Positions 1 through 64,000 of a DNA stretch of 64,000 nucleotides are shown in pieces. The DNA comes from Liolophura sinensis (Eukaryota; Mollusca; Polyplacophora; Chitonida; Chitonidae). Position 1 is the stretch's first letter. Each line of letters opens with the position of its first letter. Under the pieces are notes generated by a model. The model was not told the origin of the DNA. It made no database searches and worked only from the letters and a program-made list of their open reading frames with translations. The DNA is taken from assembly GCF_032854445.1 (NCBI RefSeq), contig NC_088303.1, forward strand, positions 441,501 through 505,500, written 5' to 3'. The translations under genes and the position numbers were made by a program.

Positions 1-480
1 ATACTTAGTACCGGTATGTTACGACGTAATCCCCAAGCATACATGTATACTTAATACCTGTATGTCACGACGTAAAACTACAAGCATACATACATACTTA
101 CAACCGATAAGTCACAACGTAAAACCCCAAGTATACATGCATGCCTAGTACCGGTAAGTCACGGCGTAAACCCCAGCATACATGCATACTTAGTACCGGT
201 AAGTCAAGACGTAAAGCCCCAAGCATACATGCATACTTAGTACCGGTAAATCACGACGTAAAACCCCAAGCATACATGCTTACTTAGTAACGATAAGTCA
301 CGACGTACAACCCCAAGCATACATGCATACTCAGTACCGGTAAGTCACGACGTAAACCACAAAACATACATGCATACTTAGTAACGATGAGTCACGACGT
401 AAAACCCCAAGCATACATGCATACTTAGTACCGGTCAGTCACGACGTTAAACCCCAAGCATACATGCTTACTTAGTAAGT
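1..480. repeat. 47-bp minisatellite, SINE-tail-like unit
   Basis: About ten copies of a unit of roughly 47 bp run from the window edge to about 480. Each holds 'taccggtaagtcacgacg' followed by 'taaaaccccaagcatac'. The second half closely resembles the 3' tail of the SINEs elsewhere in the window, for example at 17065-17090. The array therefore probably grew from a SINE tail. The left end is cut by the window. Confidence 0.9.
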
Positions 481-3400
481 CAGCGCAACTGGGTCATAAA
501 CCAGGTATACAACTGGATGCACTGCTGCCGACTGTGTTATTACCGTTGAGTGTATTACCGTTATCTTGTTATATATGTAGTTATTTACATGATTGTCAAT
601 AAACGCCGCACTAAAGACTTTATCAATGTTACTATTGCATTCAACTATAGTCTTTAATATTTTGGGGATTTTTTTCTTTCAAGAGAAATGATTTCTTGGA
701 AATATTTTTGTATAGTAGGTTTTTGAGGTCACATCTTGGTACATATCGTTTTTGCATAATGTTCTAAATAATGTTGTAATACATGTATAGAAATTATTTG
801 AATGTAAGTTTTCTAGTACAAATACATTTATTTATTATGTGTTAGACCCTCATTTATAACATTATTACACAAAGGCAATACATAACAATAGGTGTACTTA
901 AATGCCCACCATACCAAAATTATTTTCCTTGTGATTTTCTGTTGAAAGTAAAATCTATGAAAAAAATGAACCACAAATACAATATACAACCAACTTTTCG
1001 CTCTCTTTCATCTGAGCTTTATGTAATTTATATATTTTCTCCGCCTTTAAGTTAGCCCATGTGACCAGATGTGAGATGGTATATATCTATTGGCAGAAGA
1101 CAAGTGGTGGATCGCCTGCGATCGCGTATTGTCACCAGTGTTCTACGAATAAAAAGAAAGGCAGAATCTACAAATTCGCAGCCCCAGTGCAGGATGGAAC
1201 CCTGTCTCCTGTCACTCGTTGTTGGGAGTGGGAACATCTTTGTTCACCTGCACCGACCCACGGCCCGCCCCTAATTCAGCAAACGTAGATTTACTCGTCC
1301 CAGATTTTTTGTCGGGAAATCCGTACCGAGATTAATAACTCATATTACCAGCATTAGCCCGCGTTTAATATGGTATACATATTAGTCTACATTGTAGTAT
1401 GGCGTAAAACACCAAATAAATAAGTAAATGAATGTATGCTACAGAAATGAATCGGCTGTCCCCGCCCATGCATAGGAAGCGATGTGCATGGGGAAGACCA
1501 AGGCAGGTAACACTGCAGAGGGTTTGTCCTCCATTCGTCAAGGAAAGACACAGTGTAAAAAGTGTGTCGATAGAGCTGTGTGATATTTCAAACTCCGTGT
1601 CAAAACCCCTTTATCAGCATCACTTCTCTGCTCAACAATCTGTTCCATCCAAGGTTCTTCCTTTCCTTCGGTCTACAGTTTTTCTGACGCTGATTTGGAC
1701 GCCGCCATAGAAAACCTTCAGTGTCTCCAACACTTTAAAGTTTCGTAGCCAGTATAGACGGAGTAATTGCTTTACCAGAATCAACGAGTTCATGGCTATT
1801 CATTTTCTTATTTGTTGATGAGTGGCTCTGCAAACACTAATATACTCCTGATATGTGCTGTATTTTAACATCTGTAAATTACAATACTGCCGAAGTATAA
1901 CATGCATCAAACACAAGCCTGTATGTGGTCTATGTTAGTTCACCTGAGTAGCATTTGACTGTATTAATGTTTATCACATGTATACGGTTAAATGAGATAT
2001 AATTTGATAATTAGCTTCATATCGTTTAGTAATGAGTTCAGGTGGAATAGATGAAAACGATACATAAAAGGCAGAAGAAGAAGAAAAACAGGCGAAAAAA
2101 TAATAATAAACCTTTCTTTAACACCCTAGCCTGCAATCTAAAGTGTGAGGACGGAGAGAAGATGTCTTCTGATTAAACACCGGAGATGGAGCCAAGGTTC
2201 ACATGTAACACTGGTTTTTTTGTATGGCTGGGTAAATGGATGGGTAAACTCAGCTCTGGTAAACATTCCTCCGGACAAAAGCTGCCACTTATCTAACATT
2301 TTATAATTTTTACACGGGACCTATAATCTCGAGAAAGCTGAAATTAAAAGGGCTACATGTTAACTTCAATTCCGCACGCAATGCTGAGCATATTTTGAAT
2401 GTGGTCATTTTTTTATAATACTTTTAGAACTACACTGTATATACATGTGTACTATTTATTTATTATAAATAATCTATGAGAATTTCAACTTTTTGCCAGA
2501 GAGTAAATCTAATTTAGTGTAATGCGTTTGTATATTTCAATAAGTAGGACCCTTTCTGATTTATCGCTTTCATAGGCTACAGTTAGCGTCGCTTTCTCAA
2601 GCTGAGTTAGAGGAGAAAATAGAACTAATACAGGCTCGAGGAAATTAAAATTACTATAAAGAGTAAGACATTTAAGGTTAAAATATTTTAGGCTCCTTTC
2701 GAGGGTACCATCGCCGACTTTGTTTGGTGCTTTAAACTTGAACTTCTCTGTAGACCTTGAAGTTAGTAAATGTTGGCATTTGGAGTGTACATTTATTATA
2801 TTTATCTAAACCTTGTCATTGCCGACAATGTCTAATGAAGTACATATACATTATGCAAATTGAACATGGTGTCGGTATTCATCGTTATCAATTAGTCTCG
2901 TAGTAATATTTCATTTATAAGGTATATTTTAATATCTGATATCGACTATTTGTACACGCCTGTATTTGTGAGTATAGACAACAACAGTGTACGCGTCTTA
3001 CGGAGAAAGGGGGATAACTCTAACAGACATTTTGGCATTGGTTGTCAGTCACTTATGCAGTAAGAACGCAGTCCTGACCTTTTATTCCAAAATAGGAGAA
3101 TTGGTCTATTGGCAAAAACAGTACTGCAATGAAATATATTATAAAAGTATTTAATAAGTACCGGATGTCGAATCAACTTTATGAGAAATACAGGCTGTGG
3201 ACTAAGACAAATAGTTAACTACAATTTCAACAGAAACCTCACATCTATATGTTATATCAAATTATGCTTAAAAATAGGAACAATTTAGGACGTTTGGTGC
3301 CATATTTTGGGTGCAATACTAAAAGTACATAAAAGTGCATACATACTCCTAAGTTTAACTCTTCTAAAAACACGCTGTTTTGATCTACTGATTGGTAAAG

Positions 3401-3873
3401 CATCTCTTTGTTTATTTTTACTATGATCAACCTTTAGACTATGCCCGTAAAATTCGTTAAAACACTCAAAAAATCTATCTGTTGAAGTTAATAGAAAATC
3501 TGTTGTCAGAGTGATGATGGAATATATTCTTTTATCATAACACAATATTGTGTCATATTCAACAAAATATCCCGTTAAACTAATAGAATTTTTGTGTTGA
3601 ATTAATAGAACATGTGCATGTGTTATATTTTACAGAATAATCTGCCGCAATAACACAATACATTCTAGCATCATTCAGACGACAGACTTGCTGTTGAATG
3701 AACAAGATTTCGCCGTGGAATGTATTAAATCAACATCACCATTAGTTGAAGGACTGATTCCAACATCTCTCTGACTGAAACTAATACACGTGGGACCTAA
3801 CTATCTCATCTTATCTTATGACCTTAATTAGTCATTTCCGGACATCAGCATTATAAGTGACAAATATACGATA
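481..3873. other. Non-coding stretch, no gene recognised
   Basis: AT-rich DNA with only short open frames. A SINE 3' tail remnant (gcgtaaaacaccaaataaataagtaaat) lies at about 1393-1430. An open frame of 92 codons at 1432-1710 matches nothing I recognise and lacks splice or codon evidence. I see nothing else that I can support. Confidence 0.5.
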
Positions 3874-6323
3874 TCAGTTCCTTTTCATTGACAGGGAGGA
3901 AAAAATCACCTTATGCCTTTCAAACTGCTTTGACCGCCTGAAATTCACATCTGTGCCGTGTAACCAGTCCAGTGTCCCCAGCACTCCGTAATTCTGGTTA
4001 AACCTATACATAGGAAAATATCAATTTCAATGTCAGAACATGTAGGCCTACATTAATCTTTCACTTCCAAGAAATTCATAGGGCTTCGGGGCATAGGGTT
4101 TTGGAGCATAAGATTCCAAACAGATGACTTTAGTCCTCTAAGGCGTCGTTCGATCTGGTCTCATGCACACCCTCGATCTACATGTATATACGGTCGCGAG
4201 TTCGAATCCATTATACCTGGTGGCTGCACCTTTTAGTCAGGGAGTTTGACAAGAACCCACAATGGGTGAAGCTTTCAACTGATCCACTGTCCTAAGGTAT
4301 AAATCTTAAGGCCACCATAAATCTTACAACCACCGTATTACGGAAAACTTCTTGAATATGGCATAAACCCCAATTACAAAACTAAACGTTACTTCCATGG
4401 CTTCCAAACAGCCTTCTCACAAGGTTGATAGCCTTTTCTTCAAAGAAATATGTTTCAGAACATTGCGATTTTGGTAACAATATTTTAAGCTAGGCCACAC
4501 ACAACAATAATAGTCAAAGTCCGTGCAAGAACAAATAATGGGTAAAAGGCATCCAGTTGTCAGCTCAGAACGCCGATAAACAAGCATATACAACATACTT
4601 TGACTCACTTCAGATGGTGATAATCGTGGAACTCCGGGGATGGGAGCCCAGGGAGATGGTACCCGCTGTGGTGGATCACCGTGAACGCCAGAGCTATAGA
4701 GTACCACAGCCACGAAGTGACGGGGTGGGCACCACACAGTAAGGGTCCGGCCGCCAGGGGAAGGATGTTAGATAGGAGGAATTCCACGGGGTGAGCGTAC
4801 ACAGCGACCAGAGCAATTGGTGCTGTCCACTCGTGGTGCTGCTTGTGTATGGCCTTGTAAAATACCGGCAGGTGCAATAACCTGAAATCAGCTGAGGTTA
4901 CAACTTACAAGTATACTCTTCCTTCTAAAAAGATTAATACAATCTTCTATGTATCTGAGCTGACTATACTGGTTTATGCCGATATTGGTTTGATCTGTCG
5001 TAAATGGTATCGTGTGTCTTGGTACTATTTAGTTTAGCGCTCAGCATTCAGGGATAGTCTGAATACTGATCAACTCGGTGTGATCATGTTCGGTGATTAC
5101 CCCTGACGCGATGTTTGATGGTTTCTGCATGGGTTAATTAGCAAATTCCTTGAGTCATAATTCGAACGTAGTTTAATTGTATGTGTAAAACATTCGATAT
5201 ACGATATAAAAATATTGAGGAAAGTAAATATTGATTATAGTATACCTGTGGGAATAATAAAAACCAATCTCTTCCACGAGGGCAAACAGCACGAGTTGAG
5301 TGAGTATTTGTGATGCAGAAGGTATGTCAGCCGATACTCGCATCCCATGCGGACCTGGGCCGGGTATAACAGACACACACACGGCACACCCACAACCAGC
5401 TGGTTAAATACCACAGAGCGGAGAACTCTTTTCAGCTGCTCCAAGCTAACCTGGAAACCCGAAAAGACCTCAACTGACAACGACCTATTACACGGAATCC
5501 GATTATTTTGTGAGGTAGGAGTTATCCCCCCCTTTAATGCCGCCCATCAAATGCCACTTTGATGGAGATCAAAGTGCTGGTTACCTGCTTACATTTGACG
5601 TCGAATTATTTTAGTTAGCCTTTCTTCGTGACCACAGCAAAGGTCCATGCTTTCATATTACCGATGTAGCATGGAAGCCGGATGAGGACATCTAGCCCTC
5701 ACCCGCCTGTCGCTGCTAGCGGTTCGAGAAAATCACGGGCGATTTGCATCGTCCTCTTGCCGCTGGGCGCGGGCAGCGGGGCGCGGGGCGACATGTCCTC
5801 ATCTGGATTCCATTATAGAACCCATCTGATGAATTATTAGTAAATGTGCGTTAAAGAAACAATGTAGTTTGGTGAATTTAACAACAAAAAAGTGGTAGAC
5901 AATTATTTTACTGAACGAAAAGAGTGCCAGCATTTACGGTGACAATAAATCAGTCTTGTAAATGACATTCAGAGCCAAATTGACTTCGCAGAGGCTACTG
6001 TCTTGAAAGTTTGGGGTTGTATCAAAGAAACCTCTTACTTGATGTTAAAAGCAGAAAAAATATAAACATTTGGCAACACTTTTCTTTTTTCTACTTTTGA
6101 CTGGTATTTTCAGTAAGAAAAATCCTACGCTGTTTTCACAGCACAAATGTTTTGTAATTGTAAAATTGTTTTTGCTGTTTGATGAAAAGTAATGCCTTAC
6201 TGGCGCGTTTCCGTTAGGTTGTACTTTGTAGAGTCGAGTCCATGCAGGGCATCCTGTGAGATCAATCACAAGGAACAGACCAGCGCTCAGCCAAAAAAAC
6301 ACATGTAAATACCATCGTCGTGC
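3874..6323 (-). CDS. FAXDC2-like: FAXDC2-like fatty acid hydroxylase domain protein (partial, frameshifted)
   Basis: Four C-terminal exons join cleanly: 6323-6201, 5450-5246, 4881-4609 and 4003-3874 (stop TGA 3876-3874). All have AG acceptors and GT donors; donors are gtaagg, gtatac and gtgagt. The joined product has a membrane segment (VFFWLSAGLFLVIDLTG), then the histidine boxes of the di-iron hydroxylase/desaturase superfamily: SHRLLH (spanning the exon 2-3 junction), HKQHHEWTAP, HHSGYH and HDYHHLK. It ends with FNQNYGVLGTLDWLHGTD. Order and spacing match FAXDC2, an ER sterol/fatty-acid hydroxylase relative; the substrate here is inferred only. Exon 5450-5246 is 205 bp where 206 is needed: one frame reads VFNQLVVGVP...LLYP and the -1 frame reads SADIPSASQ...ALVEEIGFYY, so one base seems missing near 5345-5375. 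Amino-terminal exons, expected above 7085, were not found. It is either a recent pseudogene or an assembly indel. Confidence 0.88.
4130..4390 (+). mobile_element. Old tRNA-derived SINE in FAXDC2-like intron
   Basis: A B-box-like stretch 'gcgagttcgaatccatta' near 4197 is followed by a body and an ending 'cttgaatatggcataaacccca', which resembles the SINE tails in this window. It lies between exons 4881-4609 and 4003-3874, antisense to the gene. Diverged, boundaries approximate. Confidence 0.5.
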
Positions 6324-7085
6324 CTGTATCGAAGGCAAAATAATCACTGGTCAGCCAGAAAATACAGATAAATACCAACGTCGCACCTGTATAGGAGACC
6401 AAATAATCACCGGTCAGCCAGAAAATACAGGTAAATACCAACGTCGCACCTGTATAGGAGACCAAATAATCACCGGTCAGCCAGAAAATACAGGTAAATA
6501 CCATCGTCGTACCTGTATAGGAGACCAAATAATCACCGGTCAGCCAGAAAATACAGGTAAATATCATCGTCAAACCTATATAGGAGACCAAATAATCACC
6601 GGTCAGCCAGAAAATACATGTAAATATCATCGTCAAACCTATATAGGAGACAAAATAATCATCGGTCAGCCAGAAATCAAAGGTAAATACCATCGTCGTA
6701 CCTGTATACAAAATAAAATAATCACCGGTCAGCCAGAAAACAAAGGTAAATACCATCGTCGTACCTGTATAGAAGACAAAATAATCACCAGTCAGCCAGA
6801 AAGCAAAGGTAAATACCATCGTCGTACCTGTATACAAAATAAAATAATCACCGGTCAGCCAGAAAACAAAGGTAAATACCATCGTCGTACCTGTATAGAA
6901 GACAAAATAATCACCGGTCAGCCAGAAAATACAGGTAAATACCATTGTCGCACTTGTATAATAGACAAACAGATCAGCGGACACCCAGAAAATACAGGTA
7001 AATACCATCTTCGTACCTGTATAGTAGACAAAATAATCAAAGGTCGACCAGATATTACAAGTAAATGCAGTGAATATTTTGGTAT
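6324..7085 (-). repeat. 63-bp minisatellite carrying the FAXDC2-like 3' splice site and exon start
   Basis: About twelve tandem units of 63 bp. On the minus strand each reads a short pyrimidine stretch, 'tatacag', 'gtacgacgatggtatttac', then 'ctgtattttctggctgacc'. The real exon at 6323 starts right after the same 'gatacag' and reads 'gcacgacgatggtatttac' and onward. The unit is thus the acceptor plus about 40 bp of exon, repeated upstream. Since 63 is a multiple of three, both strands stay open for about 250-280 codons; I regard these as by-products. Confidence 0.92.
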
Positions 7086-7465
7086 AGACAAGGCAAACGG
7101 GTTATAATTATTTGAGGGTTTTGCCTGTTTAATGTTTGTTCTAGTTTTCAGTTATACTTCAGGTCGGTCATCACTGTGAGTCGTTACAGAGACAGTGTCG
7201 TCCGGGACTTTACATAGTTATATGATCTTCTCTCTCCCTGGAACTCAACATCACTTCGTCACAGCTCTGCAAACGTTTCTTTTTTGAACTGAGACTGGAA
7301 AAAAAAACCACCACAAAAAGAAGTGCATATAAAGGATATTTTTTTTACTACAGCTGTCGGTCCTTTGGCCTAATAGCCTAAAACCTATATACATAAAAGA
7401 AGAATGTCGTGTTCTTTTTGACTGGCTGCGCAGGCATGGTTCATTCACTACTGTAGAGTATATAG

Positions 7466-7830
7466 AGTGAGTGAGTGCTTGGGGTTTAACGTCGTACTCA
7501 ACAATTTTTCAGTCATATGACGACGAAGGAATCATTAGGGTGCATGCACGTGTAATTGTGCCTCCTTGTTGCAGGACGGATTTCCACCGCTCTTTTATTT
7601 AGTGCTGCATCACTGAGACGACTTACCGAAGGCAAGTAAGCCTCCCCGCCCGAGCCATTATACTGATACGGGTCAACCAGTCGTTGCACTATCCCCTTCA
7701 TGCTGAACGCCAAGCGAGGAAGTTACAACTTCCTCTTTTAAAGTCTTAGGTGTGACTCGACCAAGGATTGATCCTGGATCTACCGGTCCCGAAGCGGACG
7801 CTCTACCAACTGTGCTATCCGGGCCGGTAG
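7466..7830 (-). mobile_element. Near full-length tRNA-derived SINE (type B)
   Basis: On the minus strand it starts with a tRNA-like head ('ggatagcacagttggtagag' as A box and 'ggatcaatcc' near the B box), has a conserved body, and ends in 'cgttaaaccccaagcactc' with ACTC repeats. A related copy lies at 32726-32945. The family looks like a mollusc SINE. Confidence 0.85.
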
Positions 7831-9955
7831 AGTATATAGACCTACAGACTTACTCAGGCTATGTACGACCTTACCCAAAATAAAAAGCACACCTTCGTTA
7901 TGCTCGAATGTAAGGCGGATATGTTGCCATGTCACTTCGACACCCATTTCAACGGTGTTCTGGACGTGAGATCCGGGTTAATACACGACTATCTCATGTA
8001 GATTGAACGGTAAACTGCGGCTTATAGGACGTATATTGAACACACAGGTAAATCTATTCTATGATTATTTTCTGTCTGACTAATAATGTCCAAAGTATTA
8101 TAGGCCTAACACATTATCAGCTTGACCTGGATATACTGGCGCCGAAATAGGGACAACATCCTATCATTGGACACCACAACATATACTGCCTAAGCTGAAA
8201 TACCTGGATCTGACCTTAAGCCAGGCACAGAAGTCACTGTGGGTTATAGGGACATATATGTAGCCATACTTCTCACAGCGCTTGTGTCGCACTTTACGCT
8301 CGCTGTATACGTCACTACCATAACTAGACAATCTTGACTTTTGGAGCCCGTGTAGATTTGTTTAGACTTAGCCTCACCATTCACAGGGTATGTGTCCTCA
8401 TAGGACATTATTTAACTAATAAAATTGTTCAGGTGTTAGTTAGGAAAAATGATGTGCATAGGCCTACTTAACATAAATACAATACATTCGAAACAAAGGC
8501 TGAGGCAGAATTTTGCCTTTTCTGGCATCGCTTCCTACCGCATCCCAAGTGACAGCGGCGTTGTTATTGACTTCTGTACCAAAATTTCTGGTGGTGACAG
8601 TGCATGATGTAAAGCCAATGTAGGGAACGGAACACGCGCTGTAAGGAGTATGACAGGTTGCCTTGACCTATATTAGCTACGTTTTGTTGCTTGGTATGAC
8701 ATACATGTTGACAAATACGCGCCAAAGCTTTTACAGGGAGGTTTGGTTCAGAATATGATCGTTTTGGAACTTAAATCCACGCCTTCTCGACTCTTCAATT
8801 TAGAAAAATTATTTCAGTCCCACCTTTAATTCTATAAGTGTAGACCCTGTGTCAAAGTGAAAACGTTTGCCTGCATTGAATCTGTGCCTCCCAACCTGGC
8901 GCGGTACAATAGTATGAGTTACTTCCCTTTGGTGTGTTCTCGATCAAACAAAGGTGGAGGTAAGAAAACTTTCAACAGGTATGTCAATGACAGTACACAT
9001 GGCGAAGACAAGGCGTAAATTACTCATTCAGTCTGTAGAAATCATGAGATGTAAGACGACTCTTGAATCTCTGACCCCGTAGGAATGTTAACCCTCTAAT
9101 ACAACTGTAAGTTCACAGGCCATTGTGTTGTTTCGTGTAGTTTTTGAAGTATAGGCACCTTTGCCGCTGGCCCTCATCGCGGCGCTGGTAATGTGATTGT
9201 CAAGCGCACTGCACGTCAGCTCCTATTTTACGTCAAAGTGTAACATGTGATAGTCAGGTAATGTAAGGGTACAGCCATAATCTCTCAGACAACAGGCTAC
9301 ACCCATAACGGATGCTACCTCCATTATTCCACTTATATGTAAGCTTTCAGCTACTGAACCCGTATCTAGTTTAATCTGGCTACCATAACCGGGACTTAAT
9401 TAATATGCGTGTTAATGGGGGGATTTTTTTCTGTGTCATTTGTGTCTCACTGCATCACTGATACCTGGCATCAAACATGCCTTCCTTGGTGCTTAGCACG
9501 AAGAGGTTAGAGCAAGGAAATAGGACCGTGCCGGTACACTGAGCCTTAACTCGCAATCAAATGATATGCAAAAGGTAATACTAGTCACTTATCAGAAGAG
9601 TAGATATACTTACTAGCTACTTATCAGAAGAGCAGATATACTTACTAGTTACTTACCAGAAGAACATATATACTTACCCATAGTAGACCATCGCATACAT
9701 AACCCAAAGGCTAAATGTATATTACGTAATTTAAATGCTGTTTTGCATGGAAAGCCATACACTGTTATCAGTGTAGACTTGCAAATTATGACATAAATGA
9801 ATGAAAGATCAACTATGCTAATGACAGAGACGGACAGAAGCATATTTATTGATGCTTTCTGTACCTACATGTATGTGGACAACTCTTTTGGAATATAAGT
9901 ACTTTTTTTTATTTTACTTGCGTTTCATTAACAGGAGGTCAACCTATTGCAAAGA
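7831..9955. other. Intergenic stretch, no gene recognised
   Basis: No supported coding exon. About three copies of a roughly 35-bp unit containing 'cttatcagaagag' and 'agatatacttac' lie at about 9585-9680. A SINE-like scrap ('ggttagagcaaggaaatag') is near 9505. The end of this stretch holds a possible acceptor (tttcattaacag, ending about 9934) just before the GGCT start. Confidence 0.5.
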
Positions 9956-12900
9956 ATGGTGTTTCTATATTTTGCATACGGCTCAAACCTTTTGAGACAG
10001 CGTCTTCTTTGCAACCAATCTGGCCAGCTCAAACGGTTTAAGGGAGTTGGGAAACTGCAGGTGAGAAAAGTAAAAACAGAAATTCCTGTATGTCTGTGTG
10101 GACAATACATGTTGTCAAATGAAGGAAAGAATTGAAGTGAAATAAAGATTCAGCAGAAAGAATTTTACTGTGAATTAAACCTTAGTACATCCTATTACTG
10201 TTTGATCTCCGTGCACATTCATTAAAAATCAGTGTGGCTTTGTCTGTCCATCCTTCCATCCTTCCATCTGTCCATCAATCCATCTGTCCATATGTCTGAT
10301 GATTGGCCAAGTCCAGTTGTCACATGACCACTGGTCAAACAGCTCATGTGGACCTAAAGTCCAGAGAATTGTCTGGCATCTGCTGTGGTTACAAAAATTC
10401 TTGACCAACGAACCTGACTGTAATTCAAAAGAAATACACTTACTCTGATTAAAGTCAGAGTAAGCAGAGTTAAACACATGTTTTATTGTGCACAGGACTT
10501 TGTACCAATGCTGTACATGTTTTATTGTGTACAGGATTTTGTACCAATGCTGTACATGTTTTATTGTGTGCAGGACTTTGTACCAATGCTGTACATGTTT
10601 TATTATGTACAGGACTTTGTACCAATGCTGTACATGTTTTATTGTGTGCAGGACTTTGTACCAATGCTGTACATGTTTTATTGGTTTTATTGTGCGCAGG
10701 ACTTTGTACCAATGCTGTACATGTTTTATTGTGTGCAGGACTTTGTACCAATGCTGTACATGTTTTATTGTGTACAGGACTTTGTACCAATGCTGTACAT
10801 GTTTTATTGTGTACAGGACTTTGTACCAATGCTGTACATGTTTTATTGTGTACAGGACTTTGTACCAATGCTGTACATGTTTTATTGTGTACAGGACTTT
10901 GTGCCAATGCTGTACATGTTTTATTGTGTACAGGACTTTGTACCAATGTTGTACATGTTTTATTGTGCACAGGACTTTGTACCAATGCTGTACATGTTTT
11001 ATTGTGTACAGGACTTTGAACCGATGATGATATACATGTGTTATTGCCTACAGGACTTCAAACCCATCCTCTTCATGTTTTATTGTGCACAGGACTTTGA
11101 TCCATTGCAGCAAGTGTTTTATTGTGTACAGGATTTTGTACCAGTGCTGTACATGATTTAATTGTGTGCAGTTTTTGGAACCAGTGTTTTACACATTATA
11201 TTGTGTGCAGGACTTTGAACCAATGTGTTACATGTTTTATTGTGTGCAGAGCTTTGAACCAATGTGTTATATGTTTTAATGTACGCAGGAGTTTCAATCA
11301 ATGTGTTACATGTTTTATTGTGTGCAGGACTTAACAAAGATCTAACATGTTTTATTGTGTCCAGGACTTTGAACCATGGTTCATGTATCAAATGTTTTAT
11401 TGTGTCCAGGGTTTGAACCAAGATGCATGTATCAAATGTTTTATTGTGCCCAGGATTTGAACCAAGGTGGGAGTATCAAGTGTTTTATTGTGCCCAGGAT
11501 TTGCACCAATGTGTGTGTATCAAATGTTTTAGTTTCCCCAGGATTTGGACCAAGGTTCATGTATCAAGTGTTTTATTTTGCCCAGGATTTGGACCCAGGT
11601 GGGTGTATCAAATGTTTTATTGTGTCCAGGATTTGAACCAAGGTGTGTGTATCAAATGGTTTATTTTGCCCAGGATTTAAACCAAGGTGGGAGTATCAAG
11701 TGCTTTTTTGTGCCCAGGATTTGAACCCAGGTGGGTGTATCAAATGTTGTATTGTGTCCAAGATTTAAACCAAGGTGGGTGTATAAAATGTTTTATTTTG
11801 CCCAGGATTTGAACCCAGGTGGGTGTATCAAATGTTTTATTGTGCCCAGGATTTGAACCAAGTTAGGTGTATCAAATGATTTATTGTGCTTAGGATTTGG
11901 ACCAATGTGTGTGTATCAAATGTTTTATTGTGCCCAGGATTTGGACCAAGGTGTATGTATCAAATGTTTTATTGTGCCCAGGATTTGAACCCAGGTGGGT
12001 GTATCAAATGTTTTATTTTGCCCAGGATTTGAACCATGGTGGGAGTATCAAATGTTTTATTTTGCCAGGATTTGAACCAAGGTGGGTGTATCAAATGTTT
12101 TATTGTGCCCAGGATTTGAACCGAGGTGTGAGTATCAAATGTTTTACTGTGCCCAGGATTTGAACCAAGTTAAGTGTATCAAATGATTTATTGTGCTTAG
12201 GATTTGGACCAATGTGTGTGTATCAAATGTTTTATTGTGCCCAGGATTTGGACCAAGGTGTATGTATCAAATGTTTTATTGTGCCCAGGATTTGAACCAA
12301 TGTGTGTGTATCAAATGCTTTATTGTGTCCAGGATTTGAACCAATGTGTGTGTATCAAATGTTTTATTGTGCCCAGGATTTGGACCAAGGTGTATGTATC
12401 AAATGTTTTATTTTACCCAGGATTTGAACCAAGGTTCATGTATGAAATGTTTTATTGTTCCCAGGATTTGAACCCAGGTGGGTGTATTAAATGCTTTATT
12501 GTGTCCGGGATTTGAACCCAGGTGTGTGTATCAAATGTTTTATTGTGCCCAGGATTTGAACCAAGGTGCATGTATCAAATGTTTTATTGTGCCCAGGATT
12601 TGAACCAAGGTGGGAGTATCAAGTGTTTTATTGTGCCCAGGATTTGAACCAATGTGTGTGTATCAAATGTTTTAGTTTGCCCAGGATTTGGACCAAGGTT
12701 CATGTATCAAATGTTTTATTTTGCCCAGGATTTGGACCCAGGTGGGTGTATCAAATGTTTTATTGTGTCAAGGATTTGAAGCAAGGTGTGTGTATCAAAT
12801 GGTTTATTTTGCCCAGGATTTAAACCAGGGTGGGAGTATCAAGTGCTTTTTTGTGCCCAGGATTTGTACCCAGGTGGGTGTATCAAATGTTGTATTGTGT

Positions 12901-15187
12901 CCAAGATTTAAACCAAGGTAGGTGTATCAAATGTTTTATTTTGCCCAGGATTTGAACCATGGTGGGAGTGTCAAATGTTTTATTTTGCCAGGATTTGAAC
13001 CCAGGTGGGTGTATCAAATGTTTTATTGTGCCCAGGATTTGAACCAAGGTGTGAGTATCAAATGTTTTACTGTGCCCAGGATTTGAACTAAGTTAGGTGT
13101 ATCAAATGTTTTATTGTGCTTAGGATTTGAACCAATGTGTGTGTATCAAATGTTTTATTGTGTCCAGGATTTGAACCAATGTGTGTGTATCAAATGTTTT
13201 ATTTTGCCAGGATTTGAACCCAGATGGGTGTATCAAATGTTTTATTGTGCCCAGGATTTGAACCAAGGTGTGAGTATCAAATGTTTTACTGTGCCCAGGA
13301 TTTGAACTAAGTTAGGTGTATCAAATGTTTTATTGTGCTTAGGATTTGAACCAATGTGTGTGTATCAAATGTTTTATTGTGTCCAGGATTTGAACCAACG
13401 TGTGTGTATCAAATGTTTTGTTGTGCCCAGGATTTGGACCAAGGTGTATGTATCAAATGTTTTATTTTACCCAGGATTTGAACCAAGGTTCATGTATGAA
13501 ATGTTTTATTGTTCCCAGGATTTGAACCCAGGTGGGTGTATTAAATGCTTTATTGTGTCCAGGATTTGAACCAAGGTGTGTGCATCAAATGTTTTATTGT
13601 GCTTAGGATTTGAACCAAGGTGCATGTATCAAATGTTTTATTGTGCCCAGGATTTGAACCCAGGTGTGTGTATCAAATGTTTTATTGTGCCCAGGATTTG
13701 AACCCAGGTGTGTGTATCAGATGTTGTATTTTGCTCAGGATTTGAACCAAGGTGGGTGTATGAAATGTTTTATTGTGTCCAAGATTTGAACCAAGGTGAG
13801 TGTATCAAATGTTTTATTTTGCCAAGGATTTGAACCCAGATGGGTGTATAAAATGTTTTATTTTGCCCAGGATTTGAACCCAGGTGAGTGTATCAAATGT
13901 TTTATTGTGCCCAGGATTTGAACCGAGGTGTGTGTATTAAATGTTTTATTTTGCCAGGATTTGAACCAAGGTTCATGTATCAAATGTTTTATTTTGCCCA
14001 GGACTATGAGCTGAGGTTTAAGGGTTACACTTCAAAGAGCTGGAGTGGTCATCCGGCCACTATTGAGGCATGTCCTGGCTCAGATGTCTGGGGTGTGGTA
14101 TGGGAGTTAGAGGACCAACTGGCACAGGCTCTGGATGAGTATGTACACACTCCACCATACATCATGCCGACACCCTACCTGCCTTCCCCAACACCCCTAA
14201 GCCCTCCCCCTCCACCTCATGCGGACACTAAACCTGCCTCCCCCTAACCCCAACCCACACCTCATGCCCACACATGCGTCTTCATAATTCACTGTAAAAG
14301 TGGGCCAAGCCTTTAAGAGCTGGTAATCTTGGTCCTCCCTTCCTTTCCCCTAAGGGCATGAAGATAGACAAAGTATTGGACAGCCCTAGACTGGTCGTGG
14401 TGTCAAGATTGGTGTCATTGGCATAGCCTTTGAGTGAGGCAGCACTACACATATGCCAGTATTGAGAGACCTGCCCTGTTACAGGAGACAATAAATGAAT
14501 AATTTATACGTTATTTCCACAATTTTTATTAAACATTTGATCTGTGCTAATAGTTTAAGTGAATGGCTTGAGTACGGCTTTAAAAAACAATGAAGGTAAT
14601 GAATAAATACTCCATATAAAGTGTTACACTCTCCATGTACGGGATGTTTCCGGTTTATGCACCATATTGTTTTTGTTGAAATTTTGTTCTGTTCCATCAT
14701 TTGGAATGAAATTGTCGACACTGAAAAATGAAATAAAAACGAGCTGAATGAAATTAAAAGGCACTGATAAGCTACAAAATGGTATCGAAACACCGGAATG
14801 AATGTTTTATGTTCATAAATGTGAATAATTTCAGATGTTTCAAGATAATCGATTGCTCTTGCCTGATATTCGTTTTCGTGTGTAGGCAAGAAAAATCTTA
14901 TGCCAAATTCTCCGTGTCGGTCACGCTGCAATCTGGCATGACTGTGGACTGTGTGACTTACCAGATGTCAGAAAAGAACCGTCGAAGAGACCGGCGTTCC
15001 TTCGCCGCAATACCTGGACGTCATACGGCGTGGTGCCCGGCAGAACGGACTACCGTCAGAATACAGGGACTGGCTGGACCGTCAACCTCACAACAATAAC
15101 CCGGGACCCGTACCCCTCTACAGAAAGGTCATGGACCTGATACAGAACGACCCTTCTTGTAACCAGGATATAGACAAGTTAACATAG
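9956..15187 (+). CDS. GGCT: Gamma-glutamylcyclotransferase (frameshifted in exon 3)
   Basis: Three exons: 9956-10060, 14002-14138 and 14886-15187 (stop TAG 15185-15187). GGCT cleaves gamma-glutamyl amino acids to 5-oxoproline in the cytosol, in the glutathione cycle. Exon 1 begins MVFLYFAYGSNLL, the substrate-binding YGSN loop at the usual N-terminal position, which supports the ATG at 9956. Exon 2 gives LQDYELRFKGY and VWGVVWELED. The exon 2-3 junction rebuilds LDEQE, the stretch with the family's catalytic glutamate. Exon 3 gives DCVTYQM, then, after a +1 shift, SPQYLDVIRRGARQNGLP. Introns have phases 0 and 2 with good donors (gtgaga, gtatgt). Exon 3 is 302 bp where 301 would fit, so one extra base lies near 14975-15000. 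Length (about 181 residues) suits the family. Possible 5'-UTR intron acceptor at 9921-9934. Confidence 0.92.
10229..10290 (+). repeat. Short 'ccatc' pyrimidine repeat
   Basis: Imperfect repeats of tccatccttccatctgtcc in intron 1 of GGCT. Confidence 0.7.
10478..11345 (+). repeat. 39-bp minisatellite in GGCT intron 1
   Basis: About 22 units, very regular until 11020 and then diverging. The unit reads 'atgttttattgtgtacagg' then 'actttgtaccaatgctgtac'. Each contains a pyrimidine-rich stretch and a CAG|GACTTTG that mimics the true acceptor and start of exon 2 (CAG|GACTATG at 14002). With a 39-bp unit, three plus frames and one minus frame remain open. Confidence 0.95.
11346..14001 (+). repeat. 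44-bp minisatellite ending at the GGCT exon 2 acceptor
   Basis: About 60 units of roughly 44 bp containing 'aatgttttattgtgcccagg' and 'atttgaaccaaggtg'. The last unit runs without a break into exon 2: 'caaatgttttattttgcccag' ends at 14001 and the exon starts at 14002. Higher-order structure is visible. Blocks near 11897/12204 and near 13114/13333 repeat several units together, so duplication took place in multi-unit steps. It appears to be a diverged continuation of the 39-bp array. Confidence 0.95.
14380..14500 (+). mobile_element. SINE fragment (type C body) in GGCT intron 2
   Basis: 'ggtgtcattggcatagcc' and 'gtgaggcagcactacacat' resemble the central body of the SINE at 16745-17095. Short, diverged. 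Confidence 0.4.
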
Positions 15188-15649
15188 CGGAAACACGCTG
15201 TTATCGGAAGTTACTTCCCCTTATGTCACGCTAACCTTGCTTTTGATTTCATAGAGTGTTTTTAAATTATTTTAACTAAGTATGAAAGTTCTCAACAATC
15301 GGTATTGTATTGATAGGCACATAGCTTACATCATCTTGTGGGGGATCAACGTATTGCAGGAGCGGTGTAATCGTTGTGACGCTGTTGTGACAATTCAGAG
15401 GAGAGGAAAGGGTATTCATTCACTACGACATTCAGGTCTTACTTCAGGTCTTACCTTCTTACTTATCCCACAAAGGGACGCAGTGACCGTGGGAAAGAAT
15501 CTGACAGATAATCTCTTCTTCTGCACGTACTTGGCGATCAAAAGTTTTAAAGGAGACCCCAGACGACAAATATAGAGTAGCCTGTATGGAAAGTCTCTTA
15601 GGTGGTGGTCTTGATTATTGTAGCGCTGTTTTTCCTCACACTGGTACCT

Positions 15650-15655
15650 AATAAA
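15650..15655 (+). promoter_or_regulatory. Candidate GGCT poly(A) signal
   Basis: AATAAA lies about 460 bp after the GGCT stop codon. No transcript evidence is available. Confidence 0.4.
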
Positions 15656-16136
15656 ACTTTAATGTTTTCCCCTGAAAGTGTTGTATTATTTTGCTACATG
15701 TTTGAAATGCTCTGTTCCGCTACAGACTGGGGAATTTGATTGCCTGTCATGTGTTTTCTAATGCATCTTTCTTTGTGTTCGCAAGCAACAGCGGTCATTC
15801 GATGCAAAGATCTATTAAAATGCTTCTCATTTCTTCTTCCGTTAAAGAACATAGTTCATACATAGCTCGTGCAGGCATCAATAGCGGGGCCTTGTTGTGG
15901 GTAAGCATTAACGAAGCATTAAGTCGACTATTTACTTATTGGTTTGCTTGATTCGTGGATGTTTGACTGGTATATGTTTCATTTTTATGAGATGGTCACG
16001 GTTAAAGGGCTCCGGAATCCAACACACTGCGACAGCTACACATTATCCCGGTAAATCTGTAAGTTAGACGTGATTAGTCGAGAGTTTTTGAACACGGTGT
16101 TGAGCCATTATCCGAACTCGTTTGGTTTCGTCCGGT

Positions 16137-16424
16137 TCATGCAGCATTGGATTCGCGTAAGTTTTGCTTAAATTTACCCTGAGCGCAGTAGGCGTACAGT
16201 GTACACTTTCCATCCTTTCGTGCATGTAACCCGTTTTGGGGTTTGTTCTTAATATTTGTCCGTTCTAAGGAGTTGAAATTGTAACATTCCCAAGCAATGC
16301 TGTCCATACAGCATGCGTAAGGGAGCACTGCTGGGATATTTATGTCTCCATCATTTGCTAACAAACAAGCGGAACTACTGTGCAACAGATTGCAGATTGT
16401 ATTTGGAGCGTATGCATTGCACAC
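16137..16424 (-). other. Possible cysteine-rich exon, unassigned
   Basis: An open minus-strand frame of 95 codons encodes nine cysteines, including YACCMDSIAWECYNFNS, loosely like a PAN/apple-type segment of secreted proteins. No partner exons or signal peptide were found. It could be chance or an isolated exon of a gene outside my reading. Confidence 0.2.
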
Positions 16425-16744
16425 ATTGGATTAACAAAGAATACATGGCTGTATAATGTCAGTAAATGCATGGCCACAATGCATATATATTTTTATTAGC
16501 GAAAGAGTTTATCATTTAACTCACTACTTCAACACACCTGTGTGCTCTAAATAGTTTATTTCTCAACCTCAACCACCTTTTTGTTTTGTTTTTTTTTGTT
16601 ACGTTTTAAACAAGATTGGCATTCAATTAACTAAGTGGATCTAAAAACAGGCGTTAGATAAATAAAAAAAAATTTGATAAGATATCCCGGTATCGACTGC
16701 ATCAAGAGGCCTTCACTGTTTTATATTACACGTTGTCAACTTCG

Positions 16745-17095
16745 AGGAAGGCCGCTTCGGTGGCCTAATGGTTAGAGCGCCCCCCCCCCCCCCCCCCCCA
16801 CTCGAAGCCTTGAAACCTGGGATTAAACTCTGGGTAGAGTCCACCAGACTTTAAAACTGGTACTTTTTAAAGTGCTCGGCGCTCAGCACTGAGGGGTTAG
16901 AGGAAGCAAACTTGACTGGTTGGCCCATGGTAAATATGACGTGACTGGGTGGGGTGTCATGTGTGGTGTCTTTAGTATGATATTTCAATGGCGGCAGCAC
17001 TTTGGCGGCATGGGCTCGTCCTGCCACAAGACGACACACCTCGTCGTCATATATCTGAAAAAATGTTGAGTATAACCTAAAACCCCAAGCATACT
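16745..17095 (+). mobile_element. Full-length tRNA-derived SINE (type C) with poly-C insertion
   Basis: Head 'ggtggcctaatggttagagc' is an A box. A run of about 19 C follows at 16781-16799. The body holds 'gactgggtggggtgtcatg' and the 3' part 'cgtcgtcatatatctgaaa', ending in 'ctaaaaccccaagcatac'. The body is the likely source of the tandem repeat at 58735-59055. Confidence 0.8.
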
Positions 17096-17099
17096 AGAA

Positions 17100-18836
17100 C
17101 ACATACAACGGGCAACAACGGCGATACGGACTCGCTGTATGATGGTGCAGCACAGAACGTGTGCCAGTCAGTTGACTATGAGGGGCAATATGGTCTCCTA
17201 CGATTGCTTTAAATCCCACCTTCACCGGACAAAGGTTTTATCTGCATGCAGTGTTAACCTGGACCATCACATTTTTTTAAGATAGATCCATAGTGCATGA
17301 AAATGGAATCAGATATGTTCAGATCCATGAGTTGATAAAGCTGATTTTCAGCAATACTCACGATATTTCTTAATCATATTGAATGTAAAAGTTAACATAC
17401 CACCTTAGAGCCCACAGTTTAGACGTCCACCAGCCACTGCAGTCGTTGAATGCTGAAGACAATGATCTCAGCTTGCAGGCTCTGGGTTAACTTTACAGGG
17501 TTCATGTAGTCCGGACTGTAATTTGTAATCTCAGAGAAAGCCAAATGGTGAGGGTGGCGGATTAAAACAGGGAAAAGAAACTAAATTAAAATAAATAAGT
17601 ACTTACTGATAAGGACGCATGGTTTATGGCAAGAAATACATCCAATTATATATATTCTGTACAGGCAAATAAATGTGTACAGTGCCGATAAACACGTACT
17701 CTACTAAACACGTTTAAAATCAAATTTAATTTTTATTTCATTTGATATGTTACAAAGCAGGTTATTATATTGTTAAATTGAAAATATGGAACACCTGTGT
17801 ACAGGCCAGACCTATACACTATTTCAATGCTGGCGCATGGCTATTTAATGCTTCATATATTATCGCTGTTGAATGGCGTAGGTACATGTAGAGGTTGCAT
17901 TTGGCTTGCATAACAAAAGAGCCCGTCTGCCTGTGTGGGCACAGCTGGTGCACCATTTTACCATATTTTTGATTATCCAATGGTATAATGCTAGCTAGCT
18001 CAGGCACACAGTGTACAGTCACCTGAATACCCTGGGTGCCTATTCGCTTCACCCATCCCTCACACCATACATACGTGTTTTCGTATCATATACCGGTATA
18101 TGAAGCCAAGGGTACAAGCGGTGCACACCGTTGCTAATTGTATGGAAGTGCGACTTAATGCTTGAAACAAAAGTGAATAAAGGTAAGTTTGTTGGGAAAT
18201 ATACTTAGAAAAGCATATTATTGTCAGGAATTCGGATTATAGGACAATGTAGAACATATGAGCCTCATAATGAGGCAAGTATTCTAGTATTCTGCCTTTT
18301 CTTTAGTTTTTTTTTCATTTAAACGGGATGCTACTGTTTGTTGCCTGTTGTCTATAGACTACAGGCTTACACAATATAAAACTTACTCTGTCTACTAGTT
18401 TACTTTAAGTTGTGAATAACGTTTTATATACATACTTTTGAGTGACAACGTAGCTAGAGTAACTTCCCAAACTCTTTTGGAATAAGCAAGTAACTGATAG
18501 CGCATACATTGTGTATGACTGACTGAATGTATTCTTCTGGTTACTTGTTTTAAAAATGTTAACAGTGGAAAACGCGTTTCTTCCGTAAGTGAACACTACA
18601 AGTGAACAGGGAGTTTCTGAGTTATGAAAAATTGTAACACATTTTCCTTCTTAATCTATATAGCCCCAGTAGACCTACTATTCATTTCCATCATAGCTAT
18701 CGCTAAGCTTGAGTTTGACCAGAGAGTAGCAAAATCCAATAAAAATATTACATGGTTTAAATTTGTATTTTATTTTAGAACATCACTAACCCTTTATATA
18801 CTATACTATGATTTATCTAACGTCCCAAATTATAAA
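17100..18836. other. Intergenic stretch, no gene recognised
   Basis: AT-rich DNA with short frames only. I see no splice-supported exon, RNA gene or clear repeat. Confidence 0.5.
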
Positions 18837-19190
18837 GATTATAACCTGTTTAAAGAGTATATTACGGGGGGGGGGGGAATTCCTTGAAACGTACTAATGA
18901 CTTTAAATCCACCGAAAACAATAGATTTACTGCCCTAGCCGATGCCCAGTCGGCCGCCCGTCACGGCGGTGCAACTGAACGGGTGATGTCAAAGATGGCT
19001 AACACAAGTACAGCTTGGAATTCATATCAAAGCGATGTCATTTTAGAGATGGATTCTAGCTACACAGAAGTAAATATACTGCCATTTCAATCTGAACTCA
19101 CAGTGGACGACGTTGAAGTTCCGTTTTATGACACTGACATCTGGCCAGATTTCAGATTCAGAGTTTTTCTAACTTTTATCTTTGTCCAGT
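18837..19190 (+). mobile_element. Dispersed repeat, copy 1 (partner at 32029)
   Basis: About 330 bp align by eye with 32029-32390: both run from 'attataacct' through 'atgactttaaatccacc', 'cagtctgaa(c)', 'gacgatgttgaagttccg' variants, to 'atctttgtccag'. In this copy a frame reads through most of it (18884-19417, 177 codons). The other copy is interrupted. Preceded by a poly-G run (18867-18879). Family unknown; it may be the remnant of a retroelement ORF. Confidence 0.7.
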
Positions 19191-20104
19191 CATTTCAACC
19201 GCACGATCAATACAAAGCTATAGCTTTATCCTGTATTACTCTGCACATTTCGTGTGTTCATCTCAAGATTTCATATTTATTTTCTATTCGTTCCCTTTGT
19301 GTACTTCACAATCAGTATCATTCTATTACCCGAGATATTTTAAATTCATACCTGTTTTGGTGGGTACAAAATCCTTCGACATGCTGTAAATCCACATCTT
19401 ACCGAGGATCAAAATAAGATCGAGCCTAAAAGCTTTCGTTGTGATGGGGAATCGTAAGATTTTGATGAGCTAGAATCCTCTAACAGCTCAAGAGAATGGA
19501 AGATGTTCGGTTTAGATGAGCGCGAATCACTTTTACATAGACTCAATCCCGAATCAGGACAAGCAAATCGACGCGCTGAATGTCTATCCAAACTTTACAT
19601 CACTCTACAACATACATATTAAACCGCTAGTCCTTCTCTGTATTTTCTGGTTGGTATCAAACTAGATTTACCTGTGTAGGTATAAAAGGTATTTGAGATA
19701 GTTACTTTCGCCTAAAGCTTTGCTTTTTTGTAGGGGTTGTTGGAATGAACAATGGTTGTGATGTTTGGCTGATAAAATATCAAACGTCTTTGTAAAATAA
19801 AATAAAGACCAAAATTTCCTATTAGTTTCAATCCATATTACATTTTGATTGTATTTTACAGATTACGAAAGGTCTCAGAAATGATGTGATACAACGTAAG
19901 TGGATCGGATTTACAAATCATCATATAGCGACCTCGTTTATGGACTATTTTCATCCAGGGGTGAATGGTCTCACGTTGTACAATGAACGTTGAAAGACAC
20001 GATGACTAGCGCATGACTTGTAATTTGACGAAGGCTATACGGAGTTAAGTTAACATTTACTATCTGACCACAAAACGTAGGGCGGATTGTTCCCTTGTCA
20101 CATC
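19191..20104. other. Upstream region of ninjurin-like gene
   Basis: No coding exon supported. The promoter and 5' UTR of the ninjurin-like gene must lie here, but I see no clear TATA box that decides a start site. Confidence 0.4.
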
Positions 20105-22029
20105 ATGTCCGACAGAGACCTTATCATCCCCAAGTCTAACGGCCGTTCTCCCCCGGAGGAAGACAAAGGGCGGGAAAACGGAAAGGATGGGATAGCAGCA
20201 GGCACGTACGGGTCACGTGACTCATCAGTGAACATAGACGTGCCGGGCGACAAGAAGAGCAGCAATAGCAAAGAACCGGAAAGTTCTGAAAAGGTTCGTT
20301 ATTGCCACTATTATTCCATCATTAAACATGTGTCTAGTGAAAAAGGAACAGGTCATAGTTTAGATTCGGCACATCGAGGCCAGATAGTTAAAGCGCTGGT
20401 TCGCTGAGAATGTCCGAACATTAAGTGAAGAATTCCTGACCTCGACACTAATGACCAGAGTCTCTTTCTTTTGACCAGTCGTTTGTATTCAGCTATGTGT
20501 AAGATCAGTCATACGTCATAAATATTCAAAACATATTCATTCATAAATATTCCAAACATCCACCTCTAAAACCACACTGTCGGGAGATTATACACTGTAA
20601 GAAATAAAATAAAATTCATTTATTAAGGTTATATTATACTAAAGTGTGTGAACAATTTCGAATATGGCAGTGTCAAAAACAGGGTTTATTGGAAAGTCGA
20701 TAGCAGTTTAGGTAACTGGTATTTTCCTCCGTCAAAACATGTTGAACTCCGGCCAATATCCAGAATGCCGCTGGTTTTCGAATAATTACCGGAGGCAATG
20801 TAGTTTACCATTATGAATTGAAAAAAGGTGATCGAACTTCATTTTCCTTGCAAGAATATAGGCTTTCAACATGTTCATGTGTAGAGCTTGTGTTGTTACG
20901 TGTCACAAACTAAAGACAATTTCGCCAGGAGTATGTCTGATTTTACAGACAGCTGAATATAGGCAAATTGCAAAAAGAAACATACTAGGGGAAAAGGCAT
21001 CAGTATAGATACAAATGGATGGATGGGCTTGGGGATAAACACTACAATTCAGCTGAATTGAAAAATTTGTTTTTCTTCATGCAGAGTCGGAATTGTTTTG
21101 AAAGTCTTCAGTTCCATGCATGACGTCTTAATTTAAGAGGCTTTATTATAGATACGCCAGAAAACTTTGTTAGGACAAATTTTCTCTTGTGCCCTCTATC
21201 GATGAGGCATCACGGAGCAGGAATGTCCTTTCAGAAAATTTAGCCAAATACTTAGACACAAAATGTAAGACCATACACGATAATGCGCGATACAAAAAAC
21301 ACGTGTTTAAATCTAATACAAGAATCTGTGTTGTTTCATTCAACACAAACACCAACACAAACAAACCTGTTAAATAAATCTGAAGTACACAAAATAATAA
21401 AACACATACTAAGCCTTGTGTTAATTCAACGCAAGACAGAGTTGTTCTAATATGACATAAGACGTTTGTTGGAAAGTCAACATACAGCTTTTTTGTGTGT
21501 ATTGATTAGTTAATGTTCTTGGTTCTACCACCAGGTAAAGAACAACTTATTTTTCTCTCAGTTGTTTTTAACATTTCAGCCGGCAGATCCACCCAAGCAA
21601 AAGAAATTTAGAAACAATCGCTACGCGACCAAGAAGACGGCAGGTCAAGGTTTGATGGGTGTTTCTCTCATCACCAGTAACACGTCCCAGCTGAAAACCA
21701 CACTTGACGACGGTCCAGGATCGTCGTACTTCGTGCTCTTGATTACGCTTCTGCTGTTTTCACTACTTCTTCAGGTCATCGTAGGAATATTGCTGATGAT
21801 AATTGGGGCTAGGGAATCTAAACTGGAAGGGGACACAGCAAACAAAGGGACCAAAAAGACAGAAAAACTGAATGACATTTCCACCCTATTAATGTTTTTG
21901 ATTACCATGGTAAATGCTGCCCTCGCCGCCTTCACGGTTAATCCTGAGGGTATGGCGATGTCTTCGTCAACTGTATTGACAACGCCCATTTATACGACTA
22001 ACGCCACCACTTTCCCACCAAATGTGTAA
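20105..22029 (+). CDS. NINJ-like: Ninjurin-family membrane protein
   Basis: Two exons, 20105-20293 and 21580-22029, join in phase 0 to give 212 residues. The acceptor is tttaacatttcag; the donor gttcgt is weak but puts the frames together exactly. Residues 1-70 are charged and probably disordered. Residues 75-110 (NNRYATKKTAGQGLMGVS, then NTSQLKTTLDDGP) are the ninjurin signature, the amphipathic helix region. Two membrane segments follow at about 113-140 and 163-183. Family members (NINJ1/NINJ2) act at the plasma membrane in adhesion, and NINJ1 oligomers rupture the membrane in lytic cell death; the role in this animal is inferred. The ATG at 20105 is the first in the open frame. The serine/threonine-rich tail after the second membrane segment differs from vertebrate forms. 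It converges with the trehalase gene. Confidence 0.93.
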
Positions 22030-22149
22030 TCAGGCATCCGCTGAACAATGCTACACTAAATCTTGGACCTTTTCTGGCCGAGTCGTCTAATGGGTTTCCG
22101 TACGGACACCAAACTTTGTTAAGTTATGCCGCGTGGTTAAATTTAGCTC

Positions 22150-22275
22150 CTGTCGACTCGGATTGCATTGGACAGCATTGGATTGGAAAAGATTTTATGG
22201 GATGGACTGGATTGGGGATGAGATGGGGTCGGACGGGAATGATTGATTTGGATCTGAGTGCATTGGATTGTTGTT
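22150..22275 (+). repeat. Degenerate 'gattgga' repeat
   Basis: Imperfect short repeats of ggattggatt/ggatggactgg in the 3' flank of the ninjurin-like gene. Confidence 0.5.
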
Positions 22276-22410
22276 TGATGTGTTACTCAAGCCAGATTGA
22301 GGTCAGAAGGCTTGTCCTGGAGCAGCCCGAAAAGCAGCGTTGCCTTACACTTGCACATCGTGGCATGTGTGAAATACATGTATGTTTGATTGACAATGAC
22401 GTAAAACATA

Positions 22411-22416
22411 AATAAA
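22411..22416 (+). promoter_or_regulatory. Candidate ninjurin-like poly(A) signal
   Basis: AATAAA about 380 bp after the stop codon, in AT-rich DNA. Confidence 0.4.
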
Positions 22417-24450
22417 GTAATAATACGACATTTCCACAGTGGTGATGATTATGAAAGATAATACAGTAAGCGTGCAGAAAGTGTTTGCATGCATATGACA
22501 GATATTGACAATTTTGTGCATGTATAAATAACTTTTTTCTAAAACCTCCATAAAATATAAGGTAACAATAATTTTTTATGAGCACGGAATATTCAAATCT
22601 GATAAACCTAAGACAAACAATAAACCAATAAGATTTCACAACATAGGCAAGAAATATTCAAACTTGTGAATACAAGTTTAAGCAGTTTAGATCCTCTGGT
22701 CCTGTTTATTCAAGATTTATGTTAAAATGACGGGCTTAAAACTTGTATATAAACTTAGTTCTGAACATCTTACCTAAATAGACACCAAGTTCCTTGTAAT
22801 CTGTGTTGTGCTATATTCAGTTATTCCATCAAAGACAAACAAATCGTGGATCGTGCAGAAAGCTTTATTTATCTTGCTGTTTGTAAGAGCATAACGTTTT
22901 TTATATGGTTGTCAGAGTCATATAACAGCGTCTGAGTACCGAGAGAGAGAACACCAAATATTTCATATTGTATAGGTCAGGATCCAGTTTCACAGCTTAG
23001 TCGAGTTTTGATATCGAATACTTTTGTCGCTAAAGGTAAAAGATTCTTGGCCAATCATTTTGACCTGTCAAAAATGTTGACATTAATTTGTCAGTCAGCA
23101 ATCTTTCCGTGTTCCAAAGGCACAGATGACACCCATTCCTTTAGGATCTTCTTATATTCACGATATTTTTTGTGAAATTCCCACGTCATAGTATACATGG
23201 TACAATAGAACTTGTTTACACCTTTAGCGATGAAAGAGTTCGAACTCAAAATATTTTTCGAACGTTTTCGAGGTTAAACATACCGCTAGATGAGTAACGG
23301 GGAAGCAAATGACGGGGAAGAAATGTGGCGATGCTTCACACTGTTATGTCGGCATGACAGTGCTCTTCTTTGGTTGACTAATCATCTATTCATCTGGATA
23401 TGTAAGGAGTTTTCAGCAGTAAATTTGATATTTTGATTATGCAATGTATTTACTGTACATTTACTGAATGGAAATGTTTTGGAAGTGACATCGCCGTTCG
23501 CCCCAATACAGCTCAATCGCGATGTTCTGTTAAATACGACCATGTGAGTTGAACGCCCTTGGCCTGAGGTCTGTTCCTTTCATGGTGCATTCACTTATGC
23601 CTCGCCGAGGTCCATACCATCAAGCGCATGTCCAAAATGTCGGATCAAATCTAATACAACTCCATTGGTCCATGCAAAACCAATCTAGTAGACAAGCAAA
23701 TGTAGACAAGCAAATGTAGACAGGCAAATGTAGACATAAAATACACATTTAGGACAAGTACATGTGCTTTATCAAAGCATAGATTGTTTACATTCTATAA
23801 CCAACAACACTTCGTCGTTTTTCGTGATATATTTACTAGAAAACTAATACTGGCGCTTTAGTTAATTTTTCTTATCCTTTATTGGTTATCAGTTCTTTAT
23901 ATAGAAATACGACGTGAAAGAGCAAAGTCGGAGAGTTTGTACAGCAGCCAACATGCTAGCTACCTCCGTTTAATGAATTGTACATGAATGGACATTATTC
24001 CGTAGCTCTAGCGACCAGTGTCCTGCATTACTCGTGTTCAGGGAGAAACAGTGGGTGCTGTGAATCAGGTTTGGGCTTCAGGAAAACATGTAATTAATTA
24101 AGCACTGTTACCCTTGAGCAGGCAACAGATTGCAAATCCAGTCACAGCGTTTCCCAATAGTTTGGCCTCATTAATGACGTTTGGTTACGAGTTTGAATTA
24201 ACAAGGATAGATATTGTGAAACAGATCTTAAAGATGTGGATCGCGATTTACCACTGACATTACATTTCCCTGACATAAATGTCCTGTTGATTCCCGCCCG
24301 AAAGCGCCCTGCTTGTTTTCTGCCATGTCCTGCTGTTGTTGAGCAACACCTGACAGCGTCTACAGGTGTAAAGGTTCTTAGAAGTGAGTAAGATGCTGGG
24401 GTACCAAAGAATCCCAGATTGTCACAAACTCTGTGACAACATCGGCTTAC
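22417..24450. other. Region between convergent genes
   Basis: The last trehalase exon (expected to read QEGFGWTNG-like) should lie downstream of 24451 on the minus strand. I searched for it by eye and did not find it. A short 16-bp repeat (gtagacaagcaaat, about four copies) sits at about 23688-23740. Confidence 0.4.
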
Positions 24451-27400
24451 CTGTACGTCGTACTCCCCACCACCACCTGGAGCTGACGTCCGCTGTACGT
24501 CGTACTGACCAGAAGAAAAATAAACAGAGCTATTGCGCAGGAAAACGTGTGTCAAGAATTATTAAAAAGCTTTATACTTAAAGCGGACATTAGGTACAAT
24601 TGACTTGATCAATTTATAACTGAGCTTGACAATTTAGAGACGTTATTTGAAAGCCCGAATTGTTTTTGTTTAAAGTCCGTGTCTTTCCATTGTGAAACTT
24701 TCTTTTCTGGAGATAACGAACGGGAGGTTTAAAGGTTCGTGTACATGACGAGCAGGAGGTTTGAAGTTTCGTGTACATGACGAGCGGAAGGTTTGAGGGT
24801 TCATGTACATGACGAGCCGGAGGTTTGAGGGTTCATGTACATGAAGTGAGGGAGGTTTGAAGGTTCGTGTGAATGAAGAGCGGGAGGTTTAAAGATTCCT
24901 GTCCATGACGAGCAGGAGGTTTGAAGGTTCTTGTACATGACAAACAGGAAGTTTGAAAGCTCGTGTTCATGACAAACCAGATATTTGAGGGTCGTGTCCA
25001 TGACAAATCAGAGATTTGAAGGTTCGTGTCCATGACGAGTGGAAGGTTTGAAGGTTTGTGTACATGATGAACGGGAGGTTTGAAGGTTCGTGTACCTGAC
25101 CAGCGGGAGGTTTGAAGGTTCGTATACATGACGAGTTGGGGGTTTGAAGGTTCGTGCAAATGACAAGCGGGAGGTTTGAAGGTTTGTGTACATGATGAAC
25201 GGGAGGTTTGAAGGTTCGTGTACCTGACCAGCGGGAGGTTTGAAGGTTCGTATACAAGACGAGTGGGGGGTTTGAAGGTTCGTGCAAATGACAAGCGGGA
25301 AGTTTGAAGGTTTGTGTACATGACAAGCGCGACGTTTGAATGTTCGTGTACCTGACGAGCGGGAGGTTTGAAAATTCGTGTACATGACAAGTGGGAGGTC
25401 TGACGAGCTGGAAGTTTAAAGGTTCATGCATATGTCGAGCGGGAGGTTTGAGGGTTCGTTTACACGACGAGCCGAACGTTTGAAGGTTCGCGTACATGAC
25501 GAATGGGAGGTTTGAAGGTTCACGTACATGACGAATGGGAGGTTTGAAGGTTCGTGAACATCACCAACGGGAGGTTTGAAGGTTGGTGTAAATGACGAAC
25601 GGGAGGTTTGAAGATTCGTCCACATGACGAACGGGAGGTTTGAAAGCTCGTGCTCGTTACGAGCGGGAGGTTTGAAGGTTTATGTACATGACGAACGGGA
25701 GGTTTGAAGGTTGGTGTACATGACAAGCGGAAATTTTGAAGATTCGTCCACATGACAAACGGGCGGTTTGAAAACTCGTGTTCATGTCGAACGGGAGGTT
25801 TCACGGTTCGCGGTTCATGACGAACGGAAGGTTTGAAGGTTCGTGTACCTGACCAGCGGGAGGTTTGAAGGTTCGTATACATGACGAGTGAAAGGTTTGA
25901 AGGTTCGTGCAAATGAGAAGCGGGAGTTGTGAAGGTCTGTGTACATGACGAGCGCGACGTTTGAATGTTCGTGTACCTGACGAGCGGGAGGTTTGAAGGT
26001 TCGTGCGCATGACGAGCGGGAGGTTTAAAGGTTCGTGTACATGACGAGCGCGAGGTTTGAATGATCGTGTATGTGACGAAGAGGGGGGGGGGCGGTGAAG
26101 ATTCGTGTACATGACAAGTGGGAGGTTTGAAGGTTCTTGTAAATAACGAACGTGAGATTTGAAGGTTCATGCATATGTCGAGTGGGAGGTTTGAAGGCTT
26201 GTTTACACGACAAGCGAGAGGTTTGAAGGTTCGTGTGCATGAACAGCCGTACGTTTGAAGGTTCTCGTACATGACGAGTGGGAGGTTTGAAGGTTCGCGT
26301 ACATGACGAATGAGAGGTCTGAAGGTTCGTGTACATGACCAACGTGAGGTTTGGGGGTTAGTGTACATGACAAGCGGGAGGTTTGCAGGTTCGTCCACAT
26401 GACGAATGGGAAGTTTGAAGGTCCGTGTACATGACGAAAGGGAGGTTTGAAGGTTCGTGTGCATGACAAACGGGAGGTTTTAAGCTTTGTGTACATAACG
26501 AGCTGGAGGTTTGAAGATTCGTCCATATGACGAGCGGAAGATTTGAAGGATGACGAGGAGGGTGGGGGGTGGGGTGGGGGTTGAAGTTTCGTGTACATGA
26601 CGAACCAGATGTTTGACGGTTCGTGTATATGACGAGTTGGAGGTTTGAAGGCTGGTGTACATGACAAGGTAAAACGGTCTTATTCCAGATTATCCACATG
26701 ATTTCTAACCGTAAACGTGATCATGTTTGCAAGAAAGAAACAGTTTTTTGTTTGGCTTTGAAGAAACATACACACAAACCCCCCAAATGCATATATTATT
26801 TATCTAGCCTAAAAAACTCATTATGAGCACGATATAGAGTTAAGTATGACTTGCTGTTGCTAAAAGTTGGGATTCCTTAACTACAAGTCAAATAGTGACT
26901 GTAAAAACATTACTACATAAACCCAAGACCTTCACCTTTTCAAACATGTCACCACTTTTTTTCCAGGTCCTGTAGTTAGACCGCAGCCACTTTTGTGCCA
27001 GGTCCAGCGCCGCATTTTGCAGGGCGTGATGGCCGCTCTGAGCAAGGCCCAGGATAATGACGTGCATCAATGGCGGCCAGGCGTTAGGGAAGTCCCATTG
27101 TTGATCTGTAGAGTCCAGGCTTGTCGGAATGCCACCCGGAAAACTCAGGGCGCCTGCAGACTGAACCAGTCAGATACCCACTGCTTAACAGACACTTCGT
27201 GCCTTTATATTTAGAACCGAATGAGATTTTTATTCTTTACTCTAGGTATAGGAACTGAACAATTAGGTTAGTGCCATCAATAGCTGGTGGGGCCTCCGTG
27301 CGCGTTCAAGTCCAGCTCATGCTGGCTTCCTCTCCGGCCGTAAGTGGGAAGGTCCTCCAGCCACCTGCGGATGGTCGTGGGTTTCCCCCGGGCTCCGCCC

Positions 27401-30400
27401 GGTTTCTACCCACCATAATGCTGGCCGCCGTCGTATAAGTGAAATATACTTGAGTACGGCGTAAAACACCAATCAAATAAATAAATAAATCAATAGCTGG
27501 TTAAACACCAAGCACACACTCACTCACTCAATAGCTGGTTAGTGAGGAATATACTGCCCTTGCTGATTCCGCTGTGGATTCAAGGAGATTTGTCAGGAAC
27601 GTGTTGTTATGTGAACTTATTTTTAGCTTTCTCCTGTGAAGCAGAGAGACCTTTGTGGCATATGGTTAGCGTTTGAGCCCAGCACCATGAACCAGGAGTC
27701 TCTCACCCATGTGTTCGCTGTGATTTCAAGCCCAGCTCGTGTACTGACTTTCTCTCGGGTTGCACGTGCAAAGGAGTCTGCCAGCAACCTGCGAATGGTC
27801 GTGGGTTCCCACTTGGCTCTGCCTGGTTTCCTACCACCATAATGTAAGTGTAAGAGTATAATGTAAAACACCTATCGAATGAATAAATAAATTTAAAGTA
27901 GGGGCAATGTTGTGAACCAGCTGTCTTTAAGTAAGATTACTATTGTACTCATTACTATTGTATATATACTGGAAACAATTTAAACATAAAACTACATGAA
28001 AATGAGTGCGCTTGTCCATCTGTAGAAAATTTCATACCGTAAACTTGTCTCTTTTCTGTGGGACTCACCTAAAGATATTTCACACCATTAACTTATGTTT
28101 TGTGGCACTCACCTGTGAATATGATCCCGTTAACTTGTGTTCTGCAGGGCTCATCAGTAGATATTTCCCCCTGTCATCTTCTCTGAGTTCTGTGGGGCTC
28201 ACCTGTAGATATTTCACACCGTCAGCTTGTCTGTATTCTGTGGGACTCACCTGTAGATATTTGACACCGTCAACTTGTGTTCGGTGGGGCTCACCTGTAG
28301 ATATTTCACCCCGTTAACTTGACTGTGTTCTGTTCTGTGGGACTCGCCTGTAGATATTTCACCCCGTTAACTTGGCTGTGTTCTGTGGGACTCGCCTGTA
28401 GATATTTCATCACGTTAACTTGGCTGTGTTCTGTTCTGTGGGACTCGCTTGTAGATATTTCAACTCGTTAACTTGGCTGTGTTCTGTGGGACTCGCCTGT
28501 AGGTATTTCACTCCCTTAACTTGTGTTCTGTGGGACTCACCTGTAAAGATTTCACACTGTCAACTTGTCTGTATTCTGTGGAACTCACCTGTAGGTATTT
28601 GACAACGTCAACTTCTGTTCTGTGGAACTCACCTATAGATATTTCATCACGTTAACTTGTGTTCTGCGGGTCTCATCTGTAGATATTTCACACGGTTAAC
28701 ATTTTGTATTGTATAGGGCTCACTTGTAGATATTTCATCCGCCTAACTTTTGTGGGACTCACCTGTAGATATTTTGCACCGTTAACTTTTGTTCTGAGAG
28801 TCTCACCTGTAGATATTTCAAGAACCGTGCCTCTTTCTGAGCTTTGGAGCTTAGTGTTGTGCCATGACAGCCAGCAAACATTGGAAACCCCGCCGAACCG
28901 TAGAAATACTGTCTGGGTATGTTATCCTCAAGGTCATAATCAAACCAGCAACCATAATGGTCGTCCCAAAATATAGCCTCTATAGCTTTTGCGCGGAGCG
29001 TAGCTTGTTGATCAAAATACGTCCGGCGGTCTGTATTTCCTGTAGATACCAGAGCAGTATTTTGTCAGAAATGTACATATAAACAGCCAGTCACCCGCCC
29101 TAACAATATATGTGCCGAGCATTGACTAATCGACGACACTGCTAAGGCCGTTTGAGCAATCAGAGACGTTATGAAAACCGATTGTCTTCAACGAATATAG
29201 AGTTCACATGGGTTCACATGTTGCAATCTCCGTCAGTAACTTGCCACAGGTTGGTGGTTTTCACCAGGTATTCCTGTTTCTTCCACATAAACATTCCACC
29301 GTGTGTACAGTATCAACGGAAAACTGGATGCTATCAAGGAACCTCGATGATCTATTATTGATTGCTGCGACACAACCGGTGGTATAGGATGGATGAATGG
29401 ATGCTTGGGGTTTCACGTCGCACTTCACAATGGCACAATGACATAAATTCTGACTTCTTGTGGCAGGGTAAGTAAATGCGATCAAGGTGCTGTCATCAAT
29501 AAAGACACCAAATATGACACCCCATCCAGTCAGACTGTACTGACACCGGGCCAACAAGTTCTGTTTCCTTGTTATTACCTATCAGTATTTATCGGGGCGA
29601 GTTAGGCTAGCGAGACATTCATGGCAGGTAAAATATTATATACTGTTTTGTAAAGATGTTGTTATACAACAATAACATTCAACAGATCTTACAAAGCGAT
29701 CCTCCCATACAGCTTGGCCAGGCTGCACTAAGGTACAATGGAGATAACCAAAAAACCTGTAACATGTAACAATCTGACATACCCACTCTCTCATTCAGCT
29801 TAGTCTGATCGCACTAAGGTACAATGGAGATAACCACAGAACATGCAACATGTAACAATCTGACATACCCACTCTCCAATACAGCCAGGTCAGGCTGTAC
29901 TAAGGTACACTGGAGATAACCAAAAAACCTGTGACATGTTACAGATCTGACATACCCACTCTTCCACACAGCTTCGCCAGGCTGTACTAAGGCACAATGG
30001 AGATAACCACAAAACCTGTGACATGTGACAACATGTCTGACATACCCACTCTCCCATACATCTTGGTCAGATTGTACTAAGCCACATTTGAGATAACCAC
30101 ATAGCCTGTGACATGTAACAAATGTTACATACCCACTCTCCCATACGGCTTGGACAGATTGTACTCACCACAATGGGGATAACCACACAGCCTTTGACAT
30201 GTAACAATCTGACATACCCACTCCCACATACAGCTTAGCCAGGCTGTACGAAGGTACATTGGAGACAGCCAAAAAACCTGTGACATGTAACAGATGTAAC
30301 ATACCCACTCTCCCATGCAGCTTGGCCAGGCTGTTCTATGGTACATTGGAGATAACAACAGAATGTGTGACATGTGACAGATCTCACATACCCACTCTTT

Positions 30401-33400
30401 CATACAGCTAGGCTAGGCTTACTAAGTTACGATGTAGATAACCACAGAACCTGTGACATATGACAGATCTTGCGTACCTACTATTTTGTACAGATTGGCC
30501 AAACTGGACTCCATCATGTACATAATGCTATTTAGGTCTACAGGGACGATCTGGGATGTGCGGATACCGGCGAGGGACATTTTGTTGGGGCCTGAACGAC
30601 GGAGCCACCGGGAGGAGAAGTCCCAGCCCGACTCACAGGCTGCCCTGAGCTCTGAGTAGCGCTTTTCTTCGGCTGGAAAGAGATATCAGGAAATGAAAAT
30701 GTAAATTTTTTTACCTGTCTCATAGGACAAACTCAACAGAAGTATTTTAAATGTAAAAGCTAGCTTTGTTATCCTGGGTTTTGGCCCACGAATATTTCAG
30801 CATTTTCCACGAACAGATTGCTATATAAAGCGCACCTTTCACATACTATAGAAAAGTTTCTTTTCACCTTTCTCCCAGAGAAAGTACCCTACGGATCACC
30901 CCCCGAAACAAAGTACAGGTTTGTTTAATATATATCAATGATTTCTACCAGGAAATCGAATTCGAATTCACAGTATGTATTAGATAAATTCACAATCATA
31001 ATAGAACCAATTCACCTAGCCACCATACAACCCTGAAAGCGCTGTTGGACACTAATGACATACCAGTGGACATTTGTGTATCGCCTGTGTACATACCAGT
31101 GGACATTTGTGCATCGCCTGTGTACATACCAGTGGACATTTGTGTATCGCTATAGAAATATTTAGAAATGGGATGTTTACTCTCATCTACGTGACAAAAT
31201 CAGTGATATTCATTTTTCTGGTTTAGAATTTTCGACACCCTTTGAAAAGCGTTTAAAGCAGGGTAATATACGGTGTTTTCTGACACCAAGTAATCTGATC
31301 TCACCTCATTTTATCTTATTTGCCTACACAATTTTCTGTAAAATCATCCCCGCTAAACTACTATATTACAATCATCCTAATAAGGTTTAATCTTAGGGGC
31401 TCAAGGCAATGTGAGATACCATCGGAATGTATGGTCTCAAAATGTATGCTCACCCGCCATGTACGCAAAGACATGTGTTGGAAATCCATACCTTTAAGAA
31501 ATATGCTCTGGTCTTCTTTGAAAGATTCGGGGCTGAAACATGGAAACGTTACGATCATCGACGTCGGTTCAGTGTCAGTGTATTGATTATATAATTGTTA
31601 TTTATTGAGTGTTTTACGACATACCAAAGACAGTTTTACTTATTCGACGGCGGGCAGGCTCATCATTTGGACAGGTGATAAAAAAAGGATACTTTCAAAT
31701 TATTGGATTCTTTCCGTTTTCCACAGATTTCTATGAACCTTAAATTCATTCAATTGTTTAAAATGTCTGGAGGGCTTAATAAACCATATAAGGTGTTAAG
31801 GGTACTCTGCTCTCAAAAAGACTCTCCCCCCCCCCCCCACCCCCACCAACGTTTATTGTTGGTCTAGTTCATATTACGCAATTGATTACTTAAAGGCTTA
31901 GTGTCCAGATTTAAATTTATTTATTTATTTGATTGGTGTTTTACGCCGTACTTAAGAATATTTCACTTATACGACGGCGGCCAGCATTATAGTTGGTGGA
32001 AACCGGGCCAGATTTAAATACTGGCACTAATTATAACCTTTTTAAGCAGTACGTTTCTGGGAGGGCTTCTGAGAACCGTAACAATGACTTTAAATCCACC
32101 AAAAACAAAAGATCTCCTGTCCTAGCCGATCTCCAGCCGGCCGCCCGCTCCTGCTAAGCGGGTGACGTCATAGATGGCCAACCCAAGCCTAGCTGGCCTA
32201 TATAGCCTGGGGATTCCTATCAACACGATGTCATTTTCGAGGCGGATTCTAACTACACAGAAGCAAATACACTGCCGTATCAGTCTGAACCCACAGAGGA
32301 CGATGTTGAAGTTCCGATGTATGAAACTGACATCTGGACAAACCTCAGATTCTGAGTTTTCAGACTTTGAATGATCTTTGTCCAGGCATATCCAACCTTA
32401 TTAAGGCTTATATGTATTTACCGTTCGTTCCCTCACAAGAAATATCATTCTATTCCCTGCAGGATTCAATATTGATACCTACATGCGATGACAACTACCG
32501 GAACATGTTACTGTCGGCATTCCGAATTCAGTGAGTGAGTGCTTGGGGTTTAACGTCGTACTTCCGAATTCAGTCGTGTACAATACAAATGTATGTAGGA
32601 TATGGAGGCCGACGGTACAGATACATGTAAGATATGGACGCCGACGTTACAAATACATGTAAGATATGGAGGCCGACGTTACAAATACATGTAAGATATG
32701 GACGCCGACGTTACAAATACATGTAGGAGTGAGTGAGGTTTAACGTCGTCCTTAACAATTTTTCAGTCATATGACGACGAAGGTATCGCTAGAGTGCATG
32801 TGATGTGCCTCCTTGTTGCAAGATGGATTTCCACCGCTTATTTATCCAGTGCTGCTTCACTGAGACTCCTTAGCAAAGGCAAGTAAGCTGTTCCGCTCGA
32901 GCCATTATACCAGTACGGGTCAACCGGGTTGGAAGCCGATGGTAAAAATACTTATAGGTTATTGGACTGTATGGTCCTTTATGGATGAGCCTGGGCGCCC
33001 AGGAAAGGGACGAGCTTGCGAGTCCCTTTCCGTCGCCCAGGACGAGTGGAAAATGGAATTTTTTATACACCCACTAGTCAAAAACGTAAGTAATTAAACT
33101 CGAACGCTAAACAAATTGGGTAAAACCGTACTAATTACTAATTACTAAATACTGCGGATGAATATGGGATACTGAATGGAGAACTTTCATTGGCTGACGG
33201 AAAAGTGGGTCAGACGCAAGTGGCCGAAGCGGTATTACAGAAGTGTAAAGAAAAGGAATGTAGATGTTTCAGTGAAAATTAAAAGTGCAGTTATTGAAAA
33301 CTGCGCCACCAAACAGACTAGTGTAATCTTCACAGGGTGAGGACGAAAGAGAAGTAGAGTTTGCTGACAAAGTTAGCTGATTATCCTTGGGATTCTGTGC

Positions 33401-35059
33401 GGAAGTTGATGGCATTGGAGTCGGGGAAAACTTCGTTTGTGTGCACTTGAACTGACCGGCCAGGGAGTGTAAGTGATGATGGTTGACTGAAGGCGCGATT
33501 GCCCTGAAGTAAACTCGACATTTGCTTCTACTCTACGTGATCTAATTTAGAATCATACTCCTGGATGCTAGCAAGGGATATGTGTCCGGTGACCTGCATA
33601 ATCGGCAGCCATGCTTGCTGTGTCGTCTGCTTGTTGACAAACAAAAAGTAGTCCATACGTGTGACGTCACAGTTACAACTGTCCAATATATTAAAAAATA
33701 TTGGGCAGTTGTGTTTACTACGTAATATAGGACCGGTTTTGGTACCGGTCTCCTATTGTGGGAGTTTTTCGCTTTTCTTGCTTTTTGTGACGATCGTTTG
33801 CTGGGGGGCTTGCATAAGAAAGAAAGAAAACTTCGACTGTAAAAGTGGAGAAAATAATAACGCACAGTTAAAAAAACAGAAATCCTCCGCGTCCCTTCTA
33901 CGGATCCATAGTTTTTCAGTTCAGTTAATAGTATTTTACTTGTACTGTGTCATTGTGGAAATTCAGCTGTATTCCTGTCCCCACTTTCGACTGTAAATGG
34001 CTAGAGCAGATACGGCTGTTTTCGGTGGGTTAAAAATCCTTCCTTCTGATGTAAATCCACGCCTTCCTTGGGGCCAAATCGTGTGGAAACTTGAAAAAAC
34101 TAACTTTCAAGAATATTCGATGACCTGTTTTACAAACGTATGCAGAACAGCAAACGATTTCGTGTAGAAATTCGTTATGCTCGTCGACTTTCTTGTAGCT
34201 CTTTTAAAACTGAACAAAATGGCGAAGCTCTAACAGCTTGTGAAGGTTGGACTTGTATGACGTAAATCGGCGGAGACTACCAAGCGTTAGCGGAAAAATA
34301 CTTAAAACCCGCCTCATTATCTAGTGATTTTAAGTGCCATATTACTCAGAATAATGTACCCTTTTCCCACACTCAATTTAACAATATGTAAGGGGTAGCT
34401 AATTATGAACAAATAATGAGTCAGGACACTAATTCTTTAAATAATATTTTTAAAGACTTTGCCTGTAGTAAAAAGAAAGAAAGACCGTCACGTGACGTCA
34501 GAATACCACTAGCACTGGGGTTCAAACTGCTAAAAGCTACTTTTCAATTGGAACATTTGGCTGCCTTTAAATCAATAATTCTACAAAAAAAGGCAAAACC
34601 TACTGACCCAGGAGCCTCTCACCAATGCGGTCGCTGTGAGCTCAAGTCCAGCTCATGCTGGCTTCCTCTCCGGCCGTAAGTGGGAAGTTTTATCAGCAAC
34701 CTGCGGATGGTCGTGGGTTTCCCCCGGGCTCTGTCCGGTTTCTACCCACCATAATGCTGGCCGCCGTCGTATAAGTGAAATATTCTTGAGTACGGCGTAA
34801 AACACCAATCAAATAAATAAATCTTGTTGAAGTAAATGACCAGTATTAATGGCGGGACAATACACGGCCAGAATGAAATGAGCATCAGGAGAAAACTGTC
34901 TACTATGGTCAAACGTCACATCATCATTGTTTTCTTTTGCTTTTTTTTTTGTCTTTTTTTTTTACATTCACCTAGAGGCAAATCTCTTTAGGACCTTATT
35001 TAACTAATGTTTCAAGTATCCCATGGGTAATAAGGAGAACCATAGAATTCAAGCTCGCT

Positions 35060-35098
<39 letters not shown>

Positions 35099-38000
35099 TT
35101 CCAGCATGAACCGAGAGTCTCCTGGGTTATTGCGCTGCGTTGGCGTGCAAACCACCTCGGTCATGGAGTCCAATAATAAGTCCATTATAGAGTTCAAGCC
35201 CACCATAGAACTGAAACATTTGAATGTATTTATCTCTCCTAAAAATACATACCTAACAAGATAAACAAATTACATAAAATTAATTTTACGCACAGCATCT
35301 TTATTAAATTTTTAGCTTTCTTTCACTTTAAAGTAAACATGAAGTTTGCCACTCGACAGATACAGAATAAAGGACATAGGACACGGTTATCACAGCAAAA
35401 TACGTAAAAAATTTTGAAAGCCGAGAAGATGCAATTCACTAACGGGGATATGGCACTGACGGACAATTAACTCCAAGTAACCATGTTGTAGAATCCCTTA
35501 TGAACTTGGTCGATCACGAGTTCCGAAAGCGTCAAGTGATAATTGGCGATCACGTCAAAAAAAACCCTGTTAGCTCTCGATTGTCAGTGTGGTTTTTTAT
35601 AGTAGACAGACAGATATCAATGCAATAAATTGGATTTGGCGGTTAGTTTAAGTGTTAAACTGGTGCATTTTGGACCACACAATCATGGGCAGGGAACTGA
35701 GAAGGACTGCCCCCGTCACAACGTGTACATGTTGGGCAGGAGACTGCAGTAACTTGTCAGGGTGTGTTAGCAGGAAAACCGCCTCGGGAAAGTCATTGCT
35801 TGAAGAAAAATATTGTGACTTTGCATTATTTTTCATTAGCAAAGTCAGATTTATTACGGCAAACCCCATGACCTCGATACAGCCAGCTAGGCCTAATGCT
35901 TACACCCATGCAAGACGAGGACGAGAAGGACCGCTAACGCGCGACGCTTGTGTTTACGAACATTGCTCTGACCAAGCCGCAAACTAAAAGAAACATCGTC
36001 CCTTTCTGATACTCTTTGTTTAGGTGACAGGCGCTTTTGTTTAATACCGGCAGTACAGGAGAGCTTCTAGGTTGTGAGGCGTCACACGAGATAGCTATAA
36101 CATGGCAAATCGGTGTCACCAAATGAATGCCCAGGTACTGACAACTGTTTCCTATGTATTTTGTTGATAAGTGGTGTAGAACTTTAAAAATATTTTAGAA
36201 CATTTCTGTAGTACTACTTTATTAATTAATTCAGATTTAGTTGCTGACTTTATATACACTTTAAAAGGCAGGATACACAAGTTAAAAAAAGAGGGCGTCG
36301 AAAGTTAGACCAATGAGCCCACCGATAGGCCGACAGACCGATCTATAGGCTTACAGATTGTCGTAAAAAAAACAATATCTATAGCCGTTCAGTGGAAGCT
36401 AAAAGGAAGATATTTAACCTTAACCTGACATGACATAGTACGAGTATGCGAGTATCTGGAGATACGAACTATTTTCGGAATTGAAGTTTACAAATTTATT
36501 ACTAAATATAAAGGAACCGTCCCGTGTAACCATCAACGTACCGTGGTTTGGAGACAGATCCTTGATATCGCTGAAGTCTAAACGTTTCACCATTCTTTGC
36601 AATATTGATTCCACGGTACTCGGTCCAGAACACATATTCCTGTTCAAGTGCTGGTAAAACCTCATCTAAGAACTGATTATCTCCCGTGGCGATGATGTAA
36701 TCTTCCACCATACTCGCCAGCAGAGGGGGCTGCGATCGCTCGAGTAAGTACACACGGCAACCGTTAGGTACGTAACTAAATCTGAAACAGGGTTTAGCCT
36801 TCATATGAAGCTACGCATAAAAATTTCCAATCAATAATATTGCTGTAATATGAGAAATTTTAAAAAAATACAGGATTATTACTTTTCCTAATTACACAAA
36901 TTCTTTGTGCGCCTTTCATATTTTAAGTTAGTGATGTATTGTCTGGTGTATTGTCTGAGAATACTTTGCTTATACCAGCATGACAGCGGTAAAATCAAGG
37001 GATGGAGAAAACCAGTGTGACTTTCCATTACCCTTCCTAAAAGGTTAATGGTCAATTTAATCAAGGAAAGATTGTTCTGATGTTCTTAAAGTGGTCAGAA
37101 TAGGGCTATTTTGGATTTACACGTTCTAAGTACTTCGCAGTTGGTGGCCAGTTCGGGCTTTAAACCAGCGACCTTACACGCTCACTATTCTCCCCAACCC
37201 AGGGCTGTTTGTCCGCTATTCACACTCTCACTTTTCTCCACAACCCAGGGCTGTTTGTCCGCCATTCACAAGCTGACTTTTCTCCACAACCCAGAGGTGT
37301 TTGTCTGCCAATTACACTCTCACTATTCTCCACAACCCAGAGCTGTTTGTCCGCCATTCACACGCTCATTATTCTCCAGACCCAGTGCTCTTTGTCCGCC
37401 ATTCACACGCTCACTATTCTCCACAACCCAGGGCTGTTTGTCTGCCAATTACACTCTCACTATTCTCCACAACCCAGAGCTGTTTGTCCGCCATTCACAC
37501 GCTCATTATTCTCCAGACCCAGTGCTCTTTGTCCGCCATTCACACGCTCACTATTCTCCACAACCCAGAGCATATTGTATTCCATTCACACGCTCACGAT
37601 TCTCCACATACACTAGAGCTGTTTGTCCGCCATTCACACGCTCACGATTCTCTACATCCCAGGCCTGTTTGTCCGCCATTCACACGCTCACCATTCTCCA
37701 CAACCCAGGGCTGTTTGTCCGCCATTCACACGCTCACTACTCTCCACAACCAAGGGCTGTTTGTCCGCCATTCACACGCTCACGATTCTCCACAACCCAG
37801 GGCTGTTTGTCCGCCATTCACTCGGCCAATATTCTCCACAGCTCATTGATGTTTATCTGCCATTCACACGCTCACTACTCCCCACAACCCACGGCTGTTT
37901 GTCTGCCATTCACACGCTGACTTTTCTCCACAACCCAGAGCTGTTTGTCCGCTATTCACACTCTCACTTTTCTCCACAACCCAGGGCTGTTTGTCCGCCA

Positions 38001-41000
38001 TTCACAAGCTGACTATTCTCCACAACCCAGGGCTGTTTGTCCGCCATTCACACGCCCACTATTCTCCACAACCCAGAGCTGTTTGTCCGCCATTCACACG
38101 CTGACTATTCTCCACAACCCAGAGTTGTTTGTCGGCCATTCACACGCTGACTCTTCTCCACAACACAGGGCTCTTTGTACGCCATTCACACGCCCAATAT
38201 TCTCCACAACCCAGAGCTGTTTGTCCGCTATTTACACTCTCACTTTTCTCCACAGTCCAGGGCTGTTTGTCCGCCATTCACAAACTGACTTTTGTCCACA
38301 ACCCAGAGCTGTTTGTCCGCTATACACACTCTCACTTTTCTCCACAACACAGAGCTGTTTGTACGCCATTCACAAGCTGACTTCTCCACAACACAGGGCT
38401 GTTTGTCCGCCATTCACAAGCTGACTTTTCTCCACAACCCAGAGGTGTTTGTCCGTCGTTCACACGCCCACTATTCTCCACAACCCAGGGCTGTTTGTCC
38501 GCCATTTACACGCTCACTACTCTCCACAATCCAGGCCTGTTTATCCGCCATTCACACGCCCACTACTCTCAACCCACAGCTGTTTGTCTGCCATTCACAA
38601 GCTGACTTTTCTCCACAACCCAGAGCTGTTTTTCCTCTATTTACAGCCCCACCATTCTCCACAACCCAGAGCTGTTTGTCCGCTATTCACACTCTCACTT
38701 TTCTCCACAACCCAGGGCTGTTTGTCTGCCGTTCACACGCCCACTATTCTCGACAACCCAGAGGTGTTTGTCCGCCATTCACACGCCCACTATTCTCCAC
38801 AACCCAGAGGTGTTTGTCCGCCATTCACACGCTGACTATTCTCCACAACCCAGGGCTGTTTGTCTGCCATTTACACTCTCACTACTCTCCACAATCCAGG
38901 CCTGTTTATCCGCCATCCACACGCCCACTACTCTCCACAACACAGGGCTGTTTGTCCGCTATTCACAGCCCCACTATTCTCCACAGCCCAGAGCTGTTTG
39001 TCCGCCGTTAACACGCTGACTATTCTCCACAACCCAGGGCTGTTTGTCCGCCATTCACACGCCCACTATTCTCCACAACCTAGAGCTGTTTGTCAGCTAT
39101 TCACACGCCCACGTTTCTCCACAACCCAGGGCTGTTTGTCCGCCATTTACACGCCCACTACTCTCCCCAACCCAGGGTTGTTTGTCTGCCATTCACACGC
39201 TCACTATTCTCCACAACCCAGGGCTGTTTTGTCCGCCATTCACACGCCCACTATTCTCCACAACCCAGAGGTGTTTGTCCGCTATTCACACTCCCACTTT
39301 TCTCCACAACACAGGGCTGTTTGTCGGCCATTCACACGCTGACTTTTCTCCACAACCCAGGGCTGTTTGTACGCCATTCACACGCCCAATATTCTCCACA
39401 ACCCAGAGCTTTTTGTCCGCTATTCACACGCCCACTTTTCTCCACAATCCAGGGCTGTTTGTCCGCCATTCACAAGCTGACTATTCTCCACAACACATGG
39501 CTCTTTGTACGCCATTCACACGCTGACTTTTCTCCGCAACCCAGAGCTGTTTGTCCGCTATTCACACTCTCACTTTTCTCCAAAACACAGGACTGTTTGT
39601 CCGCCATACACACGCTCACTATTCTGAACAACCCAGAACTGTTTGTCCGCCATTCACAGCCTCATCTGGTTCTTAATAGTTTATCCGTAGTAAATGGTTT
39701 AAATGTGACAAAGTCTTATACGAATGAATTAGAATGACTATAAACAAATTGATCCACTCACCTGTTGATTTCTTTCTTTCTTTATTTATTTAATTGGTGT
39801 TTTACGCCATACTAAAGACTATTTCACTTATACGACGGCGGCCAGCATTATGGTGGGCGGAAACCGGGCACAGCCCCGGGGAAACCCTCGACCGTCCGCA
39901 CGTACGGGTGGAGAGGAAGCCATCATGAGCTGGACTTGAACTCACAGCAAGCGCACTCACCTGTTGATGAGAGAGACATAGTTCCTCAGTATGCCCTTTA
40001 CAGACCAGCTCATTTGACACAGCAGAAGACCTTTGATTCCCCAGTAAGTGTCCCTGAGACAAACACAAATATCTTCCTGAAGTATTTTACTAATTTTTCC
40101 AAGGCAAACATGCATACAACCGACCACTGATTTCTGTTCTCATAATAATGTCTGTAACGACGTTTGTTCCTATTTGTGATATGATTGTTGATTACTAGTA
40201 ATAAATTTCATGACCTAATGAAAATATCATAAATTAAAAATTAACTTACGAACAGATTAGTCTAAGTGATCATTAATTTAACACATAAATTAGGCCTTCA
40301 TCAGTGGGTCTCATTTTAACGAAAGATAAATCCAAAAGAACTTCCTTTCAGTTTCATAAACCCGAGACTCATGTCTGGCTCACTCTACGGGCACTCACCA
40401 CACATTGCCACCGAGTCAAAGCGAAGAGAGGACACAACGTGATACCAGTTTTCACATAAACGCTTATCAGATCAAGGTAGAATAGTGATTTTATCACCTT
40501 TCACACGCGTGTCCGTTAACGGGTGAATGTAGCTATAGAAAAGCTGTTTCACCAGCTTTCTCACTTGTTAGTTAACAGAATAAGGTCGAAAAGTGGCTAA
40601 CCAGCTTTCATACTTGTTGGTTAAGAGAAATAGGGTAAAGAAGTGGCTATTGGTTGACGGCTGGTATATGAATGTCTGTCACCGCATTGATTTACCAGGT
40701 TTTACACACAGAAATAGGTAAGTCACCGGTTCACCAGCTTCCACACACGCTGGTTAACAGAACAAGGTAAGTCAGTGGTTCACCAGCTTTGACACACGTT
40801 GGTTAACAGACCCAGGGTAAGTCAGTGGTTCACCAGCTTTCACACATGTTCGTTAACGGAACGAGGTAAGTCAGTGAGTTCACCAGCTTTGACACACGGT
40901 GGTTAAGAGAAATAAGGTAAAGAAGTGGTTTTACTAACGCTCACATATATTACATAACAGATCATGATGGTTAACGTGCTTATATGATTTTATACCAGCT

Positions 41001-44000
41001 TTTCACACACACACACGTGTTGAAAAGTTTTATCAGATTTCACACATGTTAACTAACAGGATAAGTTAAAAGAATGGCTTTTCCAGCTTTCTCACATGTT
41101 AGCTAACAGAACAAATCATTTTACCAGTAAAACATCTCTCGGAATCGTCCGCCAGGAATGAGGAAGCTGTGTGGTAGAGGCAGAAGTGAGTAGCGCTGGG
41201 GGTGGATGGCTACATCTGGTATAGTCTGAAAATGTGGAGTGATTTATTACTTGACTGAAGGGTTGATCGACGGATCGATGGATCGAATAATTGATTGATC
41301 GAGTGATATTTTATCTGACTGGTTGATTGATTGATTGACTTATAACAATATTTTTAAATTGAGGTCGATCGCATCCGGACATTATAGACGATTCCTCTTA
41401 CATATACGCATATTAAATACTCCCCTTGGATAGGTGATTTGGTTGTCTTTGATACCACAAAGAAGATTTATTTATTTATTTGAAGTACCAAACAGGTGAA
41501 ACGGTGGGTCTAGTGCAGGCAGAGGTCTTCTCCCTTGAGCTTACCCTTTTAAACAGGCTTCTCCACACATTATTCAGGTGAGATGCCCACAGACGTATTT
41601 CCGGGTTTTTGATATCGTTCAAAAATTTCGGACTGCATAAAGAAACAGATGTGAATAAGTGTATGGCCTGATTTTGAATAACTGATGAACACAGATATTT
41701 TATGGAAGAGAGTTCTTTATTTTACTGTGTGTCATTTTGTAATTTGTAAACAATATCCTTTTAAACAATAGTCTTTCAGCGAAAACAAACCTAACCTGAT
41801 AGTGTATTTTACCATCTTTCCAACCTTAAGATGAGCCAAGACTGCTGATTAAGACAGGATTCCCTTTATAATACAATTAGATGGCTGGGTGCCTTGAAAA
41901 CTAACTACTGTGACATCACAGTGAGCACAGAGATGTGGTAAGCCTGAAATCTTTCCTTCCTTTAATTGCGGGGAAAAACATATCTCAGATGATAGACCAT
42001 TAAACACTATCCAAGAATAAAATTAGATTTTTTCCAGCGAAATATAACGCTTTTAAACATCAGAATCTACGGTCATCTAAGAAACTATTGGGTGCCAATG
42101 TCACGTCTATATATTTATTTGAAATAATGCAGTCGCGGATTGATATGCAGAAGTTTAATAATTTGTGCGCATTAAGCGAAATCCTGAGATTCAAGATGCA
42201 GGTTGGAAAAGAGCATCGTGCAACCAATGGTTCACATCTATTATACTCAGTTGAAAAAAAATCACAAAAAGAATACATTAAACAATTGCCAGCACAATGT
42301 TGAATGACTTTTCACCTGACATATAATTCATGCTAGCGTTTTCTTTGCCATTTATACTTTGACGATTGGTAGTGCCCACCTTTCTCGCCAGTCCTCTGGC
42401 TTGACGTACTCTGTATCCGATCCCGGAGGGCCAAAGTTCTCCTCCACAAAGAGTCTGACAGTCTCTTGATCCGGGTGATCAGGCAAAGCCTCAAAACGCT
42501 TCAGTATCTCATCTGACAAGAATGAAAACATAGAGTGTGTTCACTGTGGAACCAAGGAATATGGCTTTAATTGGCTGTTGTTAGAGATAAGCAAGTCCAG
42601 CCTATACCTAGCCTAAGCTATTAGGAATGGTAATGGTAATAGATTTTTTAAGCATTACCAAGGCTGAAAGATTTAACCTAGGAAACCCTTTCTCCATTGT
42701 CGGCCAATTAGCGTGGATTCTTTATCCTTTCAACACAGTATTCAAGACATTTTCACCGATACATCCGTGGTCACTGGTAGGTGAAACTGGGATACATCAA
42801 GGAAAACTTCTTCAAGGAAAACACTTCTTTCTCAGATAAAAAAGACCTGGCTTCACTCAATAAACAATCTGTTCATTGTAACAGAAATCGGTTGCCTGAT
42901 TGATGCTAGATTATATTATGTCATAATAAATTACTACTGTGATATTCATAGAATTTAACACAAAATTCTGCCAGTTTAGTGTAACATTTACGTTCAGTGC
43001 ACAGAATATGTGAGTTATATTTAACAAAATAATCTGCTGCAAAAATAGAGTACAATCCGCAATCACCAATCAACTTTTGTCTTAAATTTAAGAGATTATT
43101 TTGGAGAATTCAAGCCGAACCAGACATGGCCACATTCGAGCGTGCTGCTTTGGCCTCAATGTTCCAGCTCTGATTAGCAATGAGGACAACACACTTAAGC
43201 CATTTGACTGCACTATTAAAAAAGTAGGGGGTATCAACACAAACTGGAATATCTTCTTTCAAGTAGTATATGTGTTCCCACGCAAGCAAGCAACAGCCTC
43301 ACATATGCATCGCTATAGTGTCTCCACTATACTCCATACCCATTTAGTCCAGATCTGTGTAGTCCTTGATAAATGGGGTCAATTGTTAGAATCTAGCTCT
43401 AGTTGGCTCCACGCTCTTAGCCTTAATGGTGCTGTAAATTTGCGAAGAACGCCACTTTTATCCGTGAATAAAAAAAAGTTGAAAGGGGTATTCACTGAGT
43501 TAAAATGGTGTTAACATGATGTGCAGATTTATGTCAATCTGCCATTTTTACCCATTATGCACCCCTATGTAGGAAGGTGTGAAGCAAGCTGTGAAGCAAG
43601 CTGTGAAGCAAGGTTATCTGTCATATGGTTATATAATAAGGCTGGTGGAATGTATATTTCTCTCTCATATCGGTGTCATCATAACTAGATCAGTCAGGAG
43701 CATGTTTACGTATATGGGATTTTTCCCATGGCCGTAAAATCCATGCACATGTGACATGCATATTGATTTATTGGAATAACACTACATAATATTGTAAAAC
43801 GTTGGTTTTCTGGCAGAAAATGCCCAGGATAGAGATGACATCATTTCTGCTTTTTTAAACATACCAAATCTCTGTCATAAATATAAATATTGTGGAGAGC
43901 AGTGTTAAACTTGCATTATTTTATGTCAAGATTTATTCTGGATAATTGGATGTCAGCTATTTGCACTGAGTATTATTGTAAACTTGTATACTGGATAACT

Positions 44001-45736
44001 GGATGTCAGCTATTTGCACTGTGTAGTACTGTATACTGCGTACTTGGATGTCAGCTGTTTGCACTCAATATTACTGTGAACTTGTATACTGGGTAATGGG
44101 ATGTCACCTATTTGCACTGAGTATTATTGTAAACTTGTATACTGGGTAATTGAATGGCAGCTATATGCACTTAGTATTACTGTACGCTGGGAACTTGGAT
44201 GTCAGCTATTTGCACTGTGCATTACTGTGTACTGGGTAATTAGATGTCAGCTATTTGCACTGTGTTTGAGTGTGAACTGTATACCGGGTAATTGGCTCTC
44301 AGCTGTGTGCACTGTGCATTACTGTATACTGAGTAACTGAATGTCAGCTATTTGGGCTGTGTTTGAGTGTGAACTGTATACTGGATGACACTGAATGTCA
44401 GCTATTTGGGCTGTGTTTGAGTGTGAACTGTATACTGGATGACACTGGATGTCAGCTATTTGGGCTGTGTTTGAGTGTGAACTGTATACTGGATGACACT
44501 GGATGTCAGCTATTTGGGCTGTGTTTGAGTGTGAACTGTATACTGGATGACACTGGATGTCAGCTATTTGGGCTGTGTTTGAGTGTGAGCTGTATACTGG
44601 ATGACACTGGATGTCAGCTATTTGGGCTGTGTTTGAGTGTGAGCTGTATACTGGATGACACTGGATGTCAGCTATTTGGGCTGTGTTTGAGTGTGAACTG
44701 TATACTGGATGACACTGGATGTCAGCTATTTGGGCTGTGTTTGAGTGTGAGCTGTATACTGGATGACACTGGATGTCAGCTATTATGCTACAACATAAGC
44801 ATACAAGTGATGCACGGAAATAGTATATTTGTTCTGAATACAAGGTACACAACTAGCACTTGATGGTTTGACCCTGTTTTAACCGTACACATCCTACATA
44901 AATGAACAACTATGAGTCATTTAATTAAAAACATACCTAGTTACTGTCATAAATATAAATGTTGTAAAGAGCGGTGTTAAACCTTTTTTAACAGATTTTA
45001 TGACTGAAACGTGTAGAATGCTCGCATATTGGAACACTGACCTATCTTAGCCTTACACATTGTATATACGCCGGGGAAACACAAGACCGATTTTTTCGAT
45101 GGCAGAGACGGATTTAATCGCCCCCAAAACACACTGACGATATTCACCGCATAGCTGCACTAGACGCGTTTTTTTTTAATTTACAAAATACGTCGTACGA
45201 GCGAAAAAATCCGTCTAGTCTGTCCCCCAGCTTAGAAACTGGTCAAGAAGTCTGAAAATACATGTACATGTTAGGGCCATATATAGCAGTATGAGGTACC
45301 TCTTGAGGAGTTGTGCAAAGCGAGAAACAAGAGCCAGACATTAATGACCAACATATATAGGGCCAGCCATTAATGACCAACATACATAGGGACAGCCATT
45401 AATGACCAACACATGTAGGGACAACCATTCATGACCAACATATATAGGGCCAGCCATTAATGACCAACATACATAGGGACAGCCATTAATGACCAACACA
45501 TGTAGGGACAACCATTCATGACCAACATATATAGGGATAGCCATATGGGGACAGCCATTAATGACCAACATATATAGGGACAACAATTAATGGCCAACAT
45601 ATGTAAGGACAGCCATTAATGACCAACATATATAGGGACAGCTATTAATGACCAACACATGTAGGGACAACCATTCATGACCAACATATATAGGGATAGC
45701 CATATGGGGACAGACATTAATGATAAATACGGATCG

Positions 45737-45835
<99 letters not shown>

Positions 45836-46656
45836 TATGTAGTTGCGTGGACAAGCAAGGTCAAGGTCGGAGGTCATGTCCACACAAGGCAAAATTGGTG
45901 CATACTGGGCTACACAGACTGGTATTATTCAGATGTCCACATACGCATCCTGCGGATGGTCGTGGGTTTCCCCCAGGCTCTGAACGGTTTCCACCCACCA
46001 TAATGCTTCCCGCGGTTGTATAAGTGAAATATTCTTGAGTACTGCCTAAAACACCAATCAAATAAATAAATAAATATTTCCAGTATCTAATCAAATCTCA
46101 TGATAACTTTTTTAGGCCAACACAACTCTAAAAACTAGGGAATATTAGAAGCTTTGTCAGGGGGAAAAATCAGGTCAGCTATACTGCATATATTTCTTTT
46201 GGCTACATTGGCTTCGCAGTTCTTTGCCAGACATTTTTACGTTTACATTAGTTGTCGCGAAGGGCATTTCTAGATATCTGCCTGAACACAGAAACAAAAC
46301 CATCTCCATATGTATTAAGACAAGTATGTGTGAACAAACCCATTTGTAGACGTTTTATTAAATAAGAAAATTAACCCCGAAGACATTCATTTTCATCTGA
46401 GTTACTTACCTTACATTTACTATGCTCAGGGTTAGTTGTTCAGTGCAAGGATCATACTCCCTATTTATATCATTTGCAAAGATTTCTGCTCAATTAATTC
46501 TTTAAATCTCTTTTTAGTTTATCTGAGTTGGAGTTAATTTGTGTGCTTAACATACCTGGGTCTTTTTTCATCGGCATGTCGACAAAAGTCTTACTGTCTT
46601 TGTAAAGTCCACTCGTCTGAACCGTTTCCTGTAGTCTCCCTTCACAGTACACATGG
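24451..46656 (-). CDS. TREH: Trehalase (GH37), 11 exons, first and last missing
   Basis: Hydrolyses trehalose to glucose, normally as a secreted or GPI-anchored enzyme. Exons, 5' to 3': A 46656-46556, B 42512-42380, C 41632-41545, D 41225-41125, E 40053-39961, F 36781-36542, G 31532-31492 (41 bp), H 30672-30478, I 29039-28807, J 27160-26936, K 24504-24451. All have AG/GT borders and all phases agree, so this stretch is open. Landmarks: VYCEGRL and DSKTFVDMP (A); [16 protein letters not shown] (B); GH37 signature 1 [15 protein letters not shown] across [18 protein letters not shown] (F); [10 protein letters not shown] with the catalytic aspartate (H); WFDYDLE (I); signature 2 [11 protein letters not shown] (J); [10 protein letters not shown] (K). 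The signal-peptide exon (above 46656) and the final exon with the GFGWTNG motif were not found. Introns hold at least eight tandem arrays, so repeats dominate this 22-kb gene. Confidence 0.95.
24725..26670 (-). repeat. 32-bp minisatellite in trehalase intron J-K
   Basis: About 60 units of roughly 32 bp, plus-strand form 'gtacatgacgagcgggagg' then 'tttgaaggttcgt'. Moderately diverged, with small G-rich insertions at 26079-26092 and 26554-26580. It sits in the intron between exons J (26936) and K (24504), close to neither junction. The long minus-strand frames across it are repeat artefacts. Confidence 0.95.
27285..27495 (+). mobile_element. SINE (type A), internally deleted
   Basis: Starts 'ggggcctccgtg', runs into 'gttcaagtccagctcatgc', the conserved 'gatggtcgtgggtttcccc' and 'ctggccgccgtcgtataag', and ends in 'caccaatcaaataaataaat'. 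Part of the tRNA head is missing. Lies in trehalase intron I-J, antisense to the gene. Confidence 0.85.
27640..27895 (+). mobile_element. SINE (type A), diverged
   Basis: 'aggagtctctcacccatgtg', 'cgaatggtcgtgggttccc' and the tail 'gtaaaacacctatcgaatg' plus AATA repeats match the family, with many changes. In trehalase intron I-J. Confidence 0.75.
28015..28822 (-). repeat. 44-bp minisatellite copying the trehalase exon I donor
   Basis: About 17 units of roughly 44 bp. On the minus strand each reads 'gaaatatctacag' then 'gtgagtcccacagaacac' and 'aagttaacgg'. The true junction at 28807 reads 'gaaatatctacag' then 'gtgagactctcagaac', and the array follows directly. So the last 13 coding bases and the 5' splice site of exon I are the repeating unit, giving about 17 further near-consensus donors. 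Confidence 0.94.
29690..30477 (-). repeat. ~87-bp minisatellite copying the trehalase exon H donor
   Basis: About nine units of 86-88 bp. On the minus strand each contains 'agcctggccaagctgtatg', 'ggagagtgg', 'gtatgtcagatctg' and 'ttacatgtcacagg'. This matches the end of exon H ('agtttggccaatctgtac', 'aaaatagtag') and its donor 'gtacgcaagatctg'. Each unit thus holds about 28 bp of coding sequence (translating SLAKLYGRV where the exon reads SLANLYKIV) plus the 5' splice site. Confidence 0.93.
31057..31155 (+). repeat. ~36-bp repeat, three copies
   Basis: Three copies of 'accagtggacatttgtg' followed by 'tatcgcctgtgtacat'. In trehalase intron G-H. Confidence 0.85.
31595..31670 (-). mobile_element. 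SINE (type A) tail fragment
   Basis: 'gagtgttttacgacatacc' and 'cttattcgacggcgggcag' resemble the reverse complement of the family's 3' end. Confidence 0.5.
31910..32020 (-). mobile_element. SINE (type A), 3' part
   Basis: Reverse-oriented tail (ATTT repeats, 'gattggtgttttacgccg', 'cttatacgacggcggccag'), truncated after about 110 bp. It borders the dispersed repeat at 32029. Confidence 0.8.
32029..32390 (+). mobile_element. Dispersed repeat, copy 2 (partner at 18837)
   Basis: Co-linear by eye with 18837-19190, with a stop-containing frame and several small changes. It lies in the trehalase intron F-G. Family not recognised. Confidence 0.7.
32531..32945 (-). mobile_element. SINE (type B) split by a 32-bp tandem repeat
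   Basis: A reverse-oriented SINE tail ('gtgcttggggtttaacgtcg') at 32531-32568 is followed by about four 32-bp units ('gatatggacgccgacgttac') at 32595-32725. A second tail and SINE body follow at 32726-32945 (truncated, no tRNA head). Confidence 0.75.
33000..34595. other. Intronic stretch, unassigned
   Basis: Part of trehalase intron F-G. Several 60-110-codon frames occur (33542-33996, 34416-34679) but none shows splice borders or a family motif that I recognise. Confidence 0.4.
34596..34825 (+). mobile_element. SINE (type A), well preserved
   Basis: Runs from 'acccaggagcctctcaccaa' through 'tgctggcttcctctccgg', 'gatggtcgtgggtttcccc' and 'gagtacggcgtaaaacacc' to an AATAAATA tail. Only the tRNA head is missing. 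Confidence 0.88.
35058..35165 (-). mobile_element. (TTTA)n microsatellite with SINE head
   Basis: About ten TTTA repeats (35058-35099) are followed by a reverse-oriented SINE 5' part ('gagagtctcctgggttattg', 'gcgctgcgttggcgtgc'). The body is deleted. Confidence 0.7.
35648..35990. other. Overlapping open frames, unassigned
   Basis: Frames of 111 codons (plus) and 73 codons (minus) overlap in trehalase intron F-G. Neither has a recognised motif nor clear splice borders. Probably non-coding. Confidence 0.25.
37150..39675 (-). repeat. 46-bp minisatellite in trehalase intron E-F
   Basis: About 55 units of roughly 46 bp, plus-strand form 'ccattcacacgctcactatt', 'ctccacaacccagggctg', 'tttgtccg'. 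The period is not a multiple of three, so several overlapping plus-strand frames stay open in turn (up to 269 codons). Segments such as 37310-37400 and 37440-37530 are near-identical, indicating multi-unit duplication. Confidence 0.95.
39755..39968 (-). mobile_element. SINE (type A) with 15-bp target duplication over a splice donor
   Basis: The SINE body (39770-39953) is in the same sense as the trehalase gene. It is flanked by perfect 15-bp direct repeats 'cactcacctgttgat' at 39755-39769 and 39954-39968. The right copy is the junction of exon E: the last 8 coding bases plus GTGAGTG. The insertion therefore duplicated the complete 5' splice site. The duplication and intact tail suggest a fairly recent event. 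Confidence 0.93.
40540..41124 (-). repeat. ~50-bp minisatellite abutting the trehalase exon D donor
   Basis: About eleven diverged units, plus form 'caccagctttcacacacg' then 'ttggttaacagaacaagg' and 'taagtcagtggtt'. On the minus strand the first unit starts within about ten bases of the donor of exon D (GTAAAA at 41124). Whether the unit contains the donor itself is unclear. Confidence 0.85.
43920..44795 (-). repeat. 54-bp minisatellite in trehalase intron A-B
   Basis: The first part (43920-44340) is diverged. The second (44340-44790) holds about eight near-identical 54-bp units, 'ggatgtcagctatttggg' plus 'ctgtgtttgagtgtga' and 'actgtatactggatgacact'. A 54-bp unit keeps a plus frame (166 codons) and a minus frame (177 codons) open. 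I interpret both as repeat artefacts. Confidence 0.95.
45335..45720 (+). repeat. 30-bp minisatellite
   Basis: About twelve units of 'gacagccattaatgacc' plus 'aacatatataggg', with a duplicated multi-unit block (45360-45540 and 45610-45710). Confidence 0.92.
45738..45832. repeat. (TA)n microsatellite
   Basis: About 47 uninterrupted TA dinucleotides; a potential cruciform and a likely length-variable site. Confidence 0.98.
45948..46078 (+). mobile_element. SINE (type A), 3' part
   Basis: 'cctgcggatggtcgtgggtt', 'ccacccaccataatgcttcc' and the AATAAATA tail. In trehalase intron A-B. Confidence 0.82.
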
Positions 46657-46729
46657 CTGCAGTTCATTAAAAGAGAGAAAGAATCTGACATTAAGCAATT
46701 CATAGCTCAATACTGTGATAATACTGACG

Positions 46730-46955
46730 AGTACGGTAGTGTATGTACGCTGTATGCATGTATGTGCGCATGCCTGTATGTATGTATTATGTATGTGTGT
46801 GCGTGTACACTGTATGCATGTGCGTGTGTATGTATGTAGAATGTATGTGTGCGTGCGTGTATGTGTGTGTATGAGTGTATGTATGCATTGTGTATGTGTG
46901 CGTACGTATATATGTGTGTATGCGTGTATGTATGTCTTATTTATGTGTGTATGAC
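46730..46955 (+). repeat. TATG/TGTG-rich microsatellite tract
   Basis: Imperfect tatg, gtgc and tgtg repeats just upstream (gene sense) of trehalase exon A. The open frames here are simple-sequence artefacts. Confidence 0.85.
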
Positions 46956-46974
46956 GTAAAATTCGATGTATATG

Positions 46975-47225
46975 TTCATGTCGCCAAAGTGCTACCGTCA
47001 CCGACGTATCATGCAAAAGACGCCAGGCATTTCACCCCACCCAGTCACATTATATTGACACTTGGTCAACCAGTCATGTCTCCGTGTTCTAAGCTCTTAG
47101 TGCATCAATGAAGGCAGCAACAAGTTTCATTGTTAATGGTTTTGGTATGACCCATCACGGGTTTGTTCCCGGAGTCTTCCGACTTCGAGGCGGACGTTCT
47201 AAATATTAGACCATCGAACGTGTAC
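46975..47225 (-). mobile_element. SINE (type C), diverged
   Basis: Reverse-oriented body ('tttcaccccacccagtcaca', 'ttggtcaaccagtcatg') and a degenerate tRNA head ('gacttcgaggcggacgttc'). Confidence 0.65.
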
Positions 47226-47369
47226 CCAAACTGTTTGGACTGGGAAGCCTAATAAAATCGTTTTGATTATTATTAGTCTTTTCTCATGATTTCTCTGTGA
47301 GAATGACTCCTTTTCGACCTTTATTTTCCTTCTGTTTATTTCTGTTAAAACTTGGGACAATGTCTATTT

Positions 47370-47505
47370 TTTATATTTATTTATTTATTTCATAGGAGTT
47401 TTACACCGTACTCAAGATTATTTCACTTATACGACGGCGACCAGGATTATGGTGGGAAACTGGGCAAAACCCGAAAGAAACCAGCGACCATCCGCAGGAT
47501 GCTGA
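47370..47505 (-). mobile_element. SINE (type A), 3' part
   Basis: Reverse-oriented tail (TTTA repeats, 'gttttacaccgtactcaag', 'cttatacgacggcgaccag') and 'cgaccatccgcagg'. Confidence 0.8.
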
Positions 47506-47689
47506 CAGATCGCTAAGTTTCATACACCTTTTGTCAAAAGTGCTTAAGTTATATGTCTGCAATATTGGTTTTCCTAAAAAAAATTCAGAAATCCTCTTCT
47601 CATTAACCACTGATCCCATTAAGGTTTACCATCTGGTGCACGTCTAGAGCAAAAATATCATGGAATATATTTTTTACACCAATAGCATT

Positions 47690-48012
47690 AACCAAATAGA
47701 TATACCGTGTGTGTAAATCAAATAGACATACGGTATGTGTAAAACCAAATAGCCATACCCGTGTGTTTAAAACCAAATAGACATACGGTATGTGTAAAAC
47801 CAAATAGACATACCGTATGTGTAAAACCAAATAGACGTACCGTGTGTGTAAAACCAAATAGACGTACGTGTGTGTAAAACCAAATAGACGTACCGTGTGT
47901 GTAAAACCAAACAGACATACCGTGTGTGTAAAACCAAATAGACGTACCGTGTGTGTAAAACCAAATAGACGTACCGTGTGTGTAAAACCAAATAGACATA
48001 CCGTGTGTGCAA
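47690..48012 (-). repeat. 27-bp minisatellite with donor-like motif
   Basis: About twelve units; minus form 'ggtacgtctatttgg' plus 'ttttacacacac'. Each contains G|GTACGT or G|GTATGT, which looks like a 5' splice site in trehalase orientation. No matching exon was found at its edge, so a link to the missing first exon is only a possibility. Confidence 0.92.
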
Positions 48013-49439
48013 AATAGTCCTTCTATTATGTGAGAAGCAAAAGTCTTGAAATATTTTCAGCTATATTCCAGCTTTATTCCAGCTTTACTCCACAAATGTG
48101 GCATATATTTGATTACACATTCCATTTTTACTAAATTTGCTTAGTAATGGTTCTCTTGGAAGAGGTGAAAAGGAAATATGTGTTTTGACAACTCTGTCAG
48201 AGTGGTAATAAAACCGACAAAACTAATATCTCTTTAGAGAAGTCTTACATTGCGAGTGTTCCGTGTAGTTCATGAACAGAAATACGGATTACAAAGTTGC
48301 CAAAACTGAAAAAACCTTTCACACTACAAAGTGTATGCTTTACATTAAACGAAACAAAACTTGGACAACAAATTAAAAAAAATAATTTAAATTAAATTAA
48401 AAACATAGAGTATCATTTTAACTCAAAATAATTATTTTGGCTGTGCCTTTTTGGTCAGTTATCACCACGCAACCATCTCTGCCATGGTCATGAAACTATT
48501 ACTCAGGGGATCTATGCCTAGGGCTTACAGAACAGTTCAAAATAGGAAGTGAGATACGGGAATGAGTGTGTTGAGACTTACTTCTGTTGCAGAGTTAATT
48601 ATCAAATAGTAAAATGGTTTGTTACCTGGCCGACATCTTTTCCCGTTTTTGATGGTGACCGCTATCGACTGACGGCTCACAGCTATCACCAACGCCTTAG
48701 TTCAAATTTGCACCGTGTCCGCAAAAAGCGTACATTCCCTGTAGGCCTGTATATGCTTGTGTGTTGGCTCGTGTGAACTATGTGACACGAATCTCCCACA
48801 ATTCCCTTTTTTGTATTCAACTGTTGTCTAATGTACACTGCTCGGGATCTAGATAAGCGTTTAGAAACCGACCGTGTCTTTCAGACAGAATCTGTCGAAC
48901 TTAACCTGCGCAAATATAACCCGATTCGCTTTAACTTCAGTGCTAAAATGGGACAAGCTAACCCTGCTCACCAAAGCACATATTCCCTCAGTCAGAGTAG
49001 TATAGGCCTATAAAGCCTTGTGCTGAATGTAAGGTAAACTGAAAAAGTGTATGGTAGAATACACATACACAGGCAGGTGCAGTACATAGGTTAGCACAAC
49101 ATCCGCTTCACTATACTCGGCAACGCAATTCACCGTGCACACAAAATCTACGGTGATCCATGAGGACCAGTAATTAGATAGGAAAGACTTCGTTTTCTAA
49201 GAATCGGATACACGCGCACACTATTCCTTGGGAAGTTAATTAAGGGAATACCTCGTGGGAATTAAACATCAAGCGGACAGATAGAGATATAAAGGCTCAC
49301 AATGCAGAATGTTTGTCCTGAAAGCCTGAGTGGAACACAAAGGTACAGTATGCTCGAAACAGGACATACCACAAATTTTTAGGCTGAGAAAATGATACCT
49401 ATTCCCCTGGCTGAGGCCGGCATTCGTCAGTGTATCAAA
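48013..49439. other. Intergenic stretch, no gene recognised
   Basis: AT-rich. Short frames at 48549-48776 and 48831-49013 lack supporting features. Confidence 0.4.
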
Positions 49440-49650
49440 TGATTATTTATTTCATTGGTGTTTACCCGTACTCAAGAATATTCATTAACGCCGCGGCGGC
49501 CAGCATACTGGTGGAAGTAAATTAGACAGAACCCGAGGGAAACCCACGACCATCCGCAGGTTACTGCCGGTAGACCTTCCCACGTACGACTGGGGAGAAA
49601 CCCACCAGAAGATAGTCTTGAACTCACAGCGACCACATTGGTGAAAGGTG
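49440..49650 (-). mobile_element. SINE (type A)
   Basis: Reverse-oriented: 'tttcattggtgtttacccg', 'cgcggcggccagcatactgg', 'cacgaccatccgcagg', then 'ttgaactcacagcgacc'. Only the tRNA head is absent. Confidence 0.82.
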
Positions 49651-49699
49651 GAGAAACCGTGTTACCTTCTGTACATAGATCCCCGACACCAAAACTTTG

Positions 49700-50105
49700 A
49701 CGTGTGTTTTCTTCACCAAAACTGTCCATCTACGTGCCAAGGCGTGTTACCGTCTACACAAAGACCGTCCATTTACGCATCAAAGGGTGCTGTCTCCTGC
49801 ACCAAGACTGTCCATCTACAGTGCAAAACGTGTTGTCTTATACACTAAGGCTGTCCACCTAAGCCTCACAGCATGCTGTCCTCTGCACTAAGGCTGTCCA
49901 TCTACAGGACAAAAACTTTCAGTCTAAGTGTACGCCTGAAAGCGTGTTACTCTCTGCACTAAGACTGCCCACCTACGCGTCAAAGCGTACTGTGTTGTAC
50001 AAAACAACTGCCCATTTACGCGCCAAAGCGTGTTGCCTTCTACACAAAGACTGTCCATTTACGCGTCAAAGCGTGTCACCCTCTACACTAAAACCCAGCG
50101 CACAC
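49700..50105 (+). repeat. ~45-bp degenerate minisatellite
   Basis: About nine units containing 'actgtccatctacgcgtc' and 'aaagcgtgttgcc', with considerable drift. Confidence 0.85.
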
Positions 50106-50324
50106 GGACAGCAATTGGTGTCGAAAAAGAGATTTCTTGATCCACACAACAACAAAATTCTCGAAATGTACCGGTGTGCGGGTGACCACAACAGGGATTA
50201 CTGAGTCTGGGACACCTGATCCAAAGTTGGAAGTTGAACTAAAGTCCAGGAGTTGGAACTAGAACTATTAATTCTATTTTGAAAAATGGCGCCATGCGTT
50301 TGCAAGGCGGGAGACCTTCTCAAA

Positions 50325-50520
50325 CTCCCAATTCCTAAATTCCAATTCTCAAATCCCAATTCCCATATTCCCACCTTCCCAATTCCCAATTTTCCAAATT
50401 CCCCATTCCTAATTTCTAATTTTTTAGTTTCCCAATTCCCATATTCCCACCTTCCCAGTTCCCATTTTCCCACCTTCCCAATTCCCATATTCCCGCCTTC
50501 CCAATTCCCAATTCCTTAAG
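50325..50520 (+). repeat. Pyrimidine-rich 'ttcccaattccc' tract
   Basis: Repeats of ccaattcccatattcccacc; strongly strand-asymmetric (almost no G on the plus strand). Confidence 0.9.
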
Positions 50521-52195
50521 TTTCAAATCCGTGCGGAATCTGTTTCACAAATGCAAAAATGTTTTATTTATAGATAACAACAGTGTGTCATCTTGCTTTC
50601 TTACCATACATCTAAATCTCATTTGATCCAATCTTTGAACGATGTTAAGCTTACAATTATATTCACCAATTATCAGCTTGACTCGCTACGGAAAAGCCAC
50701 GCCTGCAGTATGGATATACCGTATAGCAGTACATAAGAAAATAACCTCTACATCATCAAGGCAAGACCTTTTTACTTCAACATAAACTGACGGCAAACAA
50801 TATGCACAGCAGTATAGCTTTGTCGCTGCCCTGCACCTGTTGCACAGTGTCAGAATTCGCATTAATATTGGCCTACATACAATCCATAGCTAAGCCTTTT
50901 ATTAAATATATTATTTATTTGATTGCTGTTTTACGTACAGAGCCGTAAAAACAAGTGACATGGTGAAAAAAACATTGGAAGAAAAAAATGACATGGTGAA
51001 AAGAAATCTCTTCTCGAAGTAAAATGCTTTTTGATACGGGACCCCGAATTTAAAAGTCGATACCCCGAGTTTAAAAGTCGACGCACCAAGTTTAAAAGTC
51101 TGCGCCTTGACATAAATGATCAATTTTAAGGATTATGCTACAATCTCATCTATATATATATATATATATATGTGCCTGAGCGTCAGTGCCATTATACTAT
51201 TGCAAATTAACTTTTGTCGCTTGCAAATGATACTTTCTCAGTCCCAAAATGCTCTTATAGACGATGAGGAATGCAAACACTATTTATAGTATAGCTTCCA
51301 ACAATCTTGGATTATTATTAATAAAGTAAACATTCAACCAAATACAACGATAAGATTAAAGCTTATCACAGACGTCATCAAACATGTATATAACATAAAG
51401 TTGAGACCTTTGGTCTTATCATATATATAATATAGCTTGCCTTAGTTCCACCTGGCTGGATCAAGTATATGTATTTGAAATCTGTTTATTAATGAGCTGC
51501 TTCGTTGATACAGGGAAATGCATTGCCCGCCTAAAACAAGTCGGTCTAAAGCCGTGTACTCTTTTATTATTTCAGTCCGCCTTTGTTTCTGCGTAGACCT
51601 AGCCTCCAAAAATTTTATTTTTACCATGTCGGTTTTACGGCTCCGTATATTAACGCCATGCTTAAGAATATTCCATGTACTATAAAACAAAACAAGTGCA
51701 TAACATGAAATAATACTGTTTCTGCTATCAACTAGTTGACTTTGGGGGATTTCAAAATTTCACACCCAGGGTTTAAATCTTATTTTCAACACGCGGGGAA
51801 TGGTTGTGTCCCTACAACATTATCAAATGGAAATAGTCTCCCGTATATGTAAAGCTGAGCTAAGAAAATCATGCTAGCCATGTCGACAGCTGACAGCTCT
51901 GGTATAGTGACGTGACGTCACAATGACGCGCAATGGAATGCAGCGTCACAATGAACAACACAGGGTGCAAAGGTAGCGTCTGTGCAGTAATTCAGCTGCA
52001 CATGGTTTAAATTCCACTTACGTTATGTGGACATGGCCTGCAGCTCTGGCAGGTGTTCGTCAACATTTTAACCCGCCTGATCAGCCAATAGTAATTTAGA
52101 ACCATATTATTACTTTTCTGTTATAATGTATATTAAACTTACATGATTTATATGTACCGGTACTAAAGAACAGTAATTACTAAAGTACAGTATAG
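50521..52195. other. Intergenic stretch, no gene recognised
   Basis: Contains a short SINE tail scrap ('tttatttgattgctgtttta' near 50907), a triplet of 'gagtttaaaagtcgac' repeats at 51040-51105 and a (TA)n run near 51152. No gene supported. Confidence 0.45.
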
Positions 52196-52570
52196 TTTTG
52201 TACTTTATTTAAACCGGATCAAATCTGAACTGGTTTAAATCGAAGCCAGTTGTAAAAATGCGTGCGTTCACACGACCATATGGCCACGCCGGTTTTAAGC
52301 TAGTTCAGGGATTTGCCCGTTGACACGGTCAAATTTAAACCGGTTTAGTAATTACAACGTCATCCTGACCTCAACGTACCCGGGGCATTTAAACCAGTTA
52401 TCGTTCACACGGCATAGATAAACCCGCTCAAACCCTGAAACTGGCTTAATGCCACGTCGCTAGCTGGGGCAAATAAACCGGATTAAATGCCCCCACTTTA
52501 GGTTCAAACTGGTTCAAAGCCATTCTAGCAAGTTAAACCAGCTTATCTTTGACTGTATGAACGGGGTATA
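52195..52570. repeat. Cluster of AAACCGGTTTAA-type motifs, MITE-like
   Basis: At least ten scattered variants of aaaccggtt/aaccagtttaa occur within 375 bp, with internal 'gttcacacg' repeats (near 52265 and 52405). It resembles a short non-autonomous element or a dense palindromic motif cluster. I could not fix its ends. Confidence 0.45.
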
Positions 52571-52979
52571 TGAATGAAGTTTTTGACAGCTGCATTATAC
52601 GTTCCATACCACCCCATTAATTTTTCAATTCATTAATTTTTTTAATTAACAACACACGAATTGGTGTCGTTAATTCCATTTATGTTATTTTTTATTAAGT
52701 TAAGTTATACATTGAAAATGCATATATAACTGATTAACAACCAGTTGAATTGAAAGGCGTTTATTATTTAAAAAAAAAAGACAGCTCTATCATTCCGTCG
52801 ACAAACCACAAAAGGTTATTGTCCTAACCACAGTACGAAGTTTACCATCCACAATTGTTATGTTTGTCTCAGTATTTTGTGGCCTGAATTATAGAAATAT
52901 TTCACCAACGTCTATGTTATGTGTTTTCAATGTGTGTCGGTGTGAGTGTATTATGTTCTCATCAACTACAATACTATTA

Positions 52980-53115
52980 GTTACGTGGTTACTCAGTGAC
53001 AGGATACGCAAATATATATGGTGTCAATAATTCCCATATTGGCGTCAGCCAGGCCCAATATGAGAATTATTGACACCATATATCTGCGTATCCTATCACT
53101 GAGTCATTGTGTAAC
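52980..53115. repeat. Long near-perfect palindrome (foldback/MITE-like)
   Basis: Arms of about 61-63 bp (52980-53042 and 53055-53115) are reverse complements with a few mismatches. The arms contain 'gtgtcaataattcccatatt' and 'aatatgagaattattgacac'. The loop is about 12 bp. It is a foldback element or a hairpin precursor candidate. Confidence 0.93.
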
Positions 53116-53544
53116 GAATTTATCCTACAAAGGCCCATCAGTGCAGTGCACAAGACCTATATATGTTCATCGATGTGACCATCGTTTCATCCCAACAAAA
53201 GGAGATAACCTATTCAACAGCCACATCTGACGTTGTCTGCAGGATTCAAGAATATATCTGTACCCCACGTGACCGTTGTTGTCCAATGAAAAACGGAGTA
53301 TTTTGCCTGTTGCAGGATAACACACATTACTTGAAGCAATGCAATAAAATACTAAAGATGACTTGTATTCCGCATATTCAGATTAATACAATTCAAAAAA
53401 ATGGATCCTTAAATCAGAATAAAGACCAACATATTTACACCTGTGGAATGCCGTGTCTGTATGATACCATTTATAACGTCCCACCAAGCTGAAGTACGAC
53501 TTCACATCTGCAGGATGGCGGCCATATCGTGGCTAGGTAATCAG

Positions 53545-53650
53545 AATTATACATTTATTTGATTGATGTTTTACTCCGGGCTCGAGAATAATTCATTTCT
53601 ACAATGGCGGTCAGCATTACAGTGAGAGGAAACAAGACAGGGCCACCTGA
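53545..53650 (-). mobile_element. SINE (type A), 3' part
   Basis: Reverse-oriented 'tttatttgattgatgtttta' and 'caatggcggtcagcattac', truncated. Confidence 0.7.
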
Positions 53651-53689
53651 ATGTTGCTGGCACGCCTTCCTTTGCCATTTTCTCATTTT

Positions 53690-54190
53690 TAATTTCCCTC
53701 ATCTTTCTCATACACTAAACTGTATAACTGATGATCTGCTACCTTTAAACAATCTATATATAGCAAAGACTGTGAAAGATATTTACTCATCGTCGCTGGA
53801 TTTAAAGAAAACCACTGGCTCTCCAAATGGTACATCTTATCTGGACATATATTTGTAGAAAAACCAAAACGGGTTCCTGTGTCGCAGACTTTACAACATG
53901 AGGGATGGTTTCAATTTTGATATTGTAAATTATCCTTCCTTGAACAGAAATATACTCAAGGATCCTCCACATGGGGTGTACAGATCTCGCCTTGTAGCAT
54001 TTGTTAGATCCTGCGTGTTGTGTGACGATTTCCATCAACGTCACAAGTTATTATTGCAAAAACTAGTTTGTCAAGGTTATTGCATCAAACGCCTTCACTG
54101 TAAGTTTTATTAAGTTTTACAATGACTATAATTCTCTTGCAAGTAAATATGGACACAGCGCCAACAATCTCTAGCGCTCTGCTTCATGAT
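53690..54190 (+). pseudogene. Decayed retroelement reverse-transcriptase C-terminal fragment
   Basis: Read across at least two frame changes, the sequence gives motifs such as SYLDIYL, RRLYNMRDGFNFDIVNYP, GVYRSRLVAFVRSC and KLVCQGY, then KFYNDYNSLASKYG. These resemble the C-terminal end of a reverse transcriptase found in many invertebrate retroelements; I cannot assign the class. Stops and shifts show it is inactive, and it lacks the catalytic region. Confidence 0.6.
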
Positions 54191-54292
54191 TGTTTCTAAT
54201 TCCGCTTACCACGAGGCTAGTGGCTTTACATTCATCGTGCTCAGTTAGATCGCCATGATGGATATATAATCAGGTGCAATCAAAGCGCAACT

Positions 54293-54321
54293 GAGATAAA
54301 TATTTTATAAATATTTATCTC
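54293..54321. repeat. Small AT hairpin
   Basis: 'gagataaatattt', a 3-base centre and 'aaatatttatctc' form a perfect 13-bp stem. Confidence 0.7.
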
Positions 54322-54329
54322 ATAAATAT

Positions 54330-55595
54330 TTTTATAACGACATATTAAAGCACTCCTTGCGTCTTTTTCAACATCATTGAAAACTGTTGACTGCTTCTCT
54401 TTGCACGATTCCATCCTATTTTCATACTTTATATACTTTCTTAGTTTTTTGGTGGTCCATGTTACACGTCGTTTTGGGAATTAGCCTATTGACCCAGAAC
54501 GTCGTTATTGGTTAACGGCATATATATGAATGTCTGTTTCGACACATAGAGGAAGACAGTATGAGCTTAACTTGAACTCACAGCCACCGCATTAGTGAGA
54601 GACCGTTTCGTCATTGTTCTATGGTAGCGCCATTACCACACGGCCAGGGAGGCCCGGACGTTATGAGAAACTCTAGTCTTATGTTTACCTTGTGTTAACA
54701 ACTGCTGTTTGGAAGACGCCCACCACTGCCAATGTGTCCCCAATCTTGCCCTCTTTAAATGACACCTGTTGCGCATTACCTTGGAGAGATAATAGGTAAC
54801 ACCCTTAATGTATACGAAGCTGTTGTAAGCTACCGTCAAGATAGCATTGTAATTTAGTGACTGCTGACAGCCAGTACAGCGATCAATTCCGATCAGTAGT
54901 AAAGGTTGTGACACATTATAGGCAGTTTTATGGTGTCCCCTTTCAACATTCTGTATAATATACGTGAAAATAGCATCCACGGCTCACAATTTACGAGCAA
55001 GGGTCAGGAGCTTGCAAGGTAAGGGAGCATTTTTTATTGCTCATGTAAACCAATATTTTTAGTTATTGGGGAGTATCTTTGTCCATTTTCCAGTACTGCT
55101 AAGATATGTCTCAAAACTAATACAAACATGTGTCTTTAAACTCATACAAATCTGTGTCTCGAAACCTATACAAACATGTACACTATACCTGATGTTATAA
55201 CTGCCTACACAAACATTGTCTGTGGACATGTAAGTGAGTCGAATGATAACCACAGGCTGTCACCTGAAGGCCCTCCGCATGGCTATTCCTTTGCTGTGTT
55301 ATAAGATGTAGATAATACCCACGTTGTGTATTTCAAATCAAATGCCTCAGAAGAGTTGTTCCTTACTGGATGTATCATCATAATCCCCAACAAAAGCGAG
55401 TTCTTATCATGGAGAACAATAGGTATACTTAAGTGGTCAACAAAAGACCGTATGTGTCAAATATAACCAGATGTCAGAGAGGTGTGCCTGATTAATAATA
55501 TGTATGTCCTAGAGACAAAAAATCAAAGCATGTGAACCTGTGAACTGTACATTGAGTGGTCTTTATTTAAAACCATGAACATTAAATAGTGCATG
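54330..55595. other. Intergenic stretch, no gene recognised
   Basis: Short frames only. Three imperfect 'cgaaacctatacaaacatg' type repeats lie near 55110-55180. Confidence 0.4.
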
Positions 55596-55599
55596 TTGA

Positions 55600-56510
55600 T
55601 ACTTTACGGACGGACATTTCTGTGTGTCTTGGCATGAACGGTTATTTTGAGCATACTAATGTACGTTCACATGGTTGTTTTGGGGACATCCATGTATGTT
55701 CACATGGTTCTTTTGAGGATATTCATGCATGTTCACACGGTTGTTTTGAGGATTCTCATATAAGTCTACACTGTTGTTTTGAGGATGTTCATATCTACGT
55801 TAACACGGCTTTGTTGAGGATACACATATATGTTCACACTTTTTTTCTTTGAGGATCTTAATGCATGCTCACATGATTGTTTTGAGCGTATTCATGTATG
55901 TTCGCATGGTTATTTTGAGAATACTCATGCATGTTTATGTGTTTTTTTTGGGGGGGGGGATATTCATGTATGTTCACATGGTTATTTTGAGGATGTTCAT
56001 ATATGTTCACATGGTTATTTTGAGGATGTTCATGTATGTTCACATGGTTCTTTTGAGGATATTCATGCATGTTCACACGGCTGTTTTGAGGATTCTCATA
56101 TAGGTGTACACGGCTGTTTTGAGGATGTCCATGGTACGTTCACGGGGCTGTGTTGAGGGTAAACATGTATGTTCACACGACTTTTCACTGAGGATCTGTT
56201 TGTTTACACCATTGTTTTGAGGGTATTCGTGTGTGTTCACATGGTTATTTTGAGGATATTCATGTATTTTCACATGGTTATTTTGAGGGTATTTATGTGT
56301 GTTCACATGGTTATTTTGAGGATATTCAAGTATGTGCACGTGGTTATTTTGAGGATATTCATGCATGTTCACATGGTTATTTTGAGGGTATTTATGTGTG
56401 TTCACATGGTTATTTTGAGGATATTCATGTATGTGCACGTGGTTATTTTGAGGATATTCATGCATGTTCACATGGTTATTTTGAGGGTATTCATGTATGT
56501 GCCAGGCATG
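55600..56510 (+). repeat. 33-bp minisatellite upstream of the cysteine-rich gene
   Basis: About 27 units of 'gttcacatggttattttg' plus 'aggatattcatgtat'. Units become more regular toward the right end. It ends about 290 bp before the first coding exon (56797). Confidence 0.94.
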
Positions 56511-56796
56511 TCTGGAATCCATTTAATTGAAAATAATAAAAACACGAATGTTAACATAAAGATATTAAATATGAGTATTTAGTCATAGGGCTGTCTTTAA
56601 ACCAGTTGGCTTGTGAGGAAGATTATTTGTTGAAACTGGTCCCACTAGATTCGGTTATGCCCTGTCATTTTGCATTTAATGCTGCGTTCACGGAGCAGTT
56701 TTTAATTGATATAAAATCGAAATAAACCGTTGTTAATAGTGACGCTGATATATATTAATATCATGGATTTGAAGTCCTCTTCCAATTTATTTCCAG

Positions 56797-59700
56797 ATGC
56801 TGCTTGTGGCAGTGTTGGGGTTAACGTCCTTCCAGCTGGTGACTGCGTATGTTCATCATGTGGAACGGAGAGGTAAGTTATGGCCATGCGTATAGACCAT
56901 TCAAACCCCGACGCACACTAGGCCTTGAGTCATATTCCACAAAGCGATCGTAAGGATAAGTTGGTTGTAACTACCATTTCCGCGTATGTTAGACATATCA
57001 CAGTAGTTATAATGAACATACAGTCTAGAATCGGTTTTGTGGATCGGGATGGCCATGCGTATAATTGTGAAGGCCTACCAGTAGTTGTACGTCTCGTCTA
57101 GTGCTCCTTTTCGCTTCATCGGATTCTTTTAATTTACAGCAGTGACCTCTTAACAGTATCTATATTTATCATTAAATAAACTCCTTTGACATTCAATTAC
57201 ACATTTACATCTGGGAAACACAATCATTTTAACTCAGCAAATCGTTTCCAGTGGTTTACATGAGATGTCTGCTGTACGTTGACAGGAACCGTTTGCGAGC
57301 TGCCTGACGGGAGCACTCGGACCGTCGGCGAAAAATTCACAATCGGGGAGAGCAAATGTATAAAGTACGAGTGCTTACAGGATGGTTCGGCGCCATATTA
57401 CTACGCGGGTGAGTCGCCTTCTTCCGCTGTCCGTTCCCTATTCCTTTCAGATTGGAGATATTTTGTGTTTTACATCTTATGCAAGAAGGTTTCACTCATG
57501 ATTGAGCCGACGATGAGATTTATCGGTAGAGAAAAAATCCCTGTGGCTAGGTAGGTGACAAACTCGATGTAAAGCCTCGCCGCATACCAGTTTCCTCCAC
57601 TCTCAGTTATAATAAAAAAGCATCTGGCTTTTGATTAATCAATAATCAAATAAATAAATAAATAAAAATAAAGCCTTACCCGACCTTACAGGAAGTGGAT
57701 CCGAACCCTCTTTCCACTGGTCAAGGGCTAGCCCTTTCCTCTCATTGAGGAAACACAATATTCGCTTCAACCACCAAATCGGTTTATATGCTCTGGTTTT
57801 GGAAGTAACCGTGTTAAAACTTCTGTGCAAGATTTGTTGGTGGTGTAAAATACTGCTGATTCTTTAATATCGTATTTCTAAGTTCTGAGTTAAGAACAGC
57901 TGTGGACGCAGCTAGTATAAGCTCTGCTCATAGCGGTTAGCGTCTTGGGGCCCCTTGTACAAAACCTGCGCAAATTTGCGCAAGCATAACTTTCATGATA
58001 ACACGTATTGAAGAGATTCCTTTCCATGACACTTGAGCCTGCGCGAAGATGTGCATCGTTTTGTGGAACGGGTCGGTATGGAGTAGACCGACGCCTGTAT
58101 CGCAGAATCCACATATGCCATACAACACCCAGAACCATTCTTGCTATTCTTGGACACTACATCAATACACAAGACAAAAGTGGTAGGCGTTAAATCCCGG
58201 TTTTGAATAGGAATTTGTAGATTCATCTTATTTATTTATTGTATTTATTTGATTTTAAGTCCTCCACTCAAAGTGGGAGGAAACCTTGCAGAGCCAGGAG
58301 GACCCTCCGTAGGTTTCCCTATACAGGAGCCTACTAACCTCTAAGCCCCTAGACTCAAAGAATGTTATCTGTGCTCCGCTACATAAAACTGCTCTTAGTT
58401 GTCACACAATGCCACGATACGTCAAGTGAAAAATGGCTTTATAAGGAATTGTGCATCATTTCAGTTCTGCGTTCAGTTTTCACCTGTATAGTTTGTTTAT
58501 GTTCTGTTCCACCCAGGCTGTCAGAAGCCGGACGGCGTCTGTGTGGATGTAAACCAGACATATAATGATGGATGCAGCGTGAAAACCTGTATGTTTACCA
58601 ACGGTACACTGGCCTTCGTCGGGGATGGTAAGTCGAGACATTCATTTTGTATACTTGTTGTCTGTTGTCAGTACAGTGTGATTGTATGGGAGGTCGAGAG
58701 CGGGGGGGTGGGGGGGGGGGGGGGGAGGGGGTTGTCGATATAATGTGAGTGGGTGGAGCGTTTTGTTTGGTGTCAGTATAATGTGACTTGGTGGAGAGAC
58801 GTGTCTGGTGTCAGTACAATGTGACTGTGTGGGGCGTCATGTCTGGTGTCAGTGTAAAGTTATAGGGTGAGGCGTCATGCCTGGTGTCGGTATAATGTGA
58901 TTGGGTGGGGCGCGGTATCTGGCGGCAATATAATATGACTGGGAAAATCGTCATGTCTGGTGTCGGTGTAAGGTGAGTTATGGGGGTGGGTTGTTATGTC
59001 TGGTGTCACTATCGTGGCTGGGTGTGTGTGAGGCGTCATGCGTGGGGTTCTCGGTATGGCTTCCCAGTGAGGCAGCACTCTAGATAGGTCAGCACTTGGT
59101 CTGGTTTGCTACAGAAACACCATCGTGATAGAACCAAAATAATGCTATAAGGGTTTTTAGGCTTCAAACAGGCAACCAAAGCACTATACACGTTATCCAC
59201 AGTACACTCATTAAAGCAAACTTAATGGTTTTTATGCAGGCTGTTCTGACACTGAGCTGGGAGTTTGCAAATCAGAGGCAGAAGTTTGGCAGGTCAAACG
59301 TCGTCTAAACGAAAAACAGGACTACGGTCAGTGTATCACCAAACAATGTCTACCCGGAGGGGCAAACAATATCACAAAGACACGTGAGTTCTACAGCTTT
59401 TGGTTCTAGCTTAATTTTACGAATTTCTGTCATCTGACCCAAACTTTTGTTTCATATGCGCTCAGGCTAGAGATTTGGTCATGTGATGGTTTATTTCAAA
59501 ACTGGAACAAAATAAAGTCGCGAAAGAAGAATAATCTTTATACTTCACGACTTTCTTGAAAAAGTATAATGGAAGACTATGAAAAGTGAAAGTCCTTTTT
59601 TGTCAAACATTATTTATTCTTCATTCAGTTTACACAAAAGAATTCATTTCATTTTTATTTTGTTTATTTATTTCTTTGATTGGTGTTTTACGCCGTGTTT

Positions 59701-62700
59701 TAAGGTGGGAGGAAACCAGGCAGAGCCCGGTGGAAGCCCACGACCATCCGCAGGTTGCCATTTCACTTTTGAATGGTTCATATATGGAGCAGTTTATATA
59801 AATGTTTACTTCTAACAAACAGGGATGCTTGTTTGGTTTTACACTGTTTGGTAGAATTCGTAGGTCAGCATCAAGTGTGTACCGCCTAATGAGAGGAAAT
59901 GGGAAATCACGTGCTTTTCTCACCCCAAAATAGCACAAAATCAAACTGATGCGTGATTTAAATGCAAGAAATTCGAGTGAAACAATATCACAATCACAAT
60001 CACATAAATATTGTAATTTAACTTTACTTCCATTTTTGTCGCATTGATACAGATCTGTCTATAAAAGAAAATTTAAACGTGTGGATGATCGTGGGTTTCT
60101 CCTGGGGTCTGCCCAGTTTCCCTCCACCACAATGTTAGCCGCCCTGCTATAAATAGAATATTCTTAAGAATGTCGGTGAACACTAATCAAATAAATATAT
60201 TGACAAATAAATAAGTAAAGTGAATTTTATGTTCATTGCTGTCTACTTATATCACCTCAATCTGTTTTGTTTGGCCATTATTTAAACACACAGACGATGT
60301 GGTGCTGTGTTTTAAGATTATCTCCTTTCCATTTAACAGAATGTCTATTCAAAAATACCTGCTTTGACATCGGACAGTTTGCTTTAAATGAGGAGAAATG
60401 TGAGAAGATTGAATGTGTCTACGACGCTGGGGAACACAACTTTATCATGATGCCTATAACTAGTACGTATACACCAGCAAAGAGCTTCATTTTTCTCCTA
60501 TCGCCAGTTTGCTGAAATGGAGCAAGATGTAGCTAAGTGAGTAAGGTTCGCGTTCACACTGCTTACAACGCATTTACAACTCCCTACGCTCGCTCCACAT
60601 CACTGCCACACGAGATACATGTTTGACCTCTGCGTCCCCCGAGCGACATTAGGCTTACCGTCACCACTGTTGTTCTTGCGGATCTCTAATCAGCATTTCT
60701 TAATAAAATTGCCTTAGGAGTCCGTTGGAATAATGTTAAATACTTTAGATGAAGAAAATGTATATGTATCAAGTGGTGAGTTTTATTTTTTCAGGCATCA
60801 CCTCCTGCCTCATCAACCGTGATCTCGACGTTCTGTCAAGATTTCTTACAAAATTAACATGATAGTGGTGCATGGCAGAGATGTTAGAACGACCTGAGAG
60901 AGCGGCGCTTGCGTTGTCGGGAGTAATTCGTTGATTCACCTGCTCTCACAGTTTAGGGGAGCCTTGGGGACTATAAGCAGTTGGCACCGCTCAACCGCTT
61001 GTGCACTTATCACTGTGCAATATGGCGTCAGAGCCTGTATTTCACAAGTGCGTAAGCCTGTCAGTTACTTGCAAAGATCCGTAGTTGTACGTAGGTTCTT
61101 GGGTTTCCTCCACCCATAAAACTGAATAATCAATCAAACTAAGGGAGATTTTACACCGTACTTGACGTCAAATAATGAGTGACGTCATGGATGACGTCAT
61201 GAACTCTGACATTTACTCAAGAAAGAGTTGCACGAAGTTTCATGAAAAAGCCCATAGACATGTAGGCCTACTAATGGGCATACGAAATTTTATGTCAGTG
61301 TATTTGAAAGCATATATCACATAGTAAATAGCCCAAAGTAAATGCTGAAATAGCTTTGGAACATATCTATGCCAGTAATCAGTTATACTGGGATATAACT
61401 GCGATTTATTGTATCTGCGTTTAGGCCAAGTGGGAAAATACTTCACTTTTATTGCGATACTGTGTAGTTATAGTGACTAGTATTATAAACCCAGATCGCA
61501 TTAACAGCTAGTCCAGGTGGGATCCATATCTTTATAAAAGAAGGAAAAAAAGCATCAATAATGAAAACCATATATCAATTTCCGCGAAAACCACAGCACT
61601 TTTCTAAAAAAAAATTACCTGTACTTTTCTAAAAAGCCTGTGTAAACTTAAGGGAAGCGACTAAAGTTCAGGTAACGAACTCATTCATTTTCTAGAGAGT
61701 GACACAGGCTGACACCCCTTTTAAAGGAAGACAACAAAAATTCAACCTCGGTTATCTCGGATGAGAGGCCCAAACAGACTTAAACAGCCGAATCCATTAT
61801 TTTCTGGTATTGGATAGGCCATGTTAGAGAAGCACTAAACGAAAGGCTGCGTTGTTTATACCCTACACTCCTTCAGTCTATATGGCAAAAGAGCAAAACA
61901 TGGATCGCGTGACGTCACAGCAGACACACATAACATAGCTGCGTTCTGATAGTTCGGACTCTTTTGTCGTTTAAGGTGAAAACCGTCCTGCTGTATCATG
62001 TGTCTATCTTACACTGTTCTACAGGGACAAATACCACCTCTTCCCCTAAGGACCTTCTCAAGTTCACAAACGTTCACCTCAGTTTTCTGTCGTTCGTCTA
62101 TTTAAAATCACTGAATGTGACACCTATTTCATTTCTTTTTCAGATGCCCATAGTATAGTAAATGTGATCAAAAATAGTTGCCTAACATTTTTGACAGGTC
62201 ACATGATATGTTATGCCTTTCTGCGCTTACCGATGAAAGAGTTCCAACTCGTGATTCCCCTATTGGTTAAAATTGATAACATGGCGGCGCTTTCATTTTT
62301 TCTTCCTGTACGATTTTACAAGAAATTGAACGGCGATACCTTAATTATGCAACACCGCCACCAAAATAAATATGTACGCTTTTAAATCAGATAGGATAAC
62401 CTATCAATACTATTAGAGGGACTACATTCCGTCTAGTGATCTTCCCTTCATGAACCTTAAAGTTTTGCCCCACAGTTTTCGTTGTCTTTCGTCAAATAAC
62501 TAAATGACGAACAATATATAATAAATGTGAAAGGAAGTCCACCGTATAATAACACCTCCAAGAGGCCTGTCGTTAAACTGCTGGCAGGTCGTCAAATGCA
62601 TTACATATCAGCTCTGTACAACTGTCTAACTATAACATCACTAGGCACAAATTTCAACTAACCCTCTTCAAAGAGGGGAAAACAATTTTCTTCCTTTTTA

Positions 62701-62987
62701 TTCATTTACAAGGTTTTACTTCTCAGCATCCATGTTAGAGATTTGTGAGCGGACAAAACTTTTGTTAGTGCACATTTTCAAAGTGTTCCGGAGAATACCA
62801 TGATTACAGCATTTCTGCATGAACTTTTGTATTTTCAGTGTGCACCGCGCAGAATAGCACCCATTCTTGGTGTGTCGACATCGGGTCTGAGGGGTTTCCA
62901 CGGATCATCAACGGGGTTCACTACCACGACTGCATGTGTTCAAAAAATGGAAACGGACTAAGCTATCAGTGTTACCTACTGGAATGA
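56797..62987 (+). CDS. Secreted cysteine-rich modular protein (complete)
   Basis: Six exons, 56797-56872, 57286-57408, 58517-58627, 59240-59383, 60340-60462 and 62839-62987 (stop TGA 62985-62987), give about 241 residues. Every intron is phase 1 with good GT/AG borders. Exon 1 encodes a signal peptide (MLLVAVLGLTSFQLVTA). Exons 3-5 each form one module, C-x5-7-C-x(10-21)-C-x4-C. Exon 2 shows the closing C-x4-C (KCIKYEC), and exon 6 is a variant ending CMC...C. Four N-glycosylation sequons are visible (NQT, NGT, NIT, NST). The pattern loosely resembles single von Willebrand C-type domains of small secreted invertebrate proteins; function is unknown. Since the ATG directly follows a possible acceptor (ttatttccag), a 5'-UTR exon may lie upstream. 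Poly(A) signals follow the stop at 63059 and 63091. Confidence 0.88.
58236..58330 (-). mobile_element. SINE (type A) remnant in intron 2
   Basis: Reverse-oriented TTTA-rich tail, then 'aagtgggaggaaaccttgca' and 'gaccctccgtaggtttccc'. Confidence 0.6.
58700..58732 (+). repeat. G-rich run
   Basis: About 30 bases, nearly all G, 75 bp after exon 3 of the cysteine-rich gene; a G-quadruplex candidate in the nascent transcript. Confidence 0.9.
58735..59055 (+). repeat. ~41-bp tandem repeat derived from a SINE body, intron 3
   Basis: About eight units of 'aatgtgactgggtggggcg' plus 'tcatgtctggtgtcagtat'. The unit matches the body of the type C SINE (16920-16975). The flank 'cagtgaggcagcactctaga' (59067) is a further SINE piece. 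Confidence 0.85.
59655..59765 (-). mobile_element. SINE (type A) with internal deletion, intron 4
   Basis: 'gattggtgttttacgccgtg' followed by 'gtgggaggaaaccaggcag' and 'cccacgaccatccgcagg'. Confidence 0.8.
60080..60220 (+). mobile_element. SINE (type A), 3' part, intron 4
   Basis: 'ggatgatcgtgggtttctcc', 'ctccaccacaatgttagccg' and tail 'cactaatcaaataaatata'. Confidence 0.75.
60463..62838 (+). other. Intron 5 of the cysteine-rich gene
   Basis: About 2.4 kb between exons 5 and 6. Apart from a weak SINE-tail scrap near 61080-61165 I see no repeat array or further exon. Confidence 0.5.
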
Positions 62988-63058
62988 GAGCTCTGGGTGT
63001 TCAAGGGAAGGAACCTGTCTCGCCTCTGCCTTTTCTATGTAAAAGAAGACCAGGTGAA

Positions 63059-63096
63059 AATAAATGTCACAAATACCGTTTGTCAATGTAAATAAA
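63059..63096 (+). promoter_or_regulatory. Candidate poly(A) signals of the cysteine-rich gene
   Basis: AATAAA at 63059-63064 and again at 63091-63096, about 70-105 bp after the stop codon. Confidence 0.6.
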
Positions 63097-63124
63097 AACG
63101 TTTAAAAGTTCCCCATACATGCTG

Positions 63125-64000
63125 TTAGCATTTCCCCTTTTATCACTAAGGTTAACCATCTGGATCTGGTAAGCGTAAATAATAGCAACTAGGGTTAACC
63201 ATCAGGATCTGGTAAGCGTAAACAATAACCACAAGGTTAACCATCAGGATCTGGTAAGGGTAAACATTAACTACTAGGGTTAACCATCAGGATCTGGTAA
63301 GCGTAAACAATAACCACAAGGGTTAACCACAGGATCTGGTAAGGGTAAACAATAACTACTAGGGTTAACCATCAGAGTCTAGTAAGCGTAATCAATAACC
63401 AAAAGGGTTAACCATCAGAGCCTGGTAAGCGTAATCAATAATCACAAGGGTTAACCATCAGAATATGGTAAGCGTAATCAATAACCACAAGGGTTAACCA
63501 TCAGAGTCTAGTAAGCGTAATCAATAACCAAAAGGGTTAACCATCAGGATATTGTAAGCGTAAACAATAACCACAAGGGTTAACCATTAGGATCTAGTAA
63601 GCGTAAACAATAACCACAAGGGTTAACCATTAGGATCTAGTAAGCGTAAACAATAACCACAAGGGTTAACCATCACGATATGGTAATCGTAAACAATAAC
63701 CACAAGGGTTAACCATCACGATATGATAAGCGTAATCAATAACCACAAGGGTTAACCATTAGGATCTGGTAAGGGTAAACAATAACTACTAGGGTTAACC
63801 ATCAGAGCCTGGTAAGCGTAATCAATAATCACAAGGGTTAACCATCAGAATATGGTAAGCGTTATCAATAACCACAAGGGTTAACCATCACGATATGGTA
63901 AAGGTAAACAATAACCACAAAGGTTAACCATCAGGGTATGGTAAGCGTAATCAATAACCACAAGGGTTAACCATCAGGATATGGTAAGTGTAATCAATAA
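63125..64000. repeat. ~43-bp minisatellite with splice-like motifs on both strands
   Basis: About twenty units, 'gggttaaccatcaggatctg' plus 'gtaagcgtaaacaataacc'. The plus strand holds CTG|GTAAGC (donor-like). The minus strand holds 'tgtttacgcttaccag' (acceptor-like). It continues past the window edge. Confidence 0.93.

Follow-up and report, generated by a model that had tools for sequence, protein, structure and literature searches.

Several minisatellites in the DNA analysed here, a window of 64,000 nucleotides, lie against splice junctions of unrelated genes. This raises the question of whether their units really contain a piece of exon together with its splice signal, and of whether such arrays are found at junctions more often than random placement would give. 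The answer depends on how well the junctions themselves are placed. Four animal genes can be read from the window, namely a FAXDC2-like gene, GGCT, ninjurin and a trehalase of 12 exons. The trehalase gene (minus strand) was put together as a spliced model, and its junctions are well placed because the 12-exon product aligns to the PDB trehalase 7e9u (query residues 20-519, E=4.3e-100). It also aligns to the bacterial TreF and TreA models, with both scores below the model cut-offs. Its reading frame is open over the full length, which agrees with regular splicing and says nothing beyond that. The two genes of the plus strand were recognized by a match to human gamma-glutamylcyclotransferase chains (GGCT) and by a match to PF04923 (ninjurin). 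In the FAXDC2-like gene (minus strand) one exon matches FA_hydroxylase (E=2.7e-12); the remaining exons, exon a among them, are presumed with human FAXDC2 as the guide. The coordinates of the arrays and of the exons beside them are collected in Table 1.

Table 1. Tandem arrays at or near splice junctions, and the neighbouring exons (positions in the window)
Feature	Position	Strand	Basis
63-bp tandem array, units hold acceptor and about 36-37 bp of FAXDC2-like exon a	6287..7066	-	TRF; exon start from the frame, an acceptor-like signal and human FAXDC2
39- and 44-bp tandem array ending at GGCT exon 2 acceptor	10476..14003	+	TRF
14-bp array, 3.5 copies, ending 4 bp from trehalase exon L acceptor (23684)	23688..23736	-	TRF
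44-48 bp tandem array, units hold end of trehalase exon I and donor	28020..28820	-	TRF and alignment
86-bp tandem array, units hold end of trehalase exon H and donor	29681..30470	-	TRF and alignment
49-50 bp array, degenerate copies up to trehalase exon D donor	40551..41124	-	TRF 40551-40649, 40708-40930
FAXDC2-like exon a	6201..6323	-	start less certain, 6285 possible
GGCT exon 2	14002..14138	+	human GGCT chains
Trehalase exon I	28807..29039	-	12-exon model and 7e9u alignment
Trehalase exon H	30478..30672	-	12-exon model and 7e9u alignment
Trehalase exon D	41125..41225	-	12-exon model and 7e9u alignment

Within GGCT exon 3 a one-base frame change was found between its two conserved parts (about 14960-14990), which may be a sequence error, an allele or decay. 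Hidden genes beside the other arrays were sought with Pfam in six frames of 46.7-64 kb and none was found above its family cut-off, the single sub-threshold match there being CYRIA-B (E=0.079). In all, the Pfam scans covered 14.2-24.1 kb and 46.7-64 kb on the plus strand, and 1-9.9 kb and 37-64 kb on the minus strand. A tRNA finder gave no tRNA genes. Repeats of other kinds are also present. A tRNA-derived SINE on the minus strand has a tRNA-like head at 7753-7824 (Rfam tRNA 29.2 bits, cut-off 29) and reaches about 7460, and stretches related to it lie near 17041-17091, 32530-32562 and 32727-32925. A second dispersed repeat occurs in 13 places counting the query. Two further stretches, 18838-19200 and 32030-32397, form a dispersed pair that is 75% identical, and at 52991-53104 about 114 bp form an inverted repeat, matching its own reverse complement at 85%.

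The preliminary description of this DNA held that the tandem unit contains a real exon-intron junction in four places. For the donors of trehalase exons H and I this is confirmed: the unit spans a genuine exon-intron boundary. The last exon bases are 30478 in H and 28807 in I, and in register with these junctions the unit matches 17/24 exon bases of H and 14/15 of I. Copies were also looked for without regard to register, by aligning the 30 junction-side exon bases to the adjacent intron over at most 1500 bases, with 300 shuffles as the control. This free search was applied to 34 junctions (22 of trehalase, six of the FAXDC2-like gene, four of GGCT and two of ninjurin), a set drawn up without the exon A acceptor, the FAXDC2-like exon b donor and the exon expected between b and d. 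Three junctions gave p<=0.010 and the other 31 gave p>=0.15. The I donor reached p=0.003 and the H donor p=0.010, a value that is weak on its own amid 34 tests and with which the junction-anchored tests agree. The match of 17/24 was reached by a fraction of 0.00005 of 20000 random segments, and against 580 donor-like controls the H donor gave p=0.0017 (mean) and p=0.0052 (best copy). Moreover, the units keep the phase of the H junction, the spacings from junction to copies being 86, 87, 87, 85, 87, 90, 87 and 86. Exon segments taken 24 bp deeper gave no match in the free search at H (p=0.37) or at I (p=0.41). Conservation of GT in the H and I units was not counted as evidence, as the units had been picked by that motif.

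The acceptor of FAXDC2-like exon a is as clear in the sequence as these two donors, with 21/24 exon bases matching the unit and p=0.003 in the free search, although the exon start is less certain. Like the H and I donors, it also exceeds the junction-anchored controls. The probable start at 6323 depends on the reading frame, on an acceptor-like signal and on human FAXDC2 as the guide. An alternative AG downstream would make 6285 the first base of the exon, right beside the array edge; the array would then still abut exon a, and its unit would hold less exon. The segment deeper in exon a also matches (p=0.013), the exon part of the unit being long there. Only one other deeper-segment control fell below 0.05, the GGCT exon 1 donor (p=0.017), where there is no junction array.

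At the GGCT exon 2 acceptor (14002), the fourth place, the case is weaker. The intron part of the last unit is close to the array, and the exon part matches the unit at 9/15 positions, or at 10/14 with one gap chosen afterwards. The free search of the adjacent intron found no copies of exon 2 beyond those in shuffles (p=0.917). Support for exon content comes from the junction-anchored tests only, with p between 0.004 and 0.012 and control fractions of 0.0059, or 0.00045 with the gap chosen afterwards.

A fifth array had been said to abut the exon D donor. Its copies do reach the junction at 41125, but its exon content is doubtful: the free search gave p=0.98 (0.983), one register gave 0.13, and the value of 0.007 belongs to a register chosen afterwards. 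The array beside exon L, which the preliminary description does not name, showed no exon content in the free search (p=0.61). Exon E was considered as a further case and rejected, since 303 bp separate its 46-bp array from the donor and the units are unlike the exon end (p=0.18). The preliminary description had also placed the start of the arrays at the junction. This did not hold. The edges lie instead some 14-45 bp into the exon, by TRF 14 bp in I and 37 bp in FAXDC2-like exon a, and by alignment about 40 bp in H.

The exon E donor holds a truncated SINE-like repeat (39755-39968, minus strand) whose 15-bp target-site duplication spans the junction, so that the donor sequence is present twice. 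An insertion of this kind, duplicating a junction as its target site, could have founded the arrays as well, and the exon E insert is an example of such a duplicated donor. However, no SINE-like sequence was noticed by eye in the array units, and the array near exon E, as noted, does not resemble that exon. We regard a transposon origin as extremely improbable.

Between the FAXDC2-like, GGCT, H and I arrays the units are unrelated, and each array was therefore founded separately. No alignment between them exceeded shuffles, the lowest p being 0.229 among pairs from different genes or junctions of the four arrays (15 pairs were tested overall). The view of a recurring process and not of one spreading family is thus supported. 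Within GGCT the two units are related (p=0.003), and among the same 15 pairs the D unit gave p=0.013 with the 44-bp GGCT unit and 0.033 with that of I.

The junction-spanning arrays are probably minisatellites of the 'mirage' type, that is, tandem duplications across a junction that were amplified where their copies stay intronic. Each of these arrays is on the intron side; part of the adjoining exon recurs in its units together with the splice signal, and both are in register with the true junction. The exon is likely to be the source and the array the copy, because the exon, unlike the units, is part of a conserved protein. The first step would have been the tandem duplication of a short segment lying by chance across an exon-intron junction. 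One copy would stay attached to the exon and keep coding, while the others, on the intron side, would be spliced out and so free to increase in number through slippage or unequal exchange. Extra intronic copies would carry no cost while the terminal copy is the one used in splicing. The arrays are not seen to expand into the exon, presumably since the protein would change. Slippage or break repair at junctions, and survival of those expansions alone that remain intronic, may both be causes; the second idea fits the anatomy because the copy that runs into the unique exon is the terminal one.

No evidence was found for a function of the arrays, and a tolerated by-product is the likeliest description of them. 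They could, for example, act in splicing by offering decoy or reserve sites in clusters. The I units do carry a full-consensus donor, and the splice AG is kept in 97 and 93% of the GGCT units (45 units) and in 100 and 91% of the FAXDC2-like units (12 units). However, this conservation is about that of the mean position (91%) and not above it, so that in these units the AG is neither lost nor favoured. Moreover, translation continued beyond the H and I donors runs into stop codons within the arrays, which would make the use of decoys harmful. A role in splicing is accordingly very unlikely.

Whether mirage-type arrays gather at junctions beyond chance is a separate matter. Overlapping TRF rows were joined by hand, which gave 30 arrays with a period >=12; the rows at 35059, 45738 and 48058 (period <12) were dropped before the counts. 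Together the 30 arrays cover 25% of the window, and in 25 of them both edges lie more than 50 bp from all of the 34 junctions. When every array was collapsed to one unit and the founders were placed at random, 0.42-0.75 junction-spanning arrays were expected, depending on the region and on the minimum overlap. The probability of finding two was 0.07-0.17, of three 0.009-0.04 and of four 0.0009-0.007. As the window had been chosen for its look, all these enrichment values and those for the edges are optimistic. Arrays with an edge within 10 bp of a junction numbered three against 0.67 expected (p 0.029) and those within 20 bp four against 1.3 (p 0.037); within 50 bp there was no excess in the window (five against 2.7, p 0.13).

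The enrichment that the preliminary description had left to be measured is thus modest within the window. Where about a quarter of the DNA is minisatellite, some duplications would span junctions without any preference, and the anatomy described above would be just as real. We give this reading a little under an even chance. The absence of an excess of edges within 50 bp speaks for it, as do the two homology-placed cases, H and I, which alone are not significant in a selected window; the three to four junction-spanning arrays, set against the number expected, speak against it.

The same modest excess would also follow if junction DNA were a preferred founder of arrays; slippage or break repair close to splice sites could bring this about, or else processes linked to transcription. 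Donor-like 9-mers (>=7/9, either strand) were present in 13 of the 19 array units, where matched segments gave 3.6, and still in 9 of 13, against 2.2, when the six junction arrays are removed; examples are the units of 1-477, 40708-40930 and 63150-64000. These counts concern 19 consensus units and not all 30 arrays, and the motif was chosen after the units had been inspected. The motif does not favour either strand with respect to the host gene, and it was not singled out by an unbiased scan of 5- and 6-mers in the array units, in which the best 6-mer was CATGTA. Donor-like motifs were for these reasons dropped as proof of a junction origin, and a preference for junction DNA seems to us rather unlikely.

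Minisatellites spanning exon-intron boundaries are already known from amphioxus, where they were named mirages, a link that the preliminary description did not draw. The two reports list Adh3, the globins BflGb6 and BflGb9, PGBD5 and TnC as the genes concerned (PMC3087553, PMC3902484), and in lancelet PGBD5 exons 3 and 4 are associated with 60- and 108-bp repeats, Adh and TnC being named as well (PMC3902484). As described there, the likeness to the arrays of the window is close. Units hold exon and intron over a real junction, donor or acceptor, in unrelated genes, many of them keep the splice signals, and the true exon lies at the end of the array. The copy number differs, with up to about 60 copies in the window and two to seven units in amphioxus globins and PGBD5. 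Amphioxus mirages are reported to keep regular mRNA splicing. Instability of mirage length between alleles or cells is reported for Adh3 and BflGb6.

The anatomy being known, what may be new is only the lineage, perhaps a mollusc. The tRNA-derived SINE and the second dispersed repeat have a molluscan look, and a repeat pattern had no hits in genome_contigs or viral_contigs, which speaks neither for nor against it; repeat strings found no papers. In a mollusc the lineage would be the novelty, and in an amphioxus the arrays would be further examples of a known feature. Among the matches listed from the open-licence literature, no title or abstract mentioned junction-spanning minisatellites outside amphioxus. 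In abalone TSSK1 a 27-bp minisatellite lies in intron 3, and the available text does not say that it spans a junction (PMC6905558). The globin authors suggested that new introns could be made from duplicated splice sites (PMC3087553). Were arrays of this kind common outside amphioxus, they would be a natural source of such duplicated sites. It is only a tentative and somewhat doubtful generalisation that junction-seeded minisatellites occur widely in animals beyond cephalochordates, with junction DNA as preferred founder, and stock splice sites for new introns and exons.

Two other systems, in the parts of the reports available, share some of these features. CeRep25B of C. elegans is likewise a minisatellite in introns near splicing decisions, but a single family spread over the introns of many genes, and it is not described there as local copies of exon borders (PMC4039745). 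Intron gain by tandem genomic duplication, with a duplicated AGGT (PMC3443670), resembles the arrays of the window in that a tandem duplication carries splice signals. In that case the duplication affects a stretch of exon and gives rise to a new intron, whereas in the window an existing junction has been multiplied into an existing intron.
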